This document shows, one piece after another, positions 1 through 64,000 of a stretch of 64,000 bases of DNA. The stretch lies in the NCBI GenBank assembly GCA_002118135.1, contig BDIU01000123.1, forward strand, positions 330,068-394,067. Reading direction: 5' to 3'. Below the pieces are notes generated by a model. It was not told the origin of the DNA. It worked only from the letters and a program-made list of their open reading frames with translations, and searched no databases. Each line of letters starts with the position of its first letter. Positions within the stretch are counted from its first letter, which is position 1. This DNA comes from Trebouxia sp. TZW2008 (lineage: Eukaryota; Chlorophyta; Trebouxiophyceae; Trebouxiales; Trebouxiaceae). Position numbers and translations under genes: made by a program.

Positions 1-5
1 TTCTC

Positions 6-310
6 GTACCTGCTGATATGCAGCTCCTGTTGCAGGTGTGTTGATTGCGCTTGGAAGCCCAATCACAGTCATGACAGAGCAAACAAAACGGCAGGCATGG
101 CTTCACAGGCACACAATCCATATCTGCTGGTATGCAGCTGTTGCTGCAGGTGTGCTGACCGTATGTTGGTAGCTGATGCTGGAGCAACGCATGTGAAATG
201 TCAAGCGCGCTCTCAGAACCACTGAATGATATGTGCAAGTAGGTACGTGTAAATGAAGCTCACCTGCTGGTATGCAGCTCTTGCTGTAGGTGTGCTGAGC
301 GTGCCTTTGA
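6..310. repeat. Three copies of an exon 3' junction (CFAP157-like exon 6)
   Basis: The donor end of the last visible exon (about 262-304) recurs at about 124-167 and 6-49. The shared core on plus is CTGCTGGTATGCAGCT and relatives. The copies carry variant intron starts. One may be a true downstream exon boundary. Confidence 0.75.
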
Positions 311-1759
311 GGCTGCAAGCTGCTGCTGGAGCAGTGCAACCTCTCCCTCAAGGCTCAGTGAAACTTGCTGCATCTCCTGCACTTCTTCATCCCGCTCCTT
401 CTTGCTCTCAGACTCCTCCATCATCTTGGACAACTGCATCAAGTGGAACGCGACTGCTTGCTTGATTTTGCTTGATGCTGAATCACCCGGACAAAACATG
501 CTGCATGTGTATTGCTAAGTTGCTTTCTCTCTCCTTCTTGCTCTAGGACTCCTCCATCATCTTGGACATCTGCAATGTATGGAATGCAGTTGCTTGATCA
601 AAGTTTGATAGTAATGGTATTGAGCTACACGTGCAAAGGTGCTAGGTGTGCGTGGCACAAGCCCAGTCTTCCCAGGCAGGAATCTTTTGACCAAAAGCTG
701 ATGTGCCACAACCTGAATGTATCACTTTATTAATTTGGTGCTGAGTTGCTGCAACCTGTTCATGCCTCTCCTGTTGCTCTCACACTTAACCCTCACCTTG
801 GACAAGTGCAACACATGCAGTGCAGTTGCTTCACCATAGTTTGATGCCTGGCAACCTAGCTATCCCATGTTTATCCCATCTCGTTCTTGCTCTGAATGAA
901 CTGCAATGCAAGCGTTTGCTTGGCCAGATCCTGCTGCTCTGCGACTTTCACGCTACAAGTTGTTGTGTAGCAATAGATTCAAGCATTCCATGCAGCCAGC
1001 AGCATGATGCCGTGGTAGCCTTGGTGCGCGTCATTCCTCAACCTGCAAAAAAAAGCAACAAACGTCTAGTATGCTAAAGTCATCCAAGCGTCCAGGCTGG
1101 ATGCATGTGCCACCCAGTGGTAATGACTACATGGCTGTGGGTGGCATCAGATACAGGTGCAGCTATCACACAGGCAAACCCTTGAAGTAGTCTTGCTGCA
1201 CATATTGTGCATGCAGTGAGCGTATGCTGATGTAATGACCGTGCAGCAGCAGTTGGAGCAGGTCGACTGACCAGCTTTTGGATGGTTTTCTGGAAGACTT
1301 GGCTCTTCTTGGCCAGTTCCTGTTCAGTCTGCTCTGCTAGCTGAGCCTGTCTCTTCAGCTCAGCCTTCTCTGCTATCCAGCCCTGGTCTTTAGCCACCAT
1401 CAGCTCAACCTGTACAACACACGACGTGCCTGTCATCAATTTGCCACAGCAATGGTGTGAGCGTTGTCAAGATGCCTGATCCGCTGCTGAGACTAGCTCG
1501 AAGTGCCACAACATGAGGAGTGTCTGCAACCCTTTTCATTGACTCTTGTTCAGTCTGTTCTGCTAGCTGAGCCTGTCTCATGAGCTCGGCCTTCTCTGCT
1601 ATCCAACCCTGGTCTTTTGCCATCATCAGCTCAATCTGTCACAGCAGCAGCAGCAGCAGCAGCGATTATTGGAAAAACTTGTCAGCTAGCAGCCCTAAAC
1701 TTGTAGCACCACAGCTGACTTTGTCGGCATGACAACATTGGCATGCAGAGATCAGAGCT

Positions 1760-1791
<32 letters not shown>

Positions 1792-3674
1792 TGCAGTGAC
1801 TGTTGAAAATTCCTGTCACCTGGCGTGATTGGTACTTGAGCTCAGCTGCCATGGCCTCATTCTCTAGGATGGTGCGCTTGGTGAGGGTTTCCAGCTGGTT
1901 CTCAGACAGCTTCTGCATGCGCTCCCGCATATCTTTCAGCTGTGCTGCCGTGTTCTTCTTCCAGGCATCCTTGTCCTGTACATGCTGCCGCTCCAGGTCC
2001 CTGCAGCAGGAAAAGGAGGATCTGCATCATTTTCTCATGTAAATGTGACTTGACATTGATCCATGACAATTTCTGCATGCGCTACGGCGTGTGTTTCAGC
2101 TGTGCTGCTGTGTTCTTCTTCCAGGCATCCTTGTCCTGTACATGCTGCCGCTCCAGATCCCTGCATCAGGACTTTGCACCTTCAAAGGCATTCTGTTGCA
2201 CTGTTGTGCACATCAGAATGTATGCAATTTGCTGCTGGTGCACCCTATGCACCTGCTCCAGGGTCTGTGTCAGCTGCTACAGGTGATTGCCCTGGGCTGG
2301 AGCACTAGCACAGTAAGAGGCACGTCTGGGCTGACACTGCATGTGCTTCCACGAAAAGGGAGTGAAGTGCATAGCGCTGTGTCTATGCAATTCATGGTGC
2401 ATTGCAGCACTAGCATAGCAATAGCAATGTTGCGTACGCAATTTGCTGCTGGTGCAGCCTGCGCTCCTGCTCCAGGGTCTGTGTCAGCTGCTGTATGTTG
2501 GCATCCATGCTGTCCTTCTGGTCCAGGAACTGCTGGCTGGCCTTTACCTTCTTCTCCATGTCTTGGATGAAGCTGTTCTGCTCCTCCAGCACCTGTGCAT
2601 GAGCTTGCTGGATCTGATCCACTTCATCCTGCAGAACAAAACATGTTGAGGCATTGATTGTCTTCAGTGATGCTGTTCTGCTCCTCCAGCATTTATATAC
2701 ACAAGCATTTGCTTGTCAATCCTGCATCTAAAGGGAATGCTTGATTCCCTGCATTGCCTATTCTACAAGCACTTGCTTAGTTATTGTGTGAGCACGCAGG
2801 ACCAGACAATTCTCAGCATTGCTAGTCTGATATCAGCCTACATTTCAAGCTTGCTGAAAGGAAAAGCCCAAACGCTCATGCCACACAAAGGCCAAAGCAG
2901 CGTCAAGTTAGCAAAGTCAACAGCACACCACATGAATGCAGCAAGGTTCTACTCGTGCACGCATGGCCGAGTACATGAGCATGTCACATTGACACTGATA
3001 AACAACACTGCAGCCACTTGGTACTTAAAGTGACAAGCTCGAGTGCCAACCATATGCAACATGATCGGCTGCAGATCTTGCTCTTTGCAAATTGCAAACC
3101 GTCTGCCTTACTCACCGTGTGCTTTTGCTCAATCTTGTCAAGAATGGCTTGCTGCTTTGCAGCCTCTGCTTCCATCTGCTCCAGCTTTGCGCTGGACTGA
3201 GCCAGCTCTCCAGTGAGGAACTCATTGATGTCTGCAAGATTCAACTTCTGCGTGTCCAGCTCCTGCCCTAGCTTGGCGTTTTCAACCAGCAGGACCTCCC
3301 CTCGCTCCTGGTGCCTGAATGTGCATTGATGTCGAACCCTTGACTGCAAATGTGTATGCATCCTGAGTGTGCTGATGTTTGACAGGCATAAGCGGCCAGC
3401 AGCTGCACTGATGTAGGCAGACTGCACTGAGTTGAGCTGTTAGCACTGCCGTCATGTGTGGCGTGGTGACTGCTGCTAGAACCTGTGTATGTTTTGAAGC
3501 TTGACCGCCGCACAGCAGGGCTTCGCTGGCGGACCGGCGTTCAAGAGTAGTTGCGTACCTGCTTAAACGAGTCTTCAAGAAGCTGATAACCAGCTCCTTT
3601 TCCACAAACTCCTTTTCATAGTCAGCTGCATCATGGTCGACTTGTTTGGCCACGGGCGCTGCCTTTGGTGGCAT
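264..3674 (-). CDS. CFAP157-like ciliary coiled-coil protein, 3' end off window
   Basis: Exons (minus): 3559..3674, 3116..3314, 2438..2628, 1820..2000, 1272..1409, 264..433. All phases agree, and the last exon ends in phase 2, so coding continues past the left edge. The start is ATG at 3674 (MPPKAAPVAKQ). The product is almost wholly charged heptad-like helix. Its order of segments resembles animal CFAP157, a basal-body/axoneme protein: FLKTRLSRHQERGE, then DKDAWKKNTAAQLKDM, then a TKR-I-EN segment and a KKSQVFQKTIQKL segment. The resemblance is from memory and by eye; another ciliary coiled-coil family (BBOF1/DUF4515) is possible. Introns hold degenerate copies of the neighbouring exon ends (see repeats). 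It is divergent from the DUF547 gene. Confidence 0.62.
401..923. repeat. Degenerate tandem copies of an exon 5' junction
   Basis: The acceptor side of exon 6 (about 401-470) recurs at 532-600 with high identity. It recurs more weakly at 767-835, and as a fragment at 881-923. The conserved core on plus is GACTCCTCCATCATCTTGGA. All copies lie in the intron between exons 5 and 6. Confidence 0.75.
1548..1637 (-). repeat. Second copy of exon 5, open but truncated
   Basis: On minus this encodes MAKDQGWIAEKAELMRQ, nearly identical to the true exon 5 at 1272..1409. It has a usable acceptor (TGACAG) at the same position. The copy loses similarity after about 30 codons and shows no good donor. It is either a decayed duplicate or an alternative first half of exon 5. 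Confidence 0.75.
1642..1662. repeat. (CAG)7 microsatellite
   Basis: An uninterrupted CAG run just upstream (in minus sense) of the duplicated exon-5 acceptor. A second run of about ten CAG units lies at 1761-1790 in the same intron. Confidence 0.9.
1761..1790. repeat. (CAG)10 microsatellite
   Basis: Ten CAG units flanked by GCTG, inside the intron between exons 4 and 5 of the CFAP157-like gene. Confidence 0.9.
2071..2170 (-). repeat. Decayed copy of exon 4 with an in-frame stop
   Basis: This matches the first part of exon 4 and its acceptor (1911-2010) at an offset of 160 bp. The reading frame is kept for about 27 codons (DLERQHVQDKDAWKKN). It then meets TAG at 2084-2082, in frame with the phase that exon 4 uses. 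The acceptor is intact, so inclusion would truncate the protein. Confidence 0.8.
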
Positions 3675-4345
3675 GCTGTCTCACCCGGCGTGGCACGACA
3701 ACTCGCTGAGGCAGATCTCAAGGATGTGCTGCACTCTCAGGCAAGCGTCCAGTCTTGGCGTGCTCAGGGCTTGTTGTCTTTCGCCATACCGGATCGCTCT
3801 ACTGCAGCATGTAGTTTCTGTTGGTCTTTGACGCTGATACATCAGACGATAGGTCAACAAGCTGGAACAAGTTGCGGAATCTGAAATCTAGAGAAGCTGT
3901 AGACACTAGGGACATGTCCATGAGGCCAACTCTTTAGCAGGACTTCGACTATAAATGTTGCACCCTCCAAAAGCTTGAACAGGCAATGGCTGACAGGCAT
4001 GCAATGACTTCGAAGTACTGGCCGCATTGCAGCGCACGATTTGAAAAATTTGCACATAGAATTGCATGCGTGAGATGACAGCTAGTGCGGTGGTACTGAG
4101 AACAGACTTGGCGCCGAAGATGAGTGTACAAGGGGAACACACATTCAAGAACTCATGCACCAGCGAACACAGCCTTGAAGTGAAGTTATATGCATACATT
4201 CACAGGTTGCCATATGGCAGCTGACATGTTGAGTTCTGAATAATTGCATTGCTGCAAAAGTCAACGATGGTGCCAGCCCCGCCATAATCTTGCAGAAACA
4301 GACCATAATTGCCTTGCTCCTGCTGCAGTTCCGGGATGTTCTTTG

Positions 4346-6013
4346 ATGAGACACCTGGCCTGTAGCAGTGGAGCGCAGGACTTTGAGGATCTACCTCCTT
4401 CCGCGGTTGAGGAAAGTCCTGGCACACCAGCTCGTTTACGATCGCTACGGCCAGTCATAAACAGCAGTGGACTAGTCCGATACGGAGCTCTGATAGAAGA
4501 TCCGTCATTACTGCTGCACAACGTTGCAGTAGTACAAGACTATGCCGAGTTAGATTGGGGCACCAAAGATAACAGCGCTCGAAACATAGCTTTTTATTGC
4601 AATGCATACAACATCTGGTGTATGTACCTGGCGTTCAAGAAAATGCGTAAGCATGGTCTGGCTTGGAAAGGTACATCTGGCATTGGTGCTGTTTTGATTG
4701 TGCATGTCGCCTTGTCAAAGGTTGTCTCGACCGCGGCTGCTGTGATCACTTCACCATCTGTACCAAACAATGCTTGATAATGCAATTGTGAATGTAGGTC
4801 AAACTAGCATCAAAGCACGAACAAAGTTTTCCTACTTCAACAATATTGTCGTTGCTGGACAAAAGACAAACTTGTTGAAGGTATGCTGTCCTATGAGGGC
4901 AACTGTCCACACACAGCCAAAGTTTCTGCAGCCTCATACCATATTGGAACACTGACGCGTCGCTCCGTTGTAATTGCGTGTTTGCCTGACACTGTCGTGG
5001 CAATGCTTTGAGTGACTTGCTCCACTGCTTCTGCAGCTTGAAAAGCACATTTTTGATAAATTTCATGACCCAAGAGTGTACTTCGCCATCAACTGTGCAA
5101 GTTGGAGCTCTTCACGATTACCAAGGGTAAAGCTGTACCTGATGTTTCTCTATAAGCAGCTATCGCGGCAAACAATCTGATGTCATCTTCAATGCTGAAG
5201 CGCATGTGTCATGATTGCAGGAGCTTTTTGATGCTAATTTGCTTCAAGCACAATTAGATGAGCAAACACATGCCTTCATCAACCACCAGGTATGCATGCA
5301 GTATGTGAGTTGCATTTGGATTTAACAGTGTGCACAATGCTTTGCTTGCTGTATTGATTGCTGCATACACCCAAATTGCAGCACATACAGGGCCACAGCT
5401 TCTGTAAGCTGCCATATTGAACAAAGATGCCATGCTCTCTCAAATATGTTTCTACTGCAGGGTGGTTGCGTCTTTGAGTCAGACGACACAGTTGCTTCTG
5501 TGAGCAGTATTTTCAAGTGGGGAAAGGCTGCTTTTGCCAGAGATGGTGGTGTCGTTCCTTTTGTCAACAAGTACAAGCAGGTAGTCTTGCCTGTTTTTTA
5601 GCAAATTGCTTGTGCGAGATTCATCAAGCAAACATGGCTCATAGTTACATTCAGTGCAAAACTGTGTGGCATATGCGTCAGCCCAGGTGTAACTTATGTT
5701 GCATATGCTCTCATGCCCAAACGGTCATTAAGTCTCAAATGTAGCTCACCAAGACAATGATAGGCGTCTTGTGACTCTCATGTGGCCGTATCTTGTCCGC
5801 TGAAGGCGTGTCTGACACATGCAGGGCAATAAGTGATGCCTCACTGATCGTCATGCAATACATCAAGTCTGCTGATGCTCTGTGCGATGCATGCAGGGCC
5901 AGCAGCTGCCAGAGGATGTGAAGCTGGAGTATCAACCATTTGATTGGAGTGTAAATTGGGACAACAATGCAAGGGCAAACATGCAGACACCGCCCAGCCC
6001 TGCTCGCCACTAG
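4346..6013 (+). CDS. DUF547 domain protein (N-terminus unresolved)
   Basis: Exons: 4346..4670, 4798..4880, 5037..5126, 5221..5289, 5461..5580, 5897..6013 (TAG). Phases match throughout, giving 267 residues from the chosen ATG. DUF547 landmarks are IAFYCNAYNIW in exon 1, FHDPRVYFAINCASWS in exon 3, an ELFDANLL helix, and FKWGKAAFARDGG. The last fits the usual hydrophobic-tryptophan segment before the C-terminus. The biochemical role of DUF547 is unknown. The ATG is provisional: an acceptor (GTAGCAG) sits just downstream of it, and plus-strand open stretches at about 3826-3930 and 3936-4069 (with acceptor TTTAGCAG before 3936) may be earlier exons I could not join in phase. Confidence 0.8.
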
Positions 6014-6617
6014 GCACGGACCTGATCTTGTGTGCAGTGAGCACAAAGCCAATTCTTTTGCTTGCCAGGCTTTTCAGCCGTCCCGGCAGCATAGCTTTTA
6101 CATGGCTGTTCTGCAGCAAGCTGCCAATAAATTGCGATTGACTGACGCCAAGTCAAGATCAATGCCATTGCTTACGGCCCTTGCTTCCTAGGTAGAGATA
6201 AATGTAAAGCGAGTCACTACAGACACTTACTACAGACACTTACTGCAGGACAATGCCCGCCACACACAAGTTACTGCATCAGCTTTGGTGCTGAAAATGC
6301 ATGGTAAGGAAGCTGTGAGTGCGTCAGTAGGGCTATCTCCAGCAAACTCAATTAAGCATGCATCACAAAACCTTTTGCGCAGGTCAATTTGGTTCTCAAG
6401 CACAGCATGAGATGCCTCAGCATGTGGGAGGAAACTGATGCTCTGATGGAGGCACTGGGCAGGCGTTACGCCAAGCTTTGCTGGCAATGACCGCATAAAC
6501 CTGAAAGCAAGGCCTATGCTGCGTGCTTGCATTGTGAAGATGGACACGCACGTGTTACTGATCGTCATGCGGCAGCGCATTACAATGTGGTAGAGCATCG
6601 GCAGCGCTGAGACCACT
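6014..6617. other. Spacer between DUF547 and F-box genes
   Basis: Contains a TGTAA at about 6200 that could serve DUF547 polyadenylation. A plus-strand open stretch ends at about 6300 in a good donor (ATG|GTAAGG-like) and could join a second at 6383. I could not assign either to a gene. A short tandem of CACTTACTACAGA-type units lies near 6220. Confidence 0.4.
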
Positions 6618-9160
6618 ATGACCTCAACGATGGTCGAGCAGCTTGCTGTAACAACAGGCCAGCACGCAAGCAAAGCTTTCGCAGGATCATATCTTGTACA
6701 TTCTTGGCGACCGTGGATGTCTCTGTATGGCCTCAGATTGAAGCCCAGGGGTACTGCTCAGCCTGAAGTGAGTGTAGCCTGGTCACTCTACAGCAAGAGC
6801 GTCAGACCTGCCACAGCCAACAGCCATTTTGTCATTCACAGAACTCCCTGACACGATCATGTCAGGAAGTCTTTTCTATATGCAGGTCCCTCAGGCACCA
6901 ATTCAGAAGCTTTTGCCAGCTGAACTAACAACGACCTTCCTCAAATATCTTCCCATAGCTACTCTGGCACAGTGTCAATGCGTCTGCAAGCAGTGGAATG
7001 TGCTAGGCAACTTCCCGCCACTTTGGCAAACAGCTTGCCAGGAGGCCTTCAACTATGTAGAGCCTGACAGGCTTGATCGCCTGGTCCGCTCTGCACACAG
7101 GTAAGCTAGCGGTGATCTTGACGAAGTGATATACCTGTGCCGTGCTTGGCGAACTTCTTCAAGCAGCACCTACCAAGGTCACACCTGACGCAGGCGTCAT
7201 CAACCTGCCTTTGGCAGCTTCAAGCATAGTCAGTGCATGTCTGCTGTTTCCAAACAGTAGCATGGATCAGCACTTGCACTCTGTTTCAGGGGCTCTTGGC
7301 GTGATCTGTACCTTGACAGGCCACACTTGCGATTTGATGGGGTGTACGTCAGCCGCAACACCTACCTGCGCACAGGCATCGTGGAATGGCGAGTTAAGAA
7401 TCCTGTACACTTAGTCTGTTATTTTCGTTATTACAGGTGAGGTTTGGCGCAATTTGCCTCAACTCTTGACTTGCTGAGATGTCTGAGCATCTGTGTATGG
7501 CATGTTGCTGCAACTTGATTGGTCTGCAACAAGCCATCTCCCTTGGCCTGCACGGCTCAGCTTCCTCATGCCAGTTTGGCTTCTTATTGTATCTCATGTC
7601 ACAGCTGTGCTGATGTTGACGTCTTGATGGTGCAGATTCTTCCCAGATGGGCAGTTTGTATATCGCACAAGTCCTGATGTCATCAGAAACACAGTGAGGT
7701 CGCTGCAGCTGTCACCTGGAAAGACCAAAGCAGATCCGCAAGTAGAGAGAGGCATCTGGCGACTGAATGTGAGCGCTATGCTGAAGCAATTGCATCTGTC
7801 TAATCTGAGCGACTTCTACCTGTGACAAACAATGTCTGCATATATCTTGTTTTTCTGACAGAAGGTGGAAGCTTCGTCAGGGCTTTTGTGCATCCTGGCA
7901 TGACTGATACTCCACTCTGTCACATCTGGCATCATCTGTCATGCATTGCTTAGTCTGCAAGGTATCAGATCATTGTCTTACACTGGATATTGTAAATGAG
8001 CAGCTGCCAAGGCGTCTTGTGTTGCACATGGGTAGCCCCAGCCTGTGACATACAATGCAGACTCTGCAAGCATGTTGCAAGCATGCTGTGCAGAATGCAT
8101 CGTCATCACCCTTACATGCTTGTCAACAAGTTCACGTGACCCTGCTAGGGTGCACACAGCAGGAATGAAGTGCATTCAGATCATTCTGTACAAAGCCGCT
8201 CCGTACCAATGCAAATTCTTGCAGGGGTCTGCTTTGCAAACAGTGATGATTTATCCCAATAGCAAGAACACTGAGATCAGGGCCAAGCTGAAATTGAGGT
8301 CCACCTCAAGGGGCGCAAACAACCGCCTGGACGTAGAGAGTATCATCAGCTTTGACAAGGCGGACGGGATCAGTACGCCTGTCATCAGTAAGTGCACCTT
8401 ACCATGTTGCACCACTGTACTGCCTGTGCATCAGGACTTTTGACTAAGCAACCAGCGTCACATGATACTGGCAATTTCAACATCTTGCGTCAGCTGGGTC
8501 TTTTGCACAACCATACTGCCTGTGTATCATGACTTCTAACTGAGCAAGTTTTGCAATATGATGCTGTCAAGTTCAGTCTTTTGAGTCAGCTGGCTTTGAG
8601 ATAGCAGTTTTGCCATGTTGCTGTGGTCTGATTGACAGGCTGCATAGAGTATTGTGTGATGCTCATGTCAAGTCAGCAAACTATGCCATTGCTCACTGTC
8701 TTTTCTTAGCCCAGCTGTGCACCTGCTTTGCTGGCAACAGCAGTACAGCAAGTGCAGAAATGGGACGCATGGCTGGCAATGATAAATCAGAGCATGCGTT
8801 GCGTGCTTGCCTCCTATGCCTTGCTGTCTACAGGCTCAGTATGCTCTGCTGCTTGCTCACGCTGCCACAGCATGCTGTTCAGCATCAAGCTGCTGCATTC
8901 CTGCTGACATTGATTGAGACAAAATGCAAACACTCAACATGCTTGCTCTTGCTGTGCGCTGATTAATCATTGCGTCTGCCAAAGCAGGCAATCAAGATGA
9001 TGATGATGAAGAAGAGGATCTGCAGCAGTTCTTGCAACAGCCAGGCACCAGGGCTCACAAGAGGGGCACAAGCCCTTTTGTATTTGTGCAATGGGACCAT
9101 ATTGCAAACAGTGATCTTAACCTGCCTGTCGGCAAAATGGACTTTTATGTCCCAGGGTGA
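6618..9160 (+). CDS. F-box protein, FBXO9-like
   Basis: Exons: 6618..6767, 6886..7100, 7290..7436, 7636..7768, 8225..8387, 8988..9160 (TGA), all in phase, 326 residues. The F-box is in exon 2 ([37 protein letters not shown]). After it come the FBXO9-specific segments: [35 protein letters not shown] and a final MDFYVPG. An acidic DDDDEEED stretch precedes the last segment. By family knowledge this is a substrate receptor for an SCF (Skp1-cullin-F-box) ubiquitin ligase. The N-terminal TPR-like region of animal FBXO9 is not evident. Start chosen as the first ATG giving phase-0 entry to exon 2; a second ATG follows four codons later. Confidence 0.9.
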
Positions 9161-10663
9161 CTGCAATAGTATGACTGCAACCTTTGTATACTGCAGGTGT
9201 AACAGTAGTACATTGTCAGGTCAGCTTCCGGAATAAGTTCTACGTGTGCTTTGCAGCTTTTGTTATACAAGCAGTTGCTTGCCAGGCCTTGCAACGCCTG
9301 GCAACTGTATGAATACTTTTGGATGCTCAGTAGCAAATGCTGCAGCATTAGCTAATACAGCATTAGCTATAGCCTGACAATTCTGTATTTAGAGCCGAAC
9401 TTGTCATGCCTCGCTTCATTTGTTGCCTGATGCAAACGATCATGCTTTTGAGTTTGATACGTTGTAGCATATGTTTAGTAGATAGCCATGGTGATTGCCA
9501 AGTTCTGAATAAAATTAAAGTTACCATATGTGGAGGCCAAGAAGCCATCTGTAGATGCCTGTAAGTGCCTCAGACTTGTTTCCAGAGACTACAAATAAGG
9601 CCTCAAGGATATCCGAGCCTTGGAGATTTCAGTATAGACTGAAGTGTGTGATGCATACATGCATGTCACTCAAAACCATGATGCATTGCAGCATGAACAT
9701 CAGACTGTGCATCACCTTCTTACCATTGACGCTCAACACACTGACTGTTGTGCTCGATCGCCATTGTCAACAGAATATTGTCAGTCTCCGTGCAGTCTCG
9801 TTTGATTCAGTGTATGCATGGCTACTGAATATATGAAGCGGCTATGTACAGCAGCAGAGTATGCTGCCTTGTGTGGTGAGATTTTTGCTGCATGCGTACA
9901 GTAGCACCTCTCCGTAACAGGTGTGAAGGGCCACAAGCAGCATGCACAGGCACCTACATTCAGCTGAGCAGCTCCTGCTCAGGAGGGCTGTATCCAAAAA
10001 CCGCAAGCAGCTGATGGTATGTTGCGTTGTGCATGACCACCCGCACCCATACATCTTGAGCATTGTACACATGTGGTGTGGGCATAACTCACAGATCCAA
10101 GTCGATGAGTCGCGCGCTTTGAGCACACCGGCTTGCCGATGGCACGCCGGATGCCCACGAGCGCAAGCGATCCGAAACAATGCAAACTCGCTCACAGGTT
10201 GCAGAAACTCATGCTGTTTAGCCTCCAGATGGGGACGCTACACGAAGGCAAGCGTCAAGGGTACATTGATGGCGAAGTACGATCGAGGGCGCTTGATCTG
10301 ACGTCAGCGCGGTCAGCCACTGGGCTGTCTTGACTTCTCAGCACGGTTTACTTACGCATTACAAGCCTTGAGTTATGCTGTGCGCGCATGTGGGCGCAAC
10401 TTGTGGGCTCTGCAGCCTGTGCTAAAATGCATGCATGCTGGTGGGTACGTAATTTCCACATTTTCAGGAGGTCACAGCCAAATTTGCACTGCAAAATGGG
10501 CCCAGGGGTGGTCAAAAATGTTTATCTTGTGCAGAATCCTTCACGTGGCCAATCTCGGCTTGTGGCCACAACGGAGAACGACCAACGAGCACGCAGCGCT
10601 TTGATTTTGTTCAACTTGCAAAGAACACTCGTACACATCGTAAAAATCAATTTGACGTTCAAC
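9161..10663. other. Intergenic stretch, no gene recognised
   Basis: Downstream of the F-box stop there is a TGTAA at about 9199. Overlapping open frames at 9842-10333 on both strands lack splice-consistent or family-like features. The last 200 bases presumably hold the ELIP promoter and 5' UTR; no defined light-responsive element could be called. Confidence 0.5.
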
Positions 10664-12010
10664 ATGCAGACAATCATGACCAGCAGCATGAACTTGACCG
10701 CTTCCCGCGCCGCCGGTCTGTCATCAGTCAGGCGATGCAGCACCAATGCTGTAGCATGCAGACCTGCAAGAGCGCTCAGGAATCAGAGGATGGTTGTCCG
10801 CGCTGAGTCAGACGAGTCAATCAAGGCAAAGACCCCCCAGGTCGACCGCAGCAAGCCAGAAAACATCGAGCCTGGAAACATCAGCAACGAAAACGCAGAG
10901 AAGCGTGCTGATATCGGAAAGACCCGCGAGCCCACACCATCAGGTACGACCGCCTCAGGATCTGTCTCGCAGATATCTTGAGGTCACAGAATTGCCGAAT
11001 GGTTGCTATGCTACGCAGAGGCACAGGCTTTCGACGGGCCAGCACCGGAGACCATCAACGGACGGCTAGCCATGCTTGGTGTTGTCACCTGCTTGGCAGC
11101 TGAATTCACCACAAATGTCGGCATCCAGGAGCAGGTTGCAAAGGCCCCGTTCAGCATCCTAGGGACGTTTGTTCTCATCTCTTTGGCTTCATACATCCCC
11201 ATCTTCAGGTCAGCTTCTGCTTGCATGTCCACATGCGTGTGGCACAGCACATGCATGCATCAACATTGTGTGATACAACATGCCGTGTCTGGGCAAGTGT
11301 GGTCCATTGGGCCCTTCAATTCAATCCTGGCTCAGTTCACATACCAGTGTGCAGCATATTTGCCAAGCCCAATCAATTCTTTGCACAGGAATGCTTTTAG
11401 CTGAGCTGATCATGGTGCTTGAAATGTGCTGCATTCTCACATCTACTGCTATCGTACTTTGCAGTGCTGCATCTACATGATCATCACTTGAAAAGTAGTT
11501 GACGTGCACAGGGGATACACACGCAAGGAGCCATTTGCCAACGGCATCTGGACACCCAAGGCTGAGAACTGGAATGGCAGGACAGCCATGATTGGCTTCA
11601 CTGGCATCATCCTCACCGAGGCCTTGGCTGGCAAGAGCGTGCTTCAGGTGAGCTGATTGCATCTTGGCGTTCTGTGCATCAGTTTGTGCGATGCATGCAG
11701 CCATTCTGTGCAACACATCCAATGACATAACTGCCACTTATACTCATTCCAATGGCTATACGCAGGGCAGTGATTCTTCTATGGCGCATGCAGTTACACA
11801 ATGTGTAGACGGATGTTCTGCCTGTCATGCGTTGAATGCAATTTGCCTGCTGCTGCTTCATCACTTGACTTATGAAGAGTTTGGCCTTGCAAGCAATGTA
11901 ATAGCACAGATCAACGTCCTCAAAGATTCTGGCAGCAACGTCTTACATCTGGCTTTCAACTGCAGTTCTACGGCCTTAAGCAGGCAGTTGACCCAGCAGG
12001 CCTTCCTTGA
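10664..12010 (+). CDS. Early light-induced protein (ELIP), chlorophyll-binding family
   Basis: Exons: 10664..10943, 11019..11208, 11512..11647, 11966..12010 (TGA), 216 residues, phases consistent. The first ~50 residues are basic and Ser/Ala-rich (MQTIMTSSMNLTAS), a chloroplast transit peptide ending near VVRAES. Two LHC-superfamily helices carry the ExxxNGRxAM motif: ETINGRLAMLG and AENWNGRTAMIG. A middle hydrophobic helix (FVLISLASYIPIF) lies between them, giving the usual three-helix ELIP topology in thylakoids. Members bind pigments and protect the photosystems under light stress. TGTAA motifs at about 12167 and 12184 are plausible poly(A) signals. The closely similar final exon is only 15 codons (FYGLKQAVDPAGLP). 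Confidence 0.93.
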
Positions 12011-12772
12011 GCAGTACAAGAAGCATCTCAAATGCTTACGCCTTCAGACCCCTTATATACACTTGCAGCGTGCGCGTGAAAGCATCAAGCCGATGACTTT
12101 GGCATGTGCTGATTGCTGACATCAGAGACAGACAAGTTGCTGAGTATTTCATTTTATTCTGTTTACCAATGTAATCATGAGATGTAATTCCGTCTTGCCT
12201 GATCCATACAGGCGTTACTGCAATGCACCTGTATGTTTGCTGCGGCTGTTTGTGATTGCCCATGATTGCAAATGTCTAGCAGCATCTCATGCGACAGCAC
12301 ATGCCCAATACATATTTCTCACACTTGACATGCCTTGAGTCAAGAGATTCACTGCATTAAATCAGATGCCCTGCCGTTGGTCAACTGCTGCATCGCAGGT
12401 GAAGATTGGACCTGAAAATCGACGCAGCTGCAGCAGCTGTTGGTGCTACACCCTCTGCAACAGCTGCAAGTGTGATCTCTCACTTGCGCAATTGCACGGG
12501 ACATGCTTGTCTGGACGGCCACAGCATTTGTAGCGCAAAATGTGCAACTGTCAAAAGGGTCTTCTGTAGACGTTTCAACTCCCGGATGAGGTGACGATAT
12601 TTTAGTCATGCATGCAGTGCAGGCCAAACTTTCTGCACAAAAGCAGACCAGCATTCGGAATCGAGTACAATACGACTTCGCGAACGAATCGAAGCTCGGT
12701 TGCAAGGTTTGCTTTGATTGTCGGGTCCGGCAAGCCTTCGAAGCGTTGCTAAGATCTTGAGTGAGACAAGCC
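12011..12772. other. ELIP 3' region and promoter of the B12D-like gene
   Basis: Two TGTAA motifs (about 12167, 12184) follow the ELIP stop. The rest shows no coding pattern or repeat that I can support. Confidence 0.5.
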
Positions 12773-13021
12773 ATGAGTGCTGCAAAGCAAGCAGCGGGCC
12801 AGGCCGTGAAGCACAGGAATGCCTCTTGGATCAACCCGTCAATGTATCCATATGTGGTTGCTGTGGGCGGGATTGTATCTTTTGCGTTATACAGTGCCAC
12901 GAGGCACGTCGCGGCAGACCCAGATCTAGGAAAGGCACAAGATATCGATAAACTGGACCAAAAAGCAGCCGATACTTACCGAGAAAGCCCTCTCAGGAAG
13001 GCAGTTACGGGAGAGAAGTAG
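12773..13021 (+). CDS. B12D / NDUFA4 (MLRQ)-like small mitochondrial protein
   Basis: Single-exon gene of 82 residues starting MSAAKQAAGQ. It has one membrane helix (YPYVVAVGGIVSFALY) followed by RHVAADPDLG and a C-terminal YRESPLRKAVTG. That layout is typical of the plant B12D / NDUFA4 MLRQ family: tyrosine-proline before a short helix, then a residue run around 'NPD', then 'H-LR-F'. Family members associate with respiratory complex I or IV in the inner mitochondrial membrane. An upstream in-frame GTG is ignored in favour of the ATG at 12773. Confidence 0.8.
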   Translation: MSAAKQAAGQAVKHRNASWINPSMYPYVVAVGGIVSFALYSATRHVAADPDLGKAQDIDKLDQKAADTYRESPLRKAVTGEK

Positions 13022-14515
13022 CACGCGTCACAAATGTCGTCTGCAAACGTTGAAACTCAGCCGACAGCCGGTCCTCGTGGCCAGTGACCTGTGAACAAGG
13101 TTACCAAGGGACCAGTTTTGACCTGAAGTTTCCTGCTTGTATGCTACAAATTTCATGCTCGAGCCTTGTTTGTCCAGATTGTATACATGGTTGTTGCTTT
13201 CGTTTGATCTGCATAAATAGTTGTCGCTGACTTGTAGTCTGTTTGGCCCCAAATGGCAGATTTAGGCAGAATAGCTGTATCTAAAGTTGCAATGCAAGGA
13301 ACCATTGTTTGGGTCTCAAGCAGGGAGACAGGGACGTAGGCAGTTGTGTACAGTGTGTGATGTGAGCAGCGCTTTGTACATGTCAACAGTTGCATGCTTT
13401 GCCTGGCCAGCTGCAGCTCTGTAGAGCTCTTGCTACACATGTTTCCAGTCAGCAGGCAAGACTTTGTACCTTCAAAGCAATTGCGACTCTGAAGTAGTTG
13501 AACGTCATTTCAATCAGGTTGAAGTGACATGCATGCTTGATTGGTATTCAATTGGTGTTCTTGCAGTCTACAGGTCAACACTGTAAATCACCTTACTATC
13601 ATGCTTGGCGCACCAATTAGGGGGCAACAATGAATGCGCATTAGCTCATGCTTGAGCAAGCATACCATATTTGTTCTGTCCGCATCACACACGACTCCGT
13701 AGCCTGCAACTGCTATTTGAGCAGGCATAGCATGCTTGCTTACACATGAGCAGTGAAAGTTTGTGGAATCTCGCGCAAACATGAACTTTATTGAACGGTA
13801 CGGACATTGTTACAGAATACAACATCATAACGCCAATGTATTTAAGTGGAGAACCTACCTTGTAAATATTGAAACGCTGGCGCATCGGTTGCAAAACACG
13901 TGAAGCGCCTGACAGCAGGACGTCCATGATTGCGATGCACAAGCCTTGTGTATAGAGGGCTAGTAAGCGGATGAGAAACGCATGTATGCAAAAGGGAGTC
14001 AACTGCAAAGCAACTCAAAGCTAAGAGCAAAGCAGATGCCTCATATGCAATCACTGAGGCTGTGAAAAAACCACTTCGATACCTCTAGTTGCGCCCAGGC
14101 CGCAAGCAAAATCTGAAACTACTACATATAAATTTGGCTTCTCAAAAAAAGGCTGTAACCCAGAGCCAGGCTCCAGCAACAGAGGAAAATTTCGATCAAC
14201 CCAAAATCGCAAAATTATTGGCAGAAACGCTACAGAAAATTGGCAGCCAGGATTGCTAGTGCTCAGAATATGCTCCTATCCCAAGGCATATGACCTCTAT
14301 ATTGAGCTGTGCAATAAAATGTGCGAGCAAAACCACAATCTATCTGCAAAGAAATAGTGCCCAGGCAAAATCAAAACTTATCAGTTAAAATTTGATCAGA
14401 AATCAAGTACAGCGTTGCACCACAAAAAGCGAGCGCAGCAAGCCTAGGCAAAGACTTAACCCACATGCTATGCCTGTGCTGAACACAAGCTTGCCTCGCC
14501 TGGCATTGTCCTTGA
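13022..14515. other. Intergenic stretch with one weak minus-strand exon candidate
   Basis: On minus, ATG at 13927 opens 23 codons (MDVLLSGASRVLQPMRQRF...) ending at a strong donor (AAG|GTAGGT) at 13859. A possible next exon starts at 13707 after TTGCAG. I could not continue the chain in phase, so no gene is called. The stretch 14080-14400 is more A/T-rich than its surroundings and carries a 90-codon plus frame with no ATG. Confidence 0.35.
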
Positions 14516-16065
14516 TCACGTAGTCTGTTGATCAAGGGCAATGGGTGCCAGACCAAACGAAGGCTTGATGTTGCTGCTAGTGAACAGGACATCTGAAGTT
14601 GACTCTAGGAACAAGCTGTCAACTGCATTTGCCAGATCTGCATCTACATGATCCTCTGAAGAGTGTGTGCCGCTTTCATCCAACTCAACTGAGGAGCTGC
14701 TGAAAGCTGAATCAATGTCATCTGACATTGGACTGTCAAGGAATGATGGGGATGTGCAAGCCTTGGCTGCTTGCATGCTGTGCTCAAAATCCTCAGGCTC
14801 GCTCTGAAACTCCATGTGAAGACCTGAGCTGGGCAAACGCTTTGCTGCCATGGGCGAGACTGGCATGGGGCAAGATTTAGCAGACTGGAGTTTGCCCATT
14901 TGCTGAGACATGTCGAAATGCCTCCTAGGCCGCAGCTGTGCTTTTCTAGCGTCAAACTCAACAATGCTCTGACCCAGAAGAGTTCTGTACTCCAGAATCA
15001 TAGTTGTGCTAGCAGACATTGCAAGAGCTGCCTCTTCAGTGTGAAGGGTTGTCCGGTGCTCTGGACGCAGCAAGCATGTTGCAAACTTCTCAGCAACGTA
15101 CTCTGCAGCATGCTGTATGCTCCGCTGGTTGATGCAATAATGATGCAGGAGCTCCAGCAATGGCAGCAAGATCCGCAGCCTGTAGGCATCGTTCTGCACA
15201 CAAGCATGATCCATAAGTCGTCAAGGTCACGGCAAACATCAAAATGCATTTGAGCTTCACAGCCTTGTTGCATGCTGTTGCATCATCAACATCTGTAGCA
15301 CTGTTGAGCTTGCAAAGTAAACGCAGCACTGCTGAATGTACCTGTTTCAGAGCAGCCTGCAAGCTGTGCAATCGGTGCATCTCATCCTGATGTTGCTGTG
15401 ACTGCAGCACTTGATCAAACAAGCTTTCTCGAATGACTGGCTCTGGAAGCTCTCTAAGCCAGACTTGGAGAATGCCAGCCACCTGCCAGCAGCAGATCAG
15501 TCAGCTATGAGTGATCAGGTCTACAGCTAACAACAAGCTGTGCCTTATTTTGTTTCACAGAGACTCAGCTGCATAGACTCACCGCATACGGATCTTGCAG
15601 TCCTAGCATGCGCAAGGGATTTCTGCCAAGCTGGTAAGCTTGTCGAAGCAAGTGAACCTTTCTATCTGAGCCGGACGATTTGAAAAGCCCTTCCAAGCAG
15701 AACGCGGCTTTCTTGCTTTCTCGTGGCTTTGTCAAGAACGAGATACAATCCTGAAAGACTGGGACACGGCTGGCCCTGCTGAACTCCTGCATACCGCAGC
15801 TGGACGTTCGAGCACACGACAACACAGGCCCAAGGAGGGCCGAGGTCTGCAACGCTCTGGCCACACAGCATGGAAACTGTATGGTGTAGCTACAAATTTT
15901 GCAAAAGCATGACGTATGACGCAAACAGGACTCTCAAGGCGCCATCACACGACCAGTGCTGCACATGCGAGTGTGCCAAAAAGCACACTGCGTGATCAAG
16001 ACGAGGTAAAAGGGACCTGCCTTGATACTCTGACCAAACGACGCCTCCCGCATTGTGCCGATCAT
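14516..16065 (-). CDS. RhoGAP domain protein with a Lys at the arginine-finger site
   Basis: Exons (minus): 16021..16065, 15583..15846, 15342..15482, 14516..15193 (TGA), 375 residues. RhoGAP landmarks: FGQSIK at the start, VPVFQDCISFL, GLFKSSGSDRKV, LQVWLRELPEPVI, and the final helix block ILLPLLELLHHYC...LLRPEH. The catalytic arginine of the GIFRxSG motif is lysine here (about residue 71). The first intron uses a GC donor (AAG|GCAGGT), which is the only in-phase solution I found. The C-terminal third is a low-complexity, acidic/Ser-rich tail (DSPMSDDIDSAFSSSSVELD). By family knowledge the protein would act on Rho/Rac-type (ROP-like) GTPases. Alternative first exons upstream are possible. Confidence 0.85.
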
Positions 16066-16596
16066 GCTGCCGAGCAGCGCTCGCGCAACTTGTGACGCTA
16101 ACTTTGCTTCATGGGAGCATATCAATCTGCGTCATCGACCTAGCTAATTTCGCTCAGAACCTAGACGAAATTGTCTCGTCATGCGCTGGCGTGGACGTTG
16201 GCATGAAACAGGCCGTGGTATGCATCTGCTGCTGGACAGCAGCATGCAGCGCTTCAAACGCTGTAAACAAAGGACAGCATTGTAGAGGCACGCGCTTGCA
16301 CTTACAAAAATTGCTGGCGCAATCATCGAATGAGCTTTTTTCAGGGTCTGACAAAAAGTTTGAAACAAATAATGATGCTGCTGTTGAAGCATTGCTGGGC
16401 TTGGCATCATCATGAGCTGCTATTAAGCGAAAAATGCGCAGCTAGGCTGCTTTTTGCTGTTCAAAAGCATTGTGAAGGATCATCTCGCTGCAGAACTAGT
16501 GGTCAGTAGCATTCAGCATGTCTGATCAGACCTACTGAATAAACCTGCACTGGTCAGATAGGCTGAGAATCGTGGTCAGAGACAACAGACAGAGTG
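16066..16596. other. Spacer: RhoGAP 5' region and TrhO 3' region
   Basis: TTACA at about 16301 (TGTAA on minus) could serve the TrhO-like gene. Open frames on minus at 16144-16413 show no family signature. Confidence 0.45.
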
Positions 16597-19500
16597 TCAG
16601 ACTGTCAGCTGTGCTTTTGATCTCTGCTGCTGTTGCAAGATCTGTATCCGTTCCAAACGCCGCGCTGTCAAGTCTGCCAGATTCTGCTGATCAGGTTCAT
16701 TTGCCTCAAGTTGCTGCTGCTGCCGCTCATCCAGTCTGCTCTGCAGTGCCGCCTGCAAAATGCCAGATGCCAGATTTGCATCAGCGATGTGCTTGAAAGA
16801 ATGCAACAACGTCGCCAAAAAGGCAAATAGCGCTGGTGCTAAACATAACCCCATTGCTTAAGGTAGATATTAGCATGCATGTGATGTGACGAAGACCCTG
16901 CTCAAACGACTGAATCAACGAGCATACAGTCAGCAGCTTGAGCTCATGTACAATTTACACAGACAGTTCTCAACTATAGCAGAGCAGAGGCAGCAGCACT
17001 TGACAGAAATGGCTGTGACCAGGCGCACTGGATGTGCAGAAGGCCATGCCCAACAGCAGTCAGAAGGTGTGCATGCTGTATTCGCATTGATGCTTGCATC
17101 GCAGCAACAGGGGCATGAGCTGACACTCAAGGGCAGTCACAGCCAAAGTGCCACATTGCATTGACACCGTCATCTTGAAGATGTGCATGCGGCGGTCAAA
17201 ACGCCAGTGTTGTAGCACCAGGGAATCAGATTCAGGGCAAGCATTGCAGCACTAGTGAGATGAGCTGACCTTGACAAGTTCCTTTCGTGCTTGGCGCTCA
17301 TCTCTAGCTGCTGATTCCTTGCCTCTGAGGCGATCTATATGCTTGCGCCTGCGGGCCAATCTGCCACTGCCGCGGCCTCCTATCATGCTGGCCTTACTTA
17401 TCTCATCGTCAGAACTGCAACTCATTGACGTCTTTGGGAGAGTGAAATATTGTATCAGCAGAACTATGTTGGTCCCTACCGTGCTGGCTCTACTGATCAC
17501 ACCATCAGAGCTGTGACATATTCTTGCCACGTAATGTCATCAAGAGTCATGATGATGATGACGATGATGATGGTGATGAGGAAGAAGCCAGCCAGAAGAG
17601 GAGCGATGGTGAGTCAATGGGAGCTCATCTGTGGCTGTGCTAGTTGCAGGAGTGGCCTGCCTGCTTTTAGGGAGATGCGAACAGCATGCCAATAATGATG
17701 TACTGCAATGTCACCAGCAATAATGTAGACGATATTGAATGAGGTTGATGATGAGGAAATTCTGACCTGTAGCTGGTCCAGTTGCCGTAGTAGCCTGCTT
17801 GCTTGGGAGGGCGCAGCAAGCGCGGCGCCTCCATGCACTGCTGACTGCAGCAACCTGCATAGGCTTCCTGCATCCCATCAAAAAAAGGGTGTCACTCCCT
17901 GGCTGTTTAGACGGCGGCCCTCAATGCTCATGCCTGTACAAGGCGCCTGGAGCATGACGGCATGTCATTACATGCTATAGAGCAGAGTTCCTTCTGCACA
18001 AGGGTCAAGACTTTTGTTGGCAACATGGGCGTGACTGGCCATCATGACAGTCGAGGCACTTCAAGGCAAGTGTGTGCAGGCAAGCGGGTGCTGCATGGAC
18101 AAGCCTAGCATCAATATGCCTGACTGTCAACAGTGCGTCAGCTGCAAAGCCTTCAAACACAAACAGGCATATCAATTGCAGGACTGCAGCAGGTGCAGCA
18201 AAGTGGGACCACAAACAGGTAACAAACAACAATGCCATGAACAGATGCCAACCTTGTGGGTGTCAAAGGCGAGAAATAGCTTCTCGCAGTCTATGTATTG
18301 TAGTGGGACCGTAGATATATGGATAAAAATGAGACCACAAACAGGTAGTTGGTGCTGATCTGGTGAGTGTCACAGGCAAGGAAGCGCTTGTCCCAGGGTT
18401 TGTAGGAACCCTTGTGTGGGGTACAGAGGCAGACTTAAGATGTACCGGCTGTGAGTGTCGACCCACACAGGCGCAAACACAGTGGGACCACTTACAGGTG
18501 CACATTTGGGATTGCAGCTCAGAGCTTGAACCTGACCTTGTGGGTATCACAGGCCAAAAAGAGCTTGTTGCAGTCTATGTTAGCGCAATTCATGTGGGGC
18601 AGGGAGGCCGCCCCTCCACAAGCCGCACAAGGGGCTGCTGCCACCAACTGCCCCTCGTGTGCAGGATCCCCTGCAAGAAAAACAAGACAAACAACAATTG
18701 ATGTGAACTGTGTTTGGGCATGCATTGAAGGCACTGGAAGCCTTTTGAAGTTGGTAGAAAGGCCTGAAAATCCTGCCACCAATGGCCCTTCAAGCGCTTA
18801 GCTGCCACCCCACACCTCATGCCTCTCCTGAAAGAACAGCTGAATACAAAAGCGGCTTGAATCACGACAGTCATCTAACGCCTGTTCTGCACTGTTTTTG
18901 TATTCCTCAAATGAATCACCTGATACAGAGCCACCGACATGCAGTTCCCAGGCAAACTCTGAGAGGCCTCACCTGAGGGGACAGCCATACGGCCATCAAA
19001 CACAAACAAGCTGCCATCCCACAGCTCATGCCCCTCCTCCCTCAAGTAGTTCTGAATCCCGCCTTCCAGAGTGTACAGATTATTGAAGCCCTTGTCTCGT
19101 AAGTGGGCTGAGTACACGTCACAGCGGATGCCGCCTGTGCAATACATCATGACTGGCGTGTTTGGATCTTTGCCTTGCAGGTAGCTAGGGATGGCATCGC
19201 TGCTACTCGACTCTGTAGGTGTCTCATTGAAGTTTTCCTGCATAAAGATGTTGACTACTGTTGCATACTTTGCGGGTTGTAACAGTCAAACTTTGCTTCT
19301 TGATTGAGCCAAAGTTTTTGCCTGATTTCTGTCAAACAAGCCTTTCAAAATGTAGAACAGCAGCAGTTGTGACTACACCAGACAATATTTGCACAAGCAC
19401 TGCCCATATGACACGACCGCTCTTGATGACAGTGGTGAAGGCATGCAATGAGAATGCACGCCTCTTGAGGCCTCTCAGCCCTGTGGAAGTGGCCGGCATC

Positions 19501-21755
19501 CCACTCACAGTCATGATGCTGCGCTTGCACAGCCGAGCATGCAGACTGCACTCAGGAGAAGACTCGAGTACTGTCAAGCATTCAGAGTGCAAAAGCCCAC
19601 AAAGATACTGCCCACCTCTTGAGGTCTTTCAGCTCCCTGAAAGTGGCCAGCATCCCACTCATAGTCATTGCGCACATCCAACACCACTACATCTGGATTG
19701 CCTCTGCTGTTCAACACATTTCTCCCTCGCGCTCCATCGATTGATCCATCAGGCTCTTGCACTCCATTGACTGACATGTTTGCCTCTTGCGCTGCGTTGA
19801 CTGACCCATTTGTTGGTTTTGTTCCATTAACTGAATCATTTGGACGCTGCCCTCTGCTGACTGAACCATAGCGGCCCCCTTCTTCACCACTGCTGGAAGA
19901 CTCAGCAGTGCTGTTTGGTCTCAAGTCTGCATCTATGACCTGGCTGAGATCAACATGTTGCGACTGATTGGCATTACTGTGTCGTGACTGATCAACATCA
20001 GTGTGTTGTGACTGCTTTGGATGAATGTTCTGCGACTGGCGGGAATCATGATGTTGTGACGGGTCAGCTGACTTTAGCAGCTGAGCGCTTGCCAGCATCT
20101 GTTTCCATTGATATGGTGCTAGGGGTGTTGCGCGAGCCTGCACAACAATTATTCTTGTGAGGTAAGGGCTCAGCCCCAGAAATTGTAGAATGAGTGAAGT
20201 AAATGGATCAACCCCAAATCAACTTTCTGCTAGCTGCTACAGTCAGCGACTCTGGGCTGCTTCTGCTCAACATGCTACAGTCATGGCGCCTAACAGCATA
20301 GACTTTTCTGCTTGTAAGCATAAGATGCAACTGGCATATTGTTACTGGATCCATGTGTACAGTGCCATGAATTGTAGGTGCTGCAAGCAAGCAACATTGT
20401 CAGGGTACGGTGAATGCACAGCCAGAATCGCTGTTCAGAGGTTTGAGGTGCTCAAGGCAGAACAGAGGTGTAAGGCACCAAATGCTGTGAGTGGTGTGAG
20501 TGGGTCTTGTGATTTGCAATGAGCTGTGCAAAGATGTCAGACACCATATGCTCTGTGTACCATGAGTTGAGATTTGCAATGCATTGTGCATTTGAGGGAT
20601 GCAGATTTGTCAGATTACCTCAGGGTCTGTAACAGGCAGCCTTGTCATGCCTCCTGCAAGAGATATCAGATTCTGCTTGAATTTCAATCTGAGCTTGGGG
20701 AACTGATGGCTGTCAACAGGAAAGCTGCTCCATTTCAGACCCTGTAGCAGATGCACTGCATGTTTTCAGAGGGACAGGCAGCTGAACATATCGTTGAGAG
20801 CTGACGCTCTTACACAACTTTCTGCAGACAATGTGCAACTCATGCTCTGCAGGTTTGCTGAAGGCCACAATCTCAATAATAAGCAAAACGCAAGTCAGTG
20901 ACTGCCTCCTTCAACAAATTGATGCATGCAACATTTGCGGATCTTTGCATCACTGGCTATAATGTGGCGACTGCCTTTTTAATGCTTCGAATTAAACAGC
21001 TCTGATGGTAATGGCTGCAAGAGCACAGTGTCCACTTGAAGCTGACAGTGGCTCTTGTATGGTACAGATGCGGCTTTGTGATGTGCATTCCAGGCTTTTC
21101 TGAAAAGGTGAGCTTGCAAACCTTGAATAAGTCTTGCGTTTCCAGCCATCTTGCGTAAGCTTCAGCATCAGCTGTCAGACCGCTGTACTGAGCATTGATG
21201 CCCTGAGTTGATAGGTAGATTCGGCCGCACAAATCCCTTTCTTTTGCCCATAGCTTGTGTTCTGCAATCACCTGCAAACGACATTCCATGTATACATTCT
21301 TGAATGCAAGCTGCGGTGTGGTGCAGTGCTATGCAGGTCTGCTTTCAAAATGAGAATGCACCATATCAAGAGCACACCTGGTGAGGATTTGCTATGCTGA
21401 CTAGGTGGTAAAAGTTGACAACCCGATAGGCTGCCTCGGCAGCATTGTCGCTGTTGGACAGAACTGTGATGTTGGCATCGTCCGTCATTGCAGATGGGCT
21501 TGTGACAGATAGGTCAAGTGCTGCGCTGCCGGAAAGGGCAGAGCTTGCACTTTCTTCCATTGAAGCTTGAGCACTTGAACTGCTACAAGCTTGCCTGCGA
21601 GCCCATTGGCGTGGTCGCCAAAGACTGCGTTCAGCTGTCGAAGGAGAGCGCTGAGGTGTAGGCACTAAGACTGCCAAGTCGCAGTTTGCCACGGAGCCAA
21701 AGCTTTTTGAGGTCAATTTGAAAACGTTAAAGCTTAGTCGCTGTGCCCAGGGCAT
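16597..21755 (-). CDS. TrhO-like (tRNA uridine hydroxylase) rhodanese protein, plastid type
   Basis: Nine exons (minus): 21378..21755, 21122..21271, 20619..20741, 19616..20137, 18973..19237, 18537..18670, 17767..17867, 17270..17414, 16597..16752; 657 residues, all phases consistent. Order of parts: Ser/Arg-rich N-terminus (likely transit peptide); TrhO N-domain (RIYLSTQGINAQYSG, FPKLRLKFKQNLISLAGG); rhodanese (VVVLDVRNDYEWDAGHFQGA, active-site loop MYCTGGIRC with Cys near 424); Cys-rich C-domain (CAACGG, MNCANIDCNKLFLAC, GCCSQQC) and RLLRPPK. Bacterial TrhO makes 5-hydroxyuridine at tRNA position 34; plant relatives are STR-type proteins. Oddities: a ~120-residue Ser/Gln/Asn-rich insert with repeated SVNG units before the rhodanese core, and a ~100-residue basic coiled-coil tail after the usual end. 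Confidence 0.93.
17479..17520. repeat. Degenerate copy of the TrhO exon 8 5' junction
   Basis: Matches 17384-17425 at an offset of about 95 bp (shared cores CTGGCYYTACT and CATCRGARCTG). It lies in the intron between exons 7 and 8. Confidence 0.65.
17637..17680. repeat. Degenerate copy of the TrhO exon 7 3' junction
   Basis: Resembles 17770-17815 (GTAGCCTGCTTGCTTGGGAG in the true copy) at about 133 bp offset, in the adjacent intron. Confidence 0.55.
18247..18455. repeat. Two degenerate copies of the TrhO exon 6 3' junction
   Basis: The exon-6 donor region (about 18528-18610) recurs at about 18368-18440 and 18247-18305. The phrases 'TGGGTRTCAMAGGC' and 'CGCAGTCTATG' are shared. Both copies sit in intron 6. 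Confidence 0.7.
19442..19521 (-). repeat. Copy of the TrhO exon 4 3' end
   Basis: Encodes EWDAGHFHRAERPQEA, against EWDAGHFQGAERPQE in the true exon end at 19616. Offset about 163 bp, inside intron 4. The donor of the copy is lost. Confidence 0.8.
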
Positions 21756-22802
21756 CTCACAGGTACTGCAAGCTCACACAGCATAAGTGAACAAGTCTTG
21801 CAATCCACTGAACAGCGGCGCGAGGCAGCGTTCTTACTCTGAGTGAAAGCTGACAGCGGGTCGCGTTGATCGCAAGCATGCAATTGGAAGATGAAACGGT
21901 TGTAATACACATTTTGGGCTTTGTTATGTAGTTTTGGTTCATGCTTGTCAGTTCCCGCCTTTTATATCTTGGGCAAAGGAGTGCCTGCAGACATTAAACA
22001 ATGCCGAAGTCAATGCATATGGACAGGGCCGCAGCAGTCAGTTCCAACCTTGTGCGGCTGACGAGCAGTCGCCTTCGACATTGTTTTGATTGCTCATGAA
22101 CAATTGGACAAGGGTGAGGTGTTTGATTCCCCATTTCAGATGATCAGACTTTTTGTCTGGCCAAAGCCTGTAATGCTCTTCTTCTTCTTGAAAAGCAAAG
22201 CCTTACATTGCTTGTGCTGCATTGTCAAAGACAAAGGTGATCTGCCAAACATTTCCTTCGTTCTTGTGCAACTTAATTCTGCACACTAGATCAAGCTACC
22301 CCCTGAGACAAGAGTGGATACAGCCTTATCAGCTAGAACATGTGAGAAAAGCAAAGTCTTGCTGCGATGCAGCGCTAATTTCCATGCATAAGTTGGCCAA
22401 AACAATGTGTGATTAAACTTGAAAACCTCAGGTTAGACACCCTGGCACCATGAGTTGTTGCAAACATCAGCTGCAGACTCATTGTGAAATCACCAAGACC
22501 CACAACCATTCTGTGCCGTGGAAACTATGCTGGTTGACAAAGCTGTCCACTTGAAGGTGCATTTCTAAGCTTGAACTTGTGACAATGTCGGCCTGACCAA
22601 CACGCTTGAACCAGTGTACCAAAGCTCTGGAGCATTGAAGATTGTATACAAAACATCATGATGAGTAGTGTCCACAATTCAATAACAAACAAAGCAAACC
22701 AATCACCTCAAGGTCAAGCCCAGCATCACACAGTATTCACCCACAATTGTTATTCACATCAAAAGTACATACACTATCCCTCAGTGCTGTTATCTGTAGG
22801 GC
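21756..22802. other. Spacer between TrhO start and giant-gene stop
   Basis: Contains the presumptive TrhO 5' region. A TTACA at about 22203 is a candidate poly(A) signal on minus for the giant gene. No coding exon could be supported. Confidence 0.45.
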
Positions 22803-25800
22803 TCAGGACCCGCTAGTGACCAGCACAGCTTGCACAGTGGTATCCATGGTGGCAAATTTGTCCCTGATCCAGTACTGTATCAAGTATTTGGATGCCGGCT
22901 GCAGCACTGAGCCATTACAACCTCTCAGAGTAAGATCGCCAATGTCATTTGCTCCACCATAAAACACAGGAACTCTGCCATTGCCTATCTGTAGTGACCC
23001 TGGGCCGTAAGCACTATCCACTGGTGTTGCACCCGTCACGTTGAATACAGACAGGATGACCAGGCCTGGTGCTGTCAATGCAAAATCAATCCGGATGGAA
23101 CCCTGCAAAGCACAATTCCATCAATTTTTTCTGTGCAGCTTTCTTCTCAATCCAATCATTCTAAACATATGCTGGACTGGCTCAGCAGGCCCAGCTAGGT
23201 ACATACTGGAGCAATCAGTAGTCTCCAACCAGTTTGGTCCCCTGCTATCCTGAACCATTTGTTTTGCGCAGCACACCTAAGAGCATGCTAGTTCCTTTCA
23301 TGTGAGCTGATGTTGAGTGTGCTGACAAATTTCAAGTGCAATGCAGCCTGTGGCTATGAAACTATTTTGCTGCACTGTTCAGCAGATTATTGCCTTTGAG
23401 TATGCAATGTTGCAGTTGTTGGAAGATGCAAAACATGTGCTGAGTAAGCGCTTCTTTGGTGCTTGAAGGTGTGAGTTTGCATAAATTGGGCCATGACATG
23501 TACAAGCAGGCAGGGAATGGAATCAGCAGTCTCACCGGCACAGGCGTGAATGTAGGCCAGGTTGGCAGGAACGTCGGTATAGTCTGGTTCTGCAGATTAA
23601 CTGAGAACTGCAGCGGCTTGCCAGTAGTATTGGTTGCCGGAGCAACCGTGCCATTGCTCAGAGTCCAATTGACATAAGTGCCAGACTGAAAGTTTGGCAA
23701 ATCCACTCCCAGTCTCCTCTGCAGCAAGAAAAGCAAAATCCACACTATTAGGCATCATAGGAAGCACCAAATATGCCTAGAATCAAATCCTAACTGCAAC
23801 CCAAATGAGTCTGCTGTCTGCCAGGCCTGCTTCTGATACAGTCTTGCTCTCATTCGCAATGAGACAGGTGACACGAAGACCCATGGATGTATCAGGAAGT
23901 ATCTCTGAGCTATGCTCAAGAAGCCAGATCTCTAGCAACAGCAAAAAGATCTGCTTACTCTCACCTGGTTGCAGTTGGCAAATGCAGTGGTCGGACAGCC
24001 AGAGGCAACAGCTGGTAAGGCGCTGACAGGCGTGCAGGCATTGGCCAAGCCGTTATTGGTGGTGCCATTATCCCGAGCCACCATGAACACCTGAAAGCAC
24101 ACAGCTACAGCTTTGCGGCGAACCTCAATGTCTCACATGCGGTCTGCAATCTCAACCAAGCAGAGCAGCTTGTCATGTCAACTGCCTAGACCATGAACAC
24201 CTGAGAGCAAACACCACAGGTCTGCTGCCAACTTCAATGCTGTACATACACTTTACAGTTTCACCCATGCAGAGCATTTGTTGGCGTCAATTGCCTGGAC
24301 TCAACTGCCTAGACCATGAGCACTTGAAAGCATACAGCTGCAGGTCTGTTGGCTAAGAGCATTGTTGCAGACACAGTAGGCAGCCTCAACCAAGCAGTGC
24401 AGTTCTTGGTGTCAGTTGTCAAGCAATCACAGTAACAGACTCAACATGCTTTTGGAAGACTGTTCAGCTTTCATGCACAGACACATGCTTAGGCAAAGAG
24501 GCGCATGGCCAGAAGTTAGTTGGGTAACCACAAATAGCAGCAGGAATGCAACACAAAAGGAAGTCTACAGCTCACCCTGTACGTATCACTAGCTGTGCCC
24601 AAACTGCCAGAAGCAAAGCAGGTCTGGTTCGTCAGTCCACTGAAGGGGAAAGCTGACAAGTTGCCCTGGAGTGTAGCTGAGCCCTGCCCTGTTGCATCTG
24701 TGCTGAAGTTGGAGAAGCTGACTGAGTCACACTGGCCGACACCTCTGCAAGCGCAGTTGGTGGAAGGCAGAGTAGAGCCATTCCTGATGTAGCCGGTGTC
24801 AGGGTTGCCAGTGATGGCACAGGGGTTCAGGCTAGCGCTGCCATAGTCCCTGCAGATTGTACTTGCTTGGTCAATCTAAATGTAAGGATGAAACACCTGA
24901 AGTGCTTGTGCTGTAGCATGCAACAATGTGCAGAGTGCTCGGTCTGTGTCGATATCAATTGCAGAAAGCTTGAGAATTCGTGATGCAGCCTCCGCACATG
25001 TAAACAGAGAGTGGAACAGGACGCAATGGCTACAACAGCGACCTGCCATCATGTCTATCGCAACAAAATGCTGCCATAACATCACTACAAGTGCCTGTGA
25101 GGTCCTGCTGCACAACTTCATTGATCATTGTGCAGCTGTCCATACCTGTAGATGCTGTAGAACACCTGGCCCACTACACTGGTGTTGACCGTCATATTCA
25201 TGGCAAATCCTCCAGTGCTCTGATTCACCAAAGGCGCTGTGAAGTTCAGGAAGGTGAATGTCGGAGGCTGGTGGTTGGGAGTCAGCACGCCTTGCAACAC
25301 ACTCACGGACGGCTGCACATTGCTAGAGGCATCATTTGCCACCAGGAAGACCTGCAGAGAATGTGTATTTGGGAATCAGCACATATTGCAACACTCTCAA
25401 GTCAAGGAGGTAGTAGTCCGGTCACACGGGCAGTGCCATTGAGTGTGGTCAGAGTGGGGAAGTGGCCATTGCACCCTCACAGTGAGCGTGACAATGCAAG
25501 ACAAATCAGCAAAGTCAGGCAGTGCTGCCGGAGCACCTACTTACCGTGTAGTTGGTGGCAGGCATGAGCCTAGTGATAGAGGCAGTCCCATTGGCTCTGG
25601 CCAGGTTGGTGAAACTTCCACTGGCGGTAGCTGCCACTGCAGAAGGGCCCTGCCCTGCTTGTACATTGGCCACAGTTGGAGGGCTGTTCACAGCGTCCAC
25701 CTGCGTAGCAAATTTTGTGAATGCAGCAGTCAATCTCAGCAGCTGCTGCCTCTACTTGCAATCATTATTGGTAATGCCGGTTGCTGACAGCAGTGACTGC

Positions 25801-28800
25801 CCACCAGCAGGCACAGCTAAAGTCAGCACAACTCTGTCATTCACTGGCTGCGCCTCATTTTATGATTCACTGATTGTACAATGGGGTCAGTATAAGCAGG
25901 TTTGGGCCTCTTGAGTGTGCATGCAGACAAGTGGCAATGTCAAAGCCGGCAACAGGCATTTGCCTCATCAACACAGAGGCAATCAAGTCTGTCTGTCAAG
26001 GCCTTGCAGCCTCTCATGAGCTGATGCATAAGGATGCTTTTAGACTTGGCATATGATTGCTTTGATCTGACCGATGCAAATGGCATGACCATGTGCATAA
26101 AATGTTGCAGCCTTGCACTAGGTTCTGCGAACAAGAGGCATTGCACGATCTGCTGCCACAGCCAACAGTACTGTAGCGCCGCAGAAGCCTTACAAAGGAT
26201 GTGTGCTTACCGACGCAGATGGCATGACCACATAGTACACCGTTGCAGCCTCATACAGCGCCACTGCCAAGGTGAATGAGGTGTCGTTGATGTTGAGGGC
26301 GGTAGGAGACCCTGGCATGAAGGCAGGGGGTAAGGCGTCGGGTAGGCTGAGGCTGGTGTAGGGGGTGAAGGTGGAGGAGTAGACATTGCTGGCAAGAGCA
26401 TCAGCTTGGTACACCAGCTTCTGGGGAGAACCATAGTACGGGTAGAAAGACTGGTTCTGCACCAGACCCTACAACAGGACAAAATTGGTGAGGTTTCAAT
26501 TGAGTGGTGAATCTGGCATATGCACAGTTGTGAGCAGGGGTGCAGCATTAAATTTGAAGGTGCTGCAGCACATTGCAGCAACTGCTGTCATAGATACTGC
26601 AGTACAAGACAAGTGCTCAGCGTACGGGCCAAGCTGAGCACCAGCACTTGCTGAGTGAATGGCAAGTTTGGCTTAGGAGCCACAAACGACTTGAATGCAG
26701 CATCTCTGCGCAAGCACAGTCAGCCAAATACACATAGACAGATGCTGCTGTTACCACACACCGTAAGGTCCAGGCTGAGCACCAGCACTGCGAATTGAAT
26801 GTTGAATTTGGCATAGGAGCTACCAAAGAGCTGAATGCAACATGAGAACTGCGGAGGCAATCTCAGCCAAGCACAGACAATTGCTGCAGTCAAGACTCAC
26901 TGTGCGATCCAAGCTCAGAACCAGCACTGCCAGCTGAATGGAGGGGTTGGCATAGGAGCCACAGCTGGTAGCAGGGGCCACACTGGGCACCACCACGGTG
27001 TCAAAGCTGCCGCTGCCGGTGAAGTTGGCGGTGGTCAGATATGTGTTGGTGGGAGTGAGGGTGGCTGACCCTACGCTGCCGTTGGTATTGAGGAAGGTGA
27101 GAGGCATGCCTGCTGACAGCTCCAACTGCGGCAATGAATCAAACAGTCATTGCATGCCTGCAGGGATTGACACTGCAGCAACATACCTGCCAGTGTGGAT
27201 CCAAGCATCGAATGCTCCTACTGGCACTTACGGCATCAGCTGAATGCAATACTAATGTTCATTGTTAATGAATCTCACAGTCACGCTTTGTGAGTTTGTC
27301 GTTATTCAGCATGCCATCTTGCTGAGCAAGTAAGTTGCAGAGTCCAGTGCAGCTGGTCTTTCAAGGGTGATGCATATGCACAGGACGATTGCATTCACAA
27401 ACCTGTCTTGAACATGCAAACAATATGTCAGAGCAAACGCCATCCGGTTTGTTGCGACGGTCTCTATAGCAAGTGTTGCTTGGCCAAAGTGCCAGGATCA
27501 AGCAAACGCATAGGGCAGGAAGCTGACCTGCACCACGGTGTAGTTGCCAGTTGTCAGAAGCGTGCTGGTGGTGTCACGCAGGCGCACACTGACATACATG
27601 CTCTGAGACGTCACATTGGGCAGAGTGATGTACACTCCATCCAGGAACCAGGTGAGGCCTGCGCTGATCAACTGCAGCGACGCACAAGTAGGCAATCATC
27701 TTCAGGCCTCAATCAATACAACAGTCCGCCGAGATAGCACGCTTGCCAAAATGTCACATATCCATGCAACATTTCAACGCTTGCAAGAGCCTTCAATTAT
27801 TGTGAAATCATGTTACGTGATGTGAGGTGAGGTGATGTGATGTGATGTGATGCATTGTGTAACAACATAATTAGTAATGTATTGTGAAACAGCATGACGT
27901 GTTGAGTATACAGGCAAGCTTGTGCTTGTCATGTTTCTGGTGTGGATTGTAGATGATCTTTGCGGGTGATCAAGCTGGCACTCATGCTGTGCTTGCGGCC
28001 TTGTAACAGTGAATGTGAAAATGACTCAGTGAGACCATTTGACTGTCACAGTGACAGTGACTGTGACTGCAGCTTGGGAAAGTGAGAGGTCTGCACAGGA
28101 TACCTGGTAAAGAGCCTTGTCTTCAGAGCTGCCAGGTTGTGGCTGGTAGGCCTGCCCCACTGCCGCTACCAGGTTTGTGGCAGTGCTGTTGTCTGGCCTA
28201 GGCAGGTAGTACTGATTGCTGCTAGACAGCGCAGAGTAGTACCTGTAGAGAAGATACCTAGTTTTAAATACAAGTGTCATGGCTGTTGACTGGTGACAGT
28301 GGTCTTGTCAGGCCGTGGTAGGTACTACCTATTGCTGCTAGGCAGAGCCGAAAAGTACCTGTAGACACAACACCTCAAGGTTGAGAAAGAAAGTGTTGAA
28401 GGCCAGTATTGAGTGGTAGTGATTTTCTCTGGTTGCAGCAAGTAGTACTCATTACTGCTAGGCAGCACAGAGTAGTACCTGTAGACAAAACTCCTCAAGG
28501 TTGAGAATGCAAGTGCAATGGCCTTCATTTGTGGCAGTGGTTTTGTCTGGTTGCGCCATTGGTAACAGCCATTGTTGCTAGGCAGCACAGAGTAGTTCCT
28601 GTGAGCAAGGTGTCCAAGGGCTGAGAATAGCTGTTGCATGGCCCTGTTCAGTGGTTTGGCAATGTAAGTGCTGCAACAACATCTTGATGGTAGTGGTCAA
28701 TGCAGAACAGACTTTGCAACTTGCCAAGCAGTCAGAGTCTAGACGAGGAAGGAGTTGGTTAAACTTTTTCATGTGATTCCATGGTGCTGTCTGACATTGC

Positions 28801-31800
28801 GGACTTCAAAACAAAAGCTGACATGGTGATAGGGCTGTGAGATGTTCTTGTCCAGCACAAGCAGAGCACGCTTTGCCAAAGTCCTGGACAGCGTTGAAGG
28901 AGATCAGCCTCAGAGCCTGAGTGAGCCAAAGAGCCTCAGCATAGTGTTGAGCCCCAAGAGAGACAGGTACAGTGGAGGAGGAGAACTGACTTGAAGGCAG
29001 GATCCAGCTCCTGCCTCTGATGTGGCAGGACTGCTGACCCGCGGTTGGTACTGTTGGTCAGCAGGTTGCTGTAGTACAATGCTTGGTTACTGTTGTCCCA
29101 AGAGCCCCTCAGCGTATCCAGCAGCAGCACATCCTGCATTGCACAAAGCGTCGATTACAGCTGGGACAGAGCCTGAAGGAAAGGCAGCAGCTTGTAGCAG
29201 CAGCAGAATCAGTTGACCTTTTGAGACGGAGATACAAGCATCTGTAATGTCAGCTGTTCAAGGCATGCTGTAGGAGTCACCACAGGGAGTATCAGGCCAG
29301 CAGCACCAGGTTGAATTGCCAATGATAGTCGATGTGATGGATTCAAACTCTTGACAGTGATGCCATGCTCGCTGTGAGTTGCCAAAGAAATGGTTGCAAG
29401 AAGCTGTTGAATTGTCCTATTGCTACACTCAGACAGCGTTTGTGAACAATATGCAACATCAGACAGGCGGTCTTCAAGCCTGGTCATGGCTTTGGCTGCT
29501 CGGTTGTATGCAATCAGCACATGTGCATTGTGCCGGAGCACTGCTGGTGATTCATGCAGCCATACTCTCATGGCATTGTTACGCTGAATGCTGCATGATC
29601 TGCAACAACCAAGGCACCATCAGGCACAGTGCTGCTGCAGGCATGTAGGCACAAGAAGCACCACAGCACTCATCATCGGCAAGCTTGAGATGAGACAGTA
29701 ACCACCGACCTGCACAAAGGTGAAGCGGCAGTCGTAGTTGATGTCCCCAAAGGTGGCATTAGACACAGCTGCAGTGCATGTGGACCCAGCCTGGGTCAGT
29801 TGCCGCCCTGACCCCCTACCCTCCTGCTGCCAAGCCACTGCAGCGGTGTGCTGGGTGGCTTTGCCCCGCCTGACCTGGGTGTTGTAGGCGGGCTGCACTG
29901 GAGCCTGGTCGGCTGGGATAAGCTTGACTGGCTGCATGCCGTAGTCCTTGCGCAACAGATGCCGCCGCCCTGTTGACGCACCCACTGTCACCTGCAGCAG
30001 TACAGAATGCCTGTTAACTGAGCCAAGCAAGTGCAGCGGTGTGCTGGGTGGTTTTGCCTTGATCTGGCCTTAGTGTTGTAGGCAGGCTGCACTGGAGCCT
30101 GGTCAGCTGGGATAAGCTTGACTGGCTGCATGCCGTGGCCATTGCATAGCAGGTGACGCCACCCTGTTGATGCACCCACTGTCACCTGCAATGGCACTTG
30201 CAACCTTTTTACTGTGTCTGATCAGCTGACACATGCAGGGTCACTTGAGCCATATCAGCTATATACTATGCCATGCTGCTATCAAAGGTGCATATCCTTC
30301 ATATTCATCAAATCATATCATGCAGAAAACAGGTCAGATGATCATTCTGCAAGCAAGATCTTGTCTGAATGATGGCCAGCATCACCGCTAAAGCAGCATC
30401 CCACCGTGCCGCTGGCTGCAACTGCCGCCACACCAGAAACTGAGTTGCCGTTCTGTTCAGCCATGCCCAGGATGTCCACAGTGATTGCGCCACTGGACCC
30501 CGCAGCACCAATGACTGTGAAAGTGACATTGGCCACACTGACATTGGTGCCCTGCTGTGAGGCAAAGGGAGGCTGCAGGATGCTGTTCATGAGCACACTG
30601 GTGGCGTTGCCTCTGGCGTTACAGACAAAGGTGAGGCTGTTGGCTGGCCAGTCAGACCCTGGAGCGCAGTTGGACTCGCTGGCTATGGAGAGAACACTGG
30701 GCGGGTAGTTCAGCCGCAACTGCACAGGAAAACCCAGAACTGAATTTTGAAACAGTGGCAAGCCAGAACTGATTCAGGCAGAAGTGCCAAACATGTCTGT
30801 CTGCCCAAGAAGTACGTCATGGCCATGCAGAATCAGGCATGCTTTTGGGTCATTCACAGAGCTCCCATGCATGCACGGATGCAATGAGTGAGTATGGATG
30901 CTACTGACATTGTAGCTGCCTTTGCTTGCATAAGGGCAGAAGATGCAGCACATCCAGTGATATGCCATCAGAGCATGCAGCATACAAGCACGGTAACGTT
31001 TGCCAATATCCACAACGGTCTCACCTGAAAAGCAATCAGCGGAGACGAGACCGCATTCACTCTGACATCCATGTTGAAGCTCTGGCCATTCTGCAGCAGC
31101 GTAGGCGTGGCAGTCTTGCCAAGCTGGCTCTGCACTTGCAGCCCAAAGCGCTCACCAACGTCCACATCAAGCTCAGCAGGGTCAAGGTTGGCATAGACTG
31201 AGGTGAAGCGTGCAACAGCGCCTGGGGCTGCACAGCTGGAGCTGATGACAGCTTGCAGAACCACTTGTGAGGCAGAGTTGCCAGTCAGCGTCAGGTCCCC
31301 ATAAGGACCTATCTGTATGCTGCCAGCCTGCATCAGGTATGAGTCCATGGTTATCGTTGCTGTGACGCAATTGCACGGCAGGTGAGGGGCCTGTTTTCTC
31401 AGACTCAAGAAGGTCAGCTACAGATGACAAGATGTGCTGACCAGTTGCCCACTGGCGAATGACGCTGGACAAGGCTATGACTGTGCACATGAGGCATGCC
31501 CAAATTTGATCTTGATTCAGAGGATATGCAGGACTTGTCCTGACATCCAAAGCAAAAACAGATGCAGCTACGCACTAGCTGTCTGACTAGACAGTCACAT
31601 GAAAAGGGTGTGTTGTTGGTGTGCATCTGGCAGCATTGCTGCAAAACCTGTCTGTCAAAGCAGCATTTGTACACATGCAGACTTACACAGCATTTACTGT
31701 GTGAGCTTACCGGTGTGGCTACAAATGTCATGACAGAAGGGATGTTCAGGATGTCGAGTGGCTGGCGAGCTGAGCCCAGTGTCTGGCCAGCTGAGCCCGG

Positions 31801-33627
31801 TGTCTGACCATTAAGCGTATATGTGTAGCCATCACCAAGCACAATGGTTGCCTGCAAGCAAACAAGACCCAGCAGCTCTGTCAAGCAAGGCTAAGCTACA
31901 CGATGTCTTCAACTACGACAAAGCGCCTTTTGGGCATGTGCAGCTGTCACAGGCTTAGCTTGAGCAAGTTTGACTAGAGTGGGGCAAAATATCAAAAGAG
32001 GCTGGATCTGTCACCATGTGCTTGAAGACAAGGACTTCTGAATGGCATGTCCATATTGTCTTGCTGAGACCGTTTTGCCGAGACAGCAAACCACGAACTG
32101 TATTCAGAGATCATTTACAGCCAGCAACAATGCAGGCAAGCGATCACACAGTCAAGCTGCCCTTGCACCATAAACCGCTGTTCAAGTTGCATCAGCAGCT
32201 AAGCTCACCTGTAACACGTTCACAGATCCATTCACCCCTGCAAAAGTGCTGCCGCACTGCAAATCTGTGTTGTTGCTAGTACACCAATTGGCTGACAGCG
32301 CTACAGTGACCACTGACTGTGGTGTCGAGCCAATGTTTATGCTGAGGCTGTTAGCATGAGTGACAGGAGTGGGCCCAAAGGTGCCTGCTACAGTTGCCAG
32401 GCCAGCTTGCAGAGGGCGTAACCTATTGAGCAAGGAGGGAGTGCCTAGATTGGCTATCAGCTTGACTGTGGCTGTTGTGGTCACCGTGAGGGTTGTGCTG
32501 GCCGCCTGTCATACGCAGCACATCAAGAGCTCAGATTACTTTATAGCATGTACTTGCACAGTTCAGATATTGCCTGTGAGTGCATCAGTGCAAGCTTGAG
32601 CAAAGCAGATGCACTGTGAGCTGCAAACTCAACGCAAATGGTCAGCACGCCTCTCAGAACCTTTGTTTGCTCAGTTGTGTAGAGGCAGCTATGGCTAACT
32701 GTGCACTGCACAATGTAAAGCGCACCATAAGAACCTGTATAGTGCACTGCAGCTTCCTGTGTGCACTGCACATACTGCAACCACCCATGTGTACTGCAAC
32801 ACTGCAGCATCCTGTGTGTACTACACAAACTGCAATAGCTTTTTATTGTACACTGTGCGCAATGTGCACTGCACCTGTGCACTTGAGTCCATGAATATTT
32901 CAGCATGGGGCAGCTGTCAATCTGCAGAAGCCACCTCAGCTGCATTGTGTCCATCATGAACAGACAGCCTGCCTGGCATGCTGTGTTACTTTGCACTGCA
33001 ATGCAAGGACAGAATGTTCACACAGAGAGAGGTAGTGCGCACCATGGTGAGGTCATACGCTGAGCCATTGTTCAGCACCCCCAGCATCCAGACAGTTGCC
33101 TGCAAAGCACACGCTCTATGCTCAGTCCATTTCAGCAACTGCAGCCTAGTAGTCTTGCTGACAATATAAGGGCAGGGTTGCGCACTGGAAGCCAACCAGT
33201 TAATGCGAGTTTGAAGCCCGCTAAAGGCTCATGCTGCTCAAAGCTCAATCACTGCCAATGCAAACGTTTGGTAGAAGCATCAGTCAGTAGTGGCATCACA
33301 GTCAGTGTTGGACTGGCACAGCTCATCCAACAATGCATTCAAGCAAAAGCAGGGAGTGCATGGTGCACTGGGGCACAGTCCTAATCAAGGCAAGACGCCT
33401 AGCACACATGGGCACAAGATCTGCTGTCTGGTCATCAACAAGCCGCAACAGCCTTACTTACTGGTAGTCAGTTGTGCTACAGTGAATGGAGTGCAGGGCA
33501 ATAGTGTTTGCAGCCACACATACAAGGCACTCAATGCTACCCACTCATGACTAGGCTGACAAAGCTCAAAATGTCAGGCCAAGCAGTGCATGCATGATGA
33601 TGATGATGTTGTTGATGATGATGATGG

Positions 33628-33671
<44 letters not shown>

Positions 33672-36600
33672 GTGATGGTGATGATGGTGGTGGTGGTGGT
33701 GGTGACGACGACGACGATGATGATGATGATGATGCTGATGATCATGACGATGATGCACTGAGACACTGTCCAAATCGCTGCAAAATGCCCATCACTCAAA
33801 GACACAAGCTGTTTGGTCATCAACAATTGGCAAACAGCTTCACCTGCTCATAGTCTGTTGTGTTACACTGAATGGGCTGCAGGTCAGCTGGAGCAGTGGT
33901 GTTCACAGCCACAGCAGTCAGATTGCCTTGAGCTTGAGCAAAGTCATAATTCTGAGGCCGCAGAACCAGACTGCTCAACTGGATGGTGTAGACTGTGGTG
34001 GTGGCGAACAAGGTAGGCTGCCCAAAAGCCGGGAAGTTGACAAGGATCTGACAAGAGGAGCCGCTAACTACTGGGTTGGCAGCAACTGCTGTAACTACTG
34101 CTGACTGACCAGCTGCTTTGGCGACTGAGCAGTAGGCTGCACCCTGAAGTGCAAAACCCAAAACTGTGCGTGCAGGATCGCCGTTTCGGCATGACAAACT
34201 CACACGACTGCTGCCAAGTTTTCATTGCCCACTAGTTCCTCCACCAGCAGAAATTTGCCTACACTGTTGTTGCTGTTCTCCTCAGCATGGCATGCAGATG
34301 ATTTGCTTGCAAAGGGAGCACAGCTGGCTGCGTTAGCAGTTGACATTGCAAGACAAGACATTGTAAGGCCAGCATGCACCCTACCGATGAAACAGTAAAG
34401 TTAGCTCTGTTGTCTGTGCTGAAGTCCCTGACAGTGCCATCAGAGAAATGCATCTGCAGACTCAAATTTGCTGAGATAGCCACAGTCAACGGCGGGACCG
34501 TTGCTGGATCACCAGTCCTGTAGAAAAAGAGAAAAGTGTATGCCATCAGGCGTCATAACAACAGCGTCTGTCGACAGAGGCACCCCGGGATGTCTTTTTG
34601 AAAGTCACCTGGATTGCTACATAGTCATCACATTCACTTTATACATGTTACACATTCAAGCACAGGCGCTAGGTGTGTGCGGCAAAAGTTTTATCGCGCC
34701 AGTCCCTGGAAAACTGCTGCTTTTGTGACCTGATGGACTCATGGGCTGTCTTGATCCCATGCATGATTTTCAAGGGCAGGGCAGCATACAGAGTGAGATG
34801 TGGTGTTGAGTTGGACTCTTGACGGACAGCTTTGCTTGTCACATACAGGTATCGTTCAACCGTTGTGCAAGGCAAAGATCTGAAATTGAGGCTTGGCGCA
34901 AACGGTGGTTGCACATCTCAGGCCTAGTTTGCACTGTCAGTGGTGCTGTGAGCCTTGTCAACAACAGCACAGCTTGCCAATGGGAGGACAACAATTTGTA
35001 AGGCGAGCAGAAATCCAGAGACATGGTGCCTGTTTGATTGATGGCGTGCAGGAAGATCACAGTTGACCTACGGTGCAATGTTGCTGGGAGTTGCAGTGAA
35101 GACTGAGATGCTGACAGGCGCAGGCAACGTCACATTGACAGGGCCATTGCCTGTGCCAATTGGCACTGAGCAGACTGACAGGGATGCATTCAACCCTAAA
35201 GCGCAAAAGGGAGCAGACCCATATGTAGCCGCCACTGATGCCTGCAGGTCCATGCAAGAGGTTTGTGTTCGGAAGTATTCAAGGTAAATGTGATCTGTAA
35301 ATTTGAGGTGAACACTACCACATGCGCGCCATACAACATGTTGCTAAACAGTATGTGGGGATATGCAAACATGCTGCAAGCAAGGGCAAAATGGCTCACA
35401 GTGCCCAGCTTGCAGTGAGCTTGCGGTTTTGCCATATGAGCTGTCTGGGTTCACAATGCTGGTGCCCATGCAAGTCGCAAGCTCAACTCATGACAGTGTA
35501 TCACACGAGTCGTTACGCGTGCAAAGTGGATTGTAGTCCATTTGTGTTCTTGACGCTTGGCTACTTTTGATTGATTCACATGCAAGCATGAGCAAGAGAG
35601 CGCCTACAGTGATGTTGCCCACTGTGTCATTGACTGTGATATAGGCAGCAGCAAGAGAGGTGATGTTCAATCCCGGCAGGTCAGTCACATCATTCATATA
35701 GCCGTCGCTGTATGAAGCATATGCTCTGACAGCCGCAGTACTGTTCTCAAACGAGAAGTCCTGCACAGCAGTGAGATTGCTGGGTTAGTAATAGTCCTGC
35801 ACTTGAGTCTGCGGCCCAAAGCACATGAAGACCACTGCAGTCTGGGGACCCTGAGCAACATTCAAGCAGCAACTGTGGCACATGATGCTTGACAAACTTG
35901 ACAGAAACACCCAGGAAAGCTTTTGCTGAGCAGATCATCCTGTTGCTTCTTTAGGTGCCGTGTAAACTTGCAGCACATGACACTGCAAACTCAGCTGTGT
36001 TCTGTCTGCAAGCACACGTGATAAATACTGTCCCATCAAGAAGTCGATCTTTGATTGAGGAAAGCCACCTAGACCATTAATGGATTTTCAAGCTTTACTG
36101 CAGTATGTAACTTGCCCAGGATCTGCCGCAGAACACACAATGCCAGTGACTATGGTCTGTGCAAGCTCAACAGAAGTCAGTGGTGCCTTTGTTAACATGA
36201 TACAATGACCCTACCTGCAAGGGCTGCAGCTGAGCTGTGACAGCAGCTACAGGGCTGATTGACGCAGGGGGGCTGAGCCATTTAGCCCCTGTGTATGCCA
36301 CCAGACTGATCTTGGTGAGGCAGGTGTAGGTGCTCACTATGCTCACTGAAGTGCTAGCACTTACTCCAGCTGAGTAAGTCTGGACAGACACTGGGACGTT
36401 CGTGTCTGTGCTCTTACCCTGTAGTGAACAGCTGTTTGTCAGGATTGCCAAATAAAATCATAATGCGATATGGGCACAATACCAACATTATAGCACAACA
36501 GAGGCTGCTGCGCTGTGACGAAGAAGCACTGACCGATGTTGCTGTTCAAGTGCTGACAAGACGGCAGAGAGGTGAGACTGTGTGAGAGGCTCTCCTGGTT

Positions 36601-39600
36601 GAGACTATAGCACAGCAGCGTCTGCTGTGTTGCAATCCAGCAGCAGTGACCTTTGTTGCAATTTAGATTTGATGCAAAACAATCTGGTGCTGAGACTGTT
36701 TGTGAGTGGTGACTGAAGTTGAGGGCATGATGGTGGTGGGAAGAAGCAGAAGGCACCTCATGCTTGCTGAAGCCCCTTGATGAGTCTGAAAAAAAGCAAC
36801 ACAAAAGCATTGCCTGCGCCAAGTTCCGTGCAAATCCAAGGAAGAACATCTCAACAGGAAGCGACAAGTCCAGCCAGTAACATCACAGTCTGCACATGAA
36901 ATTGCACATGGTCTTTGATGTGAATGCAATCCAGTCATGCAGCATGGCTGACGTGCAGATGCATGCTGCCAGACATCAACACAGCGACCTGGACATAGTT
37001 GTTGTTGACAACAACTGCTGACGTCCTGGATGAAGGTATGCTGAAAGCGACCAAGCTGGAGACATCCACGCCTGTGATGGGGTTTGCACCACCACCAACG
37101 AAATCACAGGTGGCATAGACAGCTGTCCTCTGGTACAAGGCAGTGCTGCAGGGGCTGCTGACTGCGGCCAGGCTGGCACTGGGGATGATCAGATTGAGCA
37201 CTGGATCATCCACATTGACAGCCAGATTGGCCGGGTACCACACCAGAATATTGACCTGCACAGCATTGTTAAGCACTTGGCTTTGCCTATACTGCGCTCA
37301 GCAGTATGCCTGCAATGTTTACAGCAAAGGCCTCAGTATGCTGAAGTCAAACTAAGGATGGGCTGCAGAAAGCGAGCAGGCTGAATGCCAGACTCAGGAC
37401 ACTGGCTGAATCAGTGTCCTGAGTCTGGCATGCCATCATTGTGTGCAACTTCGCTGCAATGAACAATGATAATACATGTGTGGATGCTTAGGATGCTGTG
37501 CAGCTTGGACATACAAGCTGATGCAGATGACTGCTGTTTTCCACCAATGGGCGTATGCAGCGATTTTGACAGCACTTGACGTCTACACGGCACATCTGCT
37601 TCTGATGCCAGCTGCACATTATCTTTTGCAGAATGATCAAGCCTCTGCGCCAGTTGCCTAGGGTCATGCTTATTGGGCACGTCAAAAGGTCAAACCCTCC
37701 AGGCCAACCTCCAGGCCAACCTAGGAAGAATTGATATGAGATGTTTTGTCTGGCTTACAACAGTCGAGCACCAGGCAGCTGTTTAGTGACGCTCAAGACA
37801 AGCAAGCCTGGCGAGACAGGACTGTGCCACACACCCCTAGCAAAGCATGCTGGAAAGTTTCATGCAGATTACGACCACAATTCTGCTCCAGAAACAACAT
37901 GCTATTTGAGTGGTTGGTGCTGCTCACCGTGGTAGACACTGTGCCAGAGGTGACGCTCACAGATGCAGTGGAAGTGCCACCAGTGTTTGTTATGTCAACC
38001 TGCACCAGACATCCATTACTGCTTGTGGAGCCCCCTGTAGGCCCTGACACACTGAAAACGCCAGCTACACCAACTCCACAGTAAAAGCCCGTGCCAGGGC
38101 CAGTTTGAGCAGCAGCATTGGCCCCATCAAAGCTGTCAAAGCGCCAGCTCCTGATCCTGCAGCAAGAGGGAAAAAGATGCAGGCTGACCTTCAAGCTGTG
38201 TGTGAGCGCCGAACCTTGTATCAGGGGTGACAAAAACATAGACTGACGCACATACGCGCGTGCAATACATTAATGTTGCCAGTATCAAAAAAGCTCGGCC
38301 TGAGCATTCAAATGGCAATTGGGACAATGCTTGCTACAGATATGACAGAAGAGGGGATCAAAGGCAATTGGAGGCTTGTCAATTTCATGCAGACCATATT
38401 GTGCCTGATGGACTGTAGCTGCCACTGACTGCAGCAACTTCTGAGGTTCTGAGAGGCACCAAGCCTTTGATGCATCACAAACAGCATCCAGGATCTCTGT
38501 TGTTATGCAGGAGATCGTCAAGCTACTTGCATCATGGCAGGCATGAGCCCCAATTGGTCCTAGAAGGGATCAGTGCAAGTGATAAGATGGCAGCCCTACA
38601 GACTAAAACTCGTTTGACTTGTCCAGCAGTGATTGCTTTCTGCTGGAGTGCAAGATCAAAGCAGGCTTACCAGTACGACATGATCAGAGTCGTGATTGGC
38701 GCATTTGTGAGTGGCGCAGTGTTGAACAGCTCCGCAGAGTTTGCAAACGCCCACAGCCCTACCGTCGTAGCAGATGCGATGTACAGCTGTGCCAGCGTCT
38801 GACTGCCAGTTTGCCGGTCTCTCACCTGCAGATGATGTGCAGCTACTGATCACAGTCTATTTTGGTCATGCACTGGTGTCATATTCAATAGGCAGTCAGC
38901 CTATGCGTATGCGCTGCATTGTGAGCTGTGGACGAATGCCTGAGCATGGCAGCACGCACTGCACACACACACAACACTGCATCAAGTATAACTGAGGTCG
39001 CAGGCAACAACCCCAATGCAAAAGCAAGCATCAATCTTCTGCAGGACAACGTGAACCAGCATGGAACTCAGATTAATCATTGCAAGGGTTGCCATGTAAC
39101 AAAATTGGGACGGGAATCACAGACCAATGCTCTGACTATGTGCAGACTTGACCATTTGTCTGATGATGGCACATCAACGCTAATGTAATGTTTGTGCCTG
39201 TTTGCTGCATTGCACTAGAATCATTGTTTCAAGAGGGCACACAGGCTCTGCAGAAGAGTCCACATAGGCTTTGTTGGAAAGAAGATTATGCTGCTTGAAG
39301 CCAGACCCACCTGAGCCACAAACTGCTTGGCAATATTGATGCCAGTGCTAGAGTCAGAGGTGAGCACCAAGTTGTTGGCACTGGGAAACGTTGGGTTGGC
39401 TCCTACAAACAATGTCCCTGAGAACACTGGGCCGCCTAGCACATCAGACCTGACTGTGAACAGGATGTTCAGCAGCCAGACATTGGGCCCTTTGGCCAGT
39501 GCTGTGTTGGCAGCACCATTTGCACGGCCAGGGCAGTTGAAGGACAGGTACCTGCAGCCAAGCAGCAGCAGCAGCCTTTCAGGCATACCATAGCAAGGAG

Positions 39601-42600
39601 GGGGATGCTGTGCATGTTTGGACATTGCAACTTTTTCCAATAGCATCAAGGAGAACTGGTAAAAGCGGTGCCAGACGGTATCTCTTTGATGCATCATGAT
39701 TTGCACTTTCAAGCAGATTTACAGAACATTGTGCAATGAGAACAGAAGAAGCTTGAGATGGTGCTGTACAGCAGCAATCAAGGACATATCAGCCCTCTAG
39801 AACCCCTATTTGCAGGCTGTGTAGCAAGATGCAAAGCCTCAACATGACATTTGGAGTAGTGTTTTGCTGTGTTGCAAACTTGCGTGTGCATGGAAGCATT
39901 GCCAATCATCAATTAGACCAAAATGACCAGATGCTTTTCACCTGGTGACAGCCCTGACTGGACATGACACAGAGCACGTATGTCGTTTGAACTTAACTGC
40001 AGATGGCAGATGGCACAACTTCTGTCATGCAGAAAGGTTGTGCAGGACGCACTTGTAGGTGGACCTTGGTGACAGAAGCCCTGTGCTCTGCTGATTCACA
40101 TACGGAGTGGTCCACTGGGTTCCCAAAGTGTACCCAGTGTACGTGATCAGGCTGTAATCAAAGTACACAGGCAGAAACCAGGTAGCCACTGCTGCGTTTG
40201 GGCTATATGCTGCCACCTGTACTGTGAAGCTCTCAGCTGCAACAGACATGACACATGAGTTTGATAATGTCTCATGGTGTAAACTGGACGTTGTTGTACG
40301 CATCAGCAAACGAGTTGAGTAAATAGGTCTGAAGCCGTCTGCAGCTGATCTGAGCTCAGCAAGCTACATGTCCGCACCAGTCACACGCTGCTGGACACAA
40401 GCAGATACACAGCTGTGTTCATGTAGTGATTTGCTGGGTGATGAGCGATAGACAAACACATTTGGTCAGGCAGTTCTGCATACTGCTGACTTGCGTCAAT
40501 GCCAAGGCTGTCCTGCACTTTTGCAAACATAAATTCATCATCATCTGCCAAACCAAACAGCTTCAGCTCACTGCACAAACATTCAGCCTGTCACATCCAG
40601 TGCAACAGCAAAAAGGCCAGTGTCTCTAGCTGAACCCATGCTGGGGCGTGTCACATCACTGCAGATAGCTCGGCCAATGGTATTGCTGCTCAGCAGTTGC
40701 AGACTGCTTCACAATTGGCGCCATCATCAGCATCATCCTTGCAGACACAGAGGGGTGACATATTACCTGGCTGCAAGTTGCCACACGGCATTGTCAACAG
40801 CATCATCCTAGCAGACGGAGAGGGGTGACATCTTACCTGAATGCAAGTGGCGATACGGCATTGTCACCAGCACCAACCTAGCAAACAAAGAGAGGTGATA
40901 TTTCACCTGTGTACAAGTTGCGATATGGCATTGTCAACAGCATCATCCTAGCAGACGGAGAGGGGTGACATCTTACCTGAATGCAAGCGGCGATACGGCA
41001 TTGTCACCAGCACCATCCTAGCAAACAAAGAGAGGTGATATTTCACCTGTGTACAAGTTGCAATATGGCATTGTCAACAGCATCATCCTAGCAGACGAAG
41101 AGGGGTGACATCTTACCTGAATGCAAGTTGCGATACGGCATTGTCACCAGCACCATCCTAGCAAACAAAGAGGGGTGATGTTTCACTCGTGTACAAGTTA
41201 GGATACGGCACTGTCACCAGCATCATATTTGCGGACAAAGAGGGTTGACATGTTACCTGGGTGCAAGTTGGAATGCGTCATCAGCATCACCCTTGCAGAC
41301 AGAGAGGCTTTGACATATTATCTGGGTGCAAGTTGCGATATGGCATTGTCACTAACATCATTTTGCAAACAAAGAGGGGTGCCGTTGTACCTGGGTGCAA
41401 GTTGCGATACGGCATTGTCACCAGCATGGTGACCCTTGTGGGCACTGGATGAATGGGCACACCATGCAGAGTCACACTGAGGGGGGCTGATTGCTTCACT
41501 TGGACTCCAGCAACATATACACCCAAGGCTATAGTGACTAGGGAACTAGATCCTGCTGCTGGAAACAGCGTGGCTGCGGCGTACACATTGCAGTTGCCTG
41601 TACCAGTGGTAGACGACAACTGGGTGATGTCACATGCTGAGAGGTCCACCTGCAAGAATGCAGACAGCGCGTTGTTGCTTGACTGCTGGTGTCTGTGCTG
41701 GGCGCTGCTGTGCTATTAGCATGTGTGTGCAACTGCGGCTTGACACAGCAACATGTGTTGGCGGAGGAGAGTGACAAACAGCATGTGATATTTGTCAAGG
41801 CATCAGGTAAGCAGATTCTGACAAAGCGTGTTGAGATGATTGCGAATCTGTATGTGCCTTACACTGACCGAAACTGCCTGGCACTGATCGTGATCAAGAA
41901 GATTGGCAGACAAGACAGTGAGTGCTGATGCGACAAGCAAGTCAAGCACAATCGCTTGTGTGGAGTTTGGCCAGCAATGGCAGCAGTTGAGCTATATATG
42001 ATGTTGGCATGCAAGCATGCAGCAGCTACATGCATGAACAACAGGGCTGCATGCAGGCACAAGGACTCAGAAGGGCATGTATGCACAGCGTACATATGGA
42101 CTGGGACCAGTGGTTGGAGACACATAGGTCAAATGTGGCACCACTGTCACTCCTGTCAAATTGACTTGGGAGTGGCTGTATGCATCCCAAACTTGATACC
42201 TGCAGTAAAATGCAAGCAGCTTGTTGTGCAGCAGATGCTTGAACACGAATCAACACAGGGTCTGCTTGGTACGTGTGACACAATGAATGCATGTAGTGAT
42301 GCATTGAAGCTGAGTCAAATCATCACTGGGTGTTGGACGACTCTTGCTGCCTGTTCTTGACAGCTCAATGCTCAAGCAAAAACGCCAGCACGCCATGCAC
42401 ACATTTACGGCCATTCGTCAGCACAGCTTTGCATACGAGCATCAGCAGTTTGGTATCATACAGAGGATGGGTTATACCCGACGCTAAGCAGCTGTCCTTC
42501 TTGGTAGTCAGAAGCAGTGCTATTCAGATCCTCAGCAAACAGGTCTGGGGTGCGCACAGTGGCTGTCACTTGACTGGGCGGCAGAAGGGCGGTGGTGAAG

Positions 42601-45600
42601 CTGAAGGTGTTGGTGATGGGAATGGGTGAACCTCCCAGCTGGGCTTGAAGGGAGCCCGAGCTGCCAGGCACTTGGTCGTTGAATGCGCTGAAGTCCCGGT
42701 AGAGGCTGCAGACAAGAGCAAAGGATGTACTTCTGACGCTGCACAGTAAACTTGCTATCTTTGGCGATGGGTGAGTCACCCAGATGAGCCTAGAGAGACC
42801 GCAAGCTGGTGAAGCCTCTAGATCAGACATTGTGAAGGTAGATGATACAAAATTCGCCTGGTCTACTACATATGATCATTTGACGTGGTGAAGTCCAATT
42901 GGTATGGTTTTGAGCCCAGGCAGCAGCATGCCTGCTTACTTAGATCATTAGAACAGATAAAAGCAGCTACCTTGTGGCTGTCCAGTTGCCATAAAGCTGG
43001 CTAGCAGGAAGGCCAGGGCTGCTTGCTGCAGGGACAATGTTAGGCCTCAACCTGGATACGAAAGCCCCAGCAGTACAGTTGAAGCCCCCAGAGGTGTCTG
43101 AGGTGTTCAACAACTTCTCTATTGGCACAGCCTGCAGGTTGGGAGTGGGGGTAGCAAAGTCTTGCGCCACCACGTACACATCATACAGGGTGTTGGGGGC
43201 AATGCCACAGGCACCTGCACAACCGACAGATCTGTCAAACGTAGATGCTGGGCTTTGTTGACAATGCTGTGCCTGCCTGTCAGCAAGCATGCACTCTCCA
43301 AGCTGCATGACAGCATGATGAACAACTGCTATGCCCCAAGCCATGCATCGGCTTGTCTATGTGTCATTACTTGAGCTGCCGCTGAGGCACTGTTGAAGAC
43401 AGCAGCTGTGTAGGCTCATTCAAGGCCACTTTGGGCCGGTGCTCAGATACAAAAGAGTTCCTACATGCTGCTGAAGCATGCATGTCATAAATTGCATTTG
43501 CTTGGCGTTGCTTGCTGGTAGCTGCTGTCAGAAGTCGTGCTCCGTGTGACAATGGACCAATGAATAGGCCAAGCTCACACAAGTGCAAATTCCATGCTGA
43601 GAAGAAAGCAGACTGGATCGTTTGGCATCAAATGTTTCAAGCAAAAGCACTTTCTAACCTGAAGAGAAAGGAATGCCAGCTTGAGTGACATTTATGGTGC
43701 CGTTGAAATCAGATGACATTCCATTCAGCCCGGTGTAGTTGTACACCTGTGTTGAAGAGGGTATGGAGGCATCGCGGCTTTGCAAGATGCCCACAAAGTG
43801 CACAGCACAAGGCTCATCCATGACCACCTGCATGTTGGCACAATGACCTCACTTCCAAATAAAACAACAGAGCGGCAATGCATGCGCTGCCAAGATGGGA
43901 GATCACGGGACAGGATCTGCCATGAACAGGTTGGCAGGTGCTCGAGGGCTTGACATGTGGTAAGTAAGTCTGCCAGTGTTGTCAAGAAACATGTGTGTCT
44001 TATGCATCAAAGTGACTGGCCGCTCTCAACATATACATGACATATATACATCGCATCGTACACATACCACGTACTGCAACATATACATACTGCACGTACT
44101 GCACATGTATCCATCGGATACTGCAAGGAGTCAGGTCAGTACGCACCTCAACGTAGACGCTGCTTGGAGCATTGTACTGCACCAGTAGCTCCTCAAAAAA
44201 TGGTGGGGCAGTGCGCACAGTCTTGACTGTCACACTACTCAGAGCAGTTTGCACGTTCCCTAAGGCATCTTTGGCAATCAGCCACACTCTGTAGACCACC
44301 TGGTTCTGCAGATTTTGGTTCACGACACCTGTTGCGTTGGTGTACGCCTGCAGCACGATATGGCAATTCATCATCAGAGGTGTCTCTTTGCTCTGTTGCA
44401 CGCCTCATGCAAATCGGTGATCAAGTAGTCTCTGCAATAAAGAGACTTAGATGTTGGTATTGGAGCGCCTGTTGCTTCATTGAAACAGCATCAGCAAGCA
44501 TGCAATGTAAGTTCTGATGCGCAGCTGGCTTGTTTGAGGACTGTGAGCATAGCTGAGCAAGCACAGCAGCTGCCATTGCATGATTCCATGAGCATTTGTG
44601 GAAGTTGCAGCCAGCAAAGCTGTAGAGACTGTCACATGCACAGACAATGCTTGCACAAGTCGCGAGCCTTTTGCAGCAGTCAACAAGAGGTATCTGTACA
44701 GCGTGGCTAGTTGAAAATTGTAGCACAATTGGGACCTACCGTGCCATTGGTGACAATGGTCCCGCTGTAAAGACTTCCTGGTGCAGTGCCACTCAGGACT
44801 GATGACAAGCTTGGCTGCGCAGCAGTGTACAGCAGCACGGAGAAGTACACTGTACAGGTGGGCTTGTCCAGCTGCACAAGCAAGGTGAAGTCTGTCTCAT
44901 CAACCTTTGACACCAGCGGGGTGCCAGCAGTGAAGTTGGGAGGAATTATGTCTGCAGTGGTCACCTGCATGGAAGCATCACTGGAAAAGAGGAAGCAATG
45001 CAGCATTCCTCTTGGGATGAGCATGCTGTAATGCTGCAAGTACACAGCTTGCCATATCAATGGAGCCTGACTATGTTGAAGACGTTTGCAGGCATGTGTA
45101 CTGTTGGCTAATAGGTGTGTGAGTGCACAAGTTGTGCTCAGACTACAAAGTGATGAATGCCATAGCGATCAAACCTGGATTGACTTACTTAGCGTTGGCT
45201 CACAAAGACATCTGGCTGATTGCATGCTGCATGCCAGGTAGGCTCAATGAACCGCGTTGCACATGCATATGACTGCGAGTCACTGCAGAGGAACCTACGT
45301 TCAGGACCACAGCGGGAGAGGCATAGTTTGGCTGTGCCTGAGCATCACGACCAGCAACATATACAGTATAGTTGACAGCACTTTGCAGACCCTGCATTGA
45401 CAGCATTACACTGGTTTTCTGGAAATGTGCAAGTGCCGTTCTGAATTGGTAAAAACACAGGTTCATGGGGTACAGCCATGCAAAAGCTGCATTTGAGTGT
45501 GTCAGAGCAATGCTGACTTGACAACATAGATTTTACACGCCATGCTGCATTGATAGTCAACACATGAATGTACCGCCTTGGCAACAGCAAAATTGATTGA

Positions 45601-48600
45601 TAACCAAGTCAAGGAAAGGCCTGCTGCAAAAGCTGCACCAGAAAGCAGGACATGCGCATATACCCTGTATGCCATTATCTCATGCAAAATGCAGAGCAAG
45701 TGGACCAACATGCTGCAGAGATGGACCAATAGTTTAAACCTGACAACATGCGTAAAAATGGCGATGCGTGATGATGCTGGCACAGCACGGCATGCATCCC
45801 AACGTCTCAAGAACTTGATTAGAAGGCAGCATGACATCAGACTCCTGTGTTAGTCAAACCATACCGAGACAAGTTGGGTGTAGTTTGTGAATGCAGTGAC
45901 ATTGAGCATGTCACCGCTTGCTGCAATAGCAAATCCTGCAAACAGTGAAGCTGCCGGCTGCGTGAAAAGAGCCTGACTATCCACTACAGCTGGTAGACTT
46001 GCATTGGCAGGCAGCACAACATAGTGTGCAGAGCCTGTGACGTTCAAGGACACCACCAGAAGGAAACTGCACAGACACACGATTGCTTACAGTGCTGCAG
46101 TGTGCACAAGCCAGGCAACAGTCAAGCAGCAAATCAAGAACGGATCGCAGACAATGATTGACACAGAAGGACATAGCTCTGTCGGATCAAACTCAAGGTT
46201 ACGATGCATGCAACTTGATGCAAGCAAATGAATTGCTTGACAATATGGCAAATGTTGTCTGGGTTGGCTTCATAGACAACTGCATGAATGCCTTGTGTAG
46301 CTATCACAGCTCATGTACTGAACGGTAGATCGCAGCTTGACCCAAAAGCTTGAACAACATTCATTATTTCTTTCGTAAAAACACGTGCCAGACAGGCTCA
46401 GCAGGCCCAGCTAGGTATGTACTAGAATAATTAACTGTTTCCAGCCAGCTTGGTCCCAAGCCAACCTGTACCATTTGTGTTGAATATAAACGGTGAACAG
46501 ATCTTTGTACACAATCAATGAGACTGCAATCTTGCAGCGCTGGCAAGATAGCCTGCCACATGAGTGCTGCCATTTGCAAAGCAGCCTTACATTGGCTTTG
46601 CTGTGCAAACAGAGCCTAGTGACAGCTGCAGCACAGCCAATAATACCGCACACCTCACAACAATTCAGGTGCAGGCAGCCTCACATCCACTCAGCTCACA
46701 CGCTGAGGCATACAATTGCTGAGATTACATGTCACAGGGCACCAATGCACTGAGCCAAGTGCAGCTGTGGCGTAATGTTTCCTTTGCGAGCAGATCCATT
46801 TGCAATGCTAGCATTCATCTGGGGAGTAATCAGGTAAGGCTGCTGCAAGAGCAGACCAATTGGCAATGCTAGCATTCAGCTGGAGAGTGCGCACCTGTTT
46901 CCGGTGAGAGCAGAGCCATTGGCAATGCTAGCATTCATCTGAGGAGGGATAAGGTAGGGCTGCTGCCAGATGATTCTGGTGGCAACACTCTGCTGCAAGG
47001 GCGGCACCTGCATGTCCTCTGCCGCAAGCCAGACTGTGTAGTAGTTGCGGTCAATCAGAGGGTTCAGCAGCGTCGTGACATTGGTGCGTGCTGCAGGGGT
47101 TGTGAAGCTACCAGAGTCAACGAGGCTTGAGTTGTCAGGAGAAGTGGCTGTGAACACCTACAGACAGGATATGGTGACGCAGTCACATGCAATGTTTGTT
47201 GATGACGCAAAGTGTGAACGATCTTTGCCTCAGCAAATGCGTCACATTGAGTTGAAGAGATTTGAAGCTGTCCGCAAGTGGAATGTCACATGGAATCTTT
47301 GGTTTGTTAACTCACGCTGATGAAGCCATACCAAGCCATCCTGATCAGGGCATCATTGGTAGCCATGCTTGTTGAGGCACATATACTAGCCATGCTGTTG
47401 CAGACTTCAATCATGCCTTCAGCCATGCAAGGGAACGCACATATGACGCTGTACAGTTATGAGTCTGTAGCTGAGTCCAGCTGCTGACAGGATCTTCGCG
47501 CATGCAAATATCAACCAGCAAACAGTGCATGAATTGCCAGCATCATTTTGTTGAATGCCATGCACTGCACTTTCTACACCCGCTGCGGTCAACATGGTCA
47601 TTGACGTGGCACGTCCACAGATGCATGCAGACGCAGACATGCAGCTTTTCATGCATGCTGCAAGATGGCTAGGCACACACGCATGCTGTGCAGACTGGTA
47701 TTGGATGAAGGCTGTGAAATGTCTATTGTTTGGGAAGTGTTGTAAGGCAGACCTGTGCAGCAGTGGGGATGCTAGTGGCTTGACCCAGCATGACCATGAA
47801 GTACACAATAGCGGTCCCATTGGTGGCAACTGTCAGAATGGCATTGCCTTCTGAGAAGTTGCTGACAGCAGTGATTGTGAAGCTAGGGGGCACTGTGCTG
47901 GGAGTTGTCACATTCAGCTCAGTTGCCTGCAGTGCACAAGGCGCATAAGTCAACTGCTCCTGTAATGTGGACATGATGTTTGCCTTGATGGTTCGGTCAG
48001 GAGTGGCTGTTTGGCTGTCACTCGTGGTTGCCCTGCTCACCATGGGCATGCTGCAGACAGTGTGCAGCACACGAGTCAGACATGCTGGGTGCAGTGTATG
48101 ACAAGCACAGCACCAGCTGTGAAGTCAGTCACGCTGCACAGCATGCTGCCGCAGCTGTTGTCTTGGACCTCTGTGTTGTGCAGACTGCAGTCTCAGTGGT
48201 TGTGAAGCATGCTACAAGCTCTTGCCAACTTGATAAGCACAAATGATCAGCTGTCAACTGATTAAGCAGCCCAGACAACAGCTTGCCACTGCAGAGCTCT
48301 CTGTCAAGCACAATAAGCTGTGACAAGTGATGTGTAAGACTCAGGCACGCACCGTCGTCATGGTGTTGGGACTAGTGTAGTTATCCTGCCCGACCAGGTA
48401 CACATTGTAGGCTGACGCAATGTCCACTCCTGTCACTGTGGCGAAGCCATCAAGGTATGCTGAGGGCAGTGGAATAGTGCCAGAAGCTATGGGTGTAACC
48501 ACGCTGGTGTTTGCTGCCACATACCTTGTGCCACTGAGCACCTGTGGGACTGAGGGGGCAGCCGCACCCTGCAAGGGGCACCTTGCTGCGTCAGCCGGCC

Positions 48601-51600
48601 ACAATGAGTGACAATCATACTTCTTGTTGATGGCTTCTCCTGAGGGGATGTCTAGAGCTATGCATGGCTGGCTAAGCTGTGTGACAATGTGATGCTAGCA
48701 TGCTGGAATGTAATTTGCGCAGACAACTGTTCCCTGCCAGCGACTCTGAAAACTTGCGAGATATGCATGTTGCTGATGCTCTTGATTCAGTGATTAGGCC
48801 AGTCATGCTGATCTTCTCAAAGACAAGTTGGATATGGCTTGCTGGATGCAAAATTGATGCCAGCTTTACCTGCTGCACAACAACAAAGAACACCTTGCCT
48901 CCCTTGTTCTGTTGAACAACCAGGTCAAAAGCTGTGGCCCTTATATTCTGCACATAAGGGGTTCCTCCAGTGAACACTGGTGGAGTCAGGTCTATGGTCT
49001 TCACCAAAAACCTGTCAGCCTGTGGTGACCTGCAAGACAATGCGTCAGTTGACTACAATGCTTGTGCTCCATGCACACAGCTTTGCAGGCTTTGCACATG
49101 GATGTGTATGAATGCTGCAGCTACAGTTGGGAAGTGCTTGAGAAAGCAGAGTCCTCTAACGGCAGCTGCGGAGCATAAGCTCCAAACAGCCACTAACAGG
49201 GTACAGGTTGTGAGCCTCAAGGCAGCCCTTGCTCACTTTATGAACTTGAGCAAATGCCTTTCAGCTAACCTTCACATCACTACTGCAAGAAGCCGTAGAG
49301 GGCTCAGGACTCTCACAAGCAGCACATCTGCTGCAGAGCTTGATGAGCCTTTTGATTGCAGCAATGATGTGCCTTGCAGCAAGCAATCATGTGCCTTGCA
49401 GCAACCAATAGTATGATGACACATTCACAGGATGTAGCACGAGTCTCGAGTCATCACTGAAACAAGAAAACCTTGCCTGTTGGGCGATGGGTAAAGGGTG
49501 TCCTCAGTCACAACAAACATCTGGAACAGGGCATTCATGTTGAGGCTGGTAAGAGGGCTGGAGGAGACGTTGGCGCCAGCATGGGGTGCAAGCAGGCAGC
49601 CAGAAGCCAGTATCTGAAGACCAGTCAGCGAAGTGCCAGCACTGGTGATGGCTGCAATGGGGGTGGTCTTGCAGGACACATTCAGGCTGTTGCAAGTGGG
49701 ACCGACAGTGCAGGCTGTACCCACTGTGCCAATTGTGGCGTTTGCCTGGTGCAGCCGCCTGCATCCACAGCATATCTTGCTTATGCACAGCTTGTTGCTT
49801 CATGCAGCGCTGCCAGTTCTTGCACATAGCTTGCATGCGGCTCTGCTTGTGGATCCGAACGACTGTGTCCACACATCATGAATTTGCATGGAGAATTTCA
49901 TGTTCTGCGTATGCCCATGGCAAAGCCTGGAGCTATGCACAGATGGCGCAGCGCCAAGAGTGCTTGCAGAAGGGGGCAAACATTGTTCAAGAGCTCCTAT
50001 TGCATCACATGTGCATGGCGTCAGTCCAAGGCGTAGGTCATCAGCATGCAGGCTGACTGAGTGATTTGCTGAGCATCATCTTCAAGCCCAAGCCATAAGC
50101 AAGGTTTGCCTGGATTGCCTGACGCTCACCTGCCATGCTGCCACTCATGTTGCATCCCACCCTCAAACATGTCTGAGCTGCTGGCCAGCTGAACAGCGTC
50201 CTGCCATGGGCTCATGCCAATCGCATCATCCGTTGCATACTGTTCAAGCCCTGCATCCTCTGCATTCCCTGCCAGGCGTCGTTTGGTGGGTATGCTGATT
50301 GAGAAGGTTTCATCCTCACTATGCACAGTGACTGACTCAGTGGTGTAGCCTGTTGCAGGCTCTGGAACTGCTTCTAGGGCACCAAAGCTGCCTGAGGCCA
50401 GGACTGAAGTGCCCGGCACAACAGGAACTGCTGAAGCACTCAGATTTGTGACAATGTAGTACAGCGCTCCTGCTGTGTCCATGCTGAAGCTGGCTGTGAA
50501 GGAGCTTGTTGTGACCTGCAGCCAAAACAGTACAACATCATATCAACAATCATCTGCAACAATGCTGTACAACAGCAGAACCAACACTAGTTGGTCAACG
50601 TTGAACAATGGAACCAACAAACAACAACAGAAGCAAGATCAATACTCTTGACTTCGACAAATCCAAGCTACTGCAAAGCCTTGCTTACAAGCAGCTCAAT
50701 GTGCATGCGTTTGCAATCAACAGGCAGGTGTACATGTTCTGGAGACTTCTACAAGAGCTTGCATGCTGACTTGTCAAGAAGATGTTTACTTGGTCTTTCA
50801 CAATGACGTCAGAGATGTGTGTAATGCTGGGCAGTAACAATATATGTATGTACTTGACACAGGCATGCGAAGAGACTTACAGTGCCTGGGCCTGACCCTG
50901 GCAAGAGGGTAGGTGCAGTGGTGTCTGGAGCTGTCTGCAGAGACACAGAAGTCGGCTTGTCCTGAGCGTTGCCGCTGGTGTCCACAGCCACAAGCCACAT
51001 CTGCACAGCACACATGTATGTCAGCTGGGTCCTGCCATTGCCTGAGACACAACACAGGTAAGTCTGTACATGCTGGAGCTAAAGCTTGTTGCAGCAGCAG
51101 AAACAAAGAGCTCAAATTGTGCACGTTGACCCATGTGGCTAGCGTAGTGACCTCGGTAATAGCTGCTGCAGACAGATGTGAGTTTTGCCTTGTCATTGTT
51201 TGCAGTCTAGATGCAACTCTGACAGAGAGGCATAACGAGTGACTTCACTGGGTGCAGGAAATACTTTGCTATGCTTGCAGCCGCTGCTTGCTGGTAGGGC
51301 TCGTGAGGGCTGCAGCCATGAATGCACATGGCATGCAAGTCCTGACAGAGGCATAACAATTGATTTGACCAATTGTGGGAGAAGCGCTGCTGTGCTTGCA
51401 AGCCTGTCTGACCTAGTGAGGCGTTCTGGGGCGTTGCCTGTGAATGCACTCTGATTGCAGAAGCTGACAGAGGCATAACGCACACTGATTGAAGTCCAAA
51501 AAGCTGATTGCTGTGCTTGCAAAGTGCTGCTGACCTTGTAAGGCGTGTCGGGGGCCAAGGCATAGATGGATTGTGTACAGATAGCTCCTGAGCACAAAGG

Positions 51601-54600
51601 TTCCACCAGGCCTGTTGTGGCAGTGTTCCCTCGTGGCACCTCCAAGCTTCCAGAGCCTGCCAGCGCTCCCTCAAAGCTGGCTGGGCTGGTGGCTAACACT
51701 TCCTCTGAAGAAGGCGCTGCTAGAGCATAGGCTGCCAGCATCTGGGTGAACTGAGCGTAGAACTGGGCATAGTATATGCCATAATAGACAGTGCCTGCAT
51801 ATTGCATCTGCTCAGGCACCACCCATCTTGAGTCAGTACCGAATCCAGGATATTCCCAGGCATGCTGTTGACCTTTCAAGGCCATAGGAAGTGCTTGAAG
51901 TATGCTGACTATGCTGAGTGTGGGTGTGTGGCAGAAGCAGCTCTGCTTAGTTGTACATTGACCTGTTGATCAAAGCAAAGCTACCTGTAGCACCTTCACA
52001 GCACTACCCTGCTGCCTTACAAGTAAGATCAAATCCAGAACCCATGCCAAGATACAGCACTAAGCAGCGCATTACCATATAACGGTCAGAAATGCTTGAA
52101 AACTCATACATGCTTTTTGCTGTATGGTGAGCAACCGTGGAGGGAGTTGGTGAGCGCCTCACCAGCTTCATTGAGCGTCACAGTCAAGCTGAAGTTGCTT
52201 TCGCCTATGTTGCTGACAACAGGGTTGGTCAGGTGGACAGGCGGTGTGACGTCCCTGGTGTTCACTGGCAACAGCTGCAAAGCGCTGCTGCGGTGTCTGC
52301 GGGCATCACTGACAGCCACCAGCAGCAGCGTGTAGTCTGTAGCAGAGTCCAGCATTGGGCAGCGCTGGCAATACAGCTCTGGCGAATCACCTGCACAGCA
52401 ATAAAAGCTGCCTGTGAGTACTGCTCTGGTTGTAATAATTTGACGCATCAAACTGAGCGAGCACTCAGTGCATGCTTGCTGGCAGTTTACAAGTAGACAA
52501 ATCTGTCAGACTGGCAGCGTGATGCTGCAGGCATTTGGGAAGGTGACCATCAAACGACATGATCAAGCCATTGCAAGTCACTGGCAACAATTTCAACTGT
52601 CATGCCCACAGGAACAGTAATGTCACACTACAGGTGTCTATACTAAGGATCAAGCAGGTGCATGAGTCTTGCATCAGCCAGCTGCAGTAGAGCAATAACA
52701 CCAGCTGCAGCTATAGTTGTCTGGCTGTCAAGTCAGCACATTTTACATGCGTTATGGGGGCTTATGCTGTACTGAGCATGCAGCGGAGCGTTACCAGTCT
52801 GGTTCACTTGTTGTGCTGCTTGCTGACACTCGATAGACTGTGTACTGTTGACATCGTACCACGTCGCATACCAGCTTGCAACTGTCAGTGTGACATTTGT
52901 GTATGCCTTTGGGGCGCGTACACGCCCACATGCCACAGACAAGCTTTGCAGCTTTGAGGCTTGCAGAGCATTGGCAGTTGTGAGCACATCAGCAGAGCTG
53001 TAGTCCCTGCAGAAGAAGTCGTGAACCTCAAGTCAGCTGGTTCAAACAGCAAAAACAAGAGAGGATGTGCATGCTGAAGAAGTTGCATCATGGATTCATG
53101 TGTGCCCTGCACTAAGCAACCTCACAAAAGGACACCTTGCCACATGGTGCAGCTTGAAATCGCGCATGGTGTGCAATGATCAGACATAAGCATGTAAATG
53201 CAAGCTGGCAGCAGCATCAGTGGCAGGCAAGATGTGTGGAACACAGGCCTCTCCATGCTGACGGAAAAATGCAAAAGGAAGCCCTGGCAAGTCATGGCAT
53301 GCAGCAAATTCAAGCATGTGTCCATGCATACAGTGAGCGCCTTTGCTTACAGCCAAAATGTGCAAAAGACTGGCAACCCACCCTGGATCCAGGTCATCCA
53401 GGAACTGCTCAGAAGGGATCACAGTGTAGTATATGAAGCCAGAGTGATCTACAGCCATGCTAGTGTCAAAGCTGTAGCCTGCTGTTGCCAATATGGCGGG
53501 ACCTGCCACAAATCTGGGCGGGTGGTTGCCGATGCGCAAAGCGCACACTATGATGACAAGCAGCATGACCAGAGCTGTGATCAAGCCTATCAGCCACAGC
53601 CATGGCTGTCTCCTCCAGCTGCATAGCAAACAATATTTCCTTGCCTGACCCTGATGCAAATAGGTCTTGTGCTGCTGCAGTATAGGTGGCATGGCATGAA
53701 ACGTGTACGACATGGTGACAGCAAGAGACGGCAATGATGAGGGGATTGATTGAGCTCAACCTGCTGGTCTGATGCATGCTGAGTGTGACACGGTACAACA
53801 GATGGGAATGGTGCAGTCACATGCTGTGTTGAAAGCAAAACCCAGTATCATGCAAGCGCAGCTGTGTCATGCATCTGCATCATGCGGACAGCTTTTCACC
53901 TGTCCACGATGACAGCCCACCAGCGGTACGATGGGTAGGCAGGAAACAAATGAGATGGCATAAAGACAAAGTGATAGCCACCTTCCTCACCGCCACGCTT
54001 GCCACCAGCATTATTGCCTGCATGAACGCCTCAATGTCAAAAGCTTTGTGATGCAGCTGGCACTGTCAGCAAACGGACAGGAAACACATTGTATAGCCAC
54101 CTGCCTGAAGAGACTTGCACTGCATTGTATTGCAAAAGGTTAAGACGCTGTACCTGATGCTTTCCGCAAGTCCAAAGCTTCTTTCAGCTGCAGAATCTGC
54201 TCCTCCTTGGCTGCCAATTCACCAGACAGCTGATAGTTGGTGCCTTGCTGCTCCTCCAGCATGACTTGATACTTTGAGAGCCGCTCATGCAATGCCTCAC
54301 TGCAGAAGCGATGCACAGTTGGACAGAGGTTGTTGATCTTCAAGCCAGGTGCGCGTCAGCCCCTTGCATGTGGCCACACAACATGAACCTTCTGAACTGG
54401 AGGCATCCCTAAGCCACAGGATGCATTACAGCAAAGAGGAAGCATACAAAACCTTTGTGCAGATGCAACTGATGATGTTGCCCAATTATAGTAATGACGA
54501 TTGAAACCGAATCACAAGAATCTCCAGACACTGTTGTGGAAATCGCTGAGCATGTTCAGTGTGCAACTGTACAGGCGCTTCCTGCTGGCAGGTTAAACCC

Positions 54601-55853
54601 ACGCAACACTCAAAACTAGTGTGCTGGGGCGAGCTGCTCTGTGTTCAGGGATCAAGCGCAGCACCTATCATCCATGAGGTCTTCATGCTTCTGGTCATAT
54701 AGCTCCTTCAGGTACTCATACAAGTTGTTCGTCTCCCAGGTGATCATTTCCTCCAGCTCAGGTCTGCTTAGCAGGCCAGGATCCTGCTTGCCACCTCTTG
54801 TGTCTAGCTGTACAACCTGCATTAGTACGTGCACAAGATACTGTTTCTGGCATCGCCTGTATAGTCCTTTATTGAATTCCTATGACCAGCAATGTGTAAG
54901 CAATGTCCAATGCCATATCCAAGCCATATCCAATGTGTGGATATGGCTATTTCACATCGCTTGTGAAATAGCCATGTCCATGCAAGCAATGGCTTGATGT
55001 GTGAGGTGCTAGGTGCACAGCTGGCTTGTGCTGGTCGTGCTGACCAGTATATGATGAGAGAGGCATGCACTTGCTTCTGCTGTGCAAGCACTTACATCCT
55101 GTTGATTGCTGATCAGTCTGAGAGCAGACTTGCTCTCAGGGGAGCGTTGAGGCGAGTCAGAGATTGGCACCTCTCTCCAAGGAATGCTGGTGTCAGAGTT
55201 GGCGTTTTCATCACCAAAGGTTTTCCAGCGAGTCTTTGATGCTGCACATCATAAGCAATGATGTAACTCCTTGCTTGAACACTGGTTGGCATGCATATAA
55301 GCTGGCAAGCAAGGCTGTGCATTGATGTCTCCACAGTTGCGGTCCAGAGCCATCAGCAAGTTGTGAAAGGGTAATGCAGACGAGATGCTGATGGTACATC
55401 ATCTGACAGGCCATACCTTGATCCTGACCTTGCCAGTGCAGACGCACAGGACTGTCAGCTGGTGCTGGCGATGGCAATCTGCCACTGGTGCTTGCAGTCG
55501 TGCTGTCAAGTCTTCTTTCTGCATCTTGAGCTGACCCATGACGATTTCTGTGATATAGAGACGAAGGCTGCACAGAGAGGAGAAAGAGTCAGTGACACTG
55601 TCAGGATGCAGGAGCTGACTTCCTGCTAGATCTCAGCGCCTTAGAAGGAGCAAACAGCAGTAGCTTTCTGATATTGTGTGACAGGCATTCCGTATCTCAC
55701 CTCGGCTCCAGTTGCGCTTTGTGGCCTGTTCGCTGACAGCATCCAGCTGCCTCTCCCTGTTATGGAGCCTAGTCGTGGTGCTGAAGGACTGTTGTCCTTG
55801 GAAACATCTGGTCCTCCTGGCGACAGCCGCTGTTTTCCCCTGCCCTCGCCCAT
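22803..55853 (-). CDS. Giant type II membrane protein: coiled-coil tail, TM anchor, FN3-like and TMEM132-like ectodomain
   Basis: 53 exons, 10,704 coding bases, 3,567 residues; every junction agrees in phase. ATG at 55853 (MGEGRGKQRLSPGG), TGA at 22803. Residues ~1-290: Ser-rich then coiled coil (EALHERLSKYQVMLEEQQ), then FPAYPSYRWWAVIVD. One membrane helix (~296-317) follows WRRQ, so N-in/C-out by the positive-inside rule. The ectodomain begins and ends with FN3-like modules recognisable by VYYxV strands, 'tPPxFtxGtP' starts and 'YxVyLvaxDxxxNxq' ends. Residues ~1,710-2,290 (exons 27-35) resemble TMEM132: a cohesin-like module, AELFNTAPLT, ILVWYPANL, YSDGYMNDVTD. A second cohesin-like module is in exons 40-41. 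Many N-x-S/T sites. No C-terminal anchor. Intron 13 needs a GC donor. A cell-surface or wall-contact role is inference. Confidence 0.85.
23175..23265 (-). repeat. Conserved-frame segment, copy A (candidate cassette exon)
   Basis: About 90 bp in intron 52, matching 46390-46481 at roughly 75-80%. Minus frame: GPNWLETTDCSSMYLAGPAE, after an acceptor-like TTCAG. Usable as a phase-0 exon between exons 52 and 53. Confidence 0.6.
24189..24353. repeat. Two copies of the exon 51 5' junction
   Basis: The acceptor side of exon 51 (24077-24130, plus core CCATGAACACCTGAAAGCA) recurs at 24189-24239 and 24312-24353. Spacing is about 110-123 bp, inside intron 50. Confidence 0.75.
26607..26830. repeat. Two copies of the exon 46 3' junction
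   Basis: The exon end at 26895-26972 recurs at 26752-26830 and 26607-26690. Shared text: GCTGAGCACCAGCACT and TTTGGCWTAGGAGC. Period about 143 bp, inside intron 46. Confidence 0.8.
27820..27860. repeat. TGATG-type simple repeat
   Basis: Runs of GTGATGTGA/GGTGA units in the intron before exon 45 (plus orientation). Confidence 0.8.
28195..28625. repeat. Four-unit tandem array of the exon 44 5' junction
   Basis: The true junction (28195-28262) is followed by units near 28316, 28436 and 28556, period about 120 bp. Minus peptides: YYSALSSSNQYYL (true), YFSALPSSNRYYL, YYSVLPSSNEYYL, NYSVLPSNNGCYQ. At least the first two copies keep the acceptor CTACAG. Confidence 0.85.
30020..30185 (-). repeat. 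Copy of exon 42 5' half with intact acceptor
   Basis: About 165 bp matching 29826-29991 at 194 bp offset. The acceptor (TTGCAG|GTGACA) and frame (VTVGASTGWRHLL, GMQPVKLIPADQAPVQPAYN) are kept. The 3' half and donor are absent, and the frame reaches a stop. Confidence 0.85.
33455..33540. repeat. Copy of the exon 36 3' junction
   Basis: Resembles 33840-33930 (plus: GTCWGTTGTGYTACASTGAATGG). The two are separated by a GAT-rich simple repeat, both within intron 36. Confidence 0.7.
33595..33755. repeat. (GAT/GGT)n simple repeat
   Basis: About 160 bp of near-pure GAT with GGT and GAC interruptions in intron 36. The long His, Asp or Ile runs it would encode are artefacts. Confidence 0.95.
34385..37255 (-). 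other. Exons 31-35: Ig/BIG-like modules (TMEM132-like)
   Basis: Exon 31 (36989..37255) reads VNILVWYPANLAVNVDDPVL, like the 'VWVPKLPL...SD' strand of TMEM132, followed by CSTALYQRTAVYA. Exon 33 (35608..35760) reads VRAYASYSDGYMNDVTDL and exon 35 (34385..34517) reads MHFSDGTVRDFSTDNRA. Both have the 'FSDGs' turn of BIG-type Ig modules. Confidence 0.55.
36478..36660. repeat. Two-unit repeat in intron 31
   Basis: Segments starting TATAGCACAACAGAGGCTGC (36490 region) and TATAGCACAGCAGCGTCTGC (36607 region), period about 118 bp. I could not link this repeat to an exon edge. Confidence 0.65.
37385..37431. repeat. Perfect 20-bp inverted repeat, 7-nt loop
   Basis: Left arm 37385-37404, right arm 37412-37431, loop GCTGAAT. 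The arms are exact reverse complements (core CAGACTCAGGACACTG). It lies in intron 30 of the giant gene. Confidence 0.95.
38671..40236 (-). other. Exons 27-29: cohesin-like module and NTA motif (TMEM132-like)
   Basis: 40065..40236 and 39311..39551 read ESFTVQVAAYSPNAAVATW, FDYSLITYTGY and WLLNILFTV, a cohesin-type beta pattern. 38671..38825 contains GLWAFANSAELFNTAPLT, which lines up with the 'ELLNTAVLTG' block I recall from animal TMEM132 proteins. Confidence 0.55.
40735..41440 (-). repeat. 70-bp minisatellite built from the exon 26 donor junction, ~11 units
   Basis: Each unit joins ~40 bp of exon end (minus: MLVTMPYRNLHP) to ~30 bp of intron start (minus: GTAACATGTCACC and variants). The unit nearest exon 26 is the real junction (donor GT at 41390-41389). 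Units alternate in two forms, giving 140-bp dimers near 40810-41220. Most units keep GT at the donor position. Confidence 0.92.
42715..42800. repeat. Weak copy of an exon 24 segment
   Basis: The plus text GCGATGGGTGAGTCACCCAG...GAGACCGCAAGC resembles GATGGGAATGGGTGAACCTC...GAGCCCGAGC at 42613-42662. It lies in intron 23. Confidence 0.45.
46390..46481 (-). repeat. Conserved-frame segment, copy B
   Basis: About 90 bp in intron 17, homologous to 23175-23265. Minus frame: GPSWLETVNYSSTYLAGPAE, after TACAG. The flanking exons are phase 2, so direct inclusion would shift frame. Confidence 0.6.
46783..46960. repeat. Copies of the exon 17 3' junction
   Basis: The true exon end (about 46890-46960; minus PYLIPPQMNASIANGSALTG) is preceded by a copy at about 46787-46845 (minus PYLITPQMNASIANGSARKG) and a partial one at 46846-46885. 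All lie in intron 17. Confidence 0.8.
51221..51560. repeat. Three-unit tandem of the exon 10 3' junction and intron
   Basis: Units of about 122 bp at 51221-51320, 51342-51440 and 51465-51560 share CTGACAGAGGCATAAC and TGCTGTGCTTGCAA. The last contains the true donor of exon 10 (51535). Confidence 0.8.
53382..53618 (-). other. Exon 7 of giant gene: signal-anchor helix
   Basis: This exon links the cytoplasmic part to the ectodomain. It reads SWRRQPWLWL, then a ~22-residue hydrophobic run ending IIVCALRIGN, then the first ectodomain strand PPRFVAGPAI and FIYYTVIPS. It joins exon 6 (53900..54017) and exon 8 (52795..53006) in phase. That is the evidence that the coiled-coil exons and the ectodomain belong to one gene. 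Confidence 0.85.
54923..54979. repeat. Nested inverted repeats in intron 3 of the giant gene
   Basis: 54939-54956 pairs with 54962-54979 (18 bp, one mismatch, loop TCGCT). Its left arm can also pair with 54923-54931 (GCCATATCC), giving two competing stems. Confidence 0.85.
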
Positions 55854-56445
55854 CGTCGGGTGTCAAAACGCGTTCGCGATGTTCCCTATCACACCAGGAC
55901 GTCGGCTTGTCAGGCTTGGACGCAAGTGGCGCTTGCGAGGTCTGTGTGATCAGTAACCGAAAGTCACTGATCAGCACGCCGAGTTTGCAAATGCTGCCTC
56001 CACATTCAGGGATATATCAAAGATGCCAGTGAATTGCCTGGCGGAAACGTATGGTCTGGCGCACAGCTTGCGGGGATGTGACAGGTCTTGTGACAGGGCA
56101 TGACAAAACGCTCGTCGTGCTGCCTCAGACGTATGAGACACAATCCCCTTGATGCTTGGTTGCTTTGAATTGTGCACGCTCCGCTTCTGATGCCAGGAGG
56201 TCCGGTCGAGGCTCGGCAACGGAAGCCACAGTTGAAGTGCTGCTGTGCTGGGTGTGCGTTCAACTGAGGCGCAACATGTTTGCAAGGATCACTGTACAGT
56301 CTTGGCCAGCTTGAACGCAGGCTCTGAGCTCGCCGTTGCCGGATGAATCTCTGTTTGTCGTCGTGTCAGTGCCGACAACATTCGCAGACGATTCTGTAGA
56401 CGGTTTTGACGAGTTGCCCGACGTTGCCCCGGTCGTGGGCACAGC
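55854..56445. promoter_or_regulatory. Divergent promoter region (giant gene / DedA-like gene)
   Basis: 592 bp separate the two opposite start codons and must hold both promoters and 5' UTRs. It appears more G+C-rich than the introns around it. No TATA box or defined element could be called. Confidence 0.5.
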
Positions 56446-58239
56446 ATGCAGTGCTGCAATCTGCAGTGCCGATCTTTCAACGTTCGTCCCACCGTCTCAT
56501 CAAGATGTGTATTACTACGACCCAGTCGTACTCAGACTCTTCGACCTAGCCATGCACACGCCCCGGCCAGGCAGCGTGGCACAAGACTCAAAGTGCAAGC
56601 TAGCATCGACCTCTGGCAGACCTTGTCTCAGCTGAAGGTAGATCGCAAGCCCTCAACTTGGGGTTGCTTTACATCCAGCCTCAACACCGCAGTGATGTCT
56701 CAGGGAGGCGCCTCGTCAGTAGCAATGTTCCTGGAAACAGCTCCACCTCCCTTGTACCTGGTGTACATGCTTGCTGCTGGTTTTGGTCTGCCTGTAAGTA
56801 TAGGCTGCCTGCTTGCTGAGCGTCGTCACTGTTTTGTCAGCACATTGAATGCTGTTTTTTTAATTGTTTGAGTCTGAGCTCTTCTACTCTGCAGTGTAGT
56901 GAAGATGCTCTGGTAGTATGGGTAGGCTCCAATATAGTAAAAGGGAAGTATGGAGGCCTTCCTGGCATTGCATATGTACTGGGCATCATCTACTTTGGTG
57001 TGGTTGTGAGCGATCTGGTAAGGCCCAGCAAGCTTTGCCAAAGAAGGCTGTTTTTGATTGAACTCAGCTGCTTGCATGTGTGCTCAGCCCATCACCAACA
57101 AGTGTTTGTCGAAATCCAAAAAGTCAGTTGAAAGCATGGTATCCATTGCCTTGTTATGAACTTGGTCACCTTTCACACATGTCTTTGGCAACTCAATCAT
57201 GTTTTGAAGATGCATGTGCATGCCTCTGTGGCAGACGTTCAATGCATATGCTTGGTCCTAATATTGTGTGAATTGCGCCAGGTCACATTTTACCTCGGGG
57301 TAGCTTTACAGAAAGGCTTCTTCAAGAAAATGAAGGAGTCCTTGTTCAGGTACCTCTATATTTCTACGAGCTTTGATGACTGCTCATTTGTGAAAACAGC
57401 ATCAGACGTGCCTCATCTGAGCATGCTTCTTATCTCTGTGTGCTCTGCAGCAATTCAAAGTCATTTGATAGAGCCGTTCAGACCATCAACAAAAGGAGTA
57501 GAACAATAGGTCAGTCTTGAGTTTCAGCGCATACGCATACCCCAAAAATTCACAGATGTTCACCTCAGCGTTTGAATGTGGATTTGTGCCATTGCAAAGC
57601 TCACGAGACAAAGCATCAAGTGTCGGATCTGCTATGCCTCTCACAATTCCCTCCAGCCAATGATGCCCTGCAGGTGCAATTCAGAGGTTTTCAGTGGGCT
57701 TTAGGGGTCCTTTGTGTCTGGTGTGTGGTTTCACTGGTGTGCCAGCAACTACATTTGCCCTAGGCGCTGCCATTGGCGCTCTAGGGACCATGCCTATTCA
57801 GCTCACTGTGGTGGGTGTCCACTGTGATCATGCAAACAACTGGCTCTGGCAGCCATGCATGTCTTGCTTTTGCTGCATTTATGCATTTGCCAGCATCACG
57901 ACAAATTTTCCTGTGGTTTATGTGTCTGATGAAAGGTTGTGATGCGTTGTTGTGTCATACACTTGCACACGCTGCTTTTCATATTGTTGTTGACATCATT
58001 GCACAAGACACCAGACTGCAGAAGCAATTTACAATTTGTGTCTGCAGGGGTACTTCTTGAGAGACACTCCCAACTTGTATCTGACTGCCTTAGCCATCAT
58101 GTCTGGCCCAAATCTTTGTGGGCAACTCCTGGGCCCAATCCTGTCTGCCACAGGTCTGTACTTTGCTGGCAAGAACGACTCAGCAAATTCAGGCCAAACA
58201 AATCCTGTGAGTCAACCAGACAACAGCACAAGCACGTGA
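56446..58239 (+). CDS. DedA/VTT-domain (SNARE-associated Golgi-like) membrane protein, probably plastid
   Basis: Exons: 56446..56793, 56895..57017, 57282..57349, 57451..57509, 57674..57810, 58048..58239 (TGA), 308 residues, phases consistent. The first ~50 residues are Arg/Ser-rich and lack acids (MQCCNLQCRSFNVRP ... RLKVQA), like a chloroplast transit peptide. DedA/VTT-like features: GFGLPCSEDALVVWVGS, a conserved Asp before an aromatic helix (SDLVTFYLGVALQ), and RFSVGFRGP followed by GFTGVPATTFALGAAIGALG. This is the RxxxGxR then small-residue-rich helix pattern of that family. Members are transporters or lipid scramblases; the substrate here is unknown. The family call rests on motif spacing, not a search. 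Confidence 0.7.
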
Positions 58240-58892
58240 GCTGGCTCTGCTACCAACTCATGTATGATACAGTGACAACGTATTTAACGCTTGATTTGTG
58301 GTCGACAGTGCTGCTTGTGGCTTGTTGGCAAGGCTTCATAGCTGGCCTTGATGGCTGATTTTGATGCCGACCCACAAAGGCTGTGCATGCACTTGTCAAC
58401 ACAGCACAAGGTCCAGTTACAAGGGCAAGACAAAACAAAAAGCACACCAGACCAGAGTGAAGGACCACATCAACGCATTGTGAGCACAAAATTTTTCTGC
58501 ATATGGCTGCATCCTGTTCACATAATGTTATGCACTGCGAGCATGATGTCAGCGAAATGGACTGCACATCACATATATAGCAAACAGCTGATTTTGACTC
58601 GATCATGTGGAAATGAACCATCAACACAAGCAAGTTCAGAGTGTTAATACTCACGAAGAGGCAGCAGCATTACCCCACAAAAAATCTGTCATTTAAGCGC
58701 ATAATGAAGAACACTTGTGTCCGAGACCTGCAATTGCTGGCTATTGTACACTGCTGATGGCAATGCCTTTATTGTCTTGTGAATGTTTGGATTGCAACCT
58801 TACAATGGTACATATGATTCAAGCAGAAGCGCTCACTTCACTTGGGCACTCTGATCTCCACTTGAATCCACACATCATAAGGCTTTCTACTC
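58240..58892. other. Convergent 3' spacer
   Basis: Lies between the DedA-like stop and the MAPEG stop on the opposite strand. TTACA at about 58799 (TGTAA on minus) is a candidate MAPEG poly(A) signal. No gene seen. Confidence 0.5.
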
Positions 58893-59396
58893 TTATGCTG
58901 TAAGATAGCTCAAGACGTTCAGGAATCCGAGCAGCCCCAGCGTGCCAGCAGTACCCAAAAACCCGAAATCGCGAGCTGTTCTAGGCACAGTGTCTGGGAA
59001 GGAAAGTTGAGCTGCATGGCCGACCCTCAGCACTGTGAATACCAAGCCGATCAGGTGCAGGAAGTAAGAGCTGAGACCACGATTGTATTCAAGCAAGCCG
59101 AACAAAATCAGGAACACTGGCAGGTACTCAGCCAGATTGCCCTGTGCCTGCACGACGTCGCAATCACGTTACGATCTGCCTGGCGTCAAGTCTGGATTCA
59201 CGAGAGAGACTGGGGGTTGCAACGTTTGCCATAAGCTCACCCTGGCTTTCCGAACCATGTCCTGCTTGCCGCCGTCGCCATGCATGACTCCATTGCTGGC
59301 GCGCGTCAACCCAACACGCAGTGCCAAGTAGGTAAACAGGATCGACAGCACTCCTGCATATAGAGCTGTGACGTGAAGGGGGAAAAGGGCTGCCAT
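58893..59396 (-). CDS. MAPEG-family membrane protein (YecN-like)
   Basis: Two exons (minus): 59241..59396 and 58893..59147 (TAA), 136 residues. Four hydrophobic helices. Family motifs: VRKARVQAQGNLAEYLPVF, joined exactly across the intron (the R-x-x-N-x-x-E-x-x-P signature of the MAPEG family), and LRVGHAAQLSF. This family includes microsomal glutathione S-transferases, FLAP and LTC4 synthase; bacterial YecN-type members are uncharacterised. Start MAALFPLHVTALYAG is the only ATG in frame before the first helix. Confidence 0.9.
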
Positions 59397-61075
59397 CTAA
59401 GAGATGAGTCCGATCAAGGCTGCTTAAGAACAACACCGGGTAGTGGTGCGTCGTGAGGCAGGAGCTATGGGCCGAGCTTAATGGGCCCAATAACGCTGCT
59501 AAGGATGACTTCTTGTTGACTTCTTTATGCGAAGAGAATATGAAGCGGCAAACAAGCAGCAGTCGCTATGGCGGAATACAGGGCTGAAAAGCATGCGCAA
59601 TTGCAGAGCTGTGGCATCCGTGTAGCGCTTATTGTGCTAACAACAGAAAAGTACAGCAGCCAAGACATGTCTATGTGAAGTCGTGTCTATGCTGCCTGCT
59701 GGGATGCCGTTGCACTGTTGGAGCTTGCACTCGTGCTTGTGTGTGATCCGCACCTGTATATTGGCCTCCGAGAGTAGCGTGCTCACACAGCGTTCATGTA
59801 CTGCAGCAGTGTACTGTGAAAGAACAAGGATATAGAAGTGCACGTTACATGTGTGCTCGTTGCCTGCTATGAAGACAGCTACCGGCACGCCAGATGAGGA
59901 CTGTGGCACCAGATGCGGACGAAAGGCACATTGTGTCATGCTGGCTTTGAACATCCTGCAAGCCCGGTAAGTTTGGCTCTTATTACTTTTGTAGAAGATC
60001 TAAAATTGTGTTGTCACCAGTTGTGTCCTCCAAAACATATCGCGCTCCTAGATTGAACTTCTGCACTTTTCTTGGGTTGACATTAAGGGTCACTTGGGCA
60101 TGAGAGTATCTGAGACACCTCAAGCCTAAGCTGATACGCATGTTGCACAGATGACTACAGAATGTGGGTCTGCAAGTTGCTGTTGTCGGTGCTGCTGCAT
60201 CTGTATCACCGTGTTGTGGTAGTACTGAGCTGAAGCACAAGTCAACATTTGCTGGTTCAGAAGCATCGCCCTGAAGAAGCATTGCCCTGCAGAAGCATTA
60301 CCCAACTGTGTATGAAGACATCCAGCATGCTTGCTGCCCAACAGCGGATTTTGGACAGGACACAACATGATGCCATGCTCTTGCACAAATCTCAGATGTG
60401 TTTGCAACGCACTCTACAAGTGCCAAACTAGTTCTTGCTGTCTAGCTAGAGACTCACGGATTTTGCCAATGGTATTATTTGATATGATCGCCTCTGGCAA
60501 ACATCTTGCTTCATCAGATAGGCAGTGAGAGGCTGGGTCTCTGTAATGATGCGGTCAACATTGACGTCTTGACAGGCTGATTGCCCAGCTGCTGCCATTC
60601 AGACTCTGATTCAACAAGCAGATTGTGCGCCAGACTTGAACACATACAAGCAGGATGTTTGCCAGTCGCCCTGTCAGCTGTGACTGCATGGAGCTCATGG
60701 CATGAGCTTCATGTGATCCGCAATTGCCATGCAACAGCGCTGCTAGCTCAGTGTCTTGATACACAATGTCGTGTTCAAGAGCAGTCGAATGAAGGTTGTG
60801 GCAGACAAATTCAGTGCTGTGCTGTCTGTGTGAGCCAAACAAAGGTAGCGCAGCCTAAGATCGAACAAAAGCTGAAGTCTTGCATTGCATAGGATGCAAG
60901 GTTGCGAGCTTCGTCACATGACCGGGAATCGCTGCACGTGCAATGACGTGGTGACTAGTACTTTATTGCCTGGTCTGCAGCCCTCGCCAGGCAAATTGAA
61001 AGGCTCTGTCATCGCAGTAGTATCACATACACACCGCCAAGCACATTGCGAACGTGACAGTGACTGCCACTCAAC
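59397..61075. other. Stretch with unresolved small-gene signals
   Basis: Two plus-strand pieces look coding. ATG at 59869 runs to a strong donor (CCCG|GTAAGT) near 59970 (MKTATGTPDEDCGTRCGRK). A 36-codon terminal exon lies at 60576-60683 (ADCPAAAIQTLIQQADCAPD). They are Cys-rich but not joinable in phase without a middle exon I could not find. On minus, open frames at 59637-60282 also show plausible donors and acceptors. No gene called. Confidence 0.3.
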
Positions 61076-61653
61076 ATGCCAGGCGTCAGCAGCAGAGCGC
61101 ATGTCGTACCTACGGGACAGCGATGGTATCAAGCAAAGCGAGTCCCACTGTACATCATGGTTGCTGGAGGATTTGTAGGAGCAGCTACCTATTTGCTGGG
61201 CAACAGATCACAAGTAACTGCTGATTCGGAAAACATTAGAAGCCTCTATACGATTTTCTGTCACAATCCGCTTCTGCGACTTCCTGTGACGCGTTGATTG
61301 CCTGCCCTGCAGCATCCTGGTGTAGAAGCCAGTCCATCACAAAAAAGGGACAGTCTCAGCGAGGAGCAGCACGGCTCAGTAGAAGCAGGCGCCAGACATA
61401 AGGAAAGCTCTGGCAGGCAGGCATCACGTTCAGCTGGATTTCATGAGGGCCAGGTATGATACATAACCAAGCAATGTCAAGGTTGCTAGCACGTTGTTCA
61501 AATGATGTGATCTGTCATTGCTTGCGGCACATCTGACTTGAAGTTGTAATGCAGAACACCGACGGCATTTTCCCAAATGCTGCCATGGCAAAGAAGCTTG
61601 GAGAATACATGGGTGACTCTAGTAAGGACATTTCAAAGAAGTCAGACAAATGA
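61076..61653 (+). CDS. Small single-helix protein, function unknown
   Basis: Exons: 61076..61213, 61313..61453, 61555..61653 (TGA), 125 residues, all phase 0. The N-terminus MPGVSSRAHVVPTGQRWYQ leads to one membrane helix (VPLYIMVAGGFVGAATYLLG). A hydrophilic Ser/Glu-rich middle and a Lys/Ser-rich end (GEYMGDSSKDISKKSDK) follow. I recognise no family. The helix plus short basic N-terminus recalls small mitochondrial inner-membrane subunits (compare the B12D-like protein here). The first donor (CAA|GTAACT) is weak; reading through it ends after 73 residues. Confidence 0.6.
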
Positions 61654-62487
61654 GTGCAGCACAGTGGCAAAAACAATGTCCGCTTTGTGTTGGTCTTGTT
61701 TGGCTGTTTTGCATACATGTAATAACAGGTAGCAATAGGGTGTTTCCTCTCAGCAATGCTGTGTCTATTAGGCAACTTGCTTTGGACCTGCTTTTCAGCA
61801 TGTTCATAAACACAAGTCTCAAATGCTAGCAAAATGTGATCAGGCATGCAGTTGCACGTGGGGCTGTCTACACTACCAGATGCTGCAGCAAATCCTACAA
61901 GAGACATGCCCAAGTGCTAGTTTGCAGCATTGTGTGCGCCAGTTTTGAAGTGCCAGACTCTTGTGTAACTGTAAGATCCTTTGAATTGTAAGCGTAAAGT
62001 AATGCAGCTGTCAGTGAGCCTTGTCAAAGGCCTGAACACTGTACTGACAGCTCATTTGCAGCTCAGTATTCCTTGAGCTGTTTTGTGTTCTATGCATGAT
62101 GGCATTCCTGAGCTCATCTGATGCTGATGCAAGGTGAGGTCTTTTTGCTGGCTGACACATTGTAACAACCGGTGTAATGGCTTGAATGGCGTGTGCATCA
62201 AACGTGTTTTGAGCCAGGAGTCGTAGTGACCTGAATTTTCTGTGCAATGTGCTTGACTGTCATTTGAAGACAATTTGTGGTTCCATTAATATTGCATCAT
62301 GGTGCCAGAGGTACAACAACACGTGCTAAAAATCACATGGGTAGAGCATGATACTCATACTGATACTCATGTTCGCAACACCGAAGTCTCAAGCTGTCTC
62401 CTGGCGTTTTGCACATCAAATTTATTTCACACAAAACTTGTATCTTTAGGTTGTAGCATTTGAGACAGCTGCATATGAGCTTCAGTG
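61654..62487. other. Convergent spacer, no gene recognised
   Basis: Between the small single-helix gene and the stop of the unrecognised minus-strand gene. TGTAA at about 61970 could serve the plus gene. No coding exon supported. Confidence 0.45.
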
Positions 62488-63365
62488 TTACAACATGACC
62501 TCTTCAGGCAGCTCTGGCCCTCCACAGCCTTCTGAAAGAGGCGCTTCTACGCGCCACACGTCAAAGCGTGCATCAAAGGACGTTACAGGTATGGTCTTCA
62601 GGTCATCAAGCTGAGCAAAGGACGAGACACCCAGCTCATCTGGAACCCACCTGCAATACGTGCCAACGCTTAGCTCCTCGTACTGGGAGTTCAGATATTG
62701 AGCAAGACCAGGAGCAACAGCTTTGCTCAGCAGACAGACTCGGCTTTGATTGAGCATTGCACGCACATGTGGCAAGCAGTTCAATGCAGAGGAGTTGCCA
62801 GACAGGTCAACAACTCAGCTGTCTAGACACAAGATTGCAACAGCAGTCTGCTTAAGCACAACAAGCTGTCTGCATGTCACATGCAAGAGGCAGCTTTGCA
62901 TTTCAATAGCCTTCAAAGAATTGAGCAGCGCTCCTTTACGCTGCGGCTACAATGCAGAGGCCATTGGCTGCCTGCATGCCAGCCTGTGACTTGGGTGAGG
63001 GCTACTAGGCACTAGGACAATTTGGTTTTGACCACAATTGTTTGGAAGCAGTTCATTATTTCTGTGCGCACCTAGCAGGGTCGTAAAATCCCTTTGGCAA
63101 GCATGTGCAATGATGGTGAATCAACTTGTCATGACTCAACCTCTCTATGCAAGGTGCTTGCACTGACCTGTCAGATCCAGCCTCCTCCTGTCGTAAGGGC
63201 TCCACCTCGCACAGCCCCAGGGCCTCCACAGGTAGTGTCTTGGCATCCCCCCTATCTTTGTTGCGGCCCACCAGCAACCCCACCCCATGACTTCTGCCAT
63301 CTTGCAGCTCATCCTTGACTACATCACTCAGAGGGTACTCCACAACATCACCCATTACTGGCAGC
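62488..63365 (-). CDS. Unrecognised protein, last two exons of a gene continuing rightward
   Basis: Exons (minus): 63168..63365 and 62488..62650 (TAA), joined in phase 2 (AG|G). Visible product: VVEYPLSDVVKDELQDGRSH, then VGLLVGRNKDRGDAKTLPVE, then AGSDRWVPDELGVSSFAQLD, ending ELPEEVML. Composition and splice sites look genuine, but I recognise no family. Upstream exons should lie right of 63365. Candidates are an open piece at 63476-63560 (KLPTADRLGNGDELAAPSG) and donor-like ends near 63867 and 63960, not joined here. Confidence 0.55.
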
Positions 63366-63585
63366 CTGAAGCAGCAAAACTTCTTATGAACAATATTGGC
63401 ACTTACTGCTGCGTGAGACAGCACAAGTGCTTGGTGTGTGTTGGCCAAGTCATGTCTTGTCTAGGACACTGAAAATGTGGATCTGCATAGTGGCTTGCCT
63501 GACGGTGCTGCAAGTTCATCACCATTGCCAAGCCTGTCAGCTGTTGGCAGTTTGATTCTTGAAATCTGTTGAGCAGTAAACTTAC

Positions 63586-63790
63586 TTTGTGCATGCAAGC
63601 ACTGCAAACAGCACAAGCAGCAAACTCATTTTATGCATGCAAGCACTGCAAACAGCACAGCAAAGCAAAACAAAGCTCAAGAGGCAAATGGCAGACTTGC
63701 AGGCGACAGTCTTCTGATCTGCTGCCCCATTTGAGACTGACACACTACCGTCATGATCTGCTGCCCTATTTGTGACTGACAGACTACCAT
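63586..63790. repeat. Two short tandem duplications
   Basis: A 43-bp unit (GCATGCAAGCACTGCAAACA) occurs twice at 63590-63660. A ~39-bp unit (GATCTGCTGCCCYATTTG) occurs twice at 63714-63796. Confidence 0.85.
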
Positions 63791-63849
63791 CATGAGGTGC
63801 AACACCGCTGCAAGCCAGATCTCACAGGCGACGGCCGCTTGCACAGCAC

Positions 63850-64000
63850 ATGCCACTCACCCTGCAACTCCACGCATGCTTCTGGAGCCATTATCAATAG
63901 ACAAATGGTGACAGCAGCTTGCCTAGCACATGGCACTCACCCTGCATCTGTGCTTGTGGCTTCAGAGCTGTCATGAACAGACAAATGGTGACAGCAGCTT
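63850..64000 (-). repeat. Duplicated exon donor junction at the right edge
   Basis: On minus, CAGGGTGAGTGCCATGTGCT occurs near 63940 and a close variant near 63850, each after a similar exon-like tail. The following intron text (GCAAGCTGCTGTCACCATTT) is also repeated. Period about 95 bp. Confidence 0.7.

Follow-up and report, generated by a model that had tools for sequence, protein, structure and literature searches.

The window, the whole 64,000-nucleotide stretch of Trebouxia sp. TZW2008 DNA under study (contig BDIU01000123.1, positions 330,068 to 394,067), terminates at the contig end and holds a CFAP157-like gene, a predicted TrhO gene and further predicted exons. The CFAP157 label is that of the original prediction, made from the sequence; one homologue of the gene is titled 'Cilia- and flagella-associated pr...', and a Pfam search gave zero matches. 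Exons were called by the two-strand version of a self-trained gene finder; all are predicted, with a median length of 177 bp. An exon edge was testable when it belonged to a confident exon, adjoined an intron of at least 80 bp and had a usable splice score. Self-BLAST of the window (E ≤ 1e-3) returned 32 pairs, none inverted, and 31 were separated by at most 625 bp; the sole dispersed pair measured 104 bp and lay 23 kb apart. Fifteen of the 114 tested window edges matched their own intron, 12 of them within 7 bp of the junction and the remaining three 36–46 bp inside the exon (sources 2559–2591, 19009–19038 and 25275–25305). Copies, hereafter echoes, were also found at junctions outside the tested set, those of exons 1820–2000, 2438–2628 (donor) and 18537–18670. 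The original prediction that at least 15 junctions have copies in the adjacent intron was thus borne out.

All exon-edge echoes located here lie on the reverse strand. In the CFAP157-like gene, the acceptor edge of exon 264–433 (source 395–432) recurs at 531..568 with 95% identity over 38 bp; this echo contains a stop codon and its intron flank is weakly similar. An older second copy of that edge is found at 749–813 (77%). The donor edge of the same exon (source 264–333) is echoed at 124..186 (79% over 70 bp), with a third copy at 7–44. The acceptor edge of exon 1272–1409 (source 1318–1413) reappears at 1544..1639 at an offset of 226 bp (91% over 96 bp), and that of exon 1820–2000 (source 1905–2011) at 2065..2171 at 160 bp (91% over 107 bp); the latter echo takes in 11 bp of intron and was partly called as exon by the gene finder. 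The donor-edge echo of exon 2438–2628 (2220..2278, source 2434–2492, 92% over 59 bp, offset 214 bp) has lost its donor GT. Two donor edges are echoed in the predicted TrhO gene, that of exon 18537–18670, which has a low coding score, at 18251..18296 (source 18535–18580, 85% over 46 bp), and that of exon 19616–20137 at 19446..19514 (source 19600–19668, 81% over 69 bp, offset 154 bp).

Multiple copies occur at several of the following exons. A three-copy array at the acceptor of exon 23965–24090 (24080..24418, 70–73%, offsets 110 and 233 bp) includes just 11 bp of the exon. The donor edge of exon 26901–27125 is present three times within 26616..26963 (72–75%, offsets 141 and 280 bp), with echoes around 26616–26684 and 26759–26823; the called 'exon' at 26642–26705 is probably itself an echo. 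Three acceptor-edge echoes of exon 28104–28242 span 28293..28602 with a period of ~118 bp (73–76%), and one of them was called as an exon (28374–28478). Exon 29875–29991 was copied with both junctions to 30022..30190 (source 29829–29996, 87% over 169 bp, offset 193 bp), where the donor GT has become GC. The donor-edge echo of exon 33844–34143 (33360..33500, source 33750–33886, 73% over 142 bp) carries 94 bp of intron, and two overlapping donor-edge echoes of exon 46895–47157 (source 46896–46970) occupy 46776..46941 (85% and 78%, offsets 120 and 61 bp). The predicted offsets of about 95–230 bp were confirmed, and we also found offsets of 284 bp (exon 18537–18670) and 390 bp (exon 33844–34143). 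Two details of the original prediction did not hold: none of the window's copies is near-identical, the best reaching ~93–95%, and the tandem pair at the contig end (63827..64000, no strand assigned, 78% over 95 bp, offset 80 bp), which had been taken for an exon-edge echo, adjoins no confident exon.

Our analysis covered 334,720 bp, about half a percent of the genome, made up of the window and 47 other stretches: 30 kinase loci picked by family match and 17 ten-kb stretches picked by position without prior sight of their content, one of which adjoins the window. Sixteen of these 17 entered the edge tests (503 edges and the edge, centre and far-edge comparisons), from which edges with an intron shorter than 80 bp, a low splice score or N were left out. 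Stretch L001, within the window, was omitted from pair and edge counts. L045, which overlaps L028, was removed from the 503-edge, edge/centre, 134-intron, edge-versus-intronic-pair and frame-length tests; the overlap is counted twice in the 334,720 bp, the orientation count, the set of 67 matches, the spacer-homology tests, the inter-locus search, the exon/intron divergence, the gap counts, the 118-cluster offsets and the synonymous test. Echoes called as confident exons were excluded from the set of 67 and from the spacer, inter-locus, divergence, gap, offset, junction-position, splice-dinucleotide, stop, own-site, partner-site and synonymous sets.

Across the window and the other stretches, 63 of 503 exon edges matched their own intron, and echoes are therefore present at about one tested edge in eight. 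The phenomenon is not peculiar to the window locus: besides the window's 15, matches occurred at 31 of 196 edges in the position-picked stretches and 17 of 193 in the kinase loci. From this half-percent sample, echoes would be expected genome-wide. No match was found between exon edges and mismatched introns (0 of 2,364) or in reverse-complement controls (0 of 503), and Markov-shuffled introns, a comparison that the original prediction had proposed, matched in 4 of 5,030 cases. Copies were enriched at exon edges: 19 edges versus 5 centres had them among 141, and near edges outnumbered far edges of the same exon by 43 to 4 among 303. Most matching edges have a single echo (43), 15 have two and five have three. 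As predicted, both junction types were affected, the 56 strong cases in all sequence comprising 34 acceptors and 22 donors.

Direct pairs numbered 297 against one inverted, offsets fell mostly between 75 and 225 bp with a mode at 150–175 bp (118 clusters), and 44 of 56 exon-anchored matches came within 2 bp of the junction. The match spanned to the opposite exon end in 5 of 67 cases; whole-exon copies are undercounted, because 22 clusters with both arms on confident exons were left out. Outside the window, stretch L033 carries a 99% head-to-tail duplication across a donor with zero spacer. In the CFAP157 homologues of three other Trebouxia, every segment was present once. Collectively, these observations suggest that the echoes are probably remnants of ordinary local tandem duplications, the unit having straddled a junction by chance. 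Units of ~75–225 bp would duplicate head to tail at random positions, and some would straddle an exon–intron border and consist of an intron piece and an exon piece. The splice site beside the rest of the exon would still work, so that the protein would be unchanged and the outer copy, consisting of exon edge, splice site and some intron, would be stranded in the intron. Purifying selection on one of the two partners should keep the exon half recognizable for longer, whereas in the intron half both would decay, and the visible match would therefore tend to end near the junction. The copies themselves, their orientation, distance, density and geometry were observed directly, and a model of such tandem duplication reproduces most of the match profile. 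Their head-to-tail origin we infer, the spacer being no longer recognizable in most spaced pairs, and slippage or staggered-break repair is the presumed mechanism at the DNA level.

We weighed this against the original prediction's idea of copying centred on splice junctions. Here a process targeted at the junction, to which R-loops, nucleosome edges or RNA intermediates might contribute, would copy exon edges into the adjacent intron. The intron-side end of the match lay 0–19 bp beyond the junction in 29 of 67 cases, as such targeting would have it, and edge pairs exceed intronic pairs. Spacers also resembled mostly neither flank: one test found significant homology on the intron side in 4 of 26 spaced pairs and on the exon side in 4 of 23, a second in 2 of 26 and 2 of 22, and a third, at p ≤ 0.1, in 4 of 32 and 7 of 32. 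Moreover, both the median exon of 177 bp and the unit of ~150 bp are nucleosome-sized. However, the junction was uniformly placed inside the unit (KS p = 0.26, n = 30), and together with the tandem geometry this speaks against splice-site-centred copying. With gapped extension, 37 of 54 cases showed similarity running past the junction into the intron (z > 2), and pairs and arrays of comparable size also occur within introns. For a tandem copy to end up in the neighbouring intron, its unit has to straddle the junction, and junction-reaching matches thus follow from geometry. Indeed, when random junction-straddling tandem duplications were simulated with the exon constrained, 0.71–0.80 of matches reached the junction, compared with 0.82 observed, and most of the intron-side drop was recovered as quicker decay of the intron half. 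Where the intron match was long (80–86% identity, n = 10), exon parts differed by 11.0% and intron parts by 16.4%, as expected if constraint acts on the exon alone. We therefore consider targeted copying unlikely. Since gapped extension and simulation showed a continuum, we also dropped the claim of two separate processes with a fixed split between matches that stop at the junction and those that continue. Tandem duplication that creates a unit-length intron was rejected too: pairs with both arms in the flanking exons occurred twice in 134 introns, with offset versus intron lengths of 108 versus 253 bp and 177 versus 164 bp.

Some features went beyond random tandem duplication with decay. The intron side was more eroded than simulated (z > 4 in 0.37 observed versus 0.54–0.73), and the deep exon side was better kept (0.69 versus 0.48–0.57 at −60, pairs of at least 86%). 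Young echoes were rare, 2 of 56 showing at least 95% identity. Edge pairs numbered 53 against 16 intronic, with an expected edge share of 0.42–0.49, which amounts to a 3.6–4.7-fold excess in odds once detectability is modelled; the outcome that the original prediction had named as refuting, no enrichment at exon edges, thus did not arise. At matched age the excess was 2.3–5.4-fold for t < 0.12–0.15 and 3.3–13-fold at t < 0.08–0.10, the latter resting on a single intronic pair; under the slowest clock, with edge pairs diverging at half the intronic rate (factor 1.0), it was 2.3–2.5-fold and non-significant (p 0.06–0.13, t < 0.12–0.15). This surplus of edge copies goes beyond what geometry and decay would give. 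As a guess, edge pairs might outlast intronic ones if identical intronic duplicates collapse by recombination, while collapse via a damaged echo harms the exon. It is conceivable, though doubtful, that junction-straddling duplications are preferentially kept, either locked in or born between diverged alleles, and persist at about one exon edge in eight as long-lived spare junctions bearing a mark of coding selection. If so, Trebouxia introns would in good part be made of echoes of their own exon borders.

Echo–exon differences were overly synonymous for a neutral echo. Among spaced pairs of at least 80% identity, 57% of differences were synonymous compared with 32% for a simulated neutral echo (z 8.7); the figures were 46% versus 32% for all edge pairs (z 7.4), and pairs with intron homology showed the excess as well (z 6.5). 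Mutability differing by codon position was rejected as its source, relative values being 1.06, 1.02 and 1.00 at positions 1, 2 and 3. CpG sites were about twice as variable. With 5 gaps to 242 substitutions, indels were less frequent than in noncoding pairs. The stronger intron-side erosion, the better-kept exon side, the mostly unmatched spacers, the edge excess, the scarcity of young echoes, the synonymous excess and the rarity of indels: none is predicted by simple neutral decay.

These signals could indicate that some or all echoes are, or were, functional coding sequence, namely alternative or newly gained exons under selection. Supporting this idea, splice dinucleotides were kept in 38 of 46 echoes versus 33.4 expected (AG 26 of 29, GT 12 of 17), 8 of 56 echoes combine a usable site of their own with an open, frame-keeping partner, and junction-crossing duplications can create introns, as in the potato RdRp gene (PMC4974935). 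Yet the dinucleotides were lost in the other 8 of 46, stop codons interrupt 4 of the 22 echoes that reach 80% identity, and spaced pairs below 80% look neutral (synonymous fraction 0.285 versus 0.294). Partner splice sites were not enriched near echoes (mean percentile 0.44, n = 34), and lengths that keep the frame showed no excess (12, 8 and 11 of 42 for the three length classes modulo 3). We thus regard functional echoes as quite improbable; a cassette-exon reading was rejected after two tests, with partner sites unenriched both times. The proposal that echoes supply new splice sites and exons survives in part: 22 of 34 retain a usable site of their own and are potential alternative splice sites, but the missing enrichment of partner sites and frame-keeping lengths does not favour new exons.

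To about the same low degree we credit an assembly artefact in which diverged haplotypes or strains were joined and the border doubled, with exons aligning and introns not. Such joining would account for the absent near-identical copies, the synonymous excess and the matches ending at the junction, and the short N runs in L045 and L048 could reflect scaffolding, or else masking. In contrast, genome searches with four probes, among them the regions of echoes 1544..1639 and 19446..19514, matched their own loci only, besides a microsatellite, among the best candidates scored, with no alternative haplotype copy elsewhere; the 47 other matches of one probe all fell on the ATG microsatellite at 33594–33755. 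Two or more echoes occur at 20 of 63 edges, and part of the echoes bear stops, frameshifts or dead splice sites. The assembly, at 68.5 Mb, also fits the 63–74 Mb published for Trebouxia (PMC11523091). Insertion of transposons or introners, a dispersed family that shapes introns, green algae included (PMC9860276), shares with the echoes only abundance in introns. Echoes and spacers of spaced edge pairs had zero inter-locus matches in the 334,720-bp sample, unlike introners, and copies are local, each matching its own neighbouring exon. Insertion is thus extremely improbable, and a dispersed repeat family was rejected on the same grounds and on the probe searches, consistent with the original prediction.

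Ordinary tandem duplication is a known kind of mutation; its density here is unusual. Internal gene duplications, which can include splice sites, were reportedly frequent in the 2009 survey by Gao and Lynch. Compared with those, the Trebouxia echoes would stand out by occurring at about one tested edge in eight with a decay profile. Tandem or mutually exclusive exon duplication likewise yields local, direct exon copies, whereas the Trebouxia copies are mostly partial, involve one junction and are not accompanied by partner splice sites more often than expected. A minisatellite array also differs from the echoes, given the 43 of 63 edges with one echo and only five with three. In the potato RdRp gene, a single junction-crossing tandem duplication gave an RNA-supported new intron (Ma, Lan & Niu 2016, PMC4974935). 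The unit there too crosses one intron–exon boundary, leaving two acceptors and an exon piece turned intronic; Trebouxia differs in its many events and in an outer copy that appears silent. In the cases of PMC3443670 and PMC2891723, coding DNA that contains splice-site-like sequence was likewise duplicated head to tail, but there the unit lies within an exon and yields a new unit-sized intron, whereas in Trebouxia it straddles a junction and lengthens an existing intron.

Junction-crossing tandem duplications are known from scattered cases, and 63 of 503 edges allows their fate to be measured in bulk, including formation rate, decay speed and any conversion to alternative splice sites. The echoes also show how introns gather spare splice sites. 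Finally, they call for caution in annotation: echoes resemble exons, and the gene finder was misled, for example at 2086–2160 and 26642–26705.

A two-strand gene finder was trained on 334,720 bp, comprising the window (the final 64 kb of its contig in an assembly of 68.5 Mb and 527 contigs) and 47 further genomic stretches. It learned a CAG/GTAAG-like donor and a TGCAG/G acceptor, and in this sample yielded 322 confident exons (median 177 bp) and 148 introns between neighboring confident exons (median 302 bp). The final 80 bp of exons was then compared with their own flanking introns, a score of at least 30 being counted as positive. Decayed second copies of the exon edge, hereafter echoes, were detected at 63 of 503 edges; when edges were instead paired with introns from other loci, none of 2,364 comparisons was positive. 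Exon centers were positive in 5 cases versus 19 for edges (n = 141), and far edges in 4 versus 43 for near edges (n = 303). Reverse-complemented sequence gave no positives among 503, and Markov-shuffled introns gave 4 among 5,030. The exon-edge echoes described in the original prediction are thus real. They also occur genome-wide, beyond the locus in which they were noticed, with 15 of 114 edges positive in the window, 31 of 196 in ten-kb stretches chosen by position and 17 of 193 in kinase loci chosen by family hit. Self-comparison of the 334,720 bp revealed 139 clusters of local direct repeats (one overlapping stretch being counted twice); at distances up to 800 bp, 297 pairs were direct and 1 inverted, with copy offsets mainly of 75–225 bp and a mode of 150–175 bp.

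Among strong exon-anchored matches, 44 of 56 came to within 2 bp of the junction, as a tandem duplication would require, since exon sequence can enter the intron only with a unit straddling the border. Beyond the junction, ungapped identity fell from ~0.74 to 0.32 within 30 bp of intron, and gapped similarity carried on into the intron (z > 2) in 37 of 54 cases. We simulated random junction-straddling duplications in which the exon could mutate only at tolerated sites and all else was neutral. The simulation reproduced most of the intron-side drop, and 0.71–0.80 of its matches reached the junction versus 0.82 observed. It left the intron side too alike (z > 4 in 0.54–0.73 versus 0.37 observed) and the exon side too eroded. 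In ten pairs of 80–86% identity whose halves both aligned well, divergence was 11.0% in the exon half and 16.4% in the intron half, as expected if constraint acts on the exon alone. Pairs separated by a spacer had a median exon part of 76 bp and a median spacer of 75 bp, and the junction was positioned uniformly within their unit (KS p = 0.26, n = 30). This uniformity is the chief evidence against a copying process centered on splice sites, which had been proposed at the outset; the main features can be explained without it. Most spacers showed no significant similarity to either flank, so the head-to-tail origin of those pairs is something we infer rather than see.

The echoes do not look neutral. 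Spaced pairs with identity of 80% or more had synonymous changes in 115 of their 203 changed codons (z = 8.7), pairs with intron homology in 83 of 162 (z = 6.5) and all edge pairs pooled in 246 of 537 (z = 7.4), each against 32% in simulation; a simpler mutation model put the neutral expectation at 35–38%. The exception was spaced pairs below 80%, which are compatible with neutrality (39 of 137). Gaps were rare (5 versus 242 substitutions). Partner splice sites were not enriched near the inner end of echoes (mean percentile 0.44, n = 34), nor were frame-keeping ones (12, 8 and 11 of 42 by length modulo 3). In-frame splicing is predicted from sequence to be possible for 8 of the 56 echoes; stop codons were present in 4 of 22, and the splice dinucleotide was lost in 8 of 46. 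Given the unenriched partner sites and the damage in part of the echoes, these are not, in general, cassette exons.

Pairs touching an exon border outnumbered pairs lying wholly in introns by 53 to 16, the edge share expected from geometry and modeled detectability being 0.42–0.49; a stricter set of 134 introns gave 20 to 4 (expected 0.54–0.60). Matched for age (t < 0.12–0.15, clock factors 1.27–1.35), the edge excess was 4.6–5.4 fold, falling to a nonsignificant 2.3–2.5 fold (p 0.06–0.13) if edge pairs diverge at half the intronic rate. Young echoes were scarce, with identity of at least 95% in 2 of 56. Duplicates with identical copies may often collapse back, and purely intronic ones would do so freely. 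Collapse through a damaged echo would transfer the damage into the exon; border-straddling duplicates would thereby be locked in while young ones are removed. Alternatively, the two copies might already have differed when joined, through exchange between diverged alleles or an assembly merging two strains. Arguing against such a merger, genome searches with four probes turned up no further copy at another locus, one microsatellite aside, 20 of the 63 positive edges bear two or more echoes, and damaged echoes are not functional alleles. Ordinary local tandem duplication across junctions remains our preferred reading: a known type of mutation at unusual density, plus three quantitative oddities.

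The origin of splice sites through tandem duplication is established: a review (PMC3443670) and a Drosophila study (PMC2891723) document intron gain via duplicated exon segments. A potato gene carries a duplication across an intron–exon boundary whose geometry (PMC4974935) is identical to that of the Trebouxia echoes. In a term search of two Trebouxia genome papers, PMC11523091 and PMC12712428, 'tandem' was absent from both main texts, and 'intron' occurred 0 times and once, respectively, the latter within a reference title. Titles and abstract openings searched held no report of exon-edge echoes at such density, which is no proof of absence, most subscription papers lying outside the search.

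Within the window, joining six predicted exons of the CFAP157-like gene at the left gave a protein whose best hits were proteins of three other Trebouxia (73, 66 and 55% identity), which places the genome in this genus of lichen algae; the exon borders of the gene were collinear with the homologues. Compared with window 1410–1819, the gene models of Trebouxia A1-2 (P0002) and C0009 (P0003) have 36 and 46 additional residues, respectively, exactly at the junction before exon 1272–1409, perhaps a retained intron; the C0004 model has none there. The second gene encodes UPF0176_N and rhodanese domains, the pair we would expect of TrhO. Domain searches also placed an F-box in exon 6886–7100, a chlorophyll a/b-binding domain in exon 11021–11206 and a MAPEG domain in exon 58917–59147. 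The giant gene on the minus strand (~22207–53618, its extent taken from the gene finder) is split into dozens of exons, of which many are in phase 0 and three (30405–30719, 25146–25351 and 44740–44964) had no match in Pfam. It contains a minisatellite at 40724–41427, with some ten units of 70 bp and a higher-order period of 140, adjoining exon 41391–41649, and a 104-bp direct pair of 78% identity 23 kb apart (23163–23266 and 46379–46482). An intronic ATG microsatellite of 54 units (33594–33755) took all 47 other matches of one genome search. Both copies lay on confident exons in 22 clusters (for example, positions 1–736 of stretch L004 and 3499–4283 of L036), which are either coding repeats that keep the frame or echoes that the gene finder took for exons. 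Across all sequence analyzed, CpG sites in noncoding copies were about twice as variable as other C sites (0.404 versus 0.189), which suggests CpG methylation.
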